A stretch of DNA of 64,000 bases from Mucilaginibacter sp. OK283 (lineage in GTDB: Bacteria > Bacteroidota > Bacteroidia > Sphingobacteriales > Sphingobacteriaceae). The notes under the pieces were generated by a model. The model saw only the letters and a program-made list of their open reading frames with translations. It made no database searches and was not told the origin of the DNA. Positions 1 through 64,000 of the stretch are shown piece by piece. Each line of letters begins with the position of its first letter. Positions within the stretch are counted from its first letter, which is position 1. Position numbers and translations under genes: made by a program. Location of the stretch: NCBI RefSeq assembly GCF_900110415.1, contig NZ_FODR01000015.1, positions 62,001 through 126,000 of the forward strand, given 5' to 3'.

Positions 1-93
1 GTGCTATTGCATTTGTGGCAATTTGATCTGATTTTTAAAAATTGTGCTTTAAAAATCCGTGAAATTCGATTCAATTAGTGATATTCGTGTGTA

Positions 94-885
94 TTACTTG
101 AAATATTTCTGTATCGCCGTTAGCATCTCCCCTGTTATTATACCATTGCTAGCCAACAATTCCCTTGTATCCAGTACTTCACTTCCCCCTTTAAAGTTTA
201 CTATATCGCCACCCGCCTGTTTTACAATTACGATTCCGGCGGCTACATCCCAGGCGTTCAGGTTGTATTCGTAAAAGGCGTCAAAGCGGCCGCAGGCGGT
301 GTAAACCAGGTCGACAGCTGCCGAACCAATGCGACGCAGGCCGTGGCTGCTTTTCATCAATTCGGTAAATAGTTCAATGTATTGGGCCTGCTTGGTAAAA
401 TCATAGTAAGGGAAACCTGTAGCGATAAGACTTGTACTTACCGTGGTATTTTTGCTTACATGAATCTCATTGCCATTCAGGTAAGCCGGAGCATCTTTCC
501 ATGCGTAAAAACATTCATCCTGATTTATTTCGTACACAACGCCCGCTACCAGTTCATCATATTCTTTTAATGCTATACTTACCGAATAAGCCGGCAGGCC
601 GTGAATAAAATTGGTAGTGCCATCCAAGGGGTCGATAATCCAGTTATACCGGTCGCCCACTATGGTAGTGGTTTTTTCTTCGGTGATGAAACCAGATTCG
701 GGTAGTACTTTTTTCAAGCCTTCAACAATAATCCGTTCGGCTGTTTGGTCAACGTATGAAACCATATCATTGAGCCCTTTGTATTCAATTTTATCAGGGC
801 TGAATGATTTGCGTTCCTGCCTGATAAAATCGCCTGCCTGTTTGGCTATTTCAATTACCTGTTGCGTTATGTTTTGGAGTTGCAT
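94..885 (-). CDS. inositol monophosphatase family protein (SuhB-like)
   Basis: 263-aa cytoplasmic Mg2+-dependent phosphatase of the inositol monophosphatase/SuhB family, which hydrolyses inositol-1-phosphate or related sugar phosphates. The metal-binding motif DPLDGTTNF is at about residues 85-93, an upstream Glu pair near residue 70 fits the first metal ligand, and the second signature WDVAAG lies near the C-terminus. The ATG at 885 (protein start MQLQN) is chosen over the longer upstream frame because family members begin about here. The 5' end overlaps the end of the GtrA gene by about 35 bases, so the two are probably co-transcribed. The exact substrate cannot be read from sequence. Confidence 0.9.
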   Translation of the reverse strand: MQLQNITQQVIEIAKQAGDFIRQERKSFSPDKIEYKGLNDMVSYVDQTAERIIVEGLKKVLPESGFITEEKTTTIVGDRYNWIIDPLDGTTNFIHGLPAYSVSIALKEYDELVAGVVYEINQDECFYAWKDAPAYLNGNEIHVSKNTTVSTSLIATGFPYYDFTKQAQYIELFTELMKSSHGLRRIGSAAVDLVYTACGRFDAFYEYNLNAWDVAAGIVIVKQAGGDIVNFKGGSEVLDTRELLASNGIITGEMLTAIQKYFK

Positions 886-1336
886 GTTTACGTAATGATA
901 AGCTGAATGAAAATACCTTATGAATAAAAAAGCTTGCAAAAAACAAGCTTAAAGCAGCACCTATGCGTGCCACAGGAGGATAAATACCGAAAGCCTGGAT
1001 CAAAATTTTTATAAGCGCCAGGTTTGCAAAAAAACCGACGCAAGCCACTGCAACAAAGCGAAAAAACTGCTTATAAGCAGATGATTTTGATTCGGCGAAA
1101 ACAAGAGCGCGGGTAATAGCGAAATTGACTATAACCCCAAGCAAAAACGAGATGGCTAACGATAAAGTGGAATTACGGAAAGTGTATGAACCTATGAGAT
1201 AAGTGCGCCTGGCTAACAGGTTGTGATAAAAAAGATAAAAGGCAGAGATATCGACTAAAAAACCGGCACCAGCCGAAAGTACAAACCTGAATACCTGGTT
1301 ATTTAACAGCTTGTGAGCCTGTTTTTTATTAGCCAT
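851..1336 (-). CDS. GtrA-like membrane protein
   Basis: 161-aa polytopic membrane protein of the GtrA family, with about four hydrophobic segments and the typical opening [14 protein letters not shown]. GtrA proteins are small membrane partners of polyprenyl-phosphate sugar transfer, often proposed to flip undecaprenyl-linked sugars. The gene overlaps lgt upstream by 8 bases and the phosphatase gene downstream by about 35 bases, so the three form a tight minus-strand unit. Family assignment is firm; the sugar and pathway are unknown. Confidence 0.85.
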
Positions 1337-2495
1337 GCTGTAACGTAGCTGTTTTTTTATTTTTTAAACCGTTGACAATTAACAACGCACCACCAATAAC
1401 CATGATCAGCGAAATCATTTCGGCCTGGGTAAAGCTGATACCAGCCACATGGTATTTTGTATTTACGCGTATCAGTTCGATAAAAAACCGTTCAACACCG
1501 GCCAATATCATATAAATACCAAAAAGCACACCTGAATTTTTTATCTGTTTGCGGATACTCCACAGGAACGCAAATAGTATCAGGCAGATGATACATTCAT
1601 ATAACGATGTTGGGTATACGGGGTATTGCAGTTCATGACAAAATTTACCTATGCAATTTGCCAGTGGAACGCCCTCGTCATTAACATTGTGAGGGAATTT
1701 AAAAGACCACGCCCAATCAGGTGCCCAACTTAACCAGCCTGGTTTCGGCGCAAGGTTTACTATACCCCAATCACCATCGCCCGACATTTGGCAGCCAACA
1801 CGCCCTAATGCATAAGCCAGCATCATACCCGGGCCGCCAATATCCAGCATATCTAAAGGCTTAACTCCGTTTTTATTGGCTATATATAACACTGCTGCGC
1901 CGCCGCAGATGAGGCCACCGTAAAAAGTAAGGCCGCTAAAACCTATTAGCATGCCAACCGGGTCTTTCATAAAATCGCCCCAGTTTTCAAGGGCGTTAAA
2001 TAACTTGGCACCTGCAAAGCCAAATATAGCAGCCCACAACAAAATGCTGCCCATCATTTCGTACGGGTGTACGGTTACTTCCCTGTTTTCGGGTTTGGCT
2101 AATTTTTGCTTTTCGCTTTCGTAATAAGCCCAGTAAGCAAAAGCTGCAGCGCCTAAAATGCCACCTATCCAATTCCCTCTTAATGACAGCAGGAAACCCT
2201 GTGTATCATCTAAAAGTGCGTGATAATTTAATGCCGAATCGATTAATTTATAACCTAAAATAAAACCAAATACAGCGTTACCGGCCAATTCGGCTGCCGA
2301 AGCAGGTTGCCCAACCATGACCATTCTTTTTGATGAATGAAGAATTCCCAGCTTCTCTTTCCGTTTAAATTCCTGAACAAAGGCCCAGTATGCTGCCATA
2401 AAAGCTATAGCCACAAAAAAACCAAATGTTTGTATAGGCAACGGAAAGTTAAAACCGAAAAGATATTGCAGAAGCGATGTTATGGTTGGAAACAT
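1329..2495 (-). CDS. lgt: prolipoprotein diacylglyceryl transferase Lgt
   Basis: 388-aa integral membrane enzyme that moves diacylglycerol from phosphatidylglycerol to the lipobox cysteine of prolipoproteins, the first step of lipoprotein maturation. It has about seven hydrophobic segments, the conserved LTFYGGL stretch, a [14 protein letters not shown] segment corresponding to the Lgt signature, and the YPTSLYE motif near the C-terminus. It is longer than the roughly 280-aa proteobacterial enzymes because of extra loops, which is common in Bacteroidota. The cysteine in GRVGC replaces the usual Asn of the signature. It is first in a minus-strand run with gtrA and the phosphatase. Confidence 0.92.
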
Positions 2496-2524
2496 AGGTT
2501 GTATTTTGAAGCGAAGATAGCGTT

Positions 2525-3844
2525 TTAATGAACTAATATTTCTTCGCCTTCTGTTATTTCGACATCACCATCCGGTGAAATATTTGTTAAGCAAACCTTT
2601 TTCAATTCGTTTACCAATATAGGGTCGTATTTGGCCTTTACCTTTACATAATTGCGGGTAAAGCCGTGCATAAAGCCATCTTTTATGTCACCTTCAAATA
2701 AAACCTCATCGGTTTTACCCAACTGGGTTTCGTAAAAAGCCCGGCGTTTCTTATCGGACAATATGTGCAGCATTTTACTTCTATCCGCCCGGGTTGAACC
2801 AGGTACTGCGCCTTTCATTTCGGCGGCCAGGGTATTTTCCCTTTCGGAGTAAGTAAATACGTGCAGGTATGAAACGTTCAGATCGTTTAAAAAATTATAG
2901 GTATCAATAAAATCTTCACGTGTTTCGCCGGGGAAACCTACAATAACATCAACGCCGATGCAGCAATCGGGCATCAGTTCTTTTATTTTGGCCACACGGT
3001 TTACATACAAATCGCGTTTATAGCGACGGCGCATCAGGCCGAGTATTTTGTCGGAACCAGACTGAAGCGGAATGTGAAAATGGGGAACAAACCGTTTTGA
3101 AGTAGCCACAAAAGCAATTATCTCGTCGGTAAGCAGGTTTGGTTCGATAGAGGAAATGCGGATCCGGTCTATTCCCTCCACCTCGTCGAGGGCTTTAACC
3201 AGGTCAAAAAACTTATCCTCCCGTTGCCCGTTGCGGATCCCGAAATCGCCCAGGTTAACACCTGTAAGTACTATTTCTTTTACTCCCGAAGCACTTATCT
3301 GTTTGGCCTGCTCAATTACGTTGCCAATGGTATCACTTCTGCTGGCACCGCGGGCCAGGGGGATGGTGCAAAAGGTACAGGAATAATCGCAGCCATCCTG
3401 AACTTTCAGGAACGTACGGGTACGGTCGCCAAAAGAATATGCCGGTACAAACTGGTTGGCCTCGCTCACAGGTTGGTTGTATACAACTGCTTTGGGCTTT
3501 TTAGTAAGATCGGTAATATGATCAATGATCTGGAATTTTTCGGCAGCGCCAAGTACCATGTCAACGCCGGGAATATCGGCAATTTCCTGTGGCTTTAACT
3601 GAGCATAGCAACCTACAATGGTTACGTAAGCATTCGGGGATATCTTGAGTGCTTCTTTAACTATCTTTTTACACTTCTTGTCGGCGTTTTCGGTTACCGA
3701 GCAGGTATTAATCACAAAAACGTCGGGCGTGTTTGAAAACTCAACCGTATCGTAACCGGCCTGGGTAAACATCCGGCCTATTGAAGAGGTTTCCGAGTAA
3801 TTTAACTTACAGCCAAGGGTATAAAAAGCTACTTTCTTATTCAT
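2525..3844 (-). CDS. mtaB: tRNA (N6-threonylcarbamoyladenosine-C2) methylthiotransferase MtaB
   Basis: 439-aa radical SAM methylthiotransferase of the MiaB/MtaB family, which thiomethylates t6A37 in tRNA to ms2t6A. The N-terminal UPF0004 domain has the three cluster cysteines at about residues 12, 48 and 79. The radical SAM CxxxCxxC motif is at residues 152, 156 and 159 (GCDYSCTFC). The opening [13 protein letters not shown] is typical of MtaB rather than MiaB or RimO. The start at 3844 is the only suitable one. It lies 29 bases upstream of lgt on the same strand and may be co-transcribed. Confidence 0.9.
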
Positions 3845-3866
3845 TGCAAGGGCGCAAAGATAAGCA

Positions 3867-3900
3867 ATTAGTGAATTACTGAGTTACTGAATTAGTGATT
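3867..3900. repeat. short tandem heptamer array
   Basis: About five degenerate 7-base units (attagtg, aattact, gagttac, tgaatta, gtgattt) in the gap upstream of mtaB. It is one of several period-7 to period-10 arrays in this window whose units differ from site to site. No clear inverted partner array is seen at this site. Confidence 0.6.
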
Positions 3901-3973
3901 TTACTTTGGGGTTAATTATTTGTAGCCAATCCTCCCGTTAACATGCACTAATAAAAATGAGATTAAAAGCAGC

Positions 3974-4312
3974 TTATGCTAATACTTTGCTCTTTAGCCG
4001 GGCGTATTCTTCATCGCTTATTATACCTTTTTCTTTTAGCATATGAAGTTTATGTAATTGCTCTGATAGGCTTGGCTGCGTAGCAGCGCTACGGTAATCG
4101 GGCGCATTAACAACAGAACGCCGTTTGATTAAAGCATTACAGGCATCTACCTGGCTGCCCAGGGTAAACAGATCGATAATCCACCCGATGCCAGCCAAGC
4201 CAAGCGTAAAAAAATAAAGCATACCAACGCCTGTTTTATTGAGATAAAACTTGTGCGCACCCAATACACCTAAAAAAAAACATAAAGTGTATGCAGTCGA
4301 CTTAGATTTCAT
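3974..4312 (-). CDS. TM2 domain protein with C-terminal SHOCT motif
   Basis: 112-aa small membrane protein. Residues 1-55 are a TM2 domain: two hydrophobic helices around a tight turn, with the conserved GxxGAHKFYL and GxGWIIDLFTL features. The C-terminal about 30 residues (LHMLKEKGIISDEEY, then a K-rich end) match the SHOCT oligomerisation motif. TM2/SHOCT proteins are widespread in Bacteroidota and have no agreed function. It stands alone between the mtaB and ubiX genes. Confidence 0.8.
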   Translation of the reverse strand: MKSKSTAYTLCFFLGVLGAHKFYLNKTGVGMLYFFTLGLAGIGWIIDLFTLGSQVDACNALIKRRSVVNAPDYRSAATQPSLSEQLHKLHMLKEKGIISDEEYARLKSKVLA

Positions 4313-4393
4313 TATTCGGGTGAACCGGAGTTTAATTTTGGCTTAACCAAGGTAAACATTTTCCTTTAAGTCTACAAAAACATCTAATGATAA

Positions 4394-4957
4394 TTATATC
4401 CCCATCCACTCATAGCTTTCGTTCTGCAAGCCTATGAGGTCAACAACACGGTTCACTACCGTCATCGCCAGTTCCTCGATAGTTTGTGGTTTGCTGTAGT
4501 ATGATGGTATGGCGGGGCAAATAATCCCCCCGGCCTCGGTAACAGTGGCCATATTGCGAATGTGAATAAGGTTAAAAGGGGTATCACGTGCAACAAGGAT
4601 AAGTTTGCGGCGTTCCTTCAATATTACATCGGCAGCGCGGCTTATCAAATCGTCAGATATTCCTCCTGCTATGCGTCCCAGGGTACCCATAGAACACGGC
4701 ACAATTACCATGGTATCAAACTTTGCCGACCCGGAGGCAAAGGGCGCCATAAAATCGTTTTTGGCATAAAACTTATAGTTTTGCTTGCTGTAATCGTCGT
4801 TCCCTAACTCAAAGCGCCAAACATCTTTCGCGTTATCCGACATCACAACGGCAACTTCGGCAATTTGATCTTTTAGCTGGTTTAACTTTTTTAATAACAG
4901 GTGGGCATAAATAGCGCCGCTGGCGCCGGTGATGGCAACTACAATCTTCTTCTTCAT
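4394..4957 (-). CDS. ubiX: UbiX family flavin prenyltransferase
   Basis: 187-aa flavoprotein that prenylates FMN to make the cofactor of UbiD-type decarboxylases. The N-terminal motif AITGASGAIYA binds FMN, and the later segments PCSMGTLGRIAGG and RDTPFNLIHIRNM match the family. The ATG at 4957 (MKKKIVVAITG) is preferred over an in-frame start 33 bases upstream because it has a GGAGAG ribosome-binding sequence just before it and fits family length. No ubiD partner is visible in this window. Confidence 0.9.
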   Translation of the reverse strand: MKKKIVVAITGASGAIYAHLLLKKLNQLKDQIAEVAVVMSDNAKDVWRFELGNDDYSKQNYKFYAKNDFMAPFASGSAKFDTMVIVPCSMGTLGRIAGGISDDLISRAADVILKERRKLILVARDTPFNLIHIRNMATVTEAGGIICPAIPSYYSKPQTIEELAMTVVNRVVDLIGLQNESYEWMGI

Positions 4958-5126
4958 TATATCTCTCCAACAATCCAAAAATACGGGCACAAAAAAGGGT
5001 CGAATACAAGTACCCGACCCTACATCTACCTATGAAAAACATGCCCTTGAGAGGGCACTACAAATGTACTAACAGTTTTTATATTATAAAGCAAATTTGT
5101 AAAAATATTTTTACGTTATCTTTTTG

Positions 5127-6005
5127 TTAAGATAAATTCGTATCTATTAAGGTTTGAATTATACCGTCAACCATGCCTACACGGGGTACGTATATTTGTT
5201 TTATCCCCGCATTTTTCATAACCGTCAAATAAATTTCGCAGGCCGGAATAATAACATCAGCCCTATCCTGGTTTAAACCAAGCACGTTAATGCGATCTTT
5301 AAGCGAGAACGAATTAAGGTAAGTATACAATGATTTTAGCTTGGCAAAAGCCATTGGGGTCTCGTCTCCTTCCTCCGCTAAACGGTGCAGTTTATTAATA
5401 TTGCCACCTGTACCAATACCCAGCAACTGTTTATAGCCACGCGTATGTTCGCGGATAAACTCCTTCATTTCATCCCAGGTTTCTTCGGTATCCTGGTTGT
5501 CCAGAATACGGATAGTGCCAATATTGAACGATTTGGAGGCCATTAACTCACCTGCCGAAAACAAAGAAAGCTCGGTACTACCGCCGCCAACATCAATGTA
5601 TAAATAACTTTTGCTTTTATCAATGGTTTGCTCGGCATGGCTGGCGTAAATCACCTTGGCTTCTTTGGAACCATGAATAATCTCCAGGTCGATATTAGCT
5701 TGTTCCTTAATCAGTTTAACCACATCCTCACCGTTGGTAGCTTCGCGCATAGCCGATGTGGCATAGGCCAGGTAATGGGTTACCTTGTAAACATCCATTA
5801 AATTGCGAAAAGCGCTCATTGATTTTACCAGATCGGCAGCTTTTTTATCCGAAATACTGTGTTGGATAAAAGCGTCATCGCCCAGGCGTAAAGGCACCCG
5901 GATCAACGTATTTTTTTTGAACGAAAAGGAACCGTGATTTTCAATAATATCGGCAATAAGCAGTCTTACTGCGTTTGAACCAATATCTATAGCTGCGTAT
6001 CTCAA
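5127..6005 (-). CDS. ppx: Ppx/GppA family exopolyphosphatase
   Basis: 292-aa protein of the actin-like ATPase superfamily, expected to hydrolyse polyphosphate or pppGpp. Phosphate-binding motif 1 (DIGSNAVRLLI) is at residues 7-17, and the second glycine-rich motif DVGGGSTELSLF is near residue 140. It has only the two Ppx/GppA lobes and no C-terminal HD domain, the short form common in Bacteroidota. It starts one base after the end of ppk on the same strand, so the kinase and phosphatase of polyphosphate metabolism form one transcription unit. Confidence 0.88.
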   Translation of the reverse strand: MRYAAIDIGSNAVRLLIADIIENHGSFSFKKNTLIRVPLRLGDDAFIQHSISDKKAADLVKSMSAFRNLMDVYKVTHYLAYATSAMREATNGEDVVKLIKEQANIDLEIIHGSKEAKVIYASHAEQTIDKSKSYLYIDVGGGSTELSLFSAGELMASKSFNIGTIRILDNQDTEETWDEMKEFIREHTRGYKQLLGIGTGGNINKLHRLAEEGDETPMAFAKLKSLYTYLNSFSLKDRINVLGLNQDRADVIIPACEIYLTVMKNAGIKQIYVPRVGMVDGIIQTLIDTNLS

Positions 6006-6006
6006 C

Positions 6007-8052
6007 TTATTTGTTTTTAGTTTTCAGGTAATTGTATATCTCAATTTGCGCCCGGTGCGATTCGGCCGCGTTGGTTTTGTGGTATTTATTGCTGTTGGCA
6101 CTATTTATTTCGCGAGCCTTGGTATTATCATGCAATTGAATGTTAATGATATCTTTAACTTCCTTTTTTAAACGCTCGTCTAAAATCGGGAAACCAACTT
6201 CAACCCGGGTATCAATATTGCGGCTCATAAAATCTGCCGAAGTAAGGTAAATCAATTCGTCTCCCCCGTTACAATAAATGTGTACGCGGGCATGCTCCAG
6301 GTACTTATCCACGATACTTATCACTTCAATATTCTCACTGAATCCCTTCACTCCCGGCACAAGGCAGCACATACCCCTGATGATCATTTTTATTTTAACA
6401 CCCGCGTTACTTGCCTGGTAAAGTTTATTGATAAGGCCTTCATCGGCAAGGCTGTTCATTTTTAGTATCATGTAGGCCTTTTTGCCCGCCTTCGCATTTT
6501 TTATCTCGGTATCTATCAGTTTGTAAATAGCCGGCCTGGAATCAATGGGCGATACGATCAAGGTTTTCAGTCCTTTGGGCAAGGTGTTCCTCTTGAGCGA
6601 TCTAAATACAACATCCAAATCGTCGGTTATTTTTTTGTTTACCGTAAACAGTGTATGATCGGCATATATCCTGGCCGTCTTTTCGTTAAAGTTCCCGGTT
6701 GATAAACAGGCATAATGCACAATCTTTTGCTTTTCCAGGCGGCTAACCAGGCATATCTTGGAGTGCACTTTGTAGCCTGCTATACCGTAAAGTACATTTA
6801 CGCCCTCCTCTTCAAGCCTGTTGCTCCAAAATATGTTATTCTGCTCATCAAACCTTGCCCGCAATTCAACCAAACAGTTTACCTTTTTACCGTTTTTGGC
6901 CGCATTTACCAACGCGTGTACAATTCTTGAATTTTCGGCCAACCGGTAAACTGCAATGCTTATCTCTTTAACTTTTGGATCGATAGCCGCCTCACGCAAA
7001 AAGTGGATAATGTAGTCATAAGATTGATATGGGGTGCTCACCATATAGTCCTTTTTCGCGATAAGGCCCAGCAAGCTTTTACCAAACGAAAGATCTTCTA
7101 CGGGCAAAGCCGGATATTTAACAAATTCCAGGTCGGGGCTGCCTACATTTGGGAATGAAATAAAATTCTTGAAGTTGTGGTACCTGTTACCGGGTATAAG
7201 GCTTTCCCCGTGTAGCCCCATTTTAGTTACCAGGTATTTTAGCATATCCATGGGCATTTCGGTATCGTAAAGCAAACGCATTGGTGTACCCTTTTTGCGT
7301 TTTTGAAGGCTTTTTGATAATGCATCTATGAATTTGCCGCTCACTTCCTTATCCAGGTCAAGTTCAGCGTCGCGGGTAAGCTGTAAGGAATATGCTTCGA
7401 TGCTGTCGTGCTCAAAAATGAAAAATATATCTTCCAGGCTGTACCTTATAATATCATCCAGCAGTATAATAAATTTCAGATTGTTGGTTTCGGGCAACAC
7501 AACAAATCTTGACAAACTGTCCGGAAACTCAATCAGCGCATAACGCGTTTTTTTATTTTTGGTAAGCTTTACAAAAAAGTAAATAGCCCGGTCGCGCAGT
7601 TCGGGTAGCGGCAGGCTATCATCAAGCATAATGGGCACCAAAGTGGCCAGCAGTTTTTCCCTGAAATAATTTTTAACGAACGCCCCGCGGCTTACGTTAA
7701 GCTGTTTGTCATTCAGGATAAATATCTTTTCTTCAGCAAGCTGTTTAACAATAATGTTTTCATACAGGTTATTAAACTTACGCTCCTGCCTTACAACTAT
7801 ATTCTTGATTTGGTTAAGGAGCTTTTTAGGATTATAGCCTAATATTTCTTTCGATTTTTCGTTTAAAGCGGCAAGCCGTGTCATCGTAGCCACCCTCACC
7901 CTATAAAACTCATCAAGGTTTGATGAAAATATAGCCAAAAAGCGCACCCGCTCAATTAAGGGCACAGTTGGATCGGCAGCTTCCTGCAAAACCCTGTCGT
8001 TAAAATATAACCAGCTTATTTCCCTGTTAATTAATGGTGGTTGTTTATCCAT
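6007..8052 (-). CDS. ppk1: polyphosphate kinase 1
   Basis: 681-aa PPK1, which reversibly transfers the gamma phosphate of ATP to inorganic polyphosphate. The N-terminal helical domain begins NREISWLYFNDRVLQEA, followed by the PHP-like middle domain and two phospholipase-D-like catalytic halves. The autophosphorylated histidine is in the segment YKVHSKICLV, and the second half carries VHIYCNGGDELIYLTSADFM. Length is normal for the family. It is the upstream gene of the ppk-ppx pair, and its start faces the yajQ gene across a 187-base divergent intergenic region. Confidence 0.95.
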   Translation of the reverse strand: MDKQPPLINREISWLYFNDRVLQEAADPTVPLIERVRFLAIFSSNLDEFYRVRVATMTRLAALNEKSKEILGYNPKKLLNQIKNIVVRQERKFNNLYENIIVKQLAEEKIFILNDKQLNVSRGAFVKNYFREKLLATLVPIMLDDSLPLPELRDRAIYFFVKLTKNKKTRYALIEFPDSLSRFVVLPETNNLKFIILLDDIIRYSLEDIFFIFEHDSIEAYSLQLTRDAELDLDKEVSGKFIDALSKSLQKRKKGTPMRLLYDTEMPMDMLKYLVTKMGLHGESLIPGNRYHNFKNFISFPNVGSPDLEFVKYPALPVEDLSFGKSLLGLIAKKDYMVSTPYQSYDYIIHFLREAAIDPKVKEISIAVYRLAENSRIVHALVNAAKNGKKVNCLVELRARFDEQNNIFWSNRLEEEGVNVLYGIAGYKVHSKICLVSRLEKQKIVHYACLSTGNFNEKTARIYADHTLFTVNKKITDDLDVVFRSLKRNTLPKGLKTLIVSPIDSRPAIYKLIDTEIKNAKAGKKAYMILKMNSLADEGLINKLYQASNAGVKIKMIIRGMCCLVPGVKGFSENIEVISIVDKYLEHARVHIYCNGGDELIYLTSADFMSRNIDTRVEVGFPILDERLKKEVKDIINIQLHDNTKAREINSANSNKYHKTNAAESHRAQIEIYNYLKTKNK

Positions 8053-8162
8053 AAAATTTGTGCCCCTTAGGCCACGTGTACAAAACTGCTTATTTATTTG
8101 TTAATTTAATATTAACTCATCTACATAAAACCTGTTTTTAATGATTATTATTTAGTGTGCCA

Positions 8163-8222
8163 TGTAAACAAATTGATAATGGAGCTGTGTAAATGTTTAC
8201 AATACATTAGTTTTGTAAACAT
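8163..8222. promoter_or_regulatory. possible operator and promoter upstream of yajQ
   Basis: The divergent ppk/yajQ gap carries TGTAAACA-type elements: one at about 8163-8170 and an inverted pair, atgtttac at 8193-8200 and gtaaacat at 8215-8222. The sequence TAGTTTTG at 8208-8215 fits the Bacteroidota -7 element TAnnTTTG and lies between and overlapping the inverted pair. No good -33 TTTG element is present. A repressor or activator site is an inference. Confidence 0.35.
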
Positions 8223-8239
8223 TATAAACTCTTTTACTT

Positions 8240-8731
8240 ATGCCAACATTTGATATAGTAAGCAAAATAGATGGACAAACGCTTGATAACGCCATCAATA
8301 CCGCTAAAAAAGAAATACTTAACCGGTACGATTTTAACGATTCAAAAAGCACTATCGACCTGGATAAAAAAAACAATGAAATAACCATTGTTACCGAAAA
8401 TGAGATGCGCCTTAAAGCTATCCAGGATTCCATCATCGGCCGCATGGTGAAACAACACCTGGATTCAAGCGCGCTTGATTTTGGTAAAGAGCAATATGCG
8501 TCGGGCAACATGATCCGCAAGGAGATAAAGGTTAAAGAAGGTATCGACAAAGAAACATCCAAAAAACTGGTTAAAAAGATAAAAGACAGCGGCCTTAAGG
8601 TGCAAGCCTCTATCATGGACGACCAGGTACGTGTACAAGGCAAAAAAATTGACGACCTGCAAGCGGTGATCAGCCTATGCCGCAGTGAAAACTTTGGCCA
8701 GCCGTTGCAGTTTATTAATATGAGGGATTAA
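8240..8731 (+). CDS. YajQ family cyclic-nucleotide/RNA-binding protein
   Basis: 163-aa protein of the YajQ (UPF0234) family. The opening MPTFDIVSKIDGQTLDNAIN and the later QASIMDDQVRVQGKKIDDLQ match the family well. Members fold as two ferredoxin-like domains; some bind nucleic acid or cyclic-di-GMP. It is transcribed divergently from ppk and followed after 19 bases by a KilA-N gene, so the two may share a transcript. Confidence 0.9.
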   Translation: MPTFDIVSKIDGQTLDNAINTAKKEILNRYDFNDSKSTIDLDKKNNEITIVTENEMRLKAIQDSIIGRMVKQHLDSSALDFGKEQYASGNMIRKEIKVKEGIDKETSKKLVKKIKDSGLKVQASIMDDQVRVQGKKIDDLQAVISLCRSENFGQPLQFINMRD

Positions 8732-8750
8732 GGGAAATAAAATCATATCC

Positions 8751-9587
8751 ATGTCGACAAAAGGTAAGAAGTCAACCATTAACGTTCAGGGAACAGAAAT
8801 AACTGTTGTTTCTTTGAAAGAGGACGACTACATATCACTCACTGATATGGCTAATAAGTTCGGTGGCGATGATTTGATATATAATTGGATGCGCAACCGT
8901 AACACTGTGGAATTTCTTGGGATATGGGAACAAATTCACAATCCCCATTTTAAAGGTGTCGAATTCGACACCTTTAAAAAAGAAGCAGGCCTTAATAGCT
9001 TCAGGCTGACGCCCAAAAAATGGATAGACGCAACCTCAGCAATAGGCATCCAATCAAAGGCAGGCAGGTATGGAGGCGGAACATATGCACATCGTGATCT
9101 TGCATTTGAATTTGGTTCATGGCTTAGCCCGGAATTTAAACTTTACCTGATCAAAGAATTTCAGCGTCTAAAAAATGATGAAAATAATAGGCTATCATTA
9201 AACTGGAACTTAAATCGCACGCTTGCCAAAGTAAACTACCGTATCCATACAGATGCTATAAAGGAAAATATAATCCCTCCCGATATAACAAAAGAGCAAA
9301 TACAACATATTTACGCCAATGAGGCGGATATATTAAATGTAGCATTATTTGGATTAACGGCTAAACAATGGCGGGATAAAAATAAAAATTCAGAAGGCAA
9401 TATTAGAGATCACAGTTCTATCGAGCAGCTATTGATATTGGCCAATATGGAAAGCATGAACTCTGAATTTATAAGGATGAATTTAACGCAAGGCGAAAGA
9501 CTAAAAAAATTAAATCAAATTGCAATTCAACAATTGAGATCATTAACAGGTAATTCGAATTTAAAAAAACTGGATGACGAAAAATAA
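8751..9587 (+). CDS. KilA-N domain protein
   Basis: 278-aa protein with an N-terminal KilA-N DNA-binding domain (about residues 10-135), shown by the segments YISLTDMANKFGG, IYNWMRNRNTVEFLG and GRYGGGTYAHRDLAFEFGSWLSPEF. The C-terminal half is helical and resembles the extension found in Bacteroidota KilA-N proteins. Such proteins are common in phages and also as lone chromosomal genes; the role is unknown. No other phage genes are nearby. A strong hairpin terminator follows. Confidence 0.8.
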   Translation: MSTKGKKSTINVQGTEITVVSLKEDDYISLTDMANKFGGDDLIYNWMRNRNTVEFLGIWEQIHNPHFKGVEFDTFKKEAGLNSFRLTPKKWIDATSAIGIQSKAGRYGGGTYAHRDLAFEFGSWLSPEFKLYLIKEFQRLKNDENNRLSLNWNLNRTLAKVNYRIHTDAIKENIIPPDITKEQIQHIYANEADILNVALFGLTAKQWRDKNKNSEGNIRDHSSIEQLLILANMESMNSEFIRMNLTQGERLKKLNQIAIQQLRSLTGNSNLKKLDDEK

Positions 9588-9623
9588 ATACTCTTTCAGA
9601 TAGTAAACTTCTTATTTCTCTAA

Positions 9624-9665
9624 AAACAAGAAAGGCGCATTAATTGCGCCTTTCTTGTTTAAAAC
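9624..9665. terminator. bidirectional rho-independent terminator
   Basis: Perfect 16-base inverted repeat: left arm 9624-9639, right arm 9645-9660, 5-base loop, with A and T runs on both sides. It lies between convergent genes (KilA-N on plus, bioB on minus) and can end transcription from either side. Confidence 0.9.
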
Positions 9666-9674
9666 GGCAAGCAA

Positions 9675-10676
9675 CTACCCCGCTGCTTCCATTTCTTTAA
9701 CTTCATTTGGGCGGCCGTTTTTGAAGGCTTTGCGTGGTGTAAGGCCAAGCAGTTCAAACATAGCCATATCGGTATCAAATGAGGGATTTGGTGTGGTTAA
9801 AAGCTTTTCACCTGCAAAAATAGAACTGGCGCCTGCCATAAAGCAAAAAGCCTGCTCAACAGTACTCATTTCGGTACGGCCGGCAGATAACCGCACTACC
9901 GAACGTGGCATAATAATACGGGCGGTAGCAATCATCCTTACCATATCCCAGATAGGTACGCGGGGCTGATCGGCCAGTGGTGTACCAGCTATGGGCACCA
10001 AAGCATTGATAGGTACCGATTCGGGGTGCTTGGGCAGGTTTGACAATGTTTTCAGCATCGAGATCCTGTCTTCAACGGTTTCGCCTAAACCAACTATGCC
10101 ACCGCTGCAAACTGTAATTTTCGCTTTACGTACGTTTTTAAGGGTATTTAACCTGTCGTCATAAGTGCGGGTGGTGATAATACGCTTATAATCTTCTTCA
10201 GATGTATCTAAATTATGGTTATAAGCATACAAGCCGGCATCTGCCAATCGTTGCGCCTGGCTCTCGGTAAGCATACCCAGTGTACAGCATACCTCCATAT
10301 CAAGGCTATTAACAGCCTTTACCATGTCAATCACTTTATCAAAATCGCGGTTATCGCGCACTTCGCGCCAGGCGGCACCCATGCATAAACGCGATGCGCC
10401 ACCGGCTTTTGCTTTTTCGGCAGCAGCAATAACCTCATCTTTAGGCATCATGGCATGTACATCTACACCGGTATTATAACGGGCAGCCTGTGGGCAGTAA
10501 GCGCAATCTTCAGAACAGCCGCCGGTTTTAATAGAAATCAGCGAGCTGATCTGTACTTCGGCGTAATCTTTATTTTCGCGGTGTACGGTTGCCGCGCGGT
10601 AAACCAGGTCGAGTAATGGGGTATGGTATATTTCGGCTATTTCTTCTTTTGTCCAGTCGTATCTTACTTCAGTCAT
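9675..10676 (-). CDS. bioB: biotin synthase BioB
   Basis: 333-aa radical SAM enzyme that inserts sulfur into dethiobiotin, the last step of biotin synthesis. The cluster motif CSEDCAYC (CxxxCxxC) lies near residue 55, and the segments [23 protein letters not shown] and [10 protein letters not shown] match BioB. The length is normal. No other biotin genes are adjacent; mgtE lies 57 bases upstream on the same strand. A TAAATTTG box at 10696-10703 (minus strand) could be its own -7 element. Confidence 0.95.
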
Positions 10677-10695
10677 ATCTCAAATTTTGATGGTT

Positions 10696-10703
10696 CAAAT
10701 TTA
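10696..10703 (-). promoter_or_regulatory. candidate -7 element of bioB
   Basis: TAAATTTG on the minus strand, 20 bases before the bioB start, matches the Bacteroidota TAnnTTTG -7 consensus. No convincing -33 element is seen at the usual spacing, so this is tentative. Confidence 0.3.
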
Positions 10704-10733
10704 TAATAATATCGTATAAAACGCCAGTAACGC

Positions 10734-12089
10734 TTAATGCTTCAACAAAAGCCTGGTAGCCAGGTACAAGGGCAATAAAAACCCGGCGCAATCAGTAAAG
10801 GTGGTAATAATAATAGACGAAGCCACCGCCGGATCTATCCCCACCCTTTTCAATACCAGCGGTATAGATGCCCCGGTAATACCCGCGATGATGAGGTTTC
10901 CTGTCATGGCTAAAAACAAGACGAGACCAAGCATGGGGTTGGCATCATAAAACAGGGCGATGCAAAAAACAACCAGTCCGTTGGCGGCCCCGTTAAGCAT
11001 GCCTACTAAAAATTCTTTTAATACTGTATTATAGGCCTGGCTATCGGTAAGGTTACTTAACGATATACGCCTGACTGTTACCGCAAGGGCCTGCGTGGCT
11101 GCATTACCGCCCATACCTGCTATAATGGTCATGTAAGCGGCTATGCCTTTCACCTGGGAAACGGTATCGTCAAAATGCCTGATCACCGATGCGGCCAGGT
11201 AAGCAGTGGCCAGGTTAATAACCAGCCATGGCAAACGACTTTTTACGGCATCTTTCCAGTTACCGCTCAATTCCTCGTCTTCAGATACACCCGAAATCTT
11301 TAATATATCTTCGGTATTTTCCTGCTCCATTACGTCGATGATATCATCAACGGTAACCCGGCCAAGCAGCTTCATATGGTCATCAACAACCGGGATGGTT
11401 GTTAAATTGTATTGCGATATCAGGCGGGCAACCTCTTCCTGGTCAAGCTCGGCCCTTACATATACAGGGTCGCGTTTTACCAGGTCGCTCACTTTGGCAT
11501 CCGCATGGGCTTTTATAACATCTTTTATCGAGAGGATGCCTTGCAAGGTGTCGGCATCGTCAACCACGTAAATGGTGTAAAACTCCTCCATCTCTTCCGA
11601 TTGGCGAATGATCTCGTCCAGTGCCTCCTTTTTATCCAGCCGGATATTTACTTTGATGAGTTCGGAGTTCATCAAACCGCCGGCCGTATCTTCGGCATAG
11701 TTCAAAAGCGCGCGGATGCTGCTGGCATCATCGGCATCAATATCTTCTAATATTTCCTGCTGCTCGTCTTCATCAAGCTGGGATATAATGTCGGTTGCAT
11801 CGTCATAATCCAGCTCTTCAACTATTTCGGTTCTTTTTTCAGGGTGGAGGTTCAGGAGCAGTTCGCCGGGGCTGTGCTCCTCATCCATTTCGGATAAAAC
11901 TTCGGATGCAACGTCAGTCGGCAGGATATTGATGATCCTTTCCTTGTCCTCCTGCTCAAGTTGTTCAAACAATAAAGCAATCTCCGAGGCGTGATATTCC
12001 TTCAGAACTTTCTCTAATTCAGCGTCATCGGCCTCAAGAGCCGTTTTGATGCGGAGGAGATCGGTTTTATCTAAGTCAAAAGATTGCAT
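10734..12089 (-). CDS. mgtE: magnesium transporter MgtE
   Basis: 451-aa Mg2+ channel/transporter. An N-terminal superhelical MgtE_N domain (about residues 1-125) is rich in Asp/Glu. Two CBS domains follow (about 125-245), which in the family sense cytosolic Mg2+. The C-terminal membrane domain has about five helices with the segment AYMTIIAGMGGNAATQ and the closing TTFTDCAGF. The ATG at 12089 (MQSFDLDKTD) is preferred over an in-frame start 30 bases upstream on family length. Confidence 0.92.
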   Translation of the reverse strand: MQSFDLDKTDLLRIKTALEADDAELEKVLKEYHASEIALLFEQLEQEDKERIINILPTDVASEVLSEMDEEHSPGELLLNLHPEKRTEIVEELDYDDATDIISQLDEDEQQEILEDIDADDASSIRALLNYAEDTAGGLMNSELIKVNIRLDKKEALDEIIRQSEEMEEFYTIYVVDDADTLQGILSIKDVIKAHADAKVSDLVKRDPVYVRAELDQEEVARLISQYNLTTIPVVDDHMKLLGRVTVDDIIDVMEQENTEDILKISGVSEDEELSGNWKDAVKSRLPWLVINLATAYLAASVIRHFDDTVSQVKGIAAYMTIIAGMGGNAATQALAVTVRRISLSNLTDSQAYNTVLKEFLVGMLNGAANGLVVFCIALFYDANPMLGLVLFLAMTGNLIIAGITGASIPLVLKRVGIDPAVASSIIITTFTDCAGFLLPLYLATRLLLKH

Positions 12090-12222
12090 ATCCGACGAAA
12101 ATAAACATTTATGCCGCAATTACGACATTAAAATGAGGTTAAATCGAGGTAAACTCACAAGCTAAAAGTGAGGCCTTTGCCCGCTATGGTTCGACAGGCT
12201 CACCAAGACATATTCAATTTTC

Positions 12223-12311
12223 CTGTCATCCTGAGGCACGAAGGATCTATCAGGCATGTATCATCGATAGAAAAGTTCGCGAATAGATCCTTTCGTACCT
12301 CAGGATGACAG
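12223..12311. repeat. long imperfect inverted repeat (REP-like)
   Basis: Left arm 12223-12250 and right arm 12283-12311 are reverse complements apart from one inserted base and one substitution, with a 32-base loop. T-rich sequence flanks it. It lies in the 296-base gap between mgtE and the YigZ gene (both minus). A phrase reading ttcgacaggctcaccaagac, a second common intergenic motif type, precedes it near 12190, and a 14-base palindrome lies at 12344-12357. It may act as a terminator or be a dispersed repeat. Confidence 0.7.
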
Positions 12312-12385
12312 TCTTTTATTTTTGAATGTCAGTCTCCCTTCAGAATTTCGCGAAATTTTTCCACTACCCCATGACGTTGAAGAGG

Positions 12386-13000
12386 CTACAAACTATAATC
12401 ATACTTCGCCTTTAACCCGGCTAGCTTTCCTAATTTACCCAGAACCTGCTCCACCTGCATTTTGCGGATAGACAGCTGCATGCTACAATCGTTATCAAAC
12501 TGCTGTTCAAGCACCTGAAGATTCTCTTCTTTGATAATCCGCATCACATCATTCATCTGCAGGTAATCAAACTTAATGGTGTAAATATCATTCACCGTTT
12601 TTTGGATGATGGTAGCCAGCTTCAGGGCTTCTTCTGTAGCTACCTTGTAGGCGTTAATTAACCCTGGTACGCCAAGCAGCGTACCCCCAAAATAACGCAC
12701 TACAACCACCAGGATATTGGTAACATCTTTTGACAGCAGGATATTTAGTATCGGCCGGCCGGCGGTGCCCGATGGTTCGCCGTCGTCATTCACCCGGTAA
12801 ACAGACCTATCGGTACCCAGGCGCATGGCCCAGCAATGGTGGTTGGCTTTGGGGTGTTCGGCTTTTAATTTGGCTACGATACCTTTAATATCATTATCGG
12901 AGCTGATGGGATAAGCAAACCCCAGGAACTTGCTGCCCCTATCCCGGAATATACTTTCGGTCGGTTTTTCGATGGTTTGATAGGTGTCGTCAAAAAGCAT
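12386..13000 (-). CDS. YigZ/IMPACT family protein
   Basis: 204-aa protein of the YigZ (UPF0029, IMPACT) family. The N-terminal domain has the family core with NHHCWAMRLG, the DDGEPSGTAGRPIL signature and VVVRYFGGTLLG. The C-terminal about 70 residues form the DUF1949 ferredoxin-like domain. IMPACT relatives act in translation control in eukaryotes; the bacterial role is unclear. A tandem heptamer array lies immediately upstream of its start. Confidence 0.9.
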   Translation of the reverse strand: MLFDDTYQTIEKPTESIFRDRGSKFLGFAYPISSDNDIKGIVAKLKAEHPKANHHCWAMRLGTDRSVYRVNDDGEPSGTAGRPILNILLSKDVTNILVVVVRYFGGTLLGVPGLINAYKVATEEALKLATIIQKTVNDIYTIKFDYLQMNDVMRIIKEENLQVLEQQFDNDCSMQLSIRKMQVEQVLGKLGKLAGLKAKYDYSL

Positions 13001-13008
13001 TATTTAGG

Positions 13009-13043
13009 AGCTAAAAGCTGAAGGCTTAAAGCGGAAAGCATTG
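13009..13043. repeat. short tandem heptamer array
   Basis: Five 7-base units (agctaaa, agctgaa, ggcttaa, agcggaa, agcattg) immediately upstream of the YigZ gene start. Same period as the arrays near mtaB and ribD but a different unit sequence. Confidence 0.65.
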
Positions 13044-13071
13044 AAAAGCCATTCATGAGTACAACATTAAA

Positions 13072-13962
13072 TTACAAATGCAAAAAGCCTAATGTTTGCG
13101 GGAAATAAATAATAACAATAGCCAATATAGCTACCAATAGTCCTATTTTGTTAAGTGTGCTTAATTTCTCTCTAAATACAAGCATACCTACCAGGGCTCC
13201 TACAACAATAACCCCAATATTCATTGACGAAAACACCGATGACGGGTTATTTGCCAGGGCTTTGTGCGCCTTCAGATAAAAAAGAATATTACCAAAATTA
13301 AACAAACCCAATACCCAGCCAATGAGTATATGCGGCCATGAGAAACGCATTTTTTTTGTGAACACCTGGTATAACAAACCGATAAACGACAACGTAAACG
13401 CAAGAATAAAGACAATAAAAATGGCTGTAGTAAAAGGCACGCTGTTAACTTTAGTGATCTGCTTCAGCAATACATCTATAATTCCGAACCCCAGGAAAAC
13501 AATAAGCAGATAGGTCCAAGAACCCTTTTCTGTATTTTTATGATTAGGCCTGCCCGTTGTTTTTTGCCATGGAATTGTACAAAATATGGCAATAAACGCC
13601 AAGGCGATACCAATGATCTTTATTGTATTTGAAGCCTCGCCAAATATCAAAAAGGCCGATATAATGGGAATAAACAGCGACAAACGCTGCGCAACATCTG
13701 TACGTACAATACCAGCCCTGCGCACCGATGCAGCCATAACCAAAAACACAGAGGGAAATAAAACTCCAAGCGCCAGGTAATTAAATACAGGTGTATTTTG
13801 CAGGCCTGCAAGCGATGGCCTGTAAAAAAGCCAGGTAAGCATAATGGCCATCGAATAATTCCAGGTTACCGCCTGGTAAACGTCAATGTGGTACCTTTTG
13901 GCCAGCTTAAGCATAACCGACACAATAACACTACAACAAATACTTAAAAAAACAAATAGCAT
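13072..13962 (-). CDS. EamA/DMT family transporter
   Basis: 296-aa membrane protein with about ten hydrophobic segments in two homologous halves, the layout of the drug/metabolite transporter (EamA) superfamily. The second half ends with the typical segment FREKLSTLNKIGLLVAILAIVII. Substrates in this superfamily range from amino acids to nucleotides and cannot be told from sequence. It stands alone between two array-bearing gaps. Confidence 0.85.
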   Translation of the reverse strand: MLFVFLSICCSVIVSVMLKLAKRYHIDVYQAVTWNYSMAIMLTWLFYRPSLAGLQNTPVFNYLALGVLFPSVFLVMAASVRRAGIVRTDVAQRLSLFIPIISAFLIFGEASNTIKIIGIALAFIAIFCTIPWQKTTGRPNHKNTEKGSWTYLLIVFLGFGIIDVLLKQITKVNSVPFTTAIFIVFILAFTLSFIGLLYQVFTKKMRFSWPHILIGWVLGLFNFGNILFYLKAHKALANNPSSVFSSMNIGVIVVGALVGMLVFREKLSTLNKIGLLVAILAIVIIYFPQTLGFLHL

Positions 13963-13979
13963 AATTGGTGGTGTGTAGT

Positions 13980-14007
13980 AGAGTCAAGAATCAAGAGTCA
14001 AGAATTA
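13980..14007. repeat. tandem heptamer array, left member of an inverted pair
   Basis: Four 7-base units (agagtca, agaatca, agagtca, agaatta). Its reverse complement form is repeated at 14085-14112 after a 77-base spacer, so the two arrays could pair as a long hairpin. Confidence 0.75.
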
Positions 14008-14084
14008 AGATTTTTCTGGCTTCAGGCGAAAGCATCAGGTGCAAATTACAAGCTTATTTTTTCGCTGTCCCATATTTCTCCTGT

Positions 14085-14112
14085 CTTGATTCTTGACTCT
14101 TAATTCTTGATT
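14085..14112. repeat. tandem heptamer array, right member, running into ribD
   Basis: Four 7-base units (cttgatt, cttgact, cttaatt, cttgatt), inverted relative to 13980-14007. It enters the 3' end of ribD: the last codons (Arg-Ile-Lys-Asn) and the TAA stop at 14100-14102 are array sequence. Confidence 0.75.
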
Positions 14113-15155
14113 CTATTATAAATTATTTGTAAACGGTCGTCTTCAATAAATGATTCGGCGGCAAGTATACCTGTTATTTGTGGTGATTTTATGCCTTTTG
14201 ATAAAACAGTTTTGCCGGTAAAAATGCGGGCCTCATCCCAAAGCCCGGCATCAATAAACACCTGCAGGGTATGCGCACCTCCTTCAATGATCACCGATTG
14301 AATGTCTTGTAAATATAATTGGTACAAAATGTATTGAGGCACATAGCGGTCAAAATCCTCTAATGCAATATACTTGTTTTTTCCGTCGGAATTAAATTCT
14401 ATTTCATTAAAAATCAGTGTTTCAACAGATTGATCAAATACATTGGCCTCTTTACTAAGTTCCAGCCTCCTATCTATCACCACCCGTTTTGGCGATCTTC
14501 CTTCCCAGTACCTTACGTTTAATTGCGGGTTATCAATGGCAACGGTATTTTTCCCAATCAAAATAGCATCCTCCTCGCTGCGCCATTTATGTACCAGCTT
14601 GCGCGCCTGGGTGCCCGTTATCCAAAACTGGCTGCCATCAGCAGGCGCAAAAAAACCATCATTGGTTTGCGCCCATTTCAATATAATGTATGGCCGGTGC
14701 TTTTGTACTTTGGTAAAAAACCTGCGGTTAAGCCACTGGCATTCTTTTTCCAGCACCCCGGTTATCACTTCAATACCGGCAGCTTTAAGTTTTTCAATTC
14801 CTTTACCATCAACCTGGGCAAAAGGGTCGCGGGTGCCAACAATTACCAGGGGAATTTGATGTTCAATAATCAAATCGGCACAGGGTGGTGTTTTACCATA
14901 ATGTGCACAGGGCTCTAATGAAACATATATGGTTGATTGCTTTAACAGTTGGGCCGCGTTATCAAATTTAGCCATTACCTGCGCAATTGCGTTCACTTCG
15001 GCATGGGCCTGGCCATATCTCTGGTGATAGCCCTCGCCTATTATTTTGCCTTCATGAACAACTACCGCGCCTACCATCGGGTTCGGGCTCACCTGCCCTG
15101 CTCCAAGCTGGGCAAGTTCAAGGCAACGCTGCATAAAAATTTCATGTTGAACCAT
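14100..15155 (-). CDS. ribD: bifunctional riboflavin deaminase/reductase RibD
   Basis: 351-aa enzyme for two consecutive riboflavin steps. The N-terminal deaminase domain carries the zinc motifs HAEVNAI and SLEPCAHYGKTPPCADLI. The C-terminal RibD_C reductase begins at about residue 148 (RPYIILKWAQTNDGFF) and has the VIIEGGAHTL segment. The 3' end runs into a heptamer array that supplies the last residues and stop. It is divergent from prmC, with only 33 bases between starts. Confidence 0.93.
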   Translation of the reverse strand: MVQHEIFMQRCLELAQLGAGQVSPNPMVGAVVVHEGKIIGEGYHQRYGQAHAEVNAIAQVMAKFDNAAQLLKQSTIYVSLEPCAHYGKTPPCADLIIEHQIPLVIVGTRDPFAQVDGKGIEKLKAAGIEVITGVLEKECQWLNRRFFTKVQKHRPYIILKWAQTNDGFFAPADGSQFWITGTQARKLVHKWRSEEDAILIGKNTVAIDNPQLNVRYWEGRSPKRVVIDRRLELSKEANVFDQSVETLIFNEIEFNSDGKNKYIALEDFDRYVPQYILYQLYLQDIQSVIIEGGAHTLQVFIDAGLWDEARIFTGKTVLSKGIKSPQITGILAAESFIEDDRLQIIYNRIKN

Positions 15156-15188
15156 GCTGCAAAAGTAGCTTTTATGTTACTTTGTTGC

Positions 15189-16169
15189 ATGATTACCATA
15201 AAGGATGTTTTTGAAGATTACAAACAGCTGAACAAAGTATATGACGCTAACGAGGTAGAGTCGCTTACTTTATTAACTATCAGCCAGGTAACCAACCTGA
15301 CAAAAGCATCTGTTAAAGCATTTCCGGAACGGGAGCTAAATGAGGAACAAGCCCAAAAACTAACGAATATTGTTGCCGAGCTGATAACGGGCAAGCCTAT
15401 TCAATATATTTTAGGTGTTACCGAATTTTATGGACTACCGTTTAAAGTAAATACCAGCGTACTTATCCCCCGCCCCGAAACAGAAGAACTGGTAGAGTGG
15501 ATATTGGCAGTTTGCAGCGGGCGGTTGGCAGTGGGCAGTTCTCAGTGGGCAGTGGGCAGTGGGCAGTGGGCAGATGGCAGGTCCCAGTCGGCGATTGGCA
15601 ATGGGCAGTTTGCAGGCAGTATATTGGATATTGGCACGGGGAGCGGGTGCATTGCCATTAGCCTGAAAAAGAATTTACCACAGGCACAGGTCTCGGCAAT
15701 TGATATATCCGAAGGTGCGTTGCAGACCGCAAAAGAAAATGCTGACTTAAATGATGTTCAAGTGCAATTTATCCAGGCTGATATTTTAGACGCAGCAACC
15801 ACTCACCACTCACCACTCACTACTCACCACTCACCACTACTCACAACTCACCAAATCATCGTCAGTAACCCGCCCTATGTAACGCTGGACGACAAAAAAC
15901 AAATGCACACCAACGTAACCGATTTTGAGCCCCATACTGCGTTGTTTGTCCCTGAGGACGATCCGCTGTTGTTTTACAGGGCTATTGCAGATTTTGCTTC
16001 GGGTAACTTAACCGTCGGGGGATATTTATTTTTTGAGATTAATGAGAGTTTAGGTAAAGAAACTGTTGAATTATTACGCGACAAACATTTTACCGATATT
16101 GAGCTACGACAAGACATGAGCGGCCGCGACAGGATGATTGGTTGCAGATGGCATGTTACTTATCCTTAA
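15189..16169 (+). CDS. prmC: peptide chain release factor N5-glutamine methyltransferase PrmC with repeat insertions
   Basis: 326-aa SAM-dependent enzyme that methylates the GGQ glutamine of RF1/RF2. The N-terminal helical domain includes [18 protein letters not shown] and [16 protein letters not shown] motif I is [13 protein letters not shown] (about 145-157), and the catalytic motif is NPPY at 227-230. The start at 15189 follows a gap of 33 bases from ribD; the longer upstream frame is only antisense to ribD. It is longer than the usual about 280 residues because of two translated tandem-repeat tracts, residues about 106-143 (Gly/Ser/Gln/Trp-rich) and 202-221 (Thr/His/Ser-rich). Both fall in surface-loop positions and leave the catalytic motifs intact. 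The 3' end overlaps a convergent gene by 14 bases. Confidence 0.9.
15504..15615. repeat. sixteen-unit heptamer array inside prmC
   Basis: Sixteen consecutive 7-base units, most reading tgggcag or ttggcag, with diverged copies (ttctcag, gtcccag, tcggcga). It is translated in frame within prmC just before SAM motif I. Period 7 means all three reading frames are used in turn. Confidence 0.85.
15798..15853. repeat. second heptamer array inside prmC
   Basis: Eight 7-base units of the form accactc or actcacc, with one or two diverged copies, translated as a Thr/His/Ser/Pro-rich tract just before the NPPY motif. The unit (actcacc) resembles the reverse complement of the first array unit (actgccc, 5 of 7 bases), so the two arrays look like an inverted pair around a 182-base coding spacer. 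Confidence 0.8.
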
Positions 16170-17268
16170 CTACAATGCCCTGGTAATTGTAGTAATTACG
16201 GTAAAAAAACAGGTAAGCCACACCCAGGTTAAGCGGTATCAACACCCAAAGCAGGTGAAACATAATTACCCAAAACAACACAATAAATAAGGCCAGTATC
16301 CATTGAATATATTTATCCATGTTTAAGCCGAACCAATAAAGCAGGCAATGGAAAAGCATGGCTGTACTTAACCCTGCCAATAATAATTCCACAGCCATTA
16401 AAGGGCTAAACCGGCTAAACAGCCAAACGCTTTCGGGTATTAGCATAAAGAAATAAACACCCGCAAAATTCAGGAACAGCCTGAACCTGCTATAGGGCAG
16501 GTTACGCGAAAAACTTAGCCTCGTTTCTTCAAACCTATGCGCCTCAAATATCAAAACCACATGGGCAGTTATTACAGCCAGGATGGCTATCCCGGCCAGC
16601 CGCAAATCATTCTTCACATCGGCAAATAAATAAAAAACACCGGTTATAATTAACCACGACAATGCTTTGGTAACAAAGTATTGCACTTTAAGCTTATCAA
16701 AAACATGATAGATGTACAGGCTAATGTATGGCTTGCGCCATTTGTTGCTCAGCTTTAACAAAAAGGATTGGCTGCTGCCGTCAACCAGCCGGTTTAATAT
16801 CCGTGTATATATTAGTGCGCTCCACCAAACCATGGCCACTAAAAACAAAACCATCGCGGCAGGCAGCAGATAGTAATGATGCACTACACCTACGCAAACA
16901 GCCATTACAGCGTAAATGATAACCGGGCTTAAAATAATGGCTTGTGTATAGCCCCAGCTTTTTAATTGATGCTTGCGGCTTAGCGCATTGCTGCTGTAAA
17001 ATAAAAACTGCTTTTCGGGCGCCAGTAATTGCACCGATACATAGTGCCAGCTTTTAAAAACGTATAACAGCCAGCCGCCAATAACTATCGCCAACATTAC
17101 CGGGCTGCTGCACATGGCCACCATTAACGATTCATGGTAGCTAATGAGCATATTGCCGGGCACACAGCCAACCAATATAAAAAAAACAAAAAGCAACACA
17201 GGCGCGTGCACCTGGTAAAAACCAAATGCAAATACTTTTACCAACACATTGCTTAACGGCTGCTTCAT
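16156..17268 (-). CDS. multi-pass membrane protein, probable ABC permease partner
   Basis: 370-aa protein with about eight or nine hydrophobic segments and no recognisable enzymatic motif. Its start overlaps the stop of the upstream ABC ATPase gene at 17268, which suggests they form one transporter, the ATPase energising this permease. The substrate is unknown. The 3' end overlaps prmC by 14 bases in convergent orientation. The function rests on context more than on sequence similarity that I can recognise. Confidence 0.65.
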   Translation of the reverse strand: MKQPLSNVLVKVFAFGFYQVHAPVLLFVFFILVGCVPGNMLISYHESLMVAMCSSPVMLAIVIGGWLLYVFKSWHYVSVQLLAPEKQFLFYSSNALSRKHQLKSWGYTQAIILSPVIIYAVMAVCVGVVHHYYLLPAAMVLFLVAMVWWSALIYTRILNRLVDGSSQSFLLKLSNKWRKPYISLYIYHVFDKLKVQYFVTKALSWLIITGVFYLFADVKNDLRLAGIAILAVITAHVVLIFEAHRFEETRLSFSRNLPYSRFRLFLNFAGVYFFMLIPESVWLFSRFSPLMAVELLLAGLSTAMLFHCLLYWFGLNMDKYIQWILALFIVLFWVIMFHLLWVLIPLNLGVAYLFFYRNYYNYQGIVVKDK

Positions 17269-17903
17269 TACGCTATTGACTTTAAGGTTTGCCCTTCAAC
17301 CAGTAGTTCGCCCGCTGCAGGCAACTCCTCAAGCTCAAGCGTTTGGTGCGATGAAAGCAGGAAGCTGGTACCTTGCTGAAGATGCCGCTCGGCAATCCAG
17401 CTGTTTAAGATTTTTAAAGATCCGGTATCAATGGTAATAAGCGGCTCATCTAACAGGATCAATTTAGGATTGCCCAGGAACGCCAACACCAGCGACAATT
17501 TTTTAAGCATCCCGCTGGAGTAAGTCCCCAAAGGCTGGCCAACGTAGCTTTGCATCTGCATGGTATCTATATAATGTTGCTCCTGCCCTTCCGGGGCGTC
17601 CTTGGCCTGCGCAAAAAGGGCAATCATCTCCTTACCAGTCAAAAATTCGGGGAACACGGGTTCAGCTTCGGCAAAGTTCACCAGTTTGCGGTAAGCCACA
17701 GGTTGTTTTTTTATGCTGATAGCGTTATCCAACAAAATATCACCATCAAAAGATAAAATACCGGCGATAGACTTTAGCAGCGTACTTTTACCCGAACCGT
17801 TAACTCCCTTTATCCAGTAAACTCCCGGACTGATGGTAAGTTCGTCTATTTTAAGCGCCGGGAAACCACCGTAGAGTTTTTTAAATTTTATGAATTGCAG
17901 CAT
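17268..17903 (-). CDS. ABC transporter ATP-binding protein
   Basis: 211-aa ATPase subunit. Walker A is GVNGSGKST (about residues 34-42), the ABC signature is YSSGMLKKLSLVLAFL and Walker B is LILLDEPL. The signature is a divergent SSGM form, as in small two-gene exporters. It is directly coupled to the downstream membrane gene. The likely role is ATP-driven transport of an unknown substrate across the inner membrane. Confidence 0.88.
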   Translation of the reverse strand: MLQFIKFKKLYGGFPALKIDELTISPGVYWIKGVNGSGKSTLLKSIAGILSFDGDILLDNAISIKKQPVAYRKLVNFAEAEPVFPEFLTGKEMIALFAQAKDAPEGQEQHYIDTMQMQSYVGQPLGTYSSGMLKKLSLVLAFLGNPKLILLDEPLITIDTGSLKILNSWIAERHLQQGTSFLLSSHQTLELEELPAAGELLVEGQTLKSIA

Positions 17904-17967
17904 TGTTGGTTTGATAGTAAAAGAAATGCAATGTTACACGGAGATACTTCAATTTTGTAATCAGTCA

Positions 17968-18037
17968 AAGTGTACCACCCTGTGCCAGGGTGTTTCAGGA
18001 TGTTTCAGCCCGTGCCAGGGTGTGTCATCCCGTACCG
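17968..18037. repeat. tandem decamer array
   Basis: Seven consecutive 10-base units with the shared pattern NNNNGTNYCA: aagtgtacca, ccctgtgcca, gggtgtttca, ggatgtttca, gcccgtgcca, gggtgtgtca, tcccgtaccg. It lies in the 202-base gap between the ddl stop and the ABC ATPase start. No inverted partner is evident. Confidence 0.7.
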
Positions 18038-18105
18038 GTACACACAGTTTGCTGGTTATATATGGTACCGAAAACAAGGGATTAATTCTGATAAATGCAA
18101 AATTC

Positions 18106-19083
18106 CTATATCGCTCCTTCTATCAATGTACCGTAAAATTCGCCCAGATCCATACCCGCAGCCCTAACCTGTTGCGGTATAAGGCTATTAGCAGATTGGC
18201 CTGGCGTTGTATTAATCTCAATAAAATAAAAATCGTTACTGCCTTCCAGCAAAATAAAATCAACCCGTACCATGCCTTTGCAATTGAGGCGGATATAAAC
18301 TTCAGTTACAATATCGGCTATCAGTTCAACCTGTGCGGCCGGCAAATCAGCCGGGGTTACCTCTTTGGTTACGCCAGATGTGTATTTGGCTTCGTAATCA
18401 AAAAAATCTTTAGTGGTCAATATCTCTGTTGCAGGCAGCACGGTGATTTTACCATTCAGCCGGGCTATGCCAATGCTAAACTCCCGGCCTTTTATAAATT
18501 CCTCTACCAGGATCTGTTCATCTTCATGGAAGGCCTTTCTTAAAGCATCGGGCAAGCCGGCAACATTATAAACCTTGCTCATGCCTACGCTGCTGCCACC
18601 ATTATTGGGTTTGATGAACAACGGAAATTTAAGCGTAGCCGCTATAATAGCCACATCATGCATATCCTTTTCAAACAGGCGCATAGAATGGGCGGTATGC
18701 AGGCCATGTATCCCATTCACTATGGTTTTAGTGTAAGCCTTGTTCATGGTAATAGCCGATGTTGTGGCATCACAGGTGTTATAAGGTATGCCCAGCATAT
18801 CCAGGTACCCTTGTATTTTGCCGTCTTCGCCGGGAGTGCCGTGTATGGTGATAAAAGCAAAATCGAATTTGATTTTTTCGCCATCCAGGGTAATGCTGAA
18901 ATCGTTTTTATCAACATCAACAACACCATGGGCGGCATCATGAATCCACCTGTCGCGGTTTACATAAATGGTATAAACTTTATATTTTGAGGCATCAAGG
19001 CTGGCGGCAATATTTTTGGCGCTGTTTACAGATACTTCATACTCACCGGTAAAACCACCGGCCAAAAGGGCTATATTCTTCAT
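18106..19083 (-). CDS. ddl: D-alanine--D-alanine ligase
   Basis: 325-aa ATP-grasp enzyme that joins two D-alanines for peptidoglycan precursors. It starts MKNIALLAGGFTGEYEVS with the family glycine-rich loop, carries the ATP-grasp segment KPNNGGSSVGMSKV, and closes with the metal-binding FIEINTTPGQS. The length is normal. It is a single gene with repeat-rich gaps on both sides and is divergent from the PASTA gene, another cell-wall related gene. Confidence 0.93.
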   Translation of the reverse strand: MKNIALLAGGFTGEYEVSVNSAKNIAASLDASKYKVYTIYVNRDRWIHDAAHGVVDVDKNDFSITLDGEKIKFDFAFITIHGTPGEDGKIQGYLDMLGIPYNTCDATTSAITMNKAYTKTIVNGIHGLHTAHSMRLFEKDMHDVAIIAATLKFPLFIKPNNGGSSVGMSKVYNVAGLPDALRKAFHEDEQILVEEFIKGREFSIGIARLNGKITVLPATEILTTKDFFDYEAKYTSGVTKEVTPADLPAAQVELIADIVTEVYIRLNCKGMVRVDFILLEGSNDFYFIEINTTPGQSANSLIPQQVRAAGMDLGEFYGTLIEGAI

Positions 19084-19087
19084 ATTT

Positions 19088-19131
19088 GAGTCAGAAAGTC
19101 CGGAAGTCGGTAAAGTCCGGAAGTAAGGCTC
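19088..19131. repeat. tandem short-repeat array, left of an inverted pair
   Basis: About five units of period 8-9 built on gtcagaaa/gtccggaa. A reverse-complement array is at 19208-19255, after a 76-base spacer, in the divergent gap between ddl and the PASTA gene. Confidence 0.6.
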
Positions 19132-19207
19132 AAATTTAATAATTATATGATGCGTCTGTAATTTAATTAGTCTTTGTCAACGACTAAAATGCGCATCGTT
19201 GCAACAA

Positions 19208-19255
19208 ACTCCGGCTTCCCGACTTTCGGACTTTTCTGACTTTCCGACTCTCAAA
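19208..19255. repeat. tandem short-repeat array, right of an inverted pair
   Basis: Units of period 8-9 built on gactttcc/gacttttct, inverted relative to 19088-19131. Just downstream, TATGTTTG at 19270-19277 fits the Bacteroidota -7 consensus and could serve the PASTA gene. Confidence 0.6.
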
Positions 19256-19269
19256 TCCAAAATTATCAC

Positions 19270-19277
19270 TATGTTTG
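19270..19277 (+). promoter_or_regulatory. candidate -7 element of the PASTA gene
   Basis: TATGTTTG matches TAnnTTTG and lies 36 bases before the PASTA protein start. No clear -33 element is present upstream, where the tandem array lies. Confidence 0.3.
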
Positions 19278-19313
19278 ATACTTATTTGACTGTAATTATC
19301 CCTACGCATACCA

Positions 19314-20105
19314 ATGAGCAAATTTGGTCTTTATTTAAAAACAAAATCTTTCCGTTATAACCTTTTAGGTGCAATTGTTACCGTAATTGTAGTTGTTTTA
19401 ATTGCCTTTTACAGCCTGGGATATTATACTAATCATGGATCCGGGATACCTGTACCAAAGCTGAAAGGCGAGAAAATTGATCGCGCTATGGCATTATTAA
19501 AAGAGCAGGGCTTTGGCTATAAAATAGATTCGGTTTATGTTGAGGATGTTGAGCCGGGCACCATTGTAGAACAGGATCCCGATGCCGGAACCAACGTAAA
19601 AGAAGGCCGCGTAATTTATTTAACCATGGTTACATTACAGGCGCCCCCCGTGGCCCTACCCGATCTGGAACAGGCCAGCTACCGTGAAGCTACCGCTACC
19701 CTATCTAACTATGGCTTAAAAATTGGCGATACCACATACCGTTCGGATATTGCCCGCGACCGTATACTCGAAGTGCGTTTTGGAGGGGTTGTTATTAAAA
19801 CGGGGGCCAAACTGCCTAAAGGATCAAAAGTGGACCTTGTTTTAGGTGATGGCGCAGGAGCAAGCGAGGTAGCCATTCCCGAGCTGATTAATCTTGATTT
19901 GGATGCGGCACGTTTTGCCATTAAAGGCGCCGGATTAACAATGGGCACAATAACATACCAGGGTTCCATAACCGACTCGACCAATGTAGTTGTAACCGCG
20001 CAATACCCCATGAGAACCGACTCGCTGAGTAAAACCAGCATAGGTACACGCATGAATATTACTGTTTCACAAGGTGCAAAAACAAATGCAGCCCCAACAA
20101 ATTAA
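19314..20105 (+). CDS. PASTA domain membrane-anchored protein
   Basis: 263-aa protein with one N-terminal membrane helix (about residues 17-37) and three periplasmic PASTA repeats (about 42-108, 112-182 and 186-256), ending in a short Asn/Ala-rich tail. PASTA domains bind peptidoglycan fragments or beta-lactams in kinases and penicillin-binding proteins. Here there is no kinase or transpeptidase domain, a stand-alone form common in Bacteroidota. It is next to the rhodanese and mltG genes on the same strand and opposite ddl, which suggests an envelope role. Confidence 0.85.
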   Translation: MSKFGLYLKTKSFRYNLLGAIVTVIVVVLIAFYSLGYYTNHGSGIPVPKLKGEKIDRAMALLKEQGFGYKIDSVYVEDVEPGTIVEQDPDAGTNVKEGRVIYLTMVTLQAPPVALPDLEQASYREATATLSNYGLKIGDTTYRSDIARDRILEVRFGGVVIKTGAKLPKGSKVDLVLGDGAGASEVAIPELINLDLDAARFAIKGAGLTMGTITYQGSITDSTNVVVTAQYPMRTDSLSKTSIGTRMNITVSQGAKTNAAPTN

Positions 20106-20394
20106 TGCAGCCGAACTGCTTGCCAGGATAACCCGGGGCGAACAACTCCATTTGATAGATGTACGCGAGGCTATTGAATATCAAACCTTTAATATAGGCG
20201 GAGTTAATATCCCGCTGAGTACCCTTGCTGACAAGCTAAATAACCTGGGTTACAACAAAACCGATGAATTAATCGTTATCTGCAAAGTTGGCTTACGCAG
20301 CGAAACAGCTCAAACACTATTACTGCAAAGCGGTTATCAAAACGTTAAAAACTTAACCGGTGGGTTGATTGCCATTCAAAAAATCAGACACTAA
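20086..20394 (+). CDS. rhodanese-like domain protein
   Basis: 102-aa single rhodanese domain (about residues 4-100). The active-site loop CKVGLRS contains the catalytic cysteine that would carry a persulfide. The opening LIDVREAIEY matches the family. The ATG at 20086 is preferred to a GTG at 20074; either way the 5' end overlaps the PASTA gene, so translation is probably coupled. The role may be sulfur transfer, but the partner is unknown. The stop codon falls in the first unit of a short-repeat array. Confidence 0.85.
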   Translation: MQPQQINAAELLARITRGEQLHLIDVREAIEYQTFNIGGVNIPLSTLADKLNNLGYNKTDELIVICKVGLRSETAQTLLLQSGYQNVKNLTGGLIAIQKIRH

Positions 20395-20562
20395 TTGGAA
20401 CTAATTAAAGCGAATTGCACGAATTAAATTAATGAAAAAACACAGAGCTAACGGGTTGTCATCTGCCTCATAAAAATCAAATTAATTATCACCTTAATTT
20501 TCTAATTCATTTAAATTTAATTAGACAACATTAGTGCAATTAGTGTGATAAAAACTAAATAA
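20391..20562. repeat. pair of inverted short-repeat arrays (period about 9)
   Basis: The left arm at about 20391-20440 has units around cgaattgca and cgaattaaa. The right arm at about 20500-20562 has units acattagtg and caattagtg, roughly the reverse complement. It fills most of the 191-base gap before mltG. It has the same two-arm architecture as the arrays near ribD and ddl. Confidence 0.5.
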
Positions 20563-20585
20563 TTACCATTTATAGCTAATTTATC

Positions 20586-21638
20586 ATGACTGAGAAAAAG
20601 TCAAAATCAGGACCATTAAAAAAATTCATTATCGCATTTGTAATTGTGATTGTCATCATACTGGCAGGTGTTGGTGTAAACTATTACTATAAGTATTTTG
20701 GCCCCAATGTAACTGCCAAACAGGAGTATTTATACATACATACCGGCGCAACCTATGCCGACGTAATAAAAACAGTACAAAATGAAGGTATGGTTAAAGA
20801 TACCGTTACCTTTAACTGGGCGGCTGTAAATATGAACTATACACACCGGGTTAAGCCGGGCAGGTATCACCTGCACGAAGGTATGAGCAACCGCAAGCTC
20901 ATTAATATGCTGGCATCCGGCACACAGGAGCCTGTACAACTGGAGTTTCATGGTTTACGGCAGAAAGAGCAATTTGCCGGTTTTGTTTCCAAAAAAATCG
21001 AGCCAGATTCGGCATCCATCATCAACTTGCTTGATTCATCGGCATATGTGGCCAAGTATGGTTTTACTACCGATAATGTGTACACCATGTTTATGCCCAA
21101 CTCCTACCAAATGTACTGGAACACATCGCCCGATAAATTCTTTAAAAAGATGTATGCCAACTACGAAAAATTCTGGACACCAGAGCGTAAGCAGAAGGCC
21201 GCTGCCCTTAACCTGTCGCAACAGGAAGTATCTGTTTTGGCCTCGGTAGTTGACGCTGAGGCGTTGCATGACGACGAAATGCCGGCCATTGCAGGTTTAT
21301 ACCTTAACCGCCTTAAAAAAGGCATGAAACTGGAAGCAGACCCTACCGTGATCTTCGCTTTAAATGATTTTACCATCAAGCGGGTATTAAACAGGTACCT
21401 GTCATACAATTCGCCTTACAACACCTACCTGCATACAGGTTTGCCTCCCGGCCCTATCATGATGCCTTCGGTAAATGCAGTAAACGCTGTGCTCGATCAT
21501 CAAAACAACGATTACATATACATGTGCGCCAAAGCCGATTTTTCGGGATATCACGCCTTTGCAAACAACGTTGCCGACCATTTAGTGAATGCCCATGCTT
21601 TTCAAAAAGCGCTTAACGAACGCAACATTAAAAGGTAA
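20586..21638 (+). CDS. mltG: endolytic murein transglycosylase MltG
   Basis: 350-aa YceG/MltG family enzyme that cleaves nascent glycan strands and helps end their elongation. It has an N-terminal membrane helix (about residues 12-32), a LysM-like region, then the catalytic domain with SVLASVVDAEALHDDEMPAI (the Glu in DAEA is the likely catalytic residue), AGLYLNRLKKGM and LEADPTVIFAL. The stop overlaps the start of the thioesterase gene by one base. Confidence 0.93.
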   Translation: MTEKKSKSGPLKKFIIAFVIVIVIILAGVGVNYYYKYFGPNVTAKQEYLYIHTGATYADVIKTVQNEGMVKDTVTFNWAAVNMNYTHRVKPGRYHLHEGMSNRKLINMLASGTQEPVQLEFHGLRQKEQFAGFVSKKIEPDSASIINLLDSSAYVAKYGFTTDNVYTMFMPNSYQMYWNTSPDKFFKKMYANYEKFWTPERKQKAAALNLSQQEVSVLASVVDAEALHDDEMPAIAGLYLNRLKKGMKLEADPTVIFALNDFTIKRVLNRYLSYNSPYNTYLHTGLPPGPIMMPSVNAVNAVLDHQNNDYIYMCAKADFSGYHAFANNVADHLVNAHAFQKALNERNIKR

Positions 21639-22045
21639 TGTTTGAGCATACCACCAAAATACGGGTGCGGTACGGCGAAACCGACCAGATGGGCTATATG
21701 TACTACGGTAATTATGCCGAGTTTTATGAAGTTGGCCGCGTAGAAATGCTGCGCAGCCTTGGATTAACTTATAGCGGTATGGAACAGTCGGGCATTATGA
21801 TGCCTGTGCTGGAGCTTAAATGCAAGTACCTGAAACCGGCTTTGTATGATGAGGAAATAAGCGTAAAAGTGATTATGGATAAAATGCCCGGTATCCGTAT
21901 CCATTTCCGGTATGACCTAAGTAATGAAAAAGGCGATCTGATTAATACCGGCGAAACCTTACTGGTTTTCATTAATATGAAAACAAACCGTCCGTGCCTG
22001 CCGCCACAGGATTTTATAGATAAATTATTGCCTTTTTTTGAGTAA
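21638..22045 (+). CDS. YbgC/FadM-type acyl-CoA thioesterase
   Basis: 135-aa hotdog-fold thioesterase, with the family opening VRYGETDQMGYMYYGNYAEFYEVGR; the Asp in ETDQMG is the usual catalytic residue. It probably hydrolyses short acyl-CoA or 4-hydroxybenzoyl-CoA-like thioesters; the substrate is not identifiable. It is translationally coupled to mltG (one-base overlap) and followed after 10 bases by a YihY gene. Confidence 0.88.
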   Translation: MFEHTTKIRVRYGETDQMGYMYYGNYAEFYEVGRVEMLRSLGLTYSGMEQSGIMMPVLELKCKYLKPALYDEEISVKVIMDKMPGIRIHFRYDLSNEKGDLINTGETLLVFINMKTNRPCLPPQDFIDKLLPFFE

Positions 22046-22055
22046 ATTTGGTTAG

Positions 22056-23036
22056 ATGAGATGGCTTCACCACTTTTTGCTGCGCTTTAGTTTTTATCAG
22101 TATATTATAGAGTGGACAAAATATATCATTTTGCCAGGTTTTCGTCCGCTGCCGTTGTATACTGTGATTGATTTTTTTATCAAGGAGATCACTAAAACCT
22201 CATTAACTAACCGCGCATACGCGCTGGCCTATAGTTTTATGCTGGCCGTATTCCCTGCCACAATCTTTTTGTTTACGCTGATCCCTTATATACCCATAAA
22301 ACACTTCCAGGGGACACTACTAACCGTTTTGGCGTCAGTAATGCCCACAAACGCTTATTTAGCCTTCAGGGGGACGCTTATCGACATTATCAAGAATGAA
22401 AACGGCAAGTTGCTTTCGTTTGGTTTTTTATCAACCATGTACTTTGCTACCAATGGCGTAATTAACCTGATGAAGGCCTTCAACAAAGCATCGCTAATTA
22501 CCGACCGGCGAAGCTGGCTCAAACGGCGGTTGGTTGCTACCGGAATCACGATAGCCATTAGTATGGCACTTTTTATTTCGATAGCTATTATGATCGCCGG
22601 CCAGGCCGTTATTCACTGGATTCAGCTGCACGTTAATAAAGAAAGTCATTTCTGGATCTACCCTATCATGTTGTTCCGGTGGATCATGATTGTTATTATT
22701 ATTTTTATCAGCATAGCCTGGTTGTACAGATACGGCCCTGCCCATACAAAACGTTGGAACTTTGTAAATCCGGGCTCGGTACTGGCTACTGGGCTGGCTG
22801 TGCTTACGTCGCTTGGTTTTTCCTATTATATCAACAATTTCTCATCATACAACAAAGTATACGGATCAATCGGAACACTAATTGTAGTGATGCTTTGGAT
22901 GTACATAAACTCGCTGATTTTGCTCATCGGGTTTGAATTAAACGCGTCGGTTGAGCTTTCAAAACGCAGTTTAAGGGTGGTAAAACCACGTTTCAACAGC
23001 TTCAGGCAGAAAAAAGCCGACCATTTTAAAAATTAA
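22056..23036 (+). CDS. YihY/BrkB family membrane protein
   Basis: 326-aa inner-membrane protein with about six hydrophobic segments, of the YihY/virulence factor BrkB family. The segments ALAYSFMLAVFPATIFLF, KLLSFGFLSTMYFATNGV, VYGSIGTLIVVMLWMYINS and LLIGFELNA are typical. The family was once annotated as ribonuclease BN in error; its function remains unclear. It is the last gene of the PASTA-to-YihY run before tRNA-Ser. Confidence 0.88.
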   Translation: MRWLHHFLLRFSFYQYIIEWTKYIILPGFRPLPLYTVIDFFIKEITKTSLTNRAYALAYSFMLAVFPATIFLFTLIPYIPIKHFQGTLLTVLASVMPTNAYLAFRGTLIDIIKNENGKLLSFGFLSTMYFATNGVINLMKAFNKASLITDRRSWLKRRLVATGITIAISMALFISIAIMIAGQAVIHWIQLHVNKESHFWIYPIMLFRWIMIVIIIFISIAWLYRYGPAHTKRWNFVNPGSVLATGLAVLTSLGFSYYINNFSSYNKVYGSIGTLIVVMLWMYINSLILLIGFELNASVELSKRSLRVVKPRFNSFRQKKADHFKN

Positions 23037-23134
23037 TTATCTGTCTATCAAAAACTTAGCCACAAATGTTAAGAAAATGAAAAAAAATCATTTCGATACT
23101 TGTCAATCCGCTCCGGATTTGTACTTTTGTCCCC

Positions 23135-23221
23135 GGAGAGCTGGCAGAGTGGTCGATTGCGGCAGTCTTGAAAACTGTTGAACTGTTAAAGGTTCCTGGG
23201 GTTCGAATCCCTAGCTCTCCG
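23135..23221 (+). tRNA. tRNA-Ser (anticodon TGA)
   Basis: 87-base class II tRNA. The acceptor stem is GGAGAGC/GCTCTCC with discriminator G at 23221. The anticodon loop CTTGAAA carries TGA, and the TpsiC loop GGTTCGAATCC is intact. The long variable arm fits serine. CCA is not encoded. It sits at the edge of the pseudogene region and is a likely integration site for the decayed element downstream. Confidence 0.95.
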
Positions 23222-23244
23222 CAAACAATATTCCAAATGAGTTC

Positions 23245-23285
23245 AAAAAGGCCTTAAATGTAAAATTTAAGGCCTTTTTTGTTTT
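23245..23285 (+). terminator. rho-independent terminator after tRNA-Ser
   Basis: Perfect 14-base stem: left arm 23245-23258, 7-base loop, right arm 23266-23279, followed by a T-rich run. Confidence 0.85.
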
Positions 23286-23333
23286 TTCCATACCGAATTG
23301 AACCATAAGAATCTATTCTGATCGGGGCCTATT

Positions 23334-23371
23334 GCGAGACCTATTACCGGCTCGTAACTTACAGGTCTCGC
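23334..23371. repeat. 9-base inverted repeat between tRNA-Ser and integrase
   Basis: gcgagacct at 23334-23342 and its complement aggtctcgc at 23363-23371, 20 bases apart. The position just before the integrase remnant fits an operator or recombination core site, but no direct test is possible here. Confidence 0.4.
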
Positions 23372-23411
23372 TAAACATTGAAATATTATTTAATGAATTA
23401 GTAATCAGATT

Positions 23412-24452
23412 ATGATCAGTACTTTATGTGTGAATTTTGCACTTAAGAAGAGCAAAATTATGGCAAATGGAACAGCGCCGATCTATTTGCGTTTAACGAT
23501 TGACGGGACCCGAATTGAATTCACGACACGGCGGTATATCAGTCCCGCCCGCTGGAATGCCGCAGCCCAGAAGATGACGGGCACGAATGAAGAAGCCCGG
23601 GCATTCAAGCAATACTTAAGTTCTTTTGAGCAAAATGCCTACAATGCCTGCCGGGAATTAATCGAATCCAAAAAGCAGGTAACGGTACAGGCGCTAAAAG
23701 CTGTCTTACTGGGGACCTTTGAATCCGCAGAACAAAAGATGCTCGTTCCCATTTTTGAAGAGCACAACCGCCACGTAGCGGCCCTGGTCGGTCAGGACTA
23801 TGCCAAAAGTACATTGGAGCGGTATAAAACCAGCTTAAAGCATACTATTGAATTTATGCGGTGGCATTATGGCGTACCGGATATCGATGTAAAAAAGATC
23901 GATCACAATTTTATCGCTACCTATGAATTCTATCTCCGGTCTGAAAAGAAATGCCGCAACAATACGACAGTTAAATACCTGAAGAATTTCAGAAAGATCA
24001 TTAAGATCTGTTTGAACAACAGTTGGATTGACAAAGCCCCCTATGCAGGTCACTAATCAAAATTAATCGAGGTGATCCCCGCCTATGTCATCAAGCAGGA
24101 ATTGCAGGCTGTAAAAGAGAAGCTTTTCGTAAGCGACAGGGTAAGCCAGGTGAGAGATATATTTCTGTTCAGTTGTTTTACGGGCCTTGCCTACGCGGAC
24201 GTAAAGAAACTGAACCGATCCGAGATCAGCATTGGTATAGATGGTGAACAATGGGTTTACACGGCCAGACAAAAGACCGATACCCCATCGAGGATTCCCT
24301 TGTTACCCATCGCCCTGGAGATCATGAAGCGATACGAACATCACCCACAATGCGTCAACAAAGGACGTTTGTTACCTGTGTTAAGTAATCAAAAAATGAA
24401 TGCCTATTTAAAAGAGATCGCGGACCTGTTAACCCCAATGTCAGTCTTTTGA
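23412..24452 (+). pseudogene. tyrosine site-specific integrase, broken
   Basis: Remnant of a Bacteroidota-type tyrosine recombinase. The first part carries the arm-binding domain (LKKSKIMANGTAPIYLRLTIDG) and the core-binding SAM-like domain (about residues 115-214). A single in-frame TAA at 24054-24056 interrupts it. The frame then continues without shift into the catalytic domain (DIFLFSCFTGLAYADVKKL, RQKTDTPSRIPLLPIALE). It ends at about 24430, before the HxxR box and catalytic Tyr, so the enzyme is dead. It lies 190 bases from tRNA-Ser, as expected for an element integrated there. Confidence 0.85.
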
Positions 24453-24648
24453 CGAAAACATAGCTGGTGTTGCACTTGGTTATGCTGACTTTACCAGGCT
24501 TACCATCTTTTATAAAAAATTAAAATACGGTCGTCGAAATGCGCTTCGGGCTATCAGACACGATGCGAATATGCCCCATAAAATACAAGCTTTTGACGAT
24601 CAAGTGTTTAGTATTTTTTTTAAGCCATCAAAAATCGTTCATCAATAA
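24448..24648 (+). pseudogene. possible AraC-type HTH remnant
   Basis: A 66-codon open frame with no start, directly after the integrase truncation. The stretch IAGVALGYADFTRLTIFYKKLK weakly resembles the second helix-turn-helix of AraC regulators. It probably marks a deletion junction between the integrase and another gene. The assignment is weak. Confidence 0.3.
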
Positions 24649-24679
24649 TTCATGATAATTTAATATTATTACATCTCAA

Positions 24680-24752
24680 GCAGGCACCCGCCTGCATTGT
24701 GATAAGGTTTAGGTTTAAGTCCCCGGCGGCGAGCGCTTAGGGGACTTTATTT
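24680..24752. terminator. two hairpins between remnants
   Basis: A small hairpin gcaggc/gcctgc at 24680-24695 and a larger one with arms aagtcccc (24717-24724) and ggggactt (24740-24747) followed by TATTTT on the plus strand. The second may be a plus-strand terminator left from the lost gene. It also forms the end of the truncated hydrolase frame. Confidence 0.4.
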
Positions 24753-24996
24753 TGCCTGGCCGCCAAAACACCCCCTGCTTTTGCAATATTTTGAGATGTA
24801 GATTTTTAGCTTTTTTAGTAAGTAACTCATAAACCTGCTGCCAGCCTGGCCCGTCTGCAAAAGCACCGTAAACCAGTGCCACATTCCGAACGTGCGTTTT
24901 ATCCTGCGCTCTTACCGGGATAGAAAACAGGAATGACAGGAACAATATCATCAAGCAAATTGCTTTTGTCTGATAAGAAATATTTAATGTTTTCAT
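24715..24996 (-). pseudogene. truncated alpha/beta hydrolase with signal peptide
   Basis: 93-aa frame. Residues 1-31 are a signal peptide ending in VRAQ, then VALVYGAFADGPGWQQVYELL matches the start of secreted alpha/beta hydrolases (a usual VHGAFADG strand and loop, here Tyr replacing His). After about residue 64 the similarity stops abruptly and the rest is unrelated, so the catalytic Ser, Asp and His are all lost. It is downstream of the broken AraC gene on the same strand. Confidence 0.7.
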
Positions 24997-25032
24997 AGCT
25001 TTTATTTTATAGCCGTCGTTGTCGTCCTCAAT

Positions 25033-25735
25033 TCAGGTTTCTGAATTCTTTCGGAGGCTGACCGACCTTGTTTTTAAAAATCTTTGAGAAGTGAGAGGGG
25101 TGCTCGAAGCCGAGTTCATAAGCGATTTCGCTGATCGACCTTTCTGTACTCCGTAGTAAGGCTTTGCTTTATCAATTAATTTCAAATGGATGTGCTCCTG
25201 TGTCGACTTGCCGGTGTATTTACTTAACAGGTCGGAAAGGTAATTGGCTGATAAATTTAAGTGCGAGGCAAAATACTTTACATCCGGAACACCTGTTTCG
25301 ATCAGCGAGTCCTGGGCAAAATGATCATTTAAAAGTCTTTCAAATTTTTCAACGAGATCATTTCCTGCTTTTACCCTTGTCAAGAACTGCCGGTCATAAA
25401 ACCTCGAACAGTAAGATAAAAGCAATTCAAGGTTTGTCAAGATCAAATTATGCGAATGTTTATCGAGGTTGTTTCCGATCTCTTTGCCGACGTTGCGCAA
25501 ACAATCTTCCAGGACATTCTTTTCAGCGTCTGAAATATGCAGGCACTCATTGGCGTCATAACCGAAGAAAGAGTACTCGAATAGCTTACGACCTCTGCCG
25601 GTTGCATTTAAAAAATCAGGATGTATATAAATTGCCCAGCCCTCTACTTTGTTTTCGCCCCCCGAAGTCAGCGACACAGTTGTACAATCATTTTTCGCTG
25701 GAGAAATGACCAGGCAAAATGCGGGTGACAAAAAT
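25033..25735 (-). pseudogene. AraC family regulator, truncated and frameshifted
   Basis: The frame keeps the second part of the AraC sensor domain (from VEGWAIYIHPDFL) and the first HTH (VKYFASHLNLSANYLSDLLSK). A frameshift near 25143 follows. The other frame continues with SISEIAYELGFEHPSHFSKIF and ends KEFRNLN at about 25030, giving the intact second HTH. The N-terminus is missing: its first about 40 residues are replaced by antisense of a permease fragment. Both ends and the shift show it is non-functional. Confidence 0.75.
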
Positions 25736-26240
25736 GTAAACATCGGCGCGATATGGGTTTCTGACGACTATTTTAAGACGTTGGAAATGACCTTCGCTGC
25801 AGGGAACAATTTCAGAGGCGTCAGGAAAAGCGAAACGCTGCATGTAATCGTAAATGAAGCGATGGTTAGGCGTATCGATCTAAAATACCGTGTTAACCAA
25901 GCAATAACCATCAATTTCAATAAAACACAGGTAAAGATCATTGGTGTGGTAAGAGATGCGCTGATGGATTCGCCTTACAGGCCAGTGGAGCCCGCCGTTT
26001 TCGGGCATAACCCCTTCGACTATGTGGTGACGTACCGGCTTGCGAAAAACGCGCATATAGCATATATATACCGCTATTGACAAGATCGCGAAGATATTTG
26101 AAAAATATAACCCGGCTTACCCATACCAGTACAAACATTCAGATCATCGATGGCTAACCCGATAAAAAGTTTGCATAGTGACTATAAATACGGCTCAAAT
26201 AAATTCAACAGACAGATCGTCCTGTTAATGGATGGAAGTG
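25690..26240 (+). pseudogene. fragment of a MacB/FtsX-type ABC permease
   Basis: A plus-strand frame with the periplasmic-core features of Bacteroidota MacB-like permeases (WVSDDYFKTLEMTFAAGNNF, HVIVNEAMVRRI, VKIIGVVRDALMDSPY). It is open to 26080 and then shifts frame: IAKIFEKYNPAYPYQY and HSDYKYGSNKFN follow in other frames. N- and C-terminal membrane parts are missing. It is the last remnant before the protease gene. Confidence 0.65.
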
Positions 26241-26271
26241 GAATGAGTATTTATTTACTTTTTTTTCGATT

Positions 26272-28002
26272 TCACCTTATTCCTGTACAGGCATGCAAAA
26301 ACTGCTTGATAGTAACCGCCGGAATTGTTACAGTGCTGGTCCGGCTCAGTCTGGCAATATTGATACCCCTAAAGTATCCCCGGTCATCAAATAGCGGGCC
26401 GCCGCATTCATATGGTTTCATTGGGGCATCGTTAATAAATACGCGATCAAATCCGTCTCTTCTGAGGCTTTTACCGCCTGCAAACTGTTCGGCCGGATGA
26501 TTGAACACCTTTTGGGGCGGATACTTTAAAACCACTGCTTTAATATACTTTTTGCCATTTCTCATAATACCAACTACAGTGGTATCGCCGGCGCGGTATT
26601 TTTGTAGGGCTTTGATAAAATCAAGCGGATCGTCGGCCGTATGCCCGTCAACAGTTAATACCTGATCGTCAATTTTTAAACCGGCGGCTTCGGCTGCGCT
26701 ATTTGGTTGAATATAGGTAAAAACAAGGTCATCAGCCTTAATATTGGTAACGGCTCCTATATATCCATAACTGGTTATTTTAGGGAGCTTTATTAGCATA
26801 CTTCCCAAAACGCAGACCCTGCCGGACGAGTCTGGTCTTGGCGCTATCAATAACCTGCCCAGATCATTGAAAGTTATGCTATCAGCCTTCAATAAACTGT
26901 ATTTGATTCCCTTACCTATATTTTTGGCCGGCAGCAGCAACGCCAGATCATTGGCCCGGTTTCTGGCGATTATTGTGGCGCCGATCATTTGGCCATTGGC
27001 CAATACAATTGTGGGATCCTCTCCAACCATCGAGCTTTTGCTCAGCAAAACTGTTTTCCCGGAAAATTGCTTCTTTATCGCATTGCCATCTAATAAAAAT
27101 GCAGTGCCCAAAATTAATTGCTGTTTTCCATCAACAAGGCTTTTTATTTTAACGCAGCTTAACTTTGCCTCAATAGCGGCTTTATTAAAGATAGCACTGA
27201 GGCTATTAACTGAAGGAATAACAGCTATGGACATCGTTTGTGCATCGCCTGTAAAAGCATCGGTATCTGCAGGCAATGAGGTATAATTTTCGGCCCTGCT
27301 TAAAGCGTTCCAATATTTGCGGTACGTATCAACAGGTATTTCATAATTAATATCTTCAGGCACTTCAATACCGCTGTGTATGCCAATAACACGCCCAAGT
27401 AAGTCAAACAACGGGCCGCCGGAATCACCGGGCTCCATGATACAGGTAGACTGTACAAATCCGTGTTTGTTTTTTAAAACACTGATATGCCCAAATCTGA
27501 CATTAGGCCGGCGCTGTTCCAGGCTTTCGGGATAGGCAATACTGATACAAGGCTGACCAACAGTTAATGACGATGACCATCCCAACACCGCAAAAGGCCA
27601 GGGACCCTTATCAAGAATTTTTAGCATGGCCGCATCAGGAAGCATAAACGTGGGTGGTATTGATATACGGCCTAACCCACGCGCAGTGCATTCCTTTCCA
27701 TCAGGAAACATTACTTTATATGTTTTGCCGGGTGTTACCACATGCGCCGCACTCAAAATTTCCCCGCCGTTACTTACTACCACACCGCTAAACTGCGCGC
27801 TCATCCGGTTGCCCGACTCGGCATCAATCTCCCACATTAGTACCGACGCATCATAGCTTTTAGCAACTGCACCTGAAATGTACGCCGATAAGGCCTTACT
27901 GTTACCAACATCCTTGCCTATACGAGGTTGCTGAGCCTTTACATTTATAGTTATTGCTAAAAGCTGTAAAAGTATTACAGATAAAAACTTGTACTTATAC
28001 AT
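26272..28002 (-). CDS. secreted trypsin-like serine protease with PDZ domain
   Basis: 576-aa protein with a signal peptide (about residues 1-24, ending in VKAQ). A trypsin-like domain carries the likely triad His87 (SAAHVV), Asp123 (LPDAAML) and Ser194 (PGDSGGP). A second, degenerate protease-like segment follows (about 255-400). A PDZ domain occupies about 405-500 (TYIQPNSAAEAAGLKIDDQVL). The C-terminus is a further conserved extension. It is set apart from the SusCD operon by a terminator, so it has its own transcript, but the gene order suggests a link with the uptake locus. Its substrate is unknown. Confidence 0.8.
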   Translation of the reverse strand: MYKYKFLSVILLQLLAITINVKAQQPRIGKDVGNSKALSAYISGAVAKSYDASVLMWEIDAESGNRMSAQFSGVVVSNGGEILSAAHVVTPGKTYKVMFPDGKECTARGLGRISIPPTFMLPDAAMLKILDKGPWPFAVLGWSSSLTVGQPCISIAYPESLEQRRPNVRFGHISVLKNKHGFVQSTCIMEPGDSGGPLFDLLGRVIGIHSGIEVPEDINYEIPVDTYRKYWNALSRAENYTSLPADTDAFTGDAQTMSIAVIPSVNSLSAIFNKAAIEAKLSCVKIKSLVDGKQQLILGTAFLLDGNAIKKQFSGKTVLLSKSSMVGEDPTIVLANGQMIGATIIARNRANDLALLLPAKNIGKGIKYSLLKADSITFNDLGRLLIAPRPDSSGRVCVLGSMLIKLPKITSYGYIGAVTNIKADDLVFTYIQPNSAAEAAGLKIDDQVLTVDGHTADDPLDFIKALQKYRAGDTTVVGIMRNGKKYIKAVVLKYPPQKVFNHPAEQFAGGKSLRRDGFDRVFINDAPMKPYECGGPLFDDRGYFRGINIARLSRTSTVTIPAVTIKQFLHACTGIR

Positions 28003-28024
28003 AGAAAGCTTAAAAACGAGGTTG

Positions 28025-28056
28025 AAAAAAAGGAAGCCGGTAACAAGCCGGCTTCC
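28025..28056 (-). terminator. rho-independent terminator of the SusCD operon
   Basis: A perfect 9-base stem, arms 28048-28056 and 28032-28040 with a 7-base loop, followed on the minus strand by a run of seven T. It lies between the end of the last TlpA gene and the start of the protease gene. Confidence 0.85.
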
Positions 28057-28153
28057 GGGTAACTAACTAAATTAAACTGATCATTCTGCCTAAAGGTTTC
28101 TTTAAATCCGGCATGCTGTACGCTCCAGGTTTATTAATACTTATTATCGCTTT

Positions 28154-28717
28154 TTACGGGTTAAACTGCTTTGTCAATGCAGTTTCTATCTGCGTACCAT
28201 CCGGGTTTATCAACATCACTCTTCCATCCTTACCTAAAATTATAACAAACGGCACCGATTGAATCCCCAATACATTCATCAACACCGACGCATCTTTTCC
28301 GTTTTCGTATTTATCAATAGCCTGCAGCCAGGGCATTGCTTCTTTAAGCATTGCCGTTTTCCAGGCTTTATTATTCTGATCGATAGATACACTTAAAATA
28401 TCAAAACCCTTAGCACCGTATAGCTGATAAAGTGTCTTCAGGCGTGGAATTGATGCCCGGCATGGCATACACCACGACGCCCAAAAATCAACAAGTACTA
28501 CTTTACCTTTTAATGTGGCCAGGTTTACGGTTGCCCCATCGGCAGTTTGCAGACTCAAGTTAGGCAGTGGCTTCCCAATTGCCAAGTTGTCATTTTGTTT
28601 GATAACGGTATCTGCACTTCCGGTAATTGCTGCCTGAGCTTTTGTTGCTAAGGCAAGCAGGCAAAGCAATAACAAACAATTTTTAAGAACCTTGGCATTA
28701 AACGTCTTTTTACTCAT
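28154..28717 (-). CDS. TlpA-like secreted thioredoxin
   Basis: 187-aa protein with an N-terminal signal peptide (NCLLLLCLLALATKAQA) and a thioredoxin fold with the redox motif WCMPC in FWASWCMPCR. It is a TlpA/ResA-type thiol-disulfide reductase in the periplasm. The ATG at 28717 overlaps the upstream stop as ATGA, so translation is coupled; the longer frame starting at 28759 is unlikely. It is the last gene of the operon, before a strong terminator. Confidence 0.88.
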   Translation of the reverse strand: MSKKTFNAKVLKNCLLLLCLLALATKAQAAITGSADTVIKQNDNLAIGKPLPNLSLQTADGATVNLATLKGKVVLVDFWASWCMPCRASIPRLKTLYQLYGAKGFDILSVSIDQNNKAWKTAMLKEAMPWLQAIDKYENGKDASVLMNVLGIQSVPFVIILGKDGRVMLINPDGTQIETALTKQFNP

Positions 28718-30591
28718 ATCACTGTTACTACAACAATTTTCTTTTTGGGCGGAAAACATTTATTGTTGTCGCAAACCTGATAAAACAAACTACACCTAAT
28801 AACCATACCCGGTTTTAATGCCGATGCATCAACGGCTGTTTTAAAGCTGGCCTTATTTTCCCAAACAAACATGCCCTCGCCACCTATCAACGGAGTCCCC
28901 GCTGAGCTTTGCCATTCGCTGCTTTTAACGCCTTCGGGCAATTCAATACTTGGCTGTGTTACAATAAAGGGGCTGTCCTGTGGCACATAAGCGTAAATGT
29001 GCCATCCTTTTAATATGGCAGCATCAATTTCCACATTTTTTTTACCTACATCGCCGGCTACAATTTGCGCACTTATAACAACCGGATCGGCCAGGGTAGG
29101 CACGGCTACATTTACCAGCTTAACATTTGTTGAATTAGTTGGTTTAATGGCCGTAGTTGCAGTTTTGTAAGTATTCACCATAAATTTAAAACCGCCAGAC
29201 TCGGTATAGTAAAGGTTTGGCTTGTTTTTGGTTAGCCATGTTTTCCATTCGGCAGCGGTTGCAAACTTCGCTGTAGTGTACCGCTCTAAAACTCTTTTCG
29301 CAAGTGCAGTGTCCTGGCCTTTTTCCCATAATTGAATGCATTTTTCGAGCAGTTCAACTTTACGGTTGGAAATACCCAGTTTTTGTGCATCGGCATCCAC
29401 CTGCAACGAGTATGGATCGGCCGGATAAAAGTATTCCAAATTATCCCGGTAGTACCTGTGGTAAGCATTGGTGTTGGTATCAAATTTAGCTACCATGTCA
29501 CTTCCTGTCCAATCCTTTAAGTAATCGGCAAAGCTTTCTACATCATTGGTTACCGGCATGTGCAGCAGACCTTCGTTACCCCGTCCAATATCCTCTCCTT
29601 TGGCTTTCCGGCTTCTCAACTCCTCCTGCATTTTAAGCAGGCGGGCGTTGCCTTCTTTTCGGGCTATCAAAGCCTTGTTATATAAATCTTTATCGGTTCG
29701 GTAAAGCATTTCATCAACCCATTCCCGGTTCTCAATCTGCACCTTTTTCATGATGGGCGGCTGATGGTCAAACTTTTTGATATAGCATACGGCGTTTACA
29801 AACACGTCCTTAGCCTCGTCGGTCATGTGATTGGGCGATGCCGAAAAACCCCACATAAAGTAATTACCATGCCTACCCAAAGCAACCGCTTCGGCATTTT
29901 TAAGGCAAACACCACCAGAGATCGATTCGGCATCCGGCGAATCGTTAAAACCTTCGCCATGAGCAACCATCCCGATAATGTATTTATCCTTAGATGTTGG
30001 ATCATCTTTGACCACTTTCCACATTGGCATTTCTTTTGGTGTTTTAGCGCCCTGGAAACCGTTGTAAAAAGATCCCGGCGTAGACCTGGTTACTAATGTA
30101 AGTTTAACCCTAACGGGCGTATTAAATATCGGATGACTTGTTTTTATGTTCAATGCATCGTCTTCCAGGCACTGGCAATACCAATCAAACTTCAGGCCGA
30201 TAGGCATGCCCACATTTGGAGCCATCTCGTGCATCAATATCATTGGGCGATTGAATCCGACCGGTAGTTTTACCGGCCCGGCATCCATAATAGTAACATC
30301 AACCTTGTCAGACATCGCTGCATTGTAGTCCCTTACATCTACTACCTCAACTTTGCTAAAACGTATTAGCAAAAAGGCTTTAAAATCGGCCATGCGGGTT
30401 TTCCAGGCCTCGTTAATAGCCGCTGCCGAGGTGCTGTAGTAATTAATGTGCTCTGGCTTAGCTTTAGCAGGGTCGTAACCAACGTATAAAACGCTGAGCG
30501 ACATTTTATCTAACCCTGATTTGCCATTCTTTGCATAAGAAATTCCCTGGATAAGCAGCAGCAATAAAGGGATCAACAAGATCTTTTTCAT
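28714..30591 (-). CDS. secreted two-domain protein with DsbD N-terminal-like end
   Basis: 625-aa protein with a signal peptide (about residues 1-20). The N-terminal about 280 residues (LSVLYVGYDPAKAKPE to GFSASPNHMTDEAKDVFVNAVCYIKKF) look like an amidotransferase- or ThuA-like fold, but I cannot assign it firmly. The C-terminal about 130 residues have the DsbD alpha-domain hallmarks: GWHIYAYVPQDSP and a redox pair in VCDNNKCFPP. It lies between two TlpA-type genes, so a role in thiol-disulfide chemistry at the cell surface or periplasm is likely. The ATGA overlap with the next gene shows translational coupling. Confidence 0.65.
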   Translation of the reverse strand: MKKILLIPLLLLLIQGISYAKNGKSGLDKMSLSVLYVGYDPAKAKPEHINYYSTSAAAINEAWKTRMADFKAFLLIRFSKVEVVDVRDYNAAMSDKVDVTIMDAGPVKLPVGFNRPMILMHEMAPNVGMPIGLKFDWYCQCLEDDALNIKTSHPIFNTPVRVKLTLVTRSTPGSFYNGFQGAKTPKEMPMWKVVKDDPTSKDKYIIGMVAHGEGFNDSPDAESISGGVCLKNAEAVALGRHGNYFMWGFSASPNHMTDEAKDVFVNAVCYIKKFDHQPPIMKKVQIENREWVDEMLYRTDKDLYNKALIARKEGNARLLKMQEELRSRKAKGEDIGRGNEGLLHMPVTNDVESFADYLKDWTGSDMVAKFDTNTNAYHRYYRDNLEYFYPADPYSLQVDADAQKLGISNRKVELLEKCIQLWEKGQDTALAKRVLERYTTAKFATAAEWKTWLTKNKPNLYYTESGGFKFMVNTYKTATTAIKPTNSTNVKLVNVAVPTLADPVVISAQIVAGDVGKKNVEIDAAILKGWHIYAYVPQDSPFIVTQPSIELPEGVKSSEWQSSAGTPLIGGEGMFVWENKASFKTAVDASALKPGMVIRCSLFYQVCDNNKCFPPKKKIVVVTVI

Positions 30592-30598
30592 CGCGTAT

Positions 30599-31738
30599 TT
30601 AATTTTTAAATATTTCGGCCAGTTTGGCGTTCAGCGTTTCGTCGCGCAGGGTATTGCCTATTATTTTTCCATCTTTGTCCAACAAAAAGCTTTGTGGCAC
30701 CGCCCTGACGCCGTACAACCTGCCTACGGCATTGTTCCAGCCCTTTAAGTCGGATACGTGAATCCATGGCAATCCATCTTTTTTAATCGCGTCAATCCAT
30801 TTTTCTTTTACGTTATCAAGCGATACCGAAATAATTTCAAACCCTTTATCTTTATAAAGCTGGTATTGTTTAACCAGGTTGGGGTTACCGGCCCGACACG
30901 GCGAGCACCAGCTTGCCCAAAATTCAACCAGTACATATTTCCCGTTCAGATCGGCCAGTGAAACAGGTTTGCCCTCCACATTATTCTGTGTAAAAGCAGG
31001 TGCCTGTACTCCAATGCCGGTAATACCGGCCGCTTCTATGCGCTGCTGCAGTTCTTTGCCTATGTCGGTATTACGCAAATCGACATTCAAGGCATTAAAA
31101 ACCGGCCCAACCTTTTTCACATCTACATGTGTACCTGCCGACTCGGACAGTGCCACCAAACCGAAATAGGAATTGGGATTATTTTTGGCAAACTCAAACT
31201 GCTTTTGCTCCCTTTTAGCAATATTGCGGCGATACCTGGCATCTACAGCCTTTACAAAAGCAGTATCCTTTTGCTGCTCCGGGCTTGCCGCCGAAAACTC
31301 GGCGTTAACTGCTTTGGTAAGCGCCATAATGGTACCTCCTATTTGCTGGTTGTATGCCTCAAATTCGTCATAAACCTTTGAACCGGTTACTTTAGCATTT
31401 ACCAACGAATCGGCAGAGGAGAATACCATGTTCTCTTTGCCGAAGTAGATGTAAACCACATCGGCCCCCGGCGCGTAAATAGCATGAGGTTTCCCCTGGC
31501 CAGTATGATCAAGAGACATGCGCGACGTAACAATACCGCTAACAATGCCCGTGAACTTAAAACTGCCATTAGCAACCACGCACGAATCTTCGTGACTAAC
31601 GCCATTATCCATGTAGTCGAGATAAACTTTGGCGGGTTTGTCCAGTTTGCCTATCTGGCCGCTTACACTAAAATTTGATTTTTGCGCCATTGCCATAGCC
31701 GGCAACAACATGGCAATTGTTAATAATTTGATTTTCAT
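30599..31738 (-). CDS. DUF4369/TlpA-type thiol-disulfide oxidoreductase
   Basis: 379-aa periplasmic protein. The start ATG at 31738 gives a signal peptide (LLTIAMLLPAMAMAQ). A DUF4369 domain occupies roughly residues 25-120, followed by a linker and a C-terminal TlpA-like thioredoxin domain with WCSPC in FWASWCSPCRAGNP. This architecture is common in Bacteroidota SusCD loci. Eight bases separate it from the 625-aa gene. Confidence 0.88.
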   Translation of the reverse strand: MKIKLLTIAMLLPAMAMAQKSNFSVSGQIGKLDKPAKVYLDYMDNGVSHEDSCVVANGSFKFTGIVSGIVTSRMSLDHTGQGKPHAIYAPGADVVYIYFGKENMVFSSADSLVNAKVTGSKVYDEFEAYNQQIGGTIMALTKAVNAEFSAASPEQQKDTAFVKAVDARYRRNIAKREQKQFEFAKNNPNSYFGLVALSESAGTHVDVKKVGPVFNALNVDLRNTDIGKELQQRIEAAGITGIGVQAPAFTQNNVEGKPVSLADLNGKYVLVEFWASWCSPCRAGNPNLVKQYQLYKDKGFEIISVSLDNVKEKWIDAIKKDGLPWIHVSDLKGWNNAVGRLYGVRAVPQSFLLDKDGKIIGNTLRDETLNAKLAEIFKN

Positions 31739-31842
31739 AGTTGTATAGTTGGCTTTAATTGAAATTGAAATTCCGGCGGCCATTGGCAGGATAAGGTATT
31801 TTATATTTTGAGGTACATTTTCCATAATAAAATCGAATTGCT

Positions 31843-33276
31843 TTATTTAATAACAATATCAACAGGCGCACCAGGAATACCTGTTATGGTGTTAACGATG
31901 TTACCCATTTTGGAAGTGCTTATATCAAGAGTGTAAACAGTGCCGCTTGCACCAACCGTCAACGTGTTATCATCCAGGCTTATCTTCATCATAGATACTG
32001 TCTTCCCTCCCAAATTGGCATCCAGCACCCTCAGGTCCTCATTAATGGGATTGTAACGATAAATTTTATCGTTTGATGAAAAGTAAAACACATTTATGCG
32101 GTTGGCCACCCATATGGTATTGTCGTTAACTAATGATGCACCTTTGAAAGGTCTTTTACCTAAACCTTTAAAGGTTCTGTCGTTACCCATGGGATAGGCA
32201 AAATTCAGCTCGGTTACGGTGGTACCCGTCTTAAAGAACGCATAAGATGAGCCCGCTTCTGCTGCCTTCATAAAAATTAAGTTATCCAGGCCAACATTTG
32301 TAGGATCGAAGCCCTTGTTCAGCGTATCAATTTTATAATTTTTGCCGGCGTAAGTGCCATCACCGCCGAATGAGATAAAGGATTTTGAAGTAACATCATA
32401 ACCCAGGAAATAAGAGCTGCCATGATAAAAATATTTTGACATATTATAATTGCCGGCCTGCTCATTGGCAAACTTTCCGTAATCATCGGCAAAGGGCGCT
32501 GTAGATGATACACCTACATACAACTTACCATTAATAACCCCCGTAGGCACAGTACCCATTTGTACGGGCCCTAAAAATGGTTCAAGGTAGCCGGTGGTTA
32601 TTGATGCAGGCGGTGTAAAAAACTGTGCCGAAAAATCTGTTTTACGCAATAATGTGCTGGCATCAACCACTACCCCGCTTTTGCCTGGCTCGTTACAAAG
32701 TATCCAATACTCTTCTTTGGTATTGGGCTGATAAGGTAGCGGCTTTGAGTAATAAAGCTGAACAGGCGTTGCAGGCAATGTTTGTTTATTAAGCGCCTGG
32801 TAAATATCGGCCAGCACTGTTTTATCGGGCTTAACAAATGATACCTTAGTTGCGCCGTTATCATTACTTAGCACAATACTGCCGGCCGAAAACTGAGTGG
32901 TTCCTGTTATTTTAAAGTCGTAGTTATAAAACAGCCCGTTTCTTTTATCGGTAATAGTAAGCTTACAAGCCCTATCGCCCGGGCCAAGGTTGTAAACCGT
33001 TTTTAGCGGGTAGCCTTTGTAACTTACTTCGGTTAACAATTCCTGCACAGTAATATGCCATTCAAAATCCAGGTCTTTTAAAGGATCGGCACCGGCAAGC
33101 GTTACTGTGGGCTTAATGGTTAAGGTATCGCCCAGTAAGGCGGCAAACGTTTTATTGGCCAGGCCGGTAACAACCGGTTCAGATGGCGGCGAATAATTAT
33201 AGTTGCCCAGGTCCTTTTTACAGGATGTATAAACAGCCGCCACTAACGCCAGTACATATATTATTTTAAATTTCAT
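31843..33276 (-). CDS. PKD-like family surface lipoprotein
   Basis: 477-aa lipoprotein: a signal peptide with a lipobox cysteine (VAAVYTSCKKDLGNYNY), then a PKD-like fold and a beta-propeller-like repeat region (segments GYDVTSKSFISFGG and KIYRYNPINEDLRVLD). It belongs to the PKD-like lipoproteins that sit downstream of SusD and DUF4843 genes. A surface ligand-binding role is inferred. It overlaps no gene; the next upstream gene is 10 bases away. Confidence 0.8.
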   Translation of the reverse strand: MKFKIIYVLALVAAVYTSCKKDLGNYNYSPPSEPVVTGLANKTFAALLGDTLTIKPTVTLAGADPLKDLDFEWHITVQELLTEVSYKGYPLKTVYNLGPGDRACKLTITDKRNGLFYNYDFKITGTTQFSAGSIVLSNDNGATKVSFVKPDKTVLADIYQALNKQTLPATPVQLYYSKPLPYQPNTKEEYWILCNEPGKSGVVVDASTLLRKTDFSAQFFTPPASITTGYLEPFLGPVQMGTVPTGVINGKLYVGVSSTAPFADDYGKFANEQAGNYNMSKYFYHGSSYFLGYDVTSKSFISFGGDGTYAGKNYKIDTLNKGFDPTNVGLDNLIFMKAAEAGSSYAFFKTGTTVTELNFAYPMGNDRTFKGLGKRPFKGASLVNDNTIWVANRINVFYFSSNDKIYRYNPINEDLRVLDANLGGKTVSMMKISLDDNTLTVGASGTVYTLDISTSKMGNIVNTITGIPGAPVDIVIK

Positions 33277-33286
33277 GATCGTTTAT

Positions 33287-34141
33287 TTAGTTAATAGTGA
33301 TCTGTTTACTGTTTTCGTCTACAAAAAAATACTTATCAACCTGTGCATAATACTTTAAGTAGAATTTTTTATCGGGCGATGAAGAACTGTAAAAATCATA
33401 GTCCTTGCTGCCATCGGTCCTTTTGGTTAATACATAACCTTTTTCGGCATGGCGGGCAACCCATGCAAACGGATCATTTATAAATGTGCGGGTGTTATCA
33501 ATGTAATAAAGCGTTCTCGGAATTTGCAGAAAAGCGTTCGGCTTAGACATATCAACCAAATCAACCGTACCCGATGAGATCAGGAAAAGCTGGTGCTTAA
33601 CCCTGCTGTAATCGCCCAGCTGGCCTTGCCAGTATATCCACCAGCCCGGTTGTTCTAAACGTGCCGAGTAATAAACAGATTTTGACCGGAGCGCCAAAGG
33701 CAGCGACGAATTAAAATCGGTACCGCCCGATACGCGCAAAGCCAGGTTTACCGAACTGCTGGCCAGCGCCGGGTCGGTATTCTTTATAATTACCGGCACG
33801 CGTGTGGTACCCGAATCGGCAGGCATAACGTAAAAAGGCTTCAATGCTTCGTAATGAACGCCAACCCTGGCTGTAGTATTAGAATCTACAACGCTTAGCA
33901 CAAACTGCCGATTGTGGTTAACCCTTAAACCCGAGATAATAACGGGAACCCAAACGGTATCTTTAGATAAGGTAGGATTGTAAGCAAATGAGTAAGTTAA
34001 TGCCGAGGTATCCTGATTGCCATCTTTGTCCTTATAATTCAAATAAATGTTGTCCTTTGAGTTATAAACCAGCTTAGCATCCTTTTTGCATCCAAAAAGA
34101 ATGGTGGCAGCAAATAAAACGTAAAATATATTTCTTTTCAT
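33287..34141 (-). CDS. DUF4843 lipoprotein
   Basis: 284-aa lipoprotein with lipobox (ILFGCKKD) at about residue 18. The body matches DUF4843 proteins: a Calx-beta-like part (TRVGVHYEALKPFYVMPADSGTTR split by short linkers) and a C-terminal stretch with WGIY-type WWIYWQGQLGDYSR. These proteins accompany SusC/SusD/PKD-like genes; their exact function is unknown. Confidence 0.8.
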   Translation of the reverse strand: MKRNIFYVLFAATILFGCKKDAKLVYNSKDNIYLNYKDKDGNQDTSALTYSFAYNPTLSKDTVWVPVIISGLRVNHNRQFVLSVVDSNTTARVGVHYEALKPFYVMPADSGTTRVPVIIKNTDPALASSSVNLALRVSGGTDFNSSLPLALRSKSVYYSARLEQPGWWIYWQGQLGDYSRVKHQLFLISSGTVDLVDMSKPNAFLQIPRTLYYIDNTRTFINDPFAWVARHAEKGYVLTKRTDGSKDYDFYSSSSPDKKFYLKYYAQVDKYFFVDENSKQITIN

Positions 34142-34219
34142 AATCTATATCGTTTTCAATATTATGTGTTGTTTAAACTGTAGCCCGCAAGGCAACCGCA
34201 ACCGCGCAGGCGTTTAAAA

Positions 34220-35713
34220 TCAATGATTATAGGTTAACTCATCATCGGGTACAGGAAACACGAATATGTTGTTAGATGCCGGGTAGATAAGGCCGCTTGG
34301 CGCCACTATATCCAGGTTTAAGCGCTTGTACATAAAAAATATCTGGCTTTCTCCGTAAAACTCCTTGCGGCACTCCTTTACCAGTTGATTAATAAAGGAT
34401 GTTTTGTTTAACGTTGTTGGCAACAAATCAATAATACCACGGTGCGTACGTACGGTATTTAAATAACCAATGGCTTTTACCGGGTCGGTATCATAGGTAG
34501 CTTCTGCTGCTATGTAGTACATTTCTGTTAGCCGCAGCGCCGGCGCGATAAGCGGATGCAGGTTGACGAGCGGCGCGGTATTGGTAGTATACTTAATAAG
34601 ATAGCTGCGGTTGGGCGTTACATCTGTAACTGTCGAAAACCATTGCCGATATCGCCAGTCTTCGGCACCAATGCTGCTTTTTTCATAAATATTATCTAAT
34701 TGCAAAGGTGTCGGCTGGTACGGCGCAACATTGGGAGCTGTAAACAGGGCCACCATCATGTTAACCTCGTCTGTTGTTTGTATATACCAGCCAAAAGTAA
34801 GCTCGGGATAAAAAATCTTATCTCTTTGCTGTACGCTGGTATTAAAGGCATCCTCCTGTGCCGTCCATGGAAATTTATTGGCGGTTATTACATCATTTGC
34901 GTTGCTCAATGCGTTTGGAAAATCGCCTTTGTACAGGTAAACCCTTGCCAGTTCGGCACATACTGCGTAATAATTGAGCCTGTGCCTCCTGTTTTGCAAA
35001 AACAGAGTATTGCTGCTTGTTTCTGTTTGCTTTTTGCCGGTAAAACCACCGGGGTAAGTTTTGTTAGGGTAACCAACCACGTAACCGGCAGCAATAATTG
35101 GATCGGTATTGCTTAACAATGTACGGGCGCTGCGTAAATCGATAATAGCCATATTAAGCGCATCCTGTACAGATAAAAACGGCGTGCTTTTGATACCAAC
35201 CGTTGTTACGTACGGAATGCCCTTGCCAGCCGGGCTATATTTATAGGAGTTGGCAAACATCCTCAACAAATCAAAATGAAGATATGCCCGCAAGGCAAGC
35301 GCTTCGCCTTTAATTATGCTGTAGTTATTACCCGAGAAAATGCCTTTTTGCTTATCTATCTGCTCAAGTATCTGGTTACAGTTACCTATGGCGCTGTAGG
35401 CAGCTGTCCATATGGTGCTGTTTTTATCCTTCAAAACATCGTCCTTATATTTAAAAGAAGCTATTTTCTGGTAAGTAACATTGCTGAATGTATAGTTTTG
35501 CGCCATAATATCCAGGTTGCTAACGGTTAAATTACCGCCATATAAATTGCCACCCGCGCATGCAGTGTAAACCCCGTTAAGGGCTTCCTGGAAACCGGTT
35601 TCGGTACTAAACAACTGTTCTTTGGTTACATCAGACTCTGGCTGCACATCAAGAAACTTTTTACATGATGTAAATACCAGCAATGGAATTATAAATATTA
35701 AATATCTTTTCAT
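34220..35713 (-). CDS. RagB/SusD family outer-membrane nutrient lipoprotein
   Basis: 497-aa SusD-type lid of a TonB-dependent nutrient pump. Lipobox is LVFTSCKKFLDVQPESD. The TPR-rich SusD fold is shown by the segments LNGVYTACAGGNLYGG, ALRAYLHFDLLRMFANSY and the C-terminal VRTHRGIIDLLP and KECRKEFYGESQIFFMYKR. It pairs with the upstream SusC gene (9-base gap). Confidence 0.93.
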   Translation of the reverse strand: MKRYLIFIIPLLVFTSCKKFLDVQPESDVTKEQLFSTETGFQEALNGVYTACAGGNLYGGNLTVSNLDIMAQNYTFSNVTYQKIASFKYKDDVLKDKNSTIWTAAYSAIGNCNQILEQIDKQKGIFSGNNYSIIKGEALALRAYLHFDLLRMFANSYKYSPAGKGIPYVTTVGIKSTPFLSVQDALNMAIIDLRSARTLLSNTDPIIAAGYVVGYPNKTYPGGFTGKKQTETSSNTLFLQNRRHRLNYYAVCAELARVYLYKGDFPNALSNANDVITANKFPWTAQEDAFNTSVQQRDKIFYPELTFGWYIQTTDEVNMMVALFTAPNVAPYQPTPLQLDNIYEKSSIGAEDWRYRQWFSTVTDVTPNRSYLIKYTTNTAPLVNLHPLIAPALRLTEMYYIAAEATYDTDPVKAIGYLNTVRTHRGIIDLLPTTLNKTSFINQLVKECRKEFYGESQIFFMYKRLNLDIVAPSGLIYPASNNIFVFPVPDDELTYNH

Positions 35714-35722
35714 GTTTATGTT

Positions 35723-38700
35723 TTAAAATGAGCCCTGTATGGAAACTGTTAAACTCCTGGCAAACGGGTAGTTGATACCACGTTCAACTTCGATAGTAGA
35801 TGCCCTGAAAATATCGTTGGCGGTTGCCGCGAACCTCAAATTTTGTAAACCGAACCTGTGAATGGACTTAGGGTTAAAATCATAAGAGAGATAAAGCGAT
35901 TGCAGTTCTATCAGGTTATCCTTTTGCACAAAGCGCGACGATACGTAGGTATCGCTTAGGTCGGCAATGTTTTTAAAGAAAGTATGGTCGCCGGGTTGTT
36001 TCCATCTTTGTTCCAATACACGACTATCTACGTTGAATCGGGGATCGGCATTCTCAACCCTGTCAATAAGGGTTTGATTAAACGCCTGGCCGCCAAAGCG
36101 GTAGTGAAAGCTAAAGCTTAGCATAAACCTTTTGTAGGTTACCGTACTACCAAAAAAGCCTTCGGCCTTTGGCGTAGTGTTGCCCACATCCTGTATGTCT
36201 TTTACATCCCAGGTGTAGGTTAGGGTACCATCTTTTTTCACCAGTATCTCTTTCCCGTTTTCGGGGTCGATGCCTAATGATTTTACGGCGTATATAGTAT
36301 TTAACGATTTACCTTCTACATACCGGGTTAGCGGGATTGAAAAGGCGTTGTTATCAGTGTTGGTTTGAAAATTATCTATGTTGCTGTTAAATGCCTTTAA
36401 AGCATCTGAGATATGTACAATCCTGTTTACGTTATGGGCCAGGTTACCCGTTAAATTAACGTTCCAATCCTTGGTACGAAAAACGTTGGCCACTAAGTAA
36501 AGTTCGTAGCCTTTATTTGACATATCGCCCAGGTTATCTTTATAGGTTGAAAAACCTGTTGATGGTGCAAGGTTAATATCGGTGATAAGGCCCCTGGTTA
36601 ATTTATAATAGTATCTTGGGGATATTACTATCCTATCGTTAAATAAGCCCAGGTCTATACCAGCATCGTAAGTTTTTGTTTTTTGCCACTCCAGGTTGCT
36701 GTTGCCATAACCCAATATGGTAGCGCCGATGCCGGTAGAATACCAGTTTGACGTTTGATATTGGTAAATTGACCGCGACTGGTAAGCGGGGAAACTGATT
36801 GAACCCAGCGTGGCTATACTTCCTTTTAACCTCAATTGGCTGATAACGTCAGAACCTTTCAAAAAAGCTTCCTGGTGGGCATTCCAGCCAGCACCTACCG
36901 ACCAAAAGGGGGCAAACCGTTTATCGGCGCCGAATGCCGAAGAACCATCAACCCTTGCTGATACATCCAGCAGGTAACGGTTTTTGTAGGAGTAGTTACC
37001 GGAGAAGAAAGAGCCCGCTGTGCGTGATTTAATTACATTGCCGCCCGGGCCTGAATTTTCTTTGTAGATCCGGGCAAAGCCAATGTTGCTAAACCTGTCA
37101 TTTGAGAAACCTTCGGCCGAGAATGATTTGGCATCGGACTTGGCGGCTATGATGTTCGCTCCCAATACGAGGTTAAAAAAGTGATCGCCAATTTGCCGGT
37201 TATAGTTGATAGTTGTGCTACCATCCAGGTTAAGGTTATTATTATTGGCATAGTCATAAGTTCCGCGGTTATTCAGCTTATCTGTAGGCGTGTTATAAAA
37301 CGCGTTACTTAAAGGCGACACGTAATGATCGGCCGATGAGTTAGTCTTATTTACGCTCATCAACGCCTTAAACCTAAGGCCCGTTGTTATCTTATAGTCG
37401 GCAGAAAAAGACTCGAGGATTTCGGTATAAGCCGATTTATCAAAGCTGCTTAGGCTTGCCTCATATAAAGGGTTAAATACGTTTTCGGTAATGTACTGGT
37501 CGTTCCCCTGTCTGCCTGTATTTATGCGCCAATTGGCCAGTTCCTGCAATAACGCGCCTGTGCTATCCCGCATCGGGAAGTAAGGGTTTGCATTTACGTA
37601 GGTAGCAAAATTGCCATAGGGCGAGTTAGCCTGGTTAACCTGGGTAATGGTAAGGTCGTTCCTGATAATCAATCTTGAATTGGGGTTATAGGTAAAATCA
37701 ACTCCCCCACTGTACCTGGTATTATCAGACCCTTTCATTACACCCGGCTGCGTTTGGTAACGCAAATCTATCCCATACCTAAACGACTGATCGCCGCCCT
37801 GGGCGTACACAGTATGCTTTTGCTGATAGGCGTTTCTGAGCGGCTGCGATAACCAATAGGTATTAACACCGCTGGCCACGTTTTTTAAACGGGTAAACAA
37901 TTGCGCGTCAAGATCGGCTTGTTTGGTATCGCCGCTGCTGGATGTTGATGCGCTGTAAAGGCCAACTAATTGCTCATAATCTATCTTTTGTTTGGCGTTA
38001 AGCACGTGATAGTCTGATAAGTCGGGCCCGTTAAAGGTTAACTGATAATTATAAGATAGCTGAAGCCTGCCGGCTACAGGTGCCTTGGTAGTAATAACCA
38101 TTACGCCGTTGGCGGCCCTTGAACCGTATACCGCTGTTGCCGCCCCATCTTTTAGTAACGTAACCGATTCTATCCTGTTGATATCAAGATCCACCACTTT
38201 TTGAAGCGATACCTCAAAACCATCCAATATAAAAGCAGGTAAGTTGTAGTTGCTGGATAGGTTATTACGGTTAAGGATATCATCGTTGATAGATGGAATG
38301 GCAGTTGCCCCGCGAACATTTATTTTAGGAAGTTTATTGGGATCCGATCCAATTAGATTATCATCCAAAACCTTAAAAGAAGGATCAAAAGACTGGATAC
38401 TTTTGATTAGGTTTTGAGGATTGTTGCGGATCAGGTCGGCACCGCTAACGGTAATGGCGTTACCTGTATAGTTATCTTTTTTAATTACCTGGTAACCTGT
38501 AACCACCACATCTTTAATGTTATTGATGTCGGGTAAAAGCTTTACTGTAATAACGGCGGCCGCGGTAACTTTAATCTCTGCCGATTTGTAACCAATGAAG
38601 GTAAAAACAAGCGTTTGACCCGGATCTGCCATTACACTAAACTCGCCCATGCCGTTACTTTGTCCGATGATACCTTTGCTGCCCTTTAAAGAAATGTTTA

Positions 38701-39151
38701 CACCCGGCACGGTAGCCTTGCTTACCGAATCAACAATCTGTCCACTTACCTGGACTTTGTTGATGATGTTACCGGTTTTCTCTTCGGCTACTTTGTTTTG
38801 AATAACAATTGTTTTATCAATAATAGTAAAACTAAGGCCATTATCTTTAAGGCAAATGTCAAGAGCCTCGGCCAGAGGGACATTTTTAACATTCAAATTG
38901 GCGGTTTTACCCTTAATATTTACTTTTTCGTTATAAAAAAACAAATAGCCCGTTTGCTGCTTTATCTCCTTAAAAACCGTTTCGAGGCTTTTGTTTTTGC
39001 CATACAGGCTTACTGTTTGGGCATAACTTGCAGCGGATACATGCATTACGCCAACAAGTAACATGATAGTAATGAGTTTCAATACTAAAAGGAATTTGCA
39101 CTTTACCTTCCGTATTGCGCATACGGCGTTGTAAAGAAAGGTTAATTTCAT
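35723..39151 (-). CDS. SusC/RagA TonB-linked outer-membrane protein with STN domain
   Basis: 1142-aa TonB-dependent transporter. After the signal peptide there is an STN domain (about residues 45-118, SLETVFKEIKQQTGYLFFY), a carboxypeptidase-regulatory-like domain (about 133-215), the plug (VVVTGYQVIKKDNYTGNAI, then GSRAANGVMVITTK) and a 22-strand barrel. The STN domain signals to FecR, so the upstream FecR/sigma pair probably controls it on ligand binding. The ligand is unknown; the redox and protease neighbours hint at peptides or proteins. Confidence 0.93.
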   Translation of the reverse strand: MKLTFLYNAVCAIRKVKCKFLLVLKLITIMLLVGVMHVSAASYAQTVSLYGKNKSLETVFKEIKQQTGYLFFYNEKVNIKGKTANLNVKNVPLAEALDICLKDNGLSFTIIDKTIVIQNKVAEEKTGNIINKVQVSGQIVDSVSKATVPGVNISLKGSKGIIGQSNGMGEFSVMADPGQTLVFTFIGYKSAEIKVTAAAVITVKLLPDINNIKDVVVTGYQVIKKDNYTGNAITVSGADLIRNNPQNLIKSIQSFDPSFKVLDDNLIGSDPNKLPKINVRGATAIPSINDDILNRNNLSSNYNLPAFILDGFEVSLQKVVDLDINRIESVTLLKDGAATAVYGSRAANGVMVITTKAPVAGRLQLSYNYQLTFNGPDLSDYHVLNAKQKIDYEQLVGLYSASTSSSGDTKQADLDAQLFTRLKNVASGVNTYWLSQPLRNAYQQKHTVYAQGGDQSFRYGIDLRYQTQPGVMKGSDNTRYSGGVDFTYNPNSRLIIRNDLTITQVNQANSPYGNFATYVNANPYFPMRDSTGALLQELANWRINTGRQGNDQYITENVFNPLYEASLSSFDKSAYTEILESFSADYKITTGLRFKALMSVNKTNSSADHYVSPLSNAFYNTPTDKLNNRGTYDYANNNNLNLDGSTTINYNRQIGDHFFNLVLGANIIAAKSDAKSFSAEGFSNDRFSNIGFARIYKENSGPGGNVIKSRTAGSFFSGNYSYKNRYLLDVSARVDGSSAFGADKRFAPFWSVGAGWNAHQEAFLKGSDVISQLRLKGSIATLGSISFPAYQSRSIYQYQTSNWYSTGIGATILGYGNSNLEWQKTKTYDAGIDLGLFNDRIVISPRYYYKLTRGLITDINLAPSTGFSTYKDNLGDMSNKGYELYLVANVFRTKDWNVNLTGNLAHNVNRIVHISDALKAFNSNIDNFQTNTDNNAFSIPLTRYVEGKSLNTIYAVKSLGIDPENGKEILVKKDGTLTYTWDVKDIQDVGNTTPKAEGFFGSTVTYKRFMLSFSFHYRFGGQAFNQTLIDRVENADPRFNVDSRVLEQRWKQPGDHTFFKNIADLSDTYVSSRFVQKDNLIELQSLYLSYDFNPKSIHRFGLQNLRFAATANDIFRASTIEVERGINYPFARSLTVSIQGSF

Positions 39152-39219
39152 ATTTTTGATTAAATAGGGTTAAATAAATGCAGCTACGGCTTGAACAATC
39201 TGATGCTGCTGACCTTTTT

Positions 39220-39245
39220 ACCGGGGGCGGTGAGACGCCCCCGGT
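39220..39245. promoter_or_regulatory. strong GC hairpin in the susC leader
   Basis: A perfect 10-base GC-rich stem, accgggggcg at 39220-39229 and cgcccccggt at 39236-39245, with a 6-base loop. It lies between fecR and susC, in the 5' leader of susC on the minus strand. The T-run follows only on the plus strand, so it is not a canonical terminator for this operon; it may be an mRNA processing or attenuating structure. Confidence 0.55.
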
Positions 39246-39368
39246 TTTCATGTCAAAAATCTGCTGAGGTTAAAGTAATTTTCTAATCATGTTTGTGGGG
39301 TTTGAAGTTTAATTTTAGTTAATAGTTTGTTAGCGATATGGTTTAGGGCCCAAGATTTAAATCAAGCG

Positions 39369-40538
39369 TTATTTTTTATAGGTCACTGTTACCGTTTTGC
39401 CCTCGATGCTGAATTTTACGTTATTGAGCTCCAATATTTTAAAAACATCGGCAAGGCTACTTGTTCTTGATATCTCGCCGAAGTATTTTTCTGGCGGCAT
39501 GCTGCCTTCATAAACTACATCAACATTATACCAGCGGCACACTTGTCGCATAATAGACTGAATATTTTCGCCATCAAACGAAAACAAACCATTTTTCCAG
39601 GCAACCTCATTATCAACATTAACGGGGTGGATTGTAATGGTTGCATTCCCCGCCCTGTTAATAACGGCTTGTTCGCCAGGCGCAATAAGCGCGGAGTTTG
39701 AGCCCGAAGCAACCTTCACCGAGCCTTCAAGTAACGTAGTTTTTACCGCCGTTTCATCCGCATATGCATTGATGTTAAAATGAGTCCCCAAAACTTCGAT
39801 TGTTTGCATAGGCGACTTAACCCTGAAAGGCATTTGCTTATTTTTGGCAACTTCAAAATATGCCTCTCCGGTAAGGCTTACCAGGCGTTCGGTACCCTTA
39901 AATACGGTTGGATAGGTAATTGAAGATGCGGCATTAAGCCAAACATTGGTACCATCGGGCAAAATGACCTTGTATTGCCCGCCTTTAGGAGTAGAAACCG
40001 AATTCCGAAGCAACCCGGCTGCATCAGTGCTACCCGAAACGGCTTTGTAAACAATTTGCCCATTGGCAGTTTTAGTAATGCTAACTCCGGCTTGCCTGGC
40101 CACTATGCCTTTAATTACATCATCAAGCGCAATTTTTGTTCCGTTAGCAAGAGTTAATATGGCTTTGTTACCGCCAGGAACTATAGCTTTATAACTGTGT
40201 ACAACAGCATTATTTTTGCTGTTACCGGTGCGAATTATAAAGTACGCTCCAAATGAAATAAACAAAAGGATTAAAGCCGCTGCCGCGTATTTTATCCAGA
40301 GGTATTGCGTCCGGGCGACAGGTCTTTTTTGAAGGCCGTCAATCCGTTCATCTATTTTGTTTTTAATCCGCTCCTTTAAGTAAAAATAATCCTGCTCATT
40401 TTCATCGGTAATAACATCGTCATTTAAATCAAACACATCATAATAAGCTTCCAGAAACTTTGTTTCTTCATTGGTAGCTTCTCCTAACCTGTATTTTGCA
40501 AGTATTTGTATAAAATATTGCTTGCTTAGCTCGTCCAT
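39369..40538 (-). CDS. FecR family anti-sigma regulator
   Basis: 389-aa FecR protein. The N-terminal cytoplasmic part (about 1-80) is followed by one membrane helix (about 86-106). The periplasmic FecR domain (about 175-275) has the STPKGGQYKVILPDGTNVWLN and GEAYFEVAKN segments, and a C-terminal DUF4974 domain closes it (KYFGEISRTSSLADVFKILE). It relays the SusC-STN signal to the ECF sigma factor encoded upstream. Confidence 0.92.
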   Translation of the reverse strand: MDELSKQYFIQILAKYRLGEATNEETKFLEAYYDVFDLNDDVITDENEQDYFYLKERIKNKIDERIDGLQKRPVARTQYLWIKYAAAALILLFISFGAYFIIRTGNSKNNAVVHSYKAIVPGGNKAILTLANGTKIALDDVIKGIVARQAGVSITKTANGQIVYKAVSGSTDAAGLLRNSVSTPKGGQYKVILPDGTNVWLNAASSITYPTVFKGTERLVSLTGEAYFEVAKNKQMPFRVKSPMQTIEVLGTHFNINAYADETAVKTTLLEGSVKVASGSNSALIAPGEQAVINRAGNATITIHPVNVDNEVAWKNGLFSFDGENIQSIMRQVCRWYNVDVVYEGSMPPEKYFGEISRTSSLADVFKILELNNVKFSIEGKTVTVTYKK

Positions 40539-40724
40539 TTATATCCTTTATACTTGCATGAGTCAAAAGATTTAAAATAGCCCACAAGAATTTCAAATAA
40601 ATTCACTTTTTATTAATAATAGTACATTTATTCCACCTGTCGAAAGTAATTATGGTAACAAAACGATAAAAAAGATAAAATATAGACACTTTTAACTAAC
40701 ATTAGAAGACCAAAAGCATTTTCA

Positions 40725-41303
40725 CTATCCTTTTTGATAGAAATAAAACAGTACGTGAAGCAGAAAAAGCGACTTGCGAAGTGTAGCAAGTGCCCTGCCC
40801 ATCTGATTACGAACTGTTTTTGGAGATATCTGGAGCTGATCTGCTATTTGCTGGCTTGATAATCCCTCATTAAAACGTAAATTGAAGATCATTTGCTGCT
40901 GAGGAGGTAGGGTATTTATAAGTTCATTAAAAGCCTTTAAAAATTCGTCATGCAGCATATTGGCATCAGCACGGCCAAGCGGGCTTTCCAATTCTTCGGC
41001 ACCATCGGGCAGGGCAGCATATTTGGCCTCTTTTTCCATGTACTTAAAAACGCCATTGCGGGCGGCAACAAGTAAGTAAGCCGGTAAATTATCTATAGGG
41101 GATTTTGAACCACGTGTCCACAACTGAACAAATACGTCCTGGGCTATATCCTGAGCACGCTCGGTATCATTCAGCCTTTTGTAGGCTGTGTTATAAACCT
41201 GTTTCCAATATTTATTATACAGCACGTCAAAAGCAGGTTTACTCCCCTCGCCCAAAAGCAATAAAAGTTGGGCATCATCTGCATTTTTTAAATCCTGACT
41301 CAT
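40725..41303 (-). CDS. RNA polymerase ECF sigma-70 factor
   Basis: 192-aa ECF sigma factor of the Bacteroidetes FecI-like group. Region 2 is at about residues 20-90 (FDVLYNKYWKQVYNTAYKRL, AQDIAQDVFVQLW) and region 4 at about 130-180 (LPPQQQMIFNLRFNEGLSSQ, SPKTVRNQMGRAL). It lies 186 bases upstream of fecR and directs its own SusCD locus by cell-surface signalling. Confidence 0.92.
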   Translation of the reverse strand: MSQDLKNADDAQLLLLLGEGSKPAFDVLYNKYWKQVYNTAYKRLNDTERAQDIAQDVFVQLWTRGSKSPIDNLPAYLLVAARNGVFKYMEKEAKYAALPDGAEELESPLGRADANMLHDEFLKAFNELINTLPPQQQMIFNLRFNEGLSSQQIADQLQISPKTVRNQMGRALATLRKSLFLLHVLFYFYQKG

Positions 41304-41661
41304 GGGGCTGCAATATAAGTTTATTGATGATAACGATGAATTTTCGCGAGTAAAACCTCGTGATTAGCTTAAGAGTTTGAAAACGCACTTTTATCAATAT
41401 AAGGAATCAAACATCCAGGAATATCATATATAGTGTAGCGCAACCGAACATATAGCTGTTCGCTTTCGGATGGATTGAACGGTCGCTGACCCGTCCGGAA
41501 AAGGTTAGACAATCAACGAGTTTAAGGCTTCCTTCCGGACATTCCGGGCGGCTTGACTAGGCAATTCTGTAAATATAGAGCACGGGTTTGTGTTATAGCT
41601 TTAGAAAATGGCAGTTATTAATCAACGAATTAGTATGCTCAAAGTGTTGCAGAGCCCGAGG
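41304..41661. other. noncoding stretch upstream of the ECF sigma gene
   Basis: No convincing gene is seen. It contains an 8-base inverted repeat gtccggaa (41493-41500) and ttccggac (41533-41540). The composition is AT-rich apart from that segment. It separates the SusCD locus from the RiPP regulators. Confidence 0.4.
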
Positions 41662-41802
41662 TTAGCAATTCAAGAACGTGGTGATCAATGGCTCCGGAAT
41701 ATCCATCCTTAATAGCAATAAATTCCGCGAAGTGCCAATGTGATGATCCGCCGGCCGCGCATAAACCTCGTCTCCAATTTTAAATTGGTGCACTCTGGCC
41801 AT
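41662..41802 (-). CDS. small hypothetical protein, possible DUF2158-like fragment
   Basis: 46-aa frame starting MARVHQFKIGDEVYARP. The FKIGDEV opening is like the small YodC/DUF2158 proteins, but the remainder does not match well. It may be a genuine small gene or a degenerate remnant; a longer in-frame start 42 bases upstream is possible. The stretch 41803-41931 has nothing recognisable. Confidence 0.25.
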   Translation of the reverse strand: MARVHQFKIGDEVYARPADHHIGTSRNLLLLRMDIPEPLITTFLNC

Positions 41803-41931
41803 CAATTTACAAAATCTTAAATTATATACAAAAAACCGTCCCATAATTTTATTTATGAGACGGCCTCTTTTTCTTTTTATAGCTGCAGAAAGAATATTTA
41901 TTTGCCAGCTGGTGCTTTTACGCCCTTTTTA

Positions 41932-42675
41932 CTATCGTTTCCGGGAAGTTTTAACGAGTTTGTTTGATAAATATTTTGAAAAACTTTCCCGATAAAGTTC
42001 GCCCACTGTAAAACATAAGCTATTCACCATCTTTACTGTGCCGCCTTCGATATAGTCGATGCAGTCGGTGGAGACGATGAACGCGCGATGAAATTGTTTA
42101 AAGCTATCCCGTGAGCCTACAATATCCATTATGTCCTTTAGTGTCAGGTATGCTGTTAACACCTTACCGTTTGTCAGGTAAATTTTAACATAATTTTGAG
42201 CGCTTTCAAAAGCTATTATTTCATTATACCTCACTTTAATTATCCTTAAGTCCTCCTCTTTATTCTTCACCAAAAAATAATCATCTCCGGAGCCGACATC
42301 ATTTGTTTTCTCTCCCATTCCAACAGGAAACAGACGGCTGATTGTTGTTGAGAATTTTCCGAAACTGAAAGGCTTAAGCAAAAATGCATCACCTTCAACT
42401 TCAAATGCATCAAACGCATATTGTGAATGAGACGTAGTAAAAACTAATTTTTTTGTTTTTGATCGTAACGCACGAGCCAACTCGATACCTGAAATATAAG
42501 GCATATCAATGTCCATAAAAAGCAGGTCTAACTCATTGATCAGCCCAACTTGCTCCAAAGCTTCCTGCGGATTAGTATACACTCCTACTACATCCAGTCG
42601 TGGTAAAAGCTTTATATATCTTAATAGCGAATTGACTGAAAATTCTTCATCGTCTATTATAGCGCATTTTAGCAT
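41932..42675 (-). CDS. LytTR-family response regulator 1
   Basis: 247-aa two-domain regulator. The receiver domain (about 1-120) has the acidic pair at Asp8-Asp9, the phosphoacceptor Asp55 (LLFMDIDMP) and the Lys101-type KPF. The C-terminal LytTR DNA-binding domain (about 140-240) has FLVKNKEEDLRIIKVRYNEI and FKQFHRAFIVS. It is paralogous to the divergent regulator at 43144. The kinase gene at 44154 is the obvious partner. Confidence 0.9.
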   Translation of the reverse strand: MLKCAIIDDEEFSVNSLLRYIKLLPRLDVVGVYTNPQEALEQVGLINELDLLFMDIDMPYISGIELARALRSKTKKLVFTTSHSQYAFDAFEVEGDAFLLKPFSFGKFSTTISRLFPVGMGEKTNDVGSGDDYFLVKNKEEDLRIIKVRYNEIIAFESAQNYVKIYLTNGKVLTAYLTLKDIMDIVGSRDSFKQFHRAFIVSTDCIDYIEGGTVKMVNSLCFTVGELYRESFSKYLSNKLVKTSRKR

Positions 42676-43143
42676 AATTGGTTTATTATAATCTATATTA
42701 TACCCCAGCGGTAAGGCCAGTTATTTTTACTAAACAAAGCAAATATTTTAACATTCAAAACAGCCCTTTGGCGCACAACCGCGAAATTTGGCAACTATAT
42801 CATATATTCTTACAAAAAACAAGACAGTTGCTGTCTCCTTTCGCCTGGGATACCAGAATCATTGCAAAAGATTTAAATACGCCGCTAATAATATAACTCC
42901 ATAAAAAAACATCTACAATCAGGGAGATAAATGCCGCAATTTATCCGTATAAAAATTAATAAGTGTAATATTTATACAAAACGATATACTTTCTACATAA
43001 ACAGGGCTTTTTTCTTTATTTTCCTTTGTCAAAAAACATCAATAAACGTATGGGGTCTGTCCAATTGTGTTTTATATTTAATATCTTAATAATCTTTTAT
43101 ATTTAATATCTTAATAAATTAAACTGAGTTTTTTATTTGCAAA
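42676..43143. other. divergent regulatory gap between the two LytTR regulators
   Basis: A 468-base AT-rich stretch with no good gene. It contains a near-perfect 25-base tandem direct duplication just before the second regulator. The start regions of both regulators face it, so it probably carries two promoters. Confidence 0.5.
43070..43117. repeat. 25-base tandem direct repeat upstream of the second regulator
   Basis: Copy 1 is 43070-43094 and copy 2 is 43095-43117 (23 bases matching). It sits 27-74 bases before the regulator start, where a promoter or activator site would be. Confidence 0.8.
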
Positions 43144-43887
43144 ATGAGCAGCTACAAGTGTATTATAATTGATGACGAGCCCTACGCAATTGAAGGCTTA
43201 AAAAAGTATATTAACGAGGTGCCCCACCTTAAACTACTTAATTGCTACACCGACCCGGTGGAAGCTTTACTTGGTTTTGCAAATATGGATATCGTCGATC
43301 TTGTATTTATGGATGTTGAAATGCCCCGCATAACCGGTCTTGAACTGGCAAAAGCGATAAGACAGCAAACACATAAGCTTATTGTAACAACTGCCCACAC
43401 CCGTTACGGTTACGAAGCATTTGAAGTTGCTGCTGACGCTTATCTCCTGAAACCCTATACGTTCTTTAAATTTGCTGCGACAATAGCCAAACTTTTCCCC
43501 AAAGCAATTAACGGGGATGCTGACGCCCATGAAACGGACGATTTCTTTTTCGTAAAAAATAAAAATGATAACCTGAAAATAGTAAAGATAAAGTATGCCG
43601 AGGTTGTGGCCGTTGAAAGCAAACAAAACTATGTAATGATACACACCACTTCGAAGAAGGTGATGACATACATGTCGTTGAAAGAGATTTCACAGGTATT
43701 CAACCGGATAACAAATTTTGTTCAATTTCAGCGTAGTTTTATCCTTAGCAAAGATCATATAGAAAGTATTGATGGGAATACGATCAAAATGACTACCGGA
43801 CTTGACATTACCGTGGGCGATTATTACCGAAAAAATTTCGCCGCTTTTATGGCCGAAAAGCTGATTAAGGCAGGGCGCAAAGACTAA
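43144..43887 (+). CDS. LytTR-family response regulator 2
   Basis: 247-aa paralogue of the regulator at 41932. The receiver domain has Asp10-Asp11, phosphoacceptor Asp57 (LVFMDVEMP) and KPY in place of KPF. The LytTR domain spans about 140-240 (FFVKNKNDNLKIVKIKYAEV, FVQFQRSFILS). It is on the same strand as the kinase but separated by a 266-base gap holding a minus-strand small frame. Confidence 0.9.
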   Translation: MSSYKCIIIDDEPYAIEGLKKYINEVPHLKLLNCYTDPVEALLGFANMDIVDLVFMDVEMPRITGLELAKAIRQQTHKLIVTTAHTRYGYEAFEVAADAYLLKPYTFFKFAATIAKLFPKAINGDADAHETDDFFFVKNKNDNLKIVKIKYAEVVAVESKQNYVMIHTTSKKVMTYMSLKEISQVFNRITNFVQFQRSFILSKDHIESIDGNTIKMTTGLDITVGDYYRKNFAAFMAEKLIKAGRKD

Positions 43888-43906
43888 TTTGCACCCAGCC
43901 TTAATT

Positions 43907-44056
43907 TTACTGTAAACGAGGCTTATTAAACCCTCCTGTTTTGGTAAAAGTAACCATACTGGTAGTGGGGTCAGTTTCAGTTGAGGGGTGGGTGTTTCTG
44001 GTGGCTTTGTACACAAACAATGTAGTACAGTTAATTTTAAATGACTTGGTTTTCAT
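43907..44056 (-). CDS. 49-aa Thr-rich small peptide, candidate RiPP precursor or signal
   Basis: A small frame, too short for most gene finders, from ATG at 44056 to TAA at 43907. It starts MKTKSFKINCTTLFVYK (Lys/hydrophobic, leader-like), and the second half is rich in Thr/Ser (HPSTETDPTTSMVTFTKTGG). The MKTKSFK opening and Thr-rich tail resemble small Bacteroidota lanthipeptide-type precursors in general form; I cannot confirm a family. It lies within the RiPP locus, between a regulator and its kinase, antisense to nothing. It has only one Cys, in the leader. Alternatives: a signalling peptide, or chance. Confidence 0.45.
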   Translation of the reverse strand: MKTKSFKINCTTLFVYKATRNTHPSTETDPTTSMVTFTKTGGFNKPRLQ

Positions 44057-44153
44057 AGGATTTGTTATTTTTTCGAAACTTATATTGATTTTTCCCTAAA
44101 AGAAAACCCACTATGCATAACAGTTAAATTTCTATACAAAAGCACTATACGGC

Positions 44154-45317
44154 ATGAAAAGCATTAATCTACAATGGCTAAAAAAATATAAACAGCACTT
44201 AATCGTCTGGGCGTTATTTATACTGTATGAATCCATTGTGATAGGGCTGGTTACCGGGCAGTTTGGGAACCCCTTAACCTATGCAGCGCATTATTTCATC
44301 ATTGCATTTTTATTTTACCTTCACGCAAACTATGGCCTGCCTTGGGCATTATCAAGTACCAGGGCCGCTATATGGCGGGTACCTCTTACATTTATCGGTG
44401 AAATATCACTATTTGTATTGATGTCGTATACGGCTGACGCGCTGCTTATTAAAAGCCATATTATTACCGATAGTCCCAATTTTAAGTTATCATATCAGTA
44501 CAGCCTTAAAACATTATACAGGGGGATTTATTTTATCGGTTTTTCTACTGGATATTTTTTTATTCTCAGATATAATAACGAGAAACAGAAAACCAGCGAG
44601 CTTGAAAAGCAGCGGCTTGAAAATTTAATTTACAGACAAAATGCTGAACAAGAACTAATTAAAGCACAAAATGCTTTCTTAAAGGCGCAGATCAATCCAC
44701 ATTTCCTGTTCAATACACTTGACTTTATATATCACAATATTGTAACTATTTCTCCGGTGGCTTCCGACGCCGTAATTACCTTGTCTGAAATGATGCGCTA
44801 TGCAATAGACTCGGATAAAATAGGCGATTATATCTGCCTTGATGAAGAAATAACCCAGGTAAACAATTTGCTATACCTAAGCCAGATGCGAAAAAGCAAT
44901 AATCTGGGCTTTGAGCTTAAGGTAGCCGATGATGCCCGTAGGGTGTATTTGATACCTTTGGTATTGTTAACCCTTGTTGAAAATATTTTTAAACACGGCA
45001 ACCTCACAGAGCCAGGACACGAGTCTTTGGTGAATATATATATAAGGGATGATATCTTTTATATCGAGACGGATAACATGATCAACTATTCGGGGCCGAA
45101 ACCCGGAACCCAAACCGGCTTAATCAATATTAAAAAACGCCTGGTATACGCTTACGGCAACCTTGTTGATTTTAAATATTATACAGACGGTACTGATAAG
45201 CATTTCAAACTTAGCCTTGCTATTCCGGTGGCCTGTTTAAAAGGGCCCGGCGTGTCTGCAAAATCTTCAAAAGATAATGATAAAGAACCGCTTCGTGGGC
45301 ACGCTGATTGGCATTAA
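44154..45317 (+). CDS. LytS-type sensor histidine kinase
   Basis: 387-aa membrane histidine kinase. Four N-terminal membrane helices (to about residue 140), a coiled-coil linker, then the His_kinase domain with the phosphoacceptor His183 (AQINPHFLFNTLDF) and a HATPase end (VLLTLVENIFKHGN). It probably phosphorylates one or both LytTR regulators. Its last about 33 codons run antisense to the 3' end of the LanB gene, a 98-base convergent overlap; that tail lies past the catalytic domain. Confidence 0.88.
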   Translation: MKSINLQWLKKYKQHLIVWALFILYESIVIGLVTGQFGNPLTYAAHYFIIAFLFYLHANYGLPWALSSTRAAIWRVPLTFIGEISLFVLMSYTADALLIKSHIITDSPNFKLSYQYSLKTLYRGIYFIGFSTGYFFILRYNNEKQKTSELEKQRLENLIYRQNAEQELIKAQNAFLKAQINPHFLFNTLDFIYHNIVTISPVASDAVITLSEMMRYAIDSDKIGDYICLDEEITQVNNLLYLSQMRKSNNLGFELKVADDARRVYLIPLVLLTLVENIFKHGNLTEPGHESLVNIYIRDDIFYIETDNMINYSGPKPGTQTGLINIKKRLVYAYGNLVDFKYYTDGTDKHFKLSLAIPVACLKGPGVSAKSSKDNDKEPLRGHADWH

Positions 45318-48039
45318 AAAGGCGGTTAATATGCATATGAATAACATCTGCTATCAGTTGATGGCGCGCCGTACCGCTTTGGCAGGTATCCATAATACGT
45401 TTAAATAGTTTAATGTATGCAGCAGGTAAAAACCTTTCGTTTCCATAATCAGGCTGCGGGAACCGTTTTTTTAATTCAGCATAATCCAGGTTCAGCTTTT
45501 TGAACGCCTCAGCGCCCATGCCAAATTCGGCGCTGAAACCGTTAGCCATCGCACGCGCAAAAGCTATCTGTTCATCAATGCAATCAAGGCTGCATTGAAG
45601 TAGTTCTGCCATTAACTGAAGGCTTTGAATATATAAATTGTTATTTGGTGTTGAATTGGCAATCTGCTTTAACACATATTTACTGTCTGCAAAAAAAAAG
45701 GATTCGATCAGGGGCATCCTGTCATATCCGTAGCGTTCTGTTTCTCTAAAGTAGGTTTTGATCTGAACATCGGTTATCAGCCCGTTTGAAAAATCAGGTG
45801 TGAGAAAAATATTCAATTTACGGATTAGATGGGCGCCGCCTTCTAGTTGCTTCAATTGCAGCCTAAGTCTAATATGCGGTTTAGGATCCTCATAACGTAT
45901 AAAAAACCATTTCTTTACATCCCATTTAACATCCCGCAGGAAAAGGCTCAACCTGTTTGTTAAAAGGTTGTTTGCCCTTGTGGTGCTACAATATATTTCA
46001 AAATAAACCCAATCGCCACCGGGCAAAATGTTGCTGCTTTTCATATCCGTGTTTGCTGATGCCGATCTGCTAACCATAACATCATCATATACAGCCCCTT
46101 CATGAGTATAATTTAAAATATATTCTGTAGCATACACCCTACCCTGGCTGTCACTTAATCCATCGGCGTTGCTAATGAGGGCCTCGGTAATATAAATTTC
46201 CTGTTGACTGTATTGTTTGCAATAAGCCGAAAAAGCATCCATATCGGCGTCTTGCTTGGGGTTAAAACATAAAGTTTGATCACCAAAGCCACTTTTAAAC
46301 AAGAAGTCGATCCCCTTCCCGGCAAGCCACCCTATGAGGTTATGTTTTAGGTTTTCTGGTGCGCGGGTTTTGTATACTGATTGAGGGAGTTTCCAGGAGG
46401 CTCTTGCAACAATAACATCTTTATACACTACCCTGGGGTAATAATCCAGGCCAGGAAAAAAATGCTGTATTTTAAAGTTAAGATCGGAACTGATTTGTTG
46501 ATGTTGGAGATCGCAAAGGAAACGGTATACCGCGAGGTCAGAACGAGTATAGTTGTAAGCCGAAGGGATGCGTGGCACTATCCTTTTATTAAATTGTTTT
46601 GACCAGAGGATAATTTGGTTGCCATTTACGGATACCAATACCTCATGAAGTAGCAGAGGCTCATTGTTACATGACCATGTGAGTATAGGCATTTCATGCT
46701 TATACAATTGCCCGCGGCGATTAACATTATCAACCTGTTTTTCGGCCTGGTAGGCAATGTCGAAAAACAGGACGCCAGGATTAGCATCCTGTTCAATTTC
46801 AGCCAGTTCACGGGATATTTGCCCCAATTGGTCATTGGATATAGTAAAACGGCCCAGTAGTGTGTTGGCTGTGCAACCGCCGGCATTTTCAATAACCGGC
46901 TGATTGTTCCAAAAATGCATTAAAACATTAAATGTATTAGGCAAAGGGTAAACCTCATTTATCTCGTTGTTGCTAAACTCATCAAGCCTGATTACTTGTT
47001 TGTATAAATTATTCAGTATAAACTTATGAAGTCCGGTATAGCCGGCAACTTGCTGCGGCGCTTCAGGTTTATTCTCTGCGTTTAACATAACAGGTTTTTC
47101 ACCCACATATTCCTCGCCCAGGTTTCCATACCCGATGCCTAATTCGGGGTCAAGGGCAATAGTAAGCGGAACGCCCCTGCCCTCAAACTTCTTTAAGAAT
47201 GCACCTCTGAAATCATTTAGCATATTATTTGTTTGCCTGGGCAGGTGCACAGCTAAAAAATTAAGTATTTCGGGAACATTCTTAAGTTTCATTTTTTCAA
47301 TTGCACCCGAAACCACGTTCCGGCTGGCGATGATATAATCGTCGCCCTGTGGCAGGTAGCCTATCCTCCTGAAATAATCAGGCCCGGTTATATTAGGATG
47401 TTTATCGGATAACAAAAGCTGAAGCTCAATAAGTTGCTTAAGCAAAGCGTACACCTCCCGCCGTTTTAAACAAAATTCCGAAAACATAAACTTACAAATA
47501 TCTTCATTAGCTGCTTTTTGGCTACAAAACGCTAAAAGCGCATCAAGTTCTGCAAAGCCGGGGGCCGATGCGATTTCAAAGCATCCATCATTTACCCTGA
47601 TATACCTGTACCCGGTACCGATTTTATAAAGTGAGGTGTTTGTTTGAAACCATGGTATGCTTTTTACCAAACCAGGTATGGCTTTAGTATATGTATCCTT
47701 ATGCTGCCATCCTGTAAACCGGTGTAGTTCCATTTTATTGTCTATAATCGCTCTGTTGCCTGGCTCTCCGGTAGCTCTTAACATAGATATTGCCGCGAAA
47801 TTTCCGTAGGGCGTTGCCCGGTATTTTGCCCGGTTAAAATATTTCCAAACCGAAAAACCGACTTTGCTTAAATCACCATGCAATTGCACCAAATCCAGTT
47901 CATGAATCACCTGGTAAAAATCAGGAGATGCCTCTTTGATCATTTCTTTCAAATCCCCGGCCTTTTGTTCAAGCGTGTCTGTCAAACTAAAGGCAGGTGT
48001 CCGGCAAAGAATTGCCGGGTGTAATTTTAGCTTTATCAT
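45220..48039 (-). CDS. LanB-type lantibiotic dehydratase
   Basis: 939-aa full-length dehydratase with the glutamylation N-terminal domain (from SKVGFSVWKYFNRAKYRATPY, residues about 60-650) and the elimination domain of SpaB_C type at about 660-930 (WVYFEIYCSTTRANNLL, RYEDPKPHIRLRLQL). Such enzymes use glutamyl-tRNA to convert Ser/Thr of a precursor to dehydroalanine/dehydrobutyrine. It is divergent from the first precursor gene across a 352-base gap. No LanC cyclase gene is found in the window. Its 3' end overlaps the kinase gene. Confidence 0.9.
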   Translation of the reverse strand: MIKLKLHPAILCRTPAFSLTDTLEQKAGDLKEMIKEASPDFYQVIHELDLVQLHGDLSKVGFSVWKYFNRAKYRATPYGNFAAISMLRATGEPGNRAIIDNKMELHRFTGWQHKDTYTKAIPGLVKSIPWFQTNTSLYKIGTGYRYIRVNDGCFEIASAPGFAELDALLAFCSQKAANEDICKFMFSEFCLKRREVYALLKQLIELQLLLSDKHPNITGPDYFRRIGYLPQGDDYIIASRNVVSGAIEKMKLKNVPEILNFLAVHLPRQTNNMLNDFRGAFLKKFEGRGVPLTIALDPELGIGYGNLGEEYVGEKPVMLNAENKPEAPQQVAGYTGLHKFILNNLYKQVIRLDEFSNNEINEVYPLPNTFNVLMHFWNNQPVIENAGGCTANTLLGRFTISNDQLGQISRELAEIEQDANPGVLFFDIAYQAEKQVDNVNRRGQLYKHEMPILTWSCNNEPLLLHEVLVSVNGNQIILWSKQFNKRIVPRIPSAYNYTRSDLAVYRFLCDLQHQQISSDLNFKIQHFFPGLDYYPRVVYKDVIVARASWKLPQSVYKTRAPENLKHNLIGWLAGKGIDFLFKSGFGDQTLCFNPKQDADMDAFSAYCKQYSQQEIYITEALISNADGLSDSQGRVYATEYILNYTHEGAVYDDVMVSRSASANTDMKSSNILPGGDWVYFEIYCSTTRANNLLTNRLSLFLRDVKWDVKKWFFIRYEDPKPHIRLRLQLKQLEGGAHLIRKLNIFLTPDFSNGLITDVQIKTYFRETERYGYDRMPLIESFFFADSKYVLKQIANSTPNNNLYIQSLQLMAELLQCSLDCIDEQIAFARAMANGFSAEFGMGAEAFKKLNLDYAELKKRFPQPDYGNERFLPAAYIKLFKRIMDTCQSGTARHQLIADVIHMHINRLFNANQRAHEAVLYHYLLKILQTRRALLNRPPE

Positions 48040-48391
48040 AGGTTTCGTTTAGTAGGTGTTAACCTGTTTTTTTACACTAATCAATAATTTAAGAATGTCT
48101 TTACACATAATTTTCTATGCATTGGCCTGTTTTCGGGGTAAAAAGGGTAAAATTCAGGATACAAAACAGGTGCTTTTTAACGCAAAAAAAATCCTTGTTA
48201 GTTAACTTTAATCCGATCGCTTTAATCAGTGCTCAACCCCGGCTTTATATCGGGAATAGCGAAAAACACCCTGAGGGGGCATAGCCGGTGCCAATGGCAC
48301 AAATAACGGAAAATACCCCAACCTGGTAAGTAAAGTTTAATTAATGTTTTATAAATGTTGTCGGATTTTTTAAATCAAAAAAGCTAAAAAA
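48040..48391. other. divergent promoter gap between LanB and precursor genes
   Basis: A 352-base region without a gene. It has a short hairpin-forming pair near 48234 and gtgcc/ggcac near 48290. No clear TAnnTTTG element was found for either gene. It presumably holds both promoters and may be the target of the LytTR regulators. Confidence 0.4.
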
Positions 48392-48601
48392 ATGAAAAAC
48401 AAAAACCTTAAAGGCCTCATGGCTTTGAAAATGGCAGAAAGCCATGAGCGGCCAACAGAAGTAACCATCCTTAACCAGGATGAACTAAATTTTGCTATGG
48501 GTGGTAGCGTAGCGTCAGATTGTCCAAAACTCACTTCATGCGGTACCTACGATTCCTGCGGTGACAAATGTTTTGCCGACAATGTAACTGTTGGTTTATA
48601 A
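48392..48601 (+). CDS. RiPP precursor peptide 1 (GG leader, 4-Cys core)
   Basis: 69-aa precursor. A 38-residue leader ends NQDELNFAMGG, a double-glycine site for the C39 exporter. The 31-residue core has Cys44, Cys50, Cys56 and Cys60 (C-x5-C-x5-C-x3-C) and seven Ser/Thr (39, 42, 48, 49, 52, 55, 66) as possible dehydration sites. The motif CGTYDSC is shared with the other two precursors. The leader resembles GG-type Bacteroidales precursors. Confidence 0.9.
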   Translation: MKNKNLKGLMALKMAESHERPTEVTILNQDELNFAMGGSVASDCPKLTSCGTYDSCGDKCFADNVTVGL

Positions 48602-48783
48602 ACATCCAAATTAACCTAAACCATGATCGCGTTAGTCAAAATTAATCGCCGCAAAAGGTAAGCCCGGTCAAGCATCTTTAAAAAATCATTCAGCAGATTT
48701 TATCGGCTGAACAGGACTACTTATGCCCGAAAATTATGATCGCGCCCATGGCGATTTGTTTATCCATTAAATAAAAACATAAA

Positions 48784-48993
48784 ATGAAAAACAAAAATTT
48801 GAGAGGCCTGATGGCCACAAAACTTGCCGAAAACAATGCAAAACCAGCCGAAGTGAGCATCCTTAACCAGGACGAGCTCATTTATGCAATGGGCGGTAAT
48901 GTTTCATCCAGTTGTCCAAACTTAACGTCATGCGGCACTTATGATTCGTGCACCGACAAATGCTTTGCCGACAACGTTAAAGTAGGTATTTAA
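48784..48993 (+). CDS. RiPP precursor peptide 2
   Basis: 69-aa near-copy of precursor 1 with the same leader length (ending NQDELIYAMGG), the same 31-residue core length and the same four Cys positions. Core changes are mainly N/S/T swaps (NVSSSCPNLTSC against SVASDCPKLTSC, CTDKC against CGDKC, and VKVGI against VTVGL). The Ser/Thr count differs at several sites, so the final products would differ. It is separated by 182 bases from precursor 1; no gene is in the gap. Confidence 0.9.
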   Translation: MKNKNLRGLMATKLAENNAKPAEVSILNQDELIYAMGGNVSSSCPNLTSCGTYDSCTDKCFADNVKVGI

Positions 48994-49227
48994 TTCTAAG
49001 CAATATCCTTAGCTGCCTGCCTTTCTGATGTTTACATAAAGCATAAACTTTAATCAACTCATCCAATAACATTTGGGCATCTGGTAGCGGGCAGCAAGGA
49101 TTTGCTTATGGTTTTTCATTTTTTTTGGCAACTCATTATTATCAATTTAAGACATAACCGGCCGGTTTCGGCAGAGCCTGAAAAACAACAGTACTAAACA
49201 AGTTATAAAAATTTAAAAGCAACAATT

Positions 49228-50601
49228 ATGGAATTTAAATTATCCAAATACGTACACATCAGTAAGGATGATGACGTGTTACCCGATGCATTTTATTTAT
49301 ACGCTACACGTACGGGGGCCGCAATTGAACTGGAAACAAAATATCACGATGATGTTTTACAGGAAAACTGGAAGGCGCTGCCATTAAAGGTTATTGATAC
49401 CCTGATGCTCGCTGAAGCAATTGTACCCGTGGAACAGAATGAATTGGATTATGTACTTACATCCAACAAGGAGAATATAAAGGATAACGACAAAAAGTTC
49501 TTATCATTCACTATCCAGCCAACGGCCAATTGCCAGCTTGGATGTCATTACTGCGGGCAGCAGCACGTAAAGAAAGTAGCATCCACCGAAACCAACGATG
49601 CCATTTATAACCGCATCATTGGCAAAGTGTTGGCTATACAGGAAACCCTGCAATCACTGTCTGTAAGTTGGTATGGGGGCGAACCTTTAACCGGGCTGAG
49701 TTCAATTGAGCAGCTTTCCAAACAGCTTATCAGCTATTGCGACAACAATAATATTTTTTACAGCGCGTCTATTGTCACTAATGCTCTTGCATTAAAAATG
49801 TCGACGTTTAAAACGCTTGTAAGTAAATACAAAATCACCAGCTTCCAGATCACTATTGACGGCACAGCCGAGTTTCATGACCAGCGCCGTATGCTAAAAA
49901 CCGGTGCACCTTCATTTGATATCATATTTAACAACGTGAAAGAGATTGTGCACTCAGATTTTTTCAAGGATAACAAAGCTGATATAAATATAAGGTGTAA
50001 TGTTGATGCCCAAAACAAGGACAACATTATTACGCTGCTTGAAATGATGCACGAACACGGAATTTTGGATAAAGTTGGCTTTAATACAGCACCTATACAC
50101 GACTGGGGCGACAATGGCGCCTCGCAAATAAATGGTATCTCGAAAGATGATTATGCGCAGTTCGAGATCGACGTTCTGCTAAAGCTGCATAGCTATGGCC
50201 TGCTTCGCCGGGGAAGGCTCATCCCGCTCAGGAACTACAATGTATGTATGGTTGCCAACTCTCAGAGCGAGGTTTATGACGCTTACGGCAATGTTTCAAC
50301 ATGTTGGGAAGTTCCGTACACCCCTGTTTACGACAACACAGAATATTATGCAGGCAACCTTCACACCAACCCCAATATTGACTCGACCAAGGTTATCATG
50401 CGCGACTGGTTTAATGAAATACCTACCAACGATTCATGGTGTAAAGGATGCAAATTCCTCCCTGTTTGCGGTGGTGGTTGTCCAAAACATTGGAACAGCG
50501 GCTCGGCAGCTTGCCCCAGCTTTAAAAAGAACATTGACGAGCGCCTGTTCCTGAGCAAGTTTGTGAGCCTTGATAATGCACAGTCGTCTGTATTAAACTA
50601 A
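49228..50601 (+). CDS. radical SAM/SPASM peptide maturase
   Basis: 457-aa enzyme. An N-terminal about 90 residues may include a leader-recognition part. The radical SAM motif is CQLGCHYC (Cys102, Cys106, Cys109), and a C-terminal SPASM domain binds extra clusters (WCKGCKFLPVCGGGCP, then ACPSFK). SPASM enzymes form thioether or C-C crosslinks or epimerise residues. It sits between the precursors and the exporter, and its co-presence with LanB in one locus is unusual. The precise reaction cannot be inferred. Confidence 0.88.
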   Translation: MEFKLSKYVHISKDDDVLPDAFYLYATRTGAAIELETKYHDDVLQENWKALPLKVIDTLMLAEAIVPVEQNELDYVLTSNKENIKDNDKKFLSFTIQPTANCQLGCHYCGQQHVKKVASTETNDAIYNRIIGKVLAIQETLQSLSVSWYGGEPLTGLSSIEQLSKQLISYCDNNNIFYSASIVTNALALKMSTFKTLVSKYKITSFQITIDGTAEFHDQRRMLKTGAPSFDIIFNNVKEIVHSDFFKDNKADINIRCNVDAQNKDNIITLLEMMHEHGILDKVGFNTAPIHDWGDNGASQINGISKDDYAQFEIDVLLKLHSYGLLRRGRLIPLRNYNVCMVANSQSEVYDAYGNVSTCWEVPYTPVYDNTEYYAGNLHTNPNIDSTKVIMRDWFNEIPTNDSWCKGCKFLPVCGGGCPKHWNSGSAACPSFKKNIDERLFLSKFVSLDNAQSSVLN

Positions 50602-50625
50602 TCTTTAACCTTTAATCTTTTTGCC

Positions 50626-51594
50626 ATGAATTTTCTCGACCATTTCATATCAGCCAGCGCCCTAAACGATACAAGCGAACAATCAAAGAGCTATCACATT
50701 TTTATTGAATTGCTGGCACATTTTGAAAAAGAGCTTTCATCATCCGAATACATGGAGCTTTACTACTTTTATACCCTGTGCGAAAAATGTTTAACCTTTA
50801 GCAGGCGTAACGAAATCAACTCAGCGCATGCTACATTCAAAACCCTTTCGGCAATTGACAGGCATGCCTTTTCGCCCGGTGTAGTAAATGCTGTTGACGC
50901 CAATTATTATTCCTGCCTGGCCTATCTTGAATACGTTGAAAAACGTTATGACAGTGCCATCGCCTGTATGGAAGAAGCTTTAAAATACACTGTTGTTCAA
51001 AAAGATAAAATGGCCAAGTTTCTTCCCAGCATTTACGAGTTGAATGTTAATATTTTACGGGTTTATATTAAAACAAAAAACACAGAAAAAACCATCGAAA
51101 TATTATCAGATTTGTTGGGGAGTGTTATTTATGATATAAATAATAGCACCTATCTCAATCCCGGCCTGAACAGTCTTTCGCACGGAGACAAAAAAAAATG
51201 GGCCCATCACATCGTTAACAATTCCATCCATGCGCTGTGGCGCAAATTCGGGGATGAGAGTATTGAGGCCGACGCCATTTACCGGGCAGTATTCCAAAAC
51301 ATATTGCACCCGGCAAACCAGGCCGGCACCACGCTCAACGCCCTGATAAAAGTACTGAGCCTTAACCAGCAATATCTTGATGGCAGGAAAAACGTTTTCA
51401 ATAAATTAAGCGAACACGACTTTGATGCCATAAGGAACAGTCCGTTTTATTTGAAACGGATGGTATTGAATAACTATTTGAGCTACATCAGCAAGCATGA
51501 CGAAAACATAGAAGAACACGCAAATTTCACATATTTCGCCGGCATATTGACAGAGTTCGGCCTCGCTTATAAAGGAAAGCCGGTTTACTCCTGA
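50626..51594 (+). CDS. unknown helical protein of the RiPP locus
   Basis: 322-aa protein, cytoplasmic by appearance, with regular amphipathic helices and a TPR-like segment (AYLEYVEKRYDSAIACMEEAL, then KTKNTEKTIEILSDLLG). No catalytic motif is recognised. It starts 25 bases after the radical SAM gene and is 82 bases before the C39 exporter gene, so it belongs to the same operon. It may be a leader- or enzyme-binding scaffold, but that is only an inference. Confidence 0.6.
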   Translation: MNFLDHFISASALNDTSEQSKSYHIFIELLAHFEKELSSSEYMELYYFYTLCEKCLTFSRRNEINSAHATFKTLSAIDRHAFSPGVVNAVDANYYSCLAYLEYVEKRYDSAIACMEEALKYTVVQKDKMAKFLPSIYELNVNILRVYIKTKNTEKTIEILSDLLGSVIYDINNSTYLNPGLNSLSHGDKKKWAHHIVNNSIHALWRKFGDESIEADAIYRAVFQNILHPANQAGTTLNALIKVLSLNQQYLDGRKNVFNKLSEHDFDAIRNSPFYLKRMVLNNYLSYISKHDENIEEHANFTYFAGILTEFGLAYKGKPVYS

Positions 51595-51676
51595 TCAACT
51601 AACTCCGGTAATTGGATAGTAACCATCCCGTTACTGGTTGAAAGCAACAAAAGATCAATATTTTAATAATTTTCAT

Positions 51677-53863
51677 ATGTCGTTTCCACATTATTCACAG
51701 TTAGAATATAGCGACTGCGGAGCCACGTGTCTTAAGATCATTTTAAAATACTACAACAAAAAATCATCTCTCGGGCAGCTTCGGGACCTATGCGAAACAA
51801 CCAGGGCGGGTGTATCTGTTGGCGACCTTGTTAACGCTGCCAATAAGTTGCGTTTTGAGACGGTATCCCTATTATGCACAAGCCAGTGGCTTATAGAAAA
51901 CGCGGTTCTGCCTTGCATCATTCATTGGAAACAGGATCATTTTGTCGTTTTATATAAAATCACCGATAAATATTTTTATATATCCGATCCGGCATTTGGG
52001 AAAATAAGGTTAAAACACGATGTTTTTGCAAACTGGTGGAAAGAAGATGCGGAAAAAGGTATTGCCTTGTTTCTTGAGCCGAAAGCCGATTTTAATGAGC
52101 TTCAGTTAGTATCGTCGACCTTTAAGGAGCGCGTTGGACGAAGCTTTTCCTATTTCAAAGATGCCGTTAAAGATCAGCATGGGCTTATTGGTGCGCTTTT
52201 ACTTATCATCATATTTAGCTCGGCCATTATTTATGTGTTCCCCAAAACAATGCAAACTGTAATTGATAAGGGGATTCAGCGTAAAAACGTAACCATCTTG
52301 TGGTCGGTACTTGGTTTTCAGCTGGCATTAATATTCGGGCAGAACCTGTTTAACTGGATACAAGGCTGGGTACGTGTAAAATTCAGCATGAGGATTAGTG
52401 TAAAAATGATTACCCAGCTTTTACTAAAGGTAATCAGGTTACCTGTTCGCTTTTTTGACAGCCGGGTACCTACAGATATTTTTCAGCGTATTGAAGACCA
52501 AAAAAATGTAGAGTTGTTTATTTCCGAGCAACTTATCCAAACAATTGTATCGGTAGTATTAACCATTGTATTAACCGTGCGCTTGTTTGGATATAACACC
52601 GATATAGGTTTTATTTTTTCGATTTTAAGTATTGTATCTGTTTCATGGGTATTCATGTTTTACAGGCTCAGAAGGCAGCTTGACTACACTAATTTCAGGC
52701 TGAATTCCGAAAATCATAACCTGGTAAATGAAATTATTCATGGCATGGTAGATGTGAAAGTAAACAACGCACAGGATAAAAAAATATCACAATGGAAACG
52801 TTTACAAACCAAGATCTTCGTACTTAAAAACCGGGTATTACAACTTGGCGTATATCAAAATATCGGCGTACAGCTGTTAACGCAGCTTAAGAACGTTTTT
52901 ATTACCTTTTTGTGTGCCTACCTTGTAATCAAAGGCCAACTCAGCATAGGTACTATGTTAAGTATAGGGTATATAACAGGGCTGCTTTCAAACCCTATCG
53001 ACTCGCTTGCCAATTTTTCACGCACCATCCAGGACGCCCAACTATCGTTAACCCGCCTGGATGAAATTATGCAGCGCAAAAACGAAGTTATTGAAGATGC
53101 CGGTTACCTGGATGTTGAACCGATGCAAAAGATTGAACTGAGAAATGTAAGCTTTAAATATGAAGGGAGCAGCCAGCCTTATGTACTATCGGATATCAAT
53201 ATTGAAATACCAATTGGCAAGGTAACGGCCATAGTAGGAAGCAGCGGAAGCGGTAAATCAACCATATTCAAGTTACTTCTCAATTTTTACACTCCACAAA
53301 AGGGTAATATCCTGATTGACGAAACCAACTTTGAATTAATGAACCCCGAAAAATGGCGCGAACAGTGCGGTATAGTACTGCAAGACGGATACATTTTTAG
53401 CGGCACTTTTGCCGATAATATAGCCGTTGGCGATACACAGCCCGATATGGAGAAATTAATAAACGCGGCCAGGATAGCATGCCTTATCGGTTTTATTGAA
53501 AAGCTCCCTTTACAGTTTAATACCAAAATAGGCAATACCGGTATGGGGCTAAGCGGCGGGCAAAAACAACGCCTGCTGATAGCCAGGGCCATTTACAAGA
53601 ACCCCAAATACCTGTTTCTTGACGAGGCAACCAGTTCGCTTGATTCAAATAACGAACGGCAGATTATGCAAAACCTTGATGAGTTTTTTAAAGGCCGTAC
53701 AGTGGTGATTATAGCACATAGGCTTAGCACGGTAAAAAATGCAGACCAGATTATTGTGATTGAAAACGGCCGGCTCGAAGAAACAGGCCATCACCGGGAG
53801 CTTACCCGCGTAAAGGGCAAATATTTCCAGCTGGTTAAAAATCAATTAGAGTTAGGTAATTAA
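51677..53863 (+). CDS. C39 peptidase-containing ABC exporter
   Basis: 728-aa peptidase-containing ABC transporter. The N-terminal C39 domain has Cys14 (DCGATC), His88 and Asp104 as the probable catalytic triad, which cuts after the double Gly of leaders. A six-helix membrane domain follows, then an ATPase with Walker A GSSGSGKST, signature LSGGQKQR and Walker B YLFLDEATSSLD. The ATG at 51677 (MSFPHYSQ) is preferred over a TTG at 51638. It would cleave and export all three precursors. Confidence 0.92.
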   Translation: MSFPHYSQLEYSDCGATCLKIILKYYNKKSSLGQLRDLCETTRAGVSVGDLVNAANKLRFETVSLLCTSQWLIENAVLPCIIHWKQDHFVVLYKITDKYFYISDPAFGKIRLKHDVFANWWKEDAEKGIALFLEPKADFNELQLVSSTFKERVGRSFSYFKDAVKDQHGLIGALLLIIIFSSAIIYVFPKTMQTVIDKGIQRKNVTILWSVLGFQLALIFGQNLFNWIQGWVRVKFSMRISVKMITQLLLKVIRLPVRFFDSRVPTDIFQRIEDQKNVELFISEQLIQTIVSVVLTIVLTVRLFGYNTDIGFIFSILSIVSVSWVFMFYRLRRQLDYTNFRLNSENHNLVNEIIHGMVDVKVNNAQDKKISQWKRLQTKIFVLKNRVLQLGVYQNIGVQLLTQLKNVFITFLCAYLVIKGQLSIGTMLSIGYITGLLSNPIDSLANFSRTIQDAQLSLTRLDEIMQRKNEVIEDAGYLDVEPMQKIELRNVSFKYEGSSQPYVLSDINIEIPIGKVTAIVGSSGSGKSTIFKLLLNFYTPQKGNILIDETNFELMNPEKWREQCGIVLQDGYIFSGTFADNIAVGDTQPDMEKLINAARIACLIGFIEKLPLQFNTKIGNTGMGLSGGQKQRLLIARAIYKNPKYLFLDEATSSLDSNNERQIMQNLDEFFKGRTVVIIAHRLSTVKNADQIIVIENGRLEETGHHRELTRVKGKYFQLVKNQLELGN

Positions 53864-53882
53864 TACCAAAATATAAATAAAC

Positions 53883-55424
53883 ATGAAGTACATTCAATCC
53901 TACTGGAGTTTACCTTGTATTAAAACATATGAAAATGAGTACAGCCGCTTTCGCGGCGGATGGGTAACCGAAAAACATCATGCCATTAGCTGCGCACTAA
54001 GCCTGTTGCTGCTACAAAAATACAACACAGGCACGCCTGTAACCTTATATACCGATAATCAGGGATTTGACTGGCTAATCAATAAACTTTCCCTTCCTTA
54101 CGATGACGTAAAAGTTGAACTTGACTGCATTAACCATATCGATCCGCTATTATGGTCAATGGGTAAAATATATACTTACAGCCAGCAAAATGAGCCTTTT
54201 TTGCACATAGATAACGACGTGTTTATGTGGGAGCCATTTGACAGGAAACTACTGGCCAAACCACTTATTTTTCAAAACTTTGAGGTAAACCATGGCATTT
54301 ACGAACAATTATATCAAGAAGCTACAAACAAAAACTTCATATTACCTGGTCAGTTTACCGAAGGCATGAACATAAATGCCGAACTAACAGCTATAAATGC
54401 CGGTATTATAGGCGGCCACGATATTGAATTTTATAAAAACTATTGTGCCCAGGCTTTTGAATTTGTAAAACAAAATGAACACAACATACTCAATTCATCT
54501 CTGAAAGGCGCCTATAACCTGTTTTTTGAACAACTTTTTTACGCCAAGTTTCTGTTTATGAAATATGGTGATTACCAGAGTGCTACAGGAGCCTTATTGA
54601 GTGACAATGAAGGCCATATGTATAAGCTTACTTCTTTTGGGCTTGTACCCCAGGTTCAAAAATACATACACATGATAGGGCAGGCCAAATCTCATATCAA
54701 ACTGGCATTACATATGGAAGAACGCTTTTCATTTGAGTTTCCACGTTACTATAAGCATATCAGCAATATCTACAAAAATCAAAAGATTTATAGCCCAACT
54801 CCTTCCATTCCGCCCGACTGGCAGGCCAGCAGCTCAAACAACCGTTTTGGTTATTGCGAAAGCTATATAAAAAAAATGGGCCACCATATAAACAATGTCG
54901 ACGGAGATGTTATCGAAGCGCTCCTGGAAGATAATTTTGATAACAGCGAATACCACAAGCTATGGGACCTTTACCAGGTTGAATGGGCGATAATGAACCT
55001 TAAGCCGGCAACTGCCTATTGTAACAGCCTTACCTACCTGTATGAATATGACATCAACGATTTCCTGGACCTTAAATTCAAAATAAATGAAGACTCATGC
55101 CAGATTATACATCTTTATTATGAATGGCCGCACGATTTAACAACCAGGAATGTAGCGGCTTTAATAGACGATAAAGTGCCGGGTACGGGTAATCTATTAC
55201 CGTACCTCATTTGCCGTGAAAACAACAGGTTTAAACTGATCTTGTTAAAAAACTGGTTTATGGTATTTGATTTAATTAAGGACCAGGAACTTAATGGAAA
55301 AGAGATAATTAAAATCATGAGTACCCATGACGAAGTAAAAATAGAAGTTGACTCCATAAACGATGGTCTTTATCATTTTTTGTCGAGCCAGGCTTTTGTA
55401 TACAACAGGCTTTTGGTAGCCTAA
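53883..55424 (+). CDS. glycosyltransferase-like protein (DUF6734-like)
   Basis: 513-aa protein. The N-terminal about 250 residues look like a GT-A-type glycosyltransferase: a D-x-D motif (Asp110-Asn-Asp112 in HIDNDVFMWEPF) follows several beta-alpha segments. It resembles, to my recollection, Bacteroidota DUF6734 proteins. The C-terminal half has no recognised motif. It lies between the exporter and the outer-membrane protein, so a sugar addition to the peptide or to a partner is possible, though this is inference. Confidence 0.6.
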   Translation: MKYIQSYWSLPCIKTYENEYSRFRGGWVTEKHHAISCALSLLLLQKYNTGTPVTLYTDNQGFDWLINKLSLPYDDVKVELDCINHIDPLLWSMGKIYTYSQQNEPFLHIDNDVFMWEPFDRKLLAKPLIFQNFEVNHGIYEQLYQEATNKNFILPGQFTEGMNINAELTAINAGIIGGHDIEFYKNYCAQAFEFVKQNEHNILNSSLKGAYNLFFEQLFYAKFLFMKYGDYQSATGALLSDNEGHMYKLTSFGLVPQVQKYIHMIGQAKSHIKLALHMEERFSFEFPRYYKHISNIYKNQKIYSPTPSIPPDWQASSSNNRFGYCESYIKKMGHHINNVDGDVIEALLEDNFDNSEYHKLWDLYQVEWAIMNLKPATAYCNSLTYLYEYDINDFLDLKFKINEDSCQIIHLYYEWPHDLTTRNVAALIDDKVPGTGNLLPYLICRENNRFKLILLKNWFMVFDLIKDQELNGKEIIKIMSTHDEVKIEVDSINDGLYHFLSSQAFVYNRLLVA

Positions 55425-55446
55425 AGCAAACACAACCCCAATAAAT

Positions 55447-57855
55447 ATGACTATAACTAATACAAGTTTCTGCCGAAAAATATGCTTAGCTTTTTTTTTC
55501 TCGTTCCTGTGCGCTGCCACGCATGCACAGCTACACATAAAGGGTTTTATAAAGGATAGCACAGAAGTATCCATTCCTGGTTGCTCTGTTAAGCTAACTT
55601 CGGGCACAGATATAAATTTCGCACAAACAACGTCAACGGATAAAGACGGAGCGTTTAAAATAAGCCATTTGCAAAAGGGGGTTTACAACTTGACCATAAC
55701 GAACGTGGTTTATAATACTTTATCGATAAAAATTAACCTGACAAACGATACCAACCTCAATATAAAATTAACAGAACGTATCAACTCACTGTCGAAAGTA
55801 ACAATCACAGGCAATAAGCGCCTGCTTGAGCGTAAGCGCGACAGGTTTGTTTTCAATGTTTCCAATTCGCCATTTACGCTCGGAAATAATGTTTTTGAAG
55901 TGTTAAGGCAAACACCGATGGTACAACTAACAGACCAGGGGGCATTAAACATTCTTGGGAACCCGCAAAATGCAACTGTTTTCATTAACCGGAAAAAGTT
56001 TCCGCTTTCGGGTGAAGACTTAGCCAATTTTTTAAAGAATATGCCGGCCGATAACATCCTGCAGATTGAAATTCTCAGCATCCCTCCTCCTTACTATGAT
56101 GTAAACGGGCCGGTTATCGATATCATCCTGAAACACCTTGATATAAATGGTATCAGAGGTTCAACATCCCTTGCTTATGAACGGGCCAGTGTAAACAGGG
56201 GCATTTTATCAAACAATCTCGATTTTAATTCCAATCGTTACAACCAGACTCTTTCAATCGGGCTTAATGACGGCGACTATTTTAAAACCATCGGAAAAAC
56301 CACCAATTTTTATGGCGCACAGCCGTCGACAGTAACATCTGACGTTAATACGCGGGCTAACCGCAAAGGGATAAATATATACACAGATCTGCGATACAGT
56401 TTAACCCCCGTTTTAACTATCGGAACGCAGCTGATAACCAACAACTCGAAAACTAACAGCAATGGCGACGGTGCCGAAACTATTGAACCTGCCGCTATCA
56501 ATTCAAATTATCTGCAGGTTGACCACGTAAAAAACAACCTGCTATCAAACAATGCCTTTCTGAAATACAACTCGGAAAAAAAACAAACCTATTTTGAATT
56601 AAGTACAGACTATTTAAAGGCAGATATGGACCAGAATAACCGCTTTAACAGTAACCTCGAGGGCGGCAATTACCAAAACATATCGCCACAACACATACGT
56701 AACTATGCTATTAAAACCGATTTTTCAAAACCTGTTGTTGCAAAGGTTCTGTTAACAAGCGGCCTCAGGTATAGCAACTCAACCATAAACACGCCTTACC
56801 AGGCCTTCGACCTGTCAAATAACCAAATCAGGCCGCTCGACGAATTCTCCGCCGATTTCCATTACAGCGAGAAGATCTATTCAGGATATTCAACCCTCGA
56901 ACGGGATTTCGGCAAAAAATGGTCGGCAAAAATAGGCCTGCAGGCAGAGCATAGTCATATCAATACCGAAACCCGCGCGGTCACTTTGCAGGCCAATAAG
57001 CAGGATTACACTTTTATTTTCCCGTTGGGCTATCTCAACTACAGTCCTGACGATAACAATTCGTTTTCGCTCACATCCAAAATAAATAACAGCCGCCCCG
57101 GCTACAGCTATCTCAACCCGGCAAGGCGATTGATTGGCAGCCGGACTATCACCGAAGGCAACCCTTATCTCAACCCTTCAAACGGCGGCATAGTTGAGCT
57201 GATGTATAGTTTAAAACAAACCTATTACTGGGGGCTTACTTATACACAAAACAATCGCTTGTTCAGCCAGATTAACCAGGTTATTAACCAGGATACTTTA
57301 TTAATTAAATGGCAAAACTGGGGGAATCAAAAACAGTATAACTTTTGGTTTTTTACCCAGCATAATATGTTTAATAATCATTGGAGCGCCTCAATAAATA
57401 CCAACCTGGGCTATTACCACCGGAGCTATAACACCAGCATTACCAACTCGGCTGCGTCAAACAGCAATGTGCAATTATTTGCTTCTTTAAATAATTCATT
57501 TAGCAAAATTGGTTCTAAAAACCTTAGTCTTTATTGTAACATGAGCTTCAATACACCAGGCAGGTATGGCTTGTGGAAAGACAACACCAGCAGTTACCGG
57601 GTGGACCTGGGCGCGAATTATAATGTTCCTAAAAGCAATTTCAGGCTTTCACTCGCAGTGAACGATTTACTAAAATATAACGACAGGCATGTATACAACA
57701 TTAACCAAACCGATGATCAGTACACAAGGGTAATAACAAACAGCGATGCGCGAAGCGTCAGGCTAACAATCAGCAAAACATTTGGCAACCTGAAAGTGAA
57801 GAAGATTGATAAGCGAAACACCAGTAACGAAGATGAAAAACAGCGAATAAAATAA
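55447..57855 (+). CDS. TonB-type outer-membrane protein of the RiPP locus
   Basis: 802-aa outer-membrane beta-barrel protein. Signal peptide about 1-27, then a carboxypeptidase-regulatory-like domain (about 30-110), a plug-like region (DRFVFNVSNSPFTLGNNVF, about 125-230) and a barrel of the OMP_b-brl_3 kind. No SusD partner is present. It begins 22 bases after the glycosyltransferase-like gene. It could export the peptide across the outer membrane, import it, or be its receptor. Confidence 0.85.
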   Translation: MTITNTSFCRKICLAFFFSFLCAATHAQLHIKGFIKDSTEVSIPGCSVKLTSGTDINFAQTTSTDKDGAFKISHLQKGVYNLTITNVVYNTLSIKINLTNDTNLNIKLTERINSLSKVTITGNKRLLERKRDRFVFNVSNSPFTLGNNVFEVLRQTPMVQLTDQGALNILGNPQNATVFINRKKFPLSGEDLANFLKNMPADNILQIEILSIPPPYYDVNGPVIDIILKHLDINGIRGSTSLAYERASVNRGILSNNLDFNSNRYNQTLSIGLNDGDYFKTIGKTTNFYGAQPSTVTSDVNTRANRKGINIYTDLRYSLTPVLTIGTQLITNNSKTNSNGDGAETIEPAAINSNYLQVDHVKNNLLSNNAFLKYNSEKKQTYFELSTDYLKADMDQNNRFNSNLEGGNYQNISPQHIRNYAIKTDFSKPVVAKVLLTSGLRYSNSTINTPYQAFDLSNNQIRPLDEFSADFHYSEKIYSGYSTLERDFGKKWSAKIGLQAEHSHINTETRAVTLQANKQDYTFIFPLGYLNYSPDDNNSFSLTSKINNSRPGYSYLNPARRLIGSRTITEGNPYLNPSNGGIVELMYSLKQTYYWGLTYTQNNRLFSQINQVINQDTLLIKWQNWGNQKQYNFWFFTQHNMFNNHWSASINTNLGYYHRSYNTSITNSAASNSNVQLFASLNNSFSKIGSKNLSLYCNMSFNTPGRYGLWKDNTSSYRVDLGANYNVPKSNFRLSLAVNDLLKYNDRHVYNINQTDDQYTRVITNSDARSVRLTISKTFGNLKVKKIDKRNTSNEDEKQRIK

Positions 57856-57880
57856 TCTCTTTAAAAATAATCCTTAAACC

Positions 57881-58111
57881 ATGAAATCAAAACTTCTTAA
57901 ATCACTGTTTCTGAATAGGCTGAATGCCGACTTGACTCATCCCCAAAACCAGGTAACCATACTAAATGCCGAGGTTATAGATATGCTGTATGGTGGCGTA
58001 CGCAGCTTTAACGAATGTGCAACCCACTCGGGGTCGTGCTCAGAGCTGACAGCCTGTGGCACCTATAACTCCTGTAGTGACAAATGCGTGATTAATAGCC
58101 AGGCAGCCTAA
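57881..58111 (+). CDS. RiPP precursor peptide 3
   Basis: 76-aa precursor, 25 bases after the outer-membrane protein gene. The 39-residue leader ends VIDMLYGG. The 37-residue core has five Cys (46, 53, 59, 65, 69; C-x6-C-x5-C-x5-C-x3-C) and shares the LTACGTYNSC block with precursors 1 and 2 (LTSCGTYDSC). Leader and spacing differ from the first two, so it is a diverged paralogue. It is the last gene of the plus-strand run. Confidence 0.85.
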   Translation: MKSKLLKSLFLNRLNADLTHPQNQVTILNAEVIDMLYGGVRSFNECATHSGSCSELTACGTYNSCSDKCVINSQAA

Positions 58112-58206
58112 AACGAACGTATTTAACCCTGCAATATCTTTGAAAAGAGCAAGGGGCTGTTCCCTAACGCATAACAGCCTCCTGTTGCTTTCAGTCAAAT
58201 TTATAA

Positions 58207-58743
58207 CTATAGATCGTTGTTATTGAGTATGCCCGTTATCGTTGCCTCAATCTCTTTATTCGAGACGATTTTGTATTGCACGGAATTGAAATTTAGCACC
58301 CCATCGATAACAGATCCTTTGTTATCGTAACGCTTTCCGGTTATTTCAATAGCGCGGTTGGCCGATATTACCCCATCAAATTTGCAGGGAAAATTTCTTT
58401 GTTTTCCCGTACCTATGTTTGTGACTGACAGATAACTATAGGAAGAATTGACATAAAGGATCATCGAGTAAAGGATCTTTTTGTTTTTTTCCACTGTGAA
58501 TGAATCTGTTTTAAATATGGTTGCAGCTTTTAAAATATCATCCATCCCTGGTTTTTTTGACAGGTATATGGCGCTGTTATTATTGTTAATATTGCCATCA
58601 AGAGGGATATAATAATCCTTCACTAAAAAACCTCCATTTTCAAAGCTTAGTTTTTCGTATGAATTGACTGACGGGTTGTTTTTTGTTTGCCCGAAAAGGC
58701 CGAATGGCAATGTGGTGATAAAAATGGCTGATAGTATTTTCAT
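58207..58743 (-). CDS. small secreted hypothetical protein
   Basis: 178-aa protein with a signal peptide (MKILSAIFITTLPFGLFGQ) from the ATG at 58743; the longer in-frame start is not needed. The mature part is rich in Ser, Asn, Lys and Ile with no recognised domain. It lies downstream of the RiPP plus-strand genes in convergent orientation, with a 96-base gap. Its product may be an immunity protein for the RiPP, but nothing proves it. Confidence 0.6.
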   Translation of the reverse strand: MKILSAIFITTLPFGLFGQTKNNPSVNSYEKLSFENGGFLVKDYYIPLDGNINNNNSAIYLSKKPGMDDILKAATIFKTDSFTVEKNKKILYSMILYVNSSYSYLSVTNIGTGKQRNFPCKFDGVISANRAIEITGKRYDNKGSVIDGVLNFNSVQYKIVSNKEIEATITGILNNNDL

Positions 58744-59065
58744 AAGAGTCTTTTTTTTAAAGACGAATAAACCCGGCAATTGGTTGCAAAAAATATTATC
58801 GTTGCTTACCAACTGTTGAATAAAAGTAGTCCCGCCAAAGTGAGATTTTTTTGCTTTTAAAACTTACAGAAAGCTGTCAAAGTAATCGAACATGCCTGAT
58901 TCAAAATTAGGCGTACTGTTACAGATACCGGAGGCTGAATCCCTCCCTCTTCGCAATAACACATTGCAAAATCCAGCCTTACTTTCCAATTTTTGAAAGC
59001 ATCTTCAAAAATATAATCTATTCAAAATATTGTAGCGGCTTTCTTATAAAACAGTTATTATCGCA
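58744..59065. other. gap without recognised gene
   Basis: A 322-base AT-rich stretch between the small secreted protein and the ABC ATPase genes. A minus-strand open frame of about 50 codons without a start crosses it, but I do not recognise it. No clear promoter or terminator is seen. Confidence 0.35.
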
Positions 59066-59746
59066 TTATGATACAATTTCCCCATCCTCCATTTGAATGA
59101 TTCTATCAGCCCGGTTAGCAAAGTCAGGGTCATGGGTTACCACCAGGATGGTTTGTTTATTTGTCATGCAAATTTCTTTAAAAATATCAAAAACGATATC
59201 TGTGTTTTTTTTATCGAGGTTTCCTGTGGGTTCATCAGCCATTACAATTAGCGGATCGTTAATAAGGGCTCTTGCAATGGCCACACGTTGCTTCTGTCCG
59301 CCACTGAGTTGATTGGCATTTTTTAGCGCCTGATCTGCTATTCCTAATGTTTTTAAATGCTGCATCGCTTTTTGTTCTATCTCTTCATAAGCATACTTAC
59401 CCAGTTTCATAGCAGGCAACATCACATTTTTTAATACATTAAACTCTTCAATCAGGTAATGAAATTGAAATACAAATCCGATCTTTTGGTTACGGACATT
59501 CGCCAATTCAGTAGCATTTTTTTGGTGCAGTGGCTCATTATCCAACAACACCTCGCCCTCGTAATCGGTATCCATTGTGGAAAGAATATAAAGTAAAGTT
59601 GATTTTCCACAGCCAGATTTACCCGTAACCGACACAAAGCTTCCCTTTTCGATACTAAAGCTGACGTCATTTAAAACGCGAAAACGAACAGGATCTGTAA
59701 AATATTTATTTATAGCAATCGCCTGCAGAACCGGTGTTTCTATCAT
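59066..59746 (-). CDS. MacB/LolD-type ABC transporter ATPase
   Basis: 226-aa ATPase with Walker A GKSGCGKST, signature LSGGQKQRVAIARAL and Walker B LIVMADEPTGNLD, typical of the LolD/MacB/FtsE branch. Its start overlaps the permease gene by 4 bases. With the permease and adaptor it forms a MacAB-like tripartite pump, transcribed toward the RiPP locus from the right. Confidence 0.92.
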   Translation of the reverse strand: MIETPVLQAIAINKYFTDPVRFRVLNDVSFSIEKGSFVSVTGKSGCGKSTLLYILSTMDTDYEGEVLLDNEPLHQKNATELANVRNQKIGFVFQFHYLIEEFNVLKNVMLPAMKLGKYAYEEIEQKAMQHLKTLGIADQALKNANQLSGGQKQRVAIARALINDPLIVMADEPTGNLDKKNTDIVFDIFKEICMTNKQTILVVTHDPDFANRADRIIQMEDGEIVS

Positions 59747-61002
59747 TTTCCTCTTATTATGCCAACAGGATCAATTTTTGCCGCTTTGCGGGCCGGTAAC
59801 AAGCCGGCAAAGTAAGTGGTAATAAGGGCAAAGCCTACGCCAATAACGTAATATATAAGCTCAAAATTTACAGGATACGTTTTGATAGTAGGCAAAGCCG
59901 TGGTTTTGAACGAAATATGACTGATAATAAGCGACATGCAATAACCTAATAATACACCAAAAACACCGCCCACAACACCAAGTGTCATTGATAATTGGAT
60001 AAAAATTGCTTTAACATCCTTTCCCGAAAACCCGGTGGCTTTCAAAATGGCGATGGTATCCATTTTTTCATAGATCAGCATGTTCAAAATATTATATATT
60101 CCAAAACCGGCAACAATTAACAAAGCGACGCTTACGCTATAAGCGATGATGTTCCGTACATTGGTACCTGTTTCAAACTGGGCATTTGCTGTTTGTATAT
60201 CAATAGCATTTACGCCAAATAACCTGGCGTATTCTTTTGAAACGGCTGGAGCAAATGCTATGTTTTTTAATTTGACTTGTATATCGGTAATGTAGCCGGC
60301 TGCTTTACCCTGCAGTTTTTGAGCGGTTTGCACCGAGGTGAAACTTTGCACATCATCTACTTCGGCTATTCCGAACTGTACTATTCCTATTATTTTCAGC
60401 ATCGACATTTCACCGTCGGCAGTTGTAACCCTTACCATATCGCCTATGTTTAAGATCAATTTGTCTGCAAGCCCTTTTCCAATTATTATACTGTTGCTGA
60501 CAACACCAAGATCGCTGATATTACCTTCGATAACGTTGTCATTTAAATTAAATAGCTTTTGCTCCAGTTCAACATCTATCCCGTCAACAATACCCGATAT
60601 CTGAATAGTCCCGCTGTTAAAAAAAACAGAAGTACTTATTTTAGGTGCAACATCAATAACACGCTCATCCGCACGGATGGCTTTAATTATGCGCATCGCG
60701 TTATAAATTTGTTTTCCATCGTCTTTCGGCTTTACCGATTGAATAAAGTTCCTGAACGCTCCAAATTCGGCAGCCATGTTAACCGGTTGTATTTTTGACG
60801 GTGCAATTGCATTGTATAGCCTGATGTGCGGAGTGCGGTTAATAACCAAACTGTCTAACATCTTATTTAATCCGGTCATAAAACTAATAAGGGCTATAAA
60901 CATAGCAATGCCGAAGGTAACGCCGGCAGCAGCCACCACCGATTGTTTTAACCGTGCTTTTAACAATGCCAATGCAATAGTCAGAAGTAAACCTGTTTTC
61001 AT
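59743..61002 (-). CDS. MacB/FtsX-type ABC transporter permease
   Basis: 419-aa permease with one N-terminal helix (about 15-40), a large periplasmic MacB-PCD-like domain (about 45-260) and three C-terminal helices including YSVSVALLIVAGFGIYNILN and GVFGVLLGYCMSLIISH. The FtsX-type ending LLPARKAAKIDPVGIIRGK is intact. It is coupled to the ATPase by a 4-base overlap. Confidence 0.9.
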   Translation of the reverse strand: MKTGLLLTIALALLKARLKQSVVAAAGVTFGIAMFIALISFMTGLNKMLDSLVINRTPHIRLYNAIAPSKIQPVNMAAEFGAFRNFIQSVKPKDDGKQIYNAMRIIKAIRADERVIDVAPKISTSVFFNSGTIQISGIVDGIDVELEQKLFNLNDNVIEGNISDLGVVSNSIIIGKGLADKLILNIGDMVRVTTADGEMSMLKIIGIVQFGIAEVDDVQSFTSVQTAQKLQGKAAGYITDIQVKLKNIAFAPAVSKEYARLFGVNAIDIQTANAQFETGTNVRNIIAYSVSVALLIVAGFGIYNILNMLIYEKMDTIAILKATGFSGKDVKAIFIQLSMTLGVVGGVFGVLLGYCMSLIISHISFKTTALPTIKTYPVNFELIYYVIGVGFALITTYFAGLLPARKAAKIDPVGIIRGK

Positions 61003-62088
61003 TTATTTGGGTTTATAAATTGTTTGCAAGGTATCCAGGCCCCGTAGTATCTCGATGTTTTTTTCATCTTGCACCCCGGTAATCACTTTCATCTTAATAT
61101 GCCCCGACAACCATACGTTATTATTCTTATCTAAATAATTCCTGGGAATTAGAATTGCGTTTTTTGCTACCCTTACAATAATATTCACCTCTGCGGTTAA
61201 ATTGGGGTACAGCTTCCCGGGAGGATTGGAAAACAAAGCTTCCACCTTAAAAGTTCGTGAACGCTGGTCCATAATAGGATAAATTTTACTAACCCGTCCC
61301 TGAAATAAACGACCTTTATAACTATTCATAGTAATTTCTACCTGTTGACCTAATTTTACCCCCGTGATGTCATGCTCATCAACATTCATTTCTAAGTAAT
61401 ACAAATCTGGTTTTCCCAAAACAGCCAATGGTGTCTGTGATGTGATCAGCTCACCTTTATTTTGAATTACGTCAAATATTTTTCCGTCAATTTCACTTTT
61501 AATTAAATAGTCTGTTTGGCGCTTTCGGCTGATGTTATAATTTATTTTGGATAGGTACAAATCATTTTTTAGCTGCTTTTTCAATTGCTCCAAACTTTTA
61601 ACCGTTGAAGCATAATTTATTTTTGAGGTACGAAATGCCAAATCGCGCTGGTCCAATTCTGCCCTGGTGCCAATATTTTGCTTCCACAAATTCTCCTGCC
61701 GATAATAAAAAGTGGAATCGAGCCGATATTTTTCTTTAGCGGCTTGTACAGCATACAAAGCCTCCTGCAACTGCCCGGAATTTTTTTGATCATTTGATGA
61801 TGCGAAGTTTAAGTGCTGGAGTGCATTTTCGGCATTTAATGCAGCCTCTTTATTTTCTAATATAAACAAGACATCGCCCTGTTTAACCAGGTCGCCAGGT
61901 TGTACGTTAACTTTGGCGATAATGCCCGGTACAGTTGATACCACGGTGTACTGATCTTTTGCTTTGACGTTTGCTGAAGCATATAAAGACACGGTAATAT
62001 CACTGATCGCCGCTTTAGTATGATCTTGCGGATCCGAGCATGAACTGATTAGGGAAAACAGAAGTATATAGTAAATAGTCTGCTTCAT
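61003..62088 (-). CDS. MacA-like periplasmic adaptor lipoprotein
   Basis: 361-aa membrane-fusion (HlyD/RND adaptor) protein. The ATG at 62088 gives a lipoprotein signal (LISSCSDPQDH) with lipobox Cys at about residue 17. A biotinyl-lipoyl-like domain (GIIAKVNVQPGDLVKQGDVLF) brackets a helical hairpin (about 90-180) and a beta-barrel domain. It joins directly to the FtsX-type permease, so the trio is a MacAB-type exporter that could carry the RiPP or give immunity. Confidence 0.88.
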   Translation of the reverse strand: MKQTIYYILLFSLISSCSDPQDHTKAAISDITVSLYASANVKAKDQYTVVSTVPGIIAKVNVQPGDLVKQGDVLFILENKEAALNAENALQHLNFASSNDQKNSGQLQEALYAVQAAKEKYRLDSTFYYRQENLWKQNIGTRAELDQRDLAFRTSKINYASTVKSLEQLKKQLKNDLYLSKINYNISRKRQTDYLIKSEIDGKIFDVIQNKGELITSQTPLAVLGKPDLYYLEMNVDEHDITGVKLGQQVEITMNSYKGRLFQGRVSKIYPIMDQRSRTFKVEALFSNPPGKLYPNLTAEVNIIVRVAKNAILIPRNYLDKNNNVWLSGHIKMKVITGVQDEKNIEILRGLDTLQTIYKPK

Positions 62089-62389
62089 TGATGGTAAATT
62101 TGCGTCCAAAGAGCTATTAAAAATCCACTGTAAGTAACAATAAATACCCAAACGGATTACTGATATCGCTCATATTTGAATGTGACCGGCGTCAAACCGA
62201 GATACGACAGCAATCGGTGCGATACATCAAAGGATTGCGCAAACCAATAAATTGAATGAGCAGGGTTATATCACATCCGACGTATTCAATGCCATGGTCA
62301 CTACGGCCACCCAATTTCCAAAAGTTTCGTAATGAGCGGATACCCAGTTGCCCATCATGAAACTTCGGTAAATTTTGCTTAAGTATTTT
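62089..62389. other. gap without recognised gene
   Basis: Between the adaptor gene start and the coiled-coil gene stop on the minus strand. Nothing recognisable; short frames on either strand have no match that I know. Confidence 0.35.
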
Positions 62390-62773
62390 TCACATCCATT
62401 TTGCCGCCAGGCGGTTAAATTCATGACGCAGATCGTTGAACATTCTTTCCTCGTTGAGATAACGCTCATGGATCCGGGTATGTTCGGTGGCAACGCTTTC
62501 GGAAACCGTAGTACCCGTACGCAGCAACTCGGCTTCGATGTCCTGGTCATTGCCATGGATGTCATGCTTTAATTCATCCAGGTAATTTCCATGAATCAGA
62601 AACTGATTTTGAAAATGTTCCACTTTTTCCTGTACTTCGCGCGCCGTATTGTCGGCAGCAATCTCTTGCAGTCTTTCCTGCATGATACCCAGCTCCTGTT
62701 TATAAAAGGAGATACCTCTCAAACCGTCATTATTCAGGTTCTTGATATGTTTAATGTTAACATGATTTTTCAT
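62390..62773 (-). CDS. small coiled-coil protein
   Basis: 127-aa protein beginning MKNHVNIKHIKNLNNDGL, from the ATG at 62773; the longer upstream frame is unlikely. It is almost wholly alpha-helical and charged, with long stretches of heptad-like pattern (MQERLQEIAADNTAREVQ, VEHFQNQFLIHGNYLDELKH). No function is known. It lies next to the MgtA-type gene with a 526-base gap. Confidence 0.6.
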   Translation of the reverse strand: MKNHVNIKHIKNLNNDGLRGISFYKQELGIMQERLQEIAADNTAREVQEKVEHFQNQFLIHGNYLDELKHDIHGNDQDIEAELLRTGTTVSESVATEHTRIHERYLNEERMFNDLRHEFNRLAAKWM

Positions 62774-63299
62774 ACACAAGAATACGGCGGACTTTCCGAA
62801 GCCGGAATGACCGGCAGCAGCCCGGAAAGTGATGCTGGTCATATCCTGGTTTGATCGAAAATTTCCAGGTTTGTATCCCGCGAAAAATATTTGACAAAAC
62901 GGACGCGCTTTGCAATTCTGTTCTCCGGGTTGTAAATATCGTTTTTGGGCCCATGATCTGGGTCTTTCCATCCCCGGCGTTATTATGGGCGATACCTGTC
63001 CTTAAACCCAATAGGCGGTCCTTACCTCCACACAGGTGATAACCTTCAACTCTCTTTTTCGAAATCGATAGCGAATACCATTTAACGCAAGGAGTGCGAA
63101 ACAACTCCCGCAAAACATTCGGACAGAGAACAGTTTTGATTACGTGATGCGTGTATTTCCATAATTTCAACTTTTAATGCTTAACAAATAAAAGATGTAA
63201 ATACTCGCTCAAATAACCTACAAATTACTAAAAACTAACATGATACCAGTTAGTATCGGGGATAATAGTAATCACAATTATGTCCGCCGTTATATTATG
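62774..63299. other. gap without recognised gene
   Basis: 526 bases. A minus-strand frame of 137 codons (62757-63170) crosses it, but its translation has no domain I recognise and its composition looks non-coding. An unlabelled regulatory region for the coiled-coil gene is possible. No tRNA, terminator or repeat is seen. Confidence 0.35.
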
Positions 63300-64000
63300 T
63301 TAAAACGTTTTTTTCAAAAGACGAAATGTCCCTCTATAAAACCAATATTTAGCGAGTTCGGCGCTAAACATATAGCAGAAGATAATCAACAACATCCAGC
63401 CATAAAATGAGAAGGACAACTGAACAAAGCCAAACCAGGCAGCTATTGGCGTTAAAGGCAAGGTTAATATCACCAAAAGGATAATTATTGTTGCTGTTGC
63501 CAGGTACTTCCCGGGCAGGCTTTTAAAGAACGGCAGGCGTGTGCGGACAATCAGTACAATTAAAATCGCCGAAATCACGGATTCGGTGAACCAACCGGTT
63601 TGAAACGTTTTTTCATTGGCATGGATGATGAGTAATAAGACACCAAAGGTCAGGTAATCATAAACCGAGCTTAACAGGCCAAAAGTGATCATGAAACGCC
63701 GTATAAACTGCATATTCCATCGCTGCGGCGTTTGGATATTGATGTCGTCTACGCGATCAGTCGCAATCGCCATCTCGGGAAAATCTGTTAACAGGTTCGT
63801 GAGCAGTACCTGTTTTGGCAATAGCGGCAAAAAAGGCAAAAACAAAGATGCGCCTGCCATACTGAACATATTGCCAAAATTGGCGCTGGTGGCCATAAAA
63901 ATGTATTTCATCGTATTGGCAAACGTTTTGCGCCCCTCCAGTACCCCTTCCAGCAATACGTTCAGGTCCCGGCTAAGCAATACAATATCAGCGGCTTCTT
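63300..64000 (-). CDS. MgtA-type magnesium-transporting P-type ATPase, C-terminal part
   Basis: Partial gene cut by the window end; the visible 233 codons cover the C-terminal membrane region of a P3B Mg2+-importing ATPase. The fragment opens in EAADIVLLSRDLNVLLEGVL, has NTMKYIFMATSANFGNMFSM and LLTNLLTDFPEMAIATD, and the usual last helices. The phosphorylation Asp and nucleotide domain lie outside the window. The mgtE gene of the same ion is far away at 10734. Confidence 0.88.
   Translation of the reverse strand, partial: EAADIVLLSRDLNVLLEGVLEGRKTFANTMKYIFMATSANFGNMFSMAGASLFLPFLPLLPKQVLLTNLLTDFPEMAIATDRVDDINIQTPQRWNMQFIRRFMITFGLLSSVYDYLTFGVLLLIIHANEKTFQTGWFTESVISAILIVLIVRTRLPFFKSLPGKYLATATIIILLVILTLPLTPIAAWFGFVQLSFSFYGWMLLIIFCYMFSAELAKYWFYRGTFRLLKKTF

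Follow-up and report, generated by a model that had tools for sequence, protein, structure and literature searches.

Gene content and extent of the locus

The question raised by this locus of Mucilaginibacter sp. OK283 is which peptide is made where a full-length class I lanthipeptide dehydratase (LanB) lies beside a radical SAM/SPASM peptide maturase (rSAM) and three precursors with GG leaders, and no LanC accompanies them. A RiPP that is modified twice, by crosslinking and by dehydration, and that is exported after cleavage behind the GG, is the probable answer. All positions refer to the analyzed stretch of 64,000 nucleotides, called the window. Every gene listed in an original prediction, which had been made from the sequence alone, turned out to be an intact ORF at its position when checked by ORF and Pfam analysis. 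For the exporter, placed at 51677, the gene was confirmed but not its start, since the ORF begins with a TTG at 51638 and 51677 is an in-frame ATG. The RiPP locus extends from 41932 to 58111, and the features are as follows.

41932..42675, minus strand, LytTR response regulator 1 (PF00072, 8.6e-15; PF04397, 7.3e-11)
43144..43887, plus strand, LytTR response regulator 2 (PF00072, 5.9e-16; PF04397, 1.3e-14)
44154..45317, plus strand, sensor histidine kinase (PF06580, Pfam 3.4e-18)
45220..48039, minus strand, LanB, full-length class I lanthipeptide dehydratase (PF04738, 2.5e-57; PF14028, 4.2e-56)
48392..48601, plus strand, precursor A, GG leader, core SVASDCPKLTSCGTYDSCGDKCFADNVTVGL (precursor profile)
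48784..48993, plus strand, precursor B, GG leader, core NVSSSCPNLTSCGTYDSCTDKCFADNVKVGI (precursor profile)
49228..50601, plus strand, rSAM, ranthipeptide-like (PF04055, TIGR04085)
50626..51594, plus strand, TPR-like helical protein between rSAM and exporter (weak TPR match, 0.0015)
51638..53863, plus strand, C39 peptidase/ABC exporter (PF03412, PF00664, PF00005)
53883..55424, plus strand, DUF6734 protein (PF20508, 1.1e-78)
55447..57855, plus strand, outer-membrane beta-barrel protein OMP_b-brl_3 (PF14905, 3.5e-61)
57881..58111, plus strand, precursor C, GG leader, core VRSFNECATHSGSCSELTACGTYNSCSDKCVINSQAA (precursor profile, 1.6e-17)
59066-62088, outside the RiPP locus, ABC ATPase, FtsX/MacB-type permease and HlyD-like protein

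The range had initially been drawn up to 62088, which proved too wide. In a same-species genome the flank from 58817 onward is 97% identical to the window and no near-identical match to window positions 44001-58816 was detected, and in the related loci L020-L023 the efflux genes do not adjoin the RiPP locus. Because the flank is thus conserved in a genome without a near-identical locus and the efflux genes are absent beside those relatives, 59066-62088 is treated as a separate efflux unit. An Rfam search of the window returned tRNA only, and no Bacteroidota promoter-like motif was found between lanB and precursor A.

Absence of LanC and recurrence of the LanB-rSAM pairing

LanC (PF05147) gave no match in the window, as predicted, and the search beyond it, across the whole host genome (7,185,297 bases, 99.99% complete), gave none either, which rules out a LanC elsewhere in this genome. 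The proposed comparison across Bacteroidota showed that the pairing of LanB and rSAM recurs: 22 such loci from seven genera were examined, all of them collected via the rSAM, so that its presence there is a selection criterion. A LanC in related loci had been named as an argument against the original idea; none lay within 20 kb of any of the 22 loci, ruling out a LanC just beyond them, and in 14 of the 22 genomes with a LanB-rSAM locus no LanC match was found anywhere. With rSAM positions that are approximate, LanC was present within 20 kb of 0/19 rSAM-linked LanBs versus 25/47 other LanBs (47 genomes; Fisher p = 1.5e-5, for lineages that are not independent), and 8 of the 19 genomes have a further LanB that, unlike the rSAM-linked one, adjoins a LanC. 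A missing LanC is not in itself a distinguishing feature, since LanBs with neither LanC nor rSAM within 20 kb are common (22/66); around 20 of these 22 (G319 and G325 left out), no rSAM occurred in the DNA read.

A LanB lies no more than 20 kb from the rSAM in at least 19 of 47 rSAM-bearing genomes, and several lineages and several gene orders are represented among them. This value is a lower bound, as part of the rSAM loci are on short contigs or at contig ends (for example L055, 8.7 kb). From 77 named rSAM loci, 48 (47 genomes) were counted, leaving out 28 that are not labelled Bacteroidota and L053, which shares its genome with L052. Given this recurrence, it is unlikely that LanB and rSAM are chance neighbours. 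Gene order and orientation vary among the LanB-rSAM loci, and starred branches force at least eight changes of linkage on the LanB tree and at least nine on the rSAM tree (quick LG+G4 trees, in which long branches were flagged); the linkage therefore appears, on these trees, to have been gained or lost repeatedly. Clustering of those ORFs that had no label in the 22 loci gave an AraC-type regulator as the widest cluster (13 loci), and no cluster was present in all 22 that could represent a conserved cyclase-like gene. From the outer-membrane protein to the exporter, L020-L023 contain precursors and rSAM alone, except for one unlabelled ORF of 118 aa, which L021 carries on the opposite strand.

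The radical SAM/SPASM maturase and the precursors

The rSAM contains CxxxCxxC at 102-109 and SPASM cysteines at 340, 359, 405, 408, 414, 418 and 429, a set that would be expected of a ranthipeptide or sactipeptide maturase, and its ten cluster cysteines are invariant in 35/35 aligned homologues. For the structure model (pLDDT 91.9) the best solved structures were CteB, TigE and anSME, with CteB being the nearest solved enzyme by profile (3.2e-16) and also on top by fold. The best NCBIfam match, TIGR04463 (rSAM_vs_C_rich maturase), reached 227 bits, below half of the curated cut-off of 525, and two relatives of the enzyme reached 223 and 195 bits; membership in this family therefore failed, and every maturase-level NCBIfam match listed was under its cut-off. 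The host genome holds one homologue of the window rSAM at E 1e-30, and a first scan of genome contigs with the window rSAM alone as query gave no relatives. A Cys-rich precursor adjoins the maturase, as in ranthipeptide and sactipeptide loci.

Precursors A and B share 74% identity, and the profile that matches precursor A includes it as a row. With up to 15 candidates scored per genome, 17 strong matches to the precursor family were obtained in 5 of 399 genomes of the host's family, all within LanB-rSAM loci, and the host genome had no match outside the locus. Precursors occurring without the rSAM, which had also been named as evidence against the original idea, were thus not encountered as strong matches among these 399 genomes. 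The signature of the cores is C-x2-L-x2-C-x2-[Y/F], of which C, L and C (and Y/F in LanB-linked loci) are the most conserved residues, independent of LanB. Ser/Thr residues occur near Cys, and a Ser/Thr follows the Leu in 25/42 motifs of LanB-linked loci versus 4/23 elsewhere (p = 0.0015, or 0.013 per locus, shared ancestry being ignored). No Ser/Thr position is strictly conserved in the cores, and the presence of LanB makes no difference to their total Ser/Thr content (p = 0.30). These statistics cover C-x2-L-x2-C precursors alone, from seven LanB-linked and eight other loci, and the precursors were picked by a GG-plus-cysteine filter that returned none in LanB-linked L067, L093, L095, L106 and L111.

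Six genomes in which LanB gave no match also have the rSAM family with C-x2-L-x2-C precursors, and therefore it is the maturase that stays constant in loci of this type and LanB that was recruited. The view of LanB and rSAM without LanC as a functional unit is supported by its recurrence, but the maturase does not always have LanB as its partner.

The LanB dehydratase

LanB is encoded on the strand opposite to the rSAM and the precursors, its gene overlaps with its 3' end the 3' end of the histidine kinase gene, and its start is 1.2 kb from the start of the genome's one rSAM homologue. The nearest solved chain is NisB (1.2e-24), and residues matching NisB R87, T89, R464, R784, R786, E823, R826 and H961 are all present. 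The NisB-matched catalytic positions are intact in 22/22 rSAM-linked LanBs. The protein has both the glutamylation and the elimination domain, as class I lanthipeptide dehydratases do. A PEARL (pearlin) ligase with a short LanB was ruled out by the presence of PF14028 and the intact R, R, E, R and H, and a YcaO route to a thiopeptide or azole RiPP by the lack of any PF02624 match in the whole genome.

Does LanB belong to the pathway? It is unlikely, though worth weighing, that the maturase alone makes a ranthipeptide-like product and that LanB is a passenger or serves another substrate, as part of a separate LanB-histidine kinase-response regulator module beside the locus. The Pedobacter loci L128 and L134 are solitary units of this kind, with neither rSAM nor precursor found in the stretch read, and LanB can thus move independently as a module; L139 is another stand-alone unit, and both the six LanB-free genomes and the lack of a conserved Ser/Thr in the cores fit this explanation. 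However, a chance landing is unlikely in view of the number of rSAM genomes, lineages and gene orders in which LanB lies nearby, the active-site residues are kept in every rSAM-linked LanB, and the host has a single LanB (PF14028 search) and gave no match to this precursor family elsewhere in its genome.

Accessory genes

Relatives of response regulator 1 occur in L021 and L023 (54-56% identity) and those of response regulator 2 in L017 and L020-L023, and in L020-L023 the histidine kinase also adjoins LanB. Homologues of the helical protein at 50626 occupy the same position in L014, L017, L042-L047, L061 and L073, and none was found in L020-L023; where present, this protein could be an unrecognised enzyme. 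A C39-exporter match was obtained in 10/11 loci of the host's family and in 36/49 Bacteroidota loci, some of which are ended by contig ends, and an outer-membrane protein match in 10/11 (two ORFs in L020) and 37/49, respectively. In the DUF6734 protein, H-x-D-x-D and N-x-G-x-x-G-G are invariant in 15/15 aligned members, and going by motif it may be glycosyltransferase-like; no DUF6734 gene was seen at the corresponding locus of Mucilaginibacter achroorhodeus. An AlphaFold model from a two-row alignment had a pLDDT of 32.9, a profile comparison with solved structures gave no credible relative, and no paper on DUF6734 was found in the open-licence literature.

Proposed product and alternative routes

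We infer that LanB and rSAM both act on these precursors, and the bonds and the order of steps are proposed as follows. The rSAM, the constant enzyme and probably of the thioether-forming (ranthipeptide/sactipeptide) type, would act on core cysteines and most likely link the Cys sulfur to a side chain with the loss of two hydrogens per link, the partner perhaps being the conserved Leu or an aromatic residue. LanB, supplied by glutamyl-tRNA, would dehydrate Ser/Thr of the core, such as the T/S in CPxL[T/S]xC, and with LanC not involved the resulting residues would remain as Dha/Dhb or be captured spontaneously by a free Cys. The C39 peptidase would cleave after the GG, followed by export of the peptide, while the outer-membrane protein and the LytTR system would serve secretion and control, and DUF6734 may attach a further group. 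Somewhat more tentatively, these loci may represent a class of hybrid RiPPs that recurs across Bacteroidota: a single peptide would bear dehydroamino acids made by LanB as well as thioether crosslinks made by the rSAM, which would stand in LanC's place.

We consider it quite improbable that the product is a true lanthipeptide in which the closure of lanthionine rings needs no LanC and is either spontaneous or aided by a protein such as the helical one, with the rSAM adding a side decoration. Such a product would be compatible with the Ser/Thr near Cys, the intact LanB, the LanC-free host genome and the (methyl)lanthionines formed in E. coli from a Runella class I locus, which is comparable by product as far as the accessible part of PMC9576775 describes it, but the conserved C, L and C (with Y/F in LanB-linked loci) are independent of LanB. 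A radical route to lanthionine-like rings, in which the rSAM replaces LanC by closing a thioether onto a LanB-made residue, is very hard to credit, as the mutual exclusion of LanC and rSAM around LanB (0/19 versus 25/47) that would favour it may reflect separate pathway types alone, and retention of the rSAM family in LanB-free genomes makes an unmodified residue the likely ancestral substrate.

LanB is generally taken as half of a LanB/LanC pair, and for this reason LanB-rSAM loci are likely to be annotated either as lanthipeptide loci with a gene missing or simply as rSAM peptide loci. Our comparison indicates a recurrent alternative arrangement of LanB, with several dissimilar precursor cores. 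If, as we favour, a single peptide is the substrate of LanB and of the rSAM, it would offer a natural system for studying how an oxygen-sensitive radical maturase and a dehydratase that depends on tRNA work on the same molecule, and in which one can ask whether Dha/Dhb survive beside free cysteines and whether LanC's work can be done by a radical enzyme.

Comparison with known systems

No published description of the LanB-rSAM arrangement was found in the open-licence literature, most subscription papers and preprints lying outside this search. In the portion of Walker et al. (2020; PMC7268733) available to us, many Bacteroidetes class I loci have GG leaders and C39, and radical SAM enzymes are occasional extras. 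Like those loci and that of pinensin, the present locus combines LanB, GG leaders and a C39 protease, but it differs from the loci presented there in that LanC is absent from locus and genome and the place of the constant partner is taken by an rSAM/SPASM enzyme. For LanI-101 of Runella limosa, assigned to class I, the available text of PMC9576775 reports 4-6 dehydrations and three (methyl)lanthionines in E. coli; it likewise comes from a Bacteroidota LanB locus, in a genus from which LanB-rSAM loci (L062, L064) were recovered as well, and is compared by genus and product, not by gene set. Bacteroidales areas with rSAM and LanC also join an rSAM to a lanthipeptide-type enzyme in Bacteroidota, and in the section of PMC10352776 at hand they contain LanC-like proteins without LanB, none of the screened genomes having a LanB, which is the reverse of the LanB without LanC seen here.

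Ranthipeptide and sactipeptide loci (SCIFF maturase CteB, Clo7bot, TIGR04463, CefB) share with the present locus a SPASM maturase and a Cys-rich precursor, whereas here the Bacteroidota precursors have GG leaders and C-x2-L-x2-C-x2-[YF], and LanB lies alongside. In landornamide-type proteusins a dehydratase and an rSAM enzyme act on one peptide, the dehydratase being LanM-derived, the rSAM an epimerase and the leader of NHLP type. Dehydrazole loci also direct a dehydratase and an rSAM enzyme to one peptide; as outlined in the accessible pages of PMC10676384, they too employ a LanM-derived dehydratase, an rSAM epimerase and an NHLP leader in contrast to the LanB found here. Finally, thiopeptides, pyritides and pearlins use a LanB-family enzyme without a cyclase, and in the extracts of PMC11002830 and PMC10676384 on hand their LanBs are split, truncated or short and have other partners, while the LanB of the window, in a genome without a YcaO match, is of full length with its elimination residues present.

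Layout and boundaries of the locus

The compact RiPP locus occupies bases 41932-58111 of the window, and 352 bases separate the start of lanB from the plus-strand precursor run.

Genes of the RiPP locus and of its right flank ("ds", identified by domain search)
41932-42675, minus strand: LytTR response regulator
43144-43887, plus strand: LytTR response regulator
44154-45317: histidine kinase (PF06580)
45220-48039, minus strand: lanB
48392 (start), plus strand: GG-leader precursor 1
48784 (start), plus strand: GG-leader precursor 2
49228-50601, plus strand: radical SAM/SPASM maturase (ds)
50626-51594, plus strand: TPR-like helical protein (ds)
51638-53863, plus strand: C39 exporter (ds)
53883-55424, plus strand: DUF6734 protein (ds)
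55447-57855, plus strand: outer-membrane beta-barrel (ds)
57881-58111, plus strand: third precursor
59066-62088: ABC ATPase, FtsX/MacB-type permease and HlyD-like protein, shared at 97% with genome G300

The same-species genome G300 matches the window at 97% identity over 58817-62899 and at 96% over 62885-64000, gives no near-identical match to 44001-58816, matches 24501-44500 in diverged patches only and has no homologue of the window maturase at E 1e-30; its four LanB and two LanC matches lie elsewhere in the genome. With the right flank near-identical and the locus missing from G300, the RiPP locus therefore lies in a strain-variable region, and the original prediction, which ran to 62088, had taken in an ordinary efflux unit of the shared flank (59066-62088). 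To the left of the locus, a FecR-like protein and an ECF-type sigma factor (39369-41303), a pairing that is ordinary in Bacteroidota, stand beside a 1142-aa ORF. A tRNA gene (Rfam; 23135-23221) left of the variable region is a possible integration site.

LanB and the maturase recur together without LanC

The host genome (7,185,297 bases, 99.99% complete) gave no match to LanC (PF05147), and its only LanB starts 1.2 kb from its only homologue of the window maturase (E 1e-30), so that the combination of LanB and a radical SAM enzyme without LanC seen in the window holds genome-wide. At the same threshold, maturase homologues were found in 11 of 301 genomes of the host's family, the window's included. 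Four of these genomes (G231, G219, G162 and G192), with maturases 38-41% identical to that of the window, contain response regulator, histidine kinase, LanB, outer-membrane protein (two ORFs in G231), precursors, maturase and C39 protein and no LanC match; in the remaining six, the stretch read contained no LanB.

An alignment of five maturases, used to scan a collection with one genome per species, identified 77 named loci, whose genes were labelled by similarity to the window, and whole-genome LanC and LanB searches covered 48 of them (47 Bacteroidota genomes). Among 66 LanB matches, 19 lay within 20 kb of a maturase, in Chryseobacterium, Flavobacterium, Chitinophaga, Mucilaginibacter, Runella, Rhabdobacter, Dyadobacter and one Bacteroidetes MAG. 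LanC occurred within 20 kb of none of these 19 vs 25 of the 47 other LanBs (Fisher p 1.5e-5, which is indicative only, related genomes having been counted as independent). Eleven of the 19 genomes had no LanC match anywhere, and in the other eight LanC adjoins a different LanB. With the window, G231 and G192 added, LanC is nearby in 0 of 22 LanB-maturase loci, 14 of them in genomes without any LanC; where LanB crossed the locus edge (six loci), the shared contig was checked, including by reading the adjoining stretch.

In the Bacteroidota genomes searched, LanB often occurs without LanC: 22 of the 66 LanBs lacked both LanC and this maturase within 20 kb, and the DNA read around 20 of them contained no maturase of this family. 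In two Pedobacter stretches (L128, 9362-14434; L134, 7896-13088) a solitary LanB stands with a histidine kinase, a response regulator and similar flanking genes, and no LanC, radical SAM enzyme or evident precursor was found in the stretch read; this LanB may act in trans or have another role.

Precursor cores

Seven LanB-linked loci (the window, L020-L023, L054 and L100) encode 24 cores with 42 C-x2-L-x2-C motifs, each followed by two residues and an aromatic one (42/42). Searched against 399 family genomes, with at most 15 candidates scored per genome, the precursor profile found 17 sequences at E 3.5e-11 or better. They are rows of the profile itself and come from five genomes, in every case from within a LanB-maturase locus. 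A further four hits were weak (E 6.5e-4 to 9.5e-3) and covered mostly the leader; they came from four additional genomes, and one is adjacent to another member of the maturase family. Six maturase loci with C-x2-L-x2-C precursors (L049, L050, L051, L058, L059 and L112) speak against LanB as a fixed partner, as they lie in genomes without a PF14028 match. The aromatic residue follows the motif in three of these six.

Ser/Thr directly follows the motif Leu in 25 of 42 motifs of LanB-linked loci vs 4 of 23 elsewhere (p 0.0015; per locus 0.013), and total Ser/Thr content does not differ by LanB linkage (p 0.30). Other LanB-linked loci have dissimilar cores, of C-W-G-F/C-W-S-Y type in Chryseobacterium and of C-P-x-S/T-N type in Runella.

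Maturase and LanB active site

The curated family nearest to the window maturase is TIGR04463 (227 bits vs a cut-off of 525), followed by Clo7bot and CefB, and ten cluster cysteines are invariant in 35/35 homologues. Its structure model is confident (pLDDT 91.9). The closest solved enzymes are by fold CteB, which forms thioethers, TigE and anSME, and by profile CteB, then TigE (8vpo), ChlB and anSME. The strand-helix order of its first 70 residues would fit an RRE leader-binding domain.

The nearest solved chain to the window LanB is NisB (1.2e-24). Counted along the alignment, it has the residues matching NisB R87, T89 and R464, which serve glutamylation, and R784, R786, E823, R826 and H961, which serve elimination. 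All are intact in 22/22 maturase-linked LanBs; in LanC-linked LanBs, R87 and T89 are intact in 16/21 and the remaining positions in 21/21. Given these intact catalytic positions, the window LanB is expected to be a working dehydratase rather than a PEARL-type ligase.

Gains or losses of the pairing

In quick trees with long branches flagged, the maturase-linked label requires 10 changes on the LanB tree (61 rows; starred branches force 8 or more of them) and the LanB-linked label 10 on the maturase tree (63 rows; 9 or more forced). Maturase-linked LanBs fall into several kinds: those of a short Sphingobacteriaceae clade to which the window LanB belongs, the split forms of Flavobacteriales, and full-length LanBs in Runella/Rhabdobacter, Dyadobacter and Chitinophaga; gene order and orientation vary among these kinds. 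What stays constant in these loci is the maturase and its cysteine motif; LanB has joined or left it repeatedly while being kept catalytically intact, without LanC.

Accessory genes

The DUF6734 family occurs in 15/301 family genomes. Among 14 stretches read, several have GG-leader small ORFs beside it, seven an exporter-profile match, one (L207) a maturase-profile match and one (L205) a LanB together with a LanC that Pfam confirms (1.7e-30). Of the radical SAM loci compared with the window, L074 alone showed DUF6734. The protein seems to be an accessory in loci for exported peptides, and its motifs point to a putative glycosyltransferase role. In the LanB-LanC locus of L205 (2332-11748), DUF6734 and a luciferase-like monooxygenase (PF00296) lie next to a GG precursor.

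A second radical SAM enzyme follows LanB in Runella and Rhabdobacter (L062, 7457-8668; L064; L080); that of L062 is FxsB/YhhB-like (cyclophane type), below cut-off, and L080 also encodes a 2OG-Fe(II) oxygenase-domain protein that includes a C39-like stretch (17990-19003). Four Flavobacterium loci (L093, L095, L106 and L111), in which the GG-precursor filter found none, combine split LanB, maturase, a prolyl oligopeptidase-like (S9) protein, an AraC-type regulator and two uncharacterised proteins (u5, u6); L095 and L111 also encode a protein of roughly 2,200 aa.

Interpretation and comparison with known systems

For a class I locus of Runella limosa, dehydrations and (methyl)lanthionines in E. 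coli are reported (PMC9576775), which may bear on the rival explanation of ring closure in window-type loci. The constancy of the maturase, together with a LanB that was repeatedly joined or lost yet stays intact without LanC, argues that a single precursor probably undergoes both crosslinking and dehydration; its dehydro residues may stay open or be captured by cysteines. Such a doubly modified peptide made without LanC is the explanation we favor with reasonable confidence, rated slightly lower after checking because of the Runella result and of the uncharacterised helical protein. In the open-licence literature searched we found no description of LanB with a radical SAM/SPASM maturase and without LanC; single aspects of the locus have precedents in known systems.
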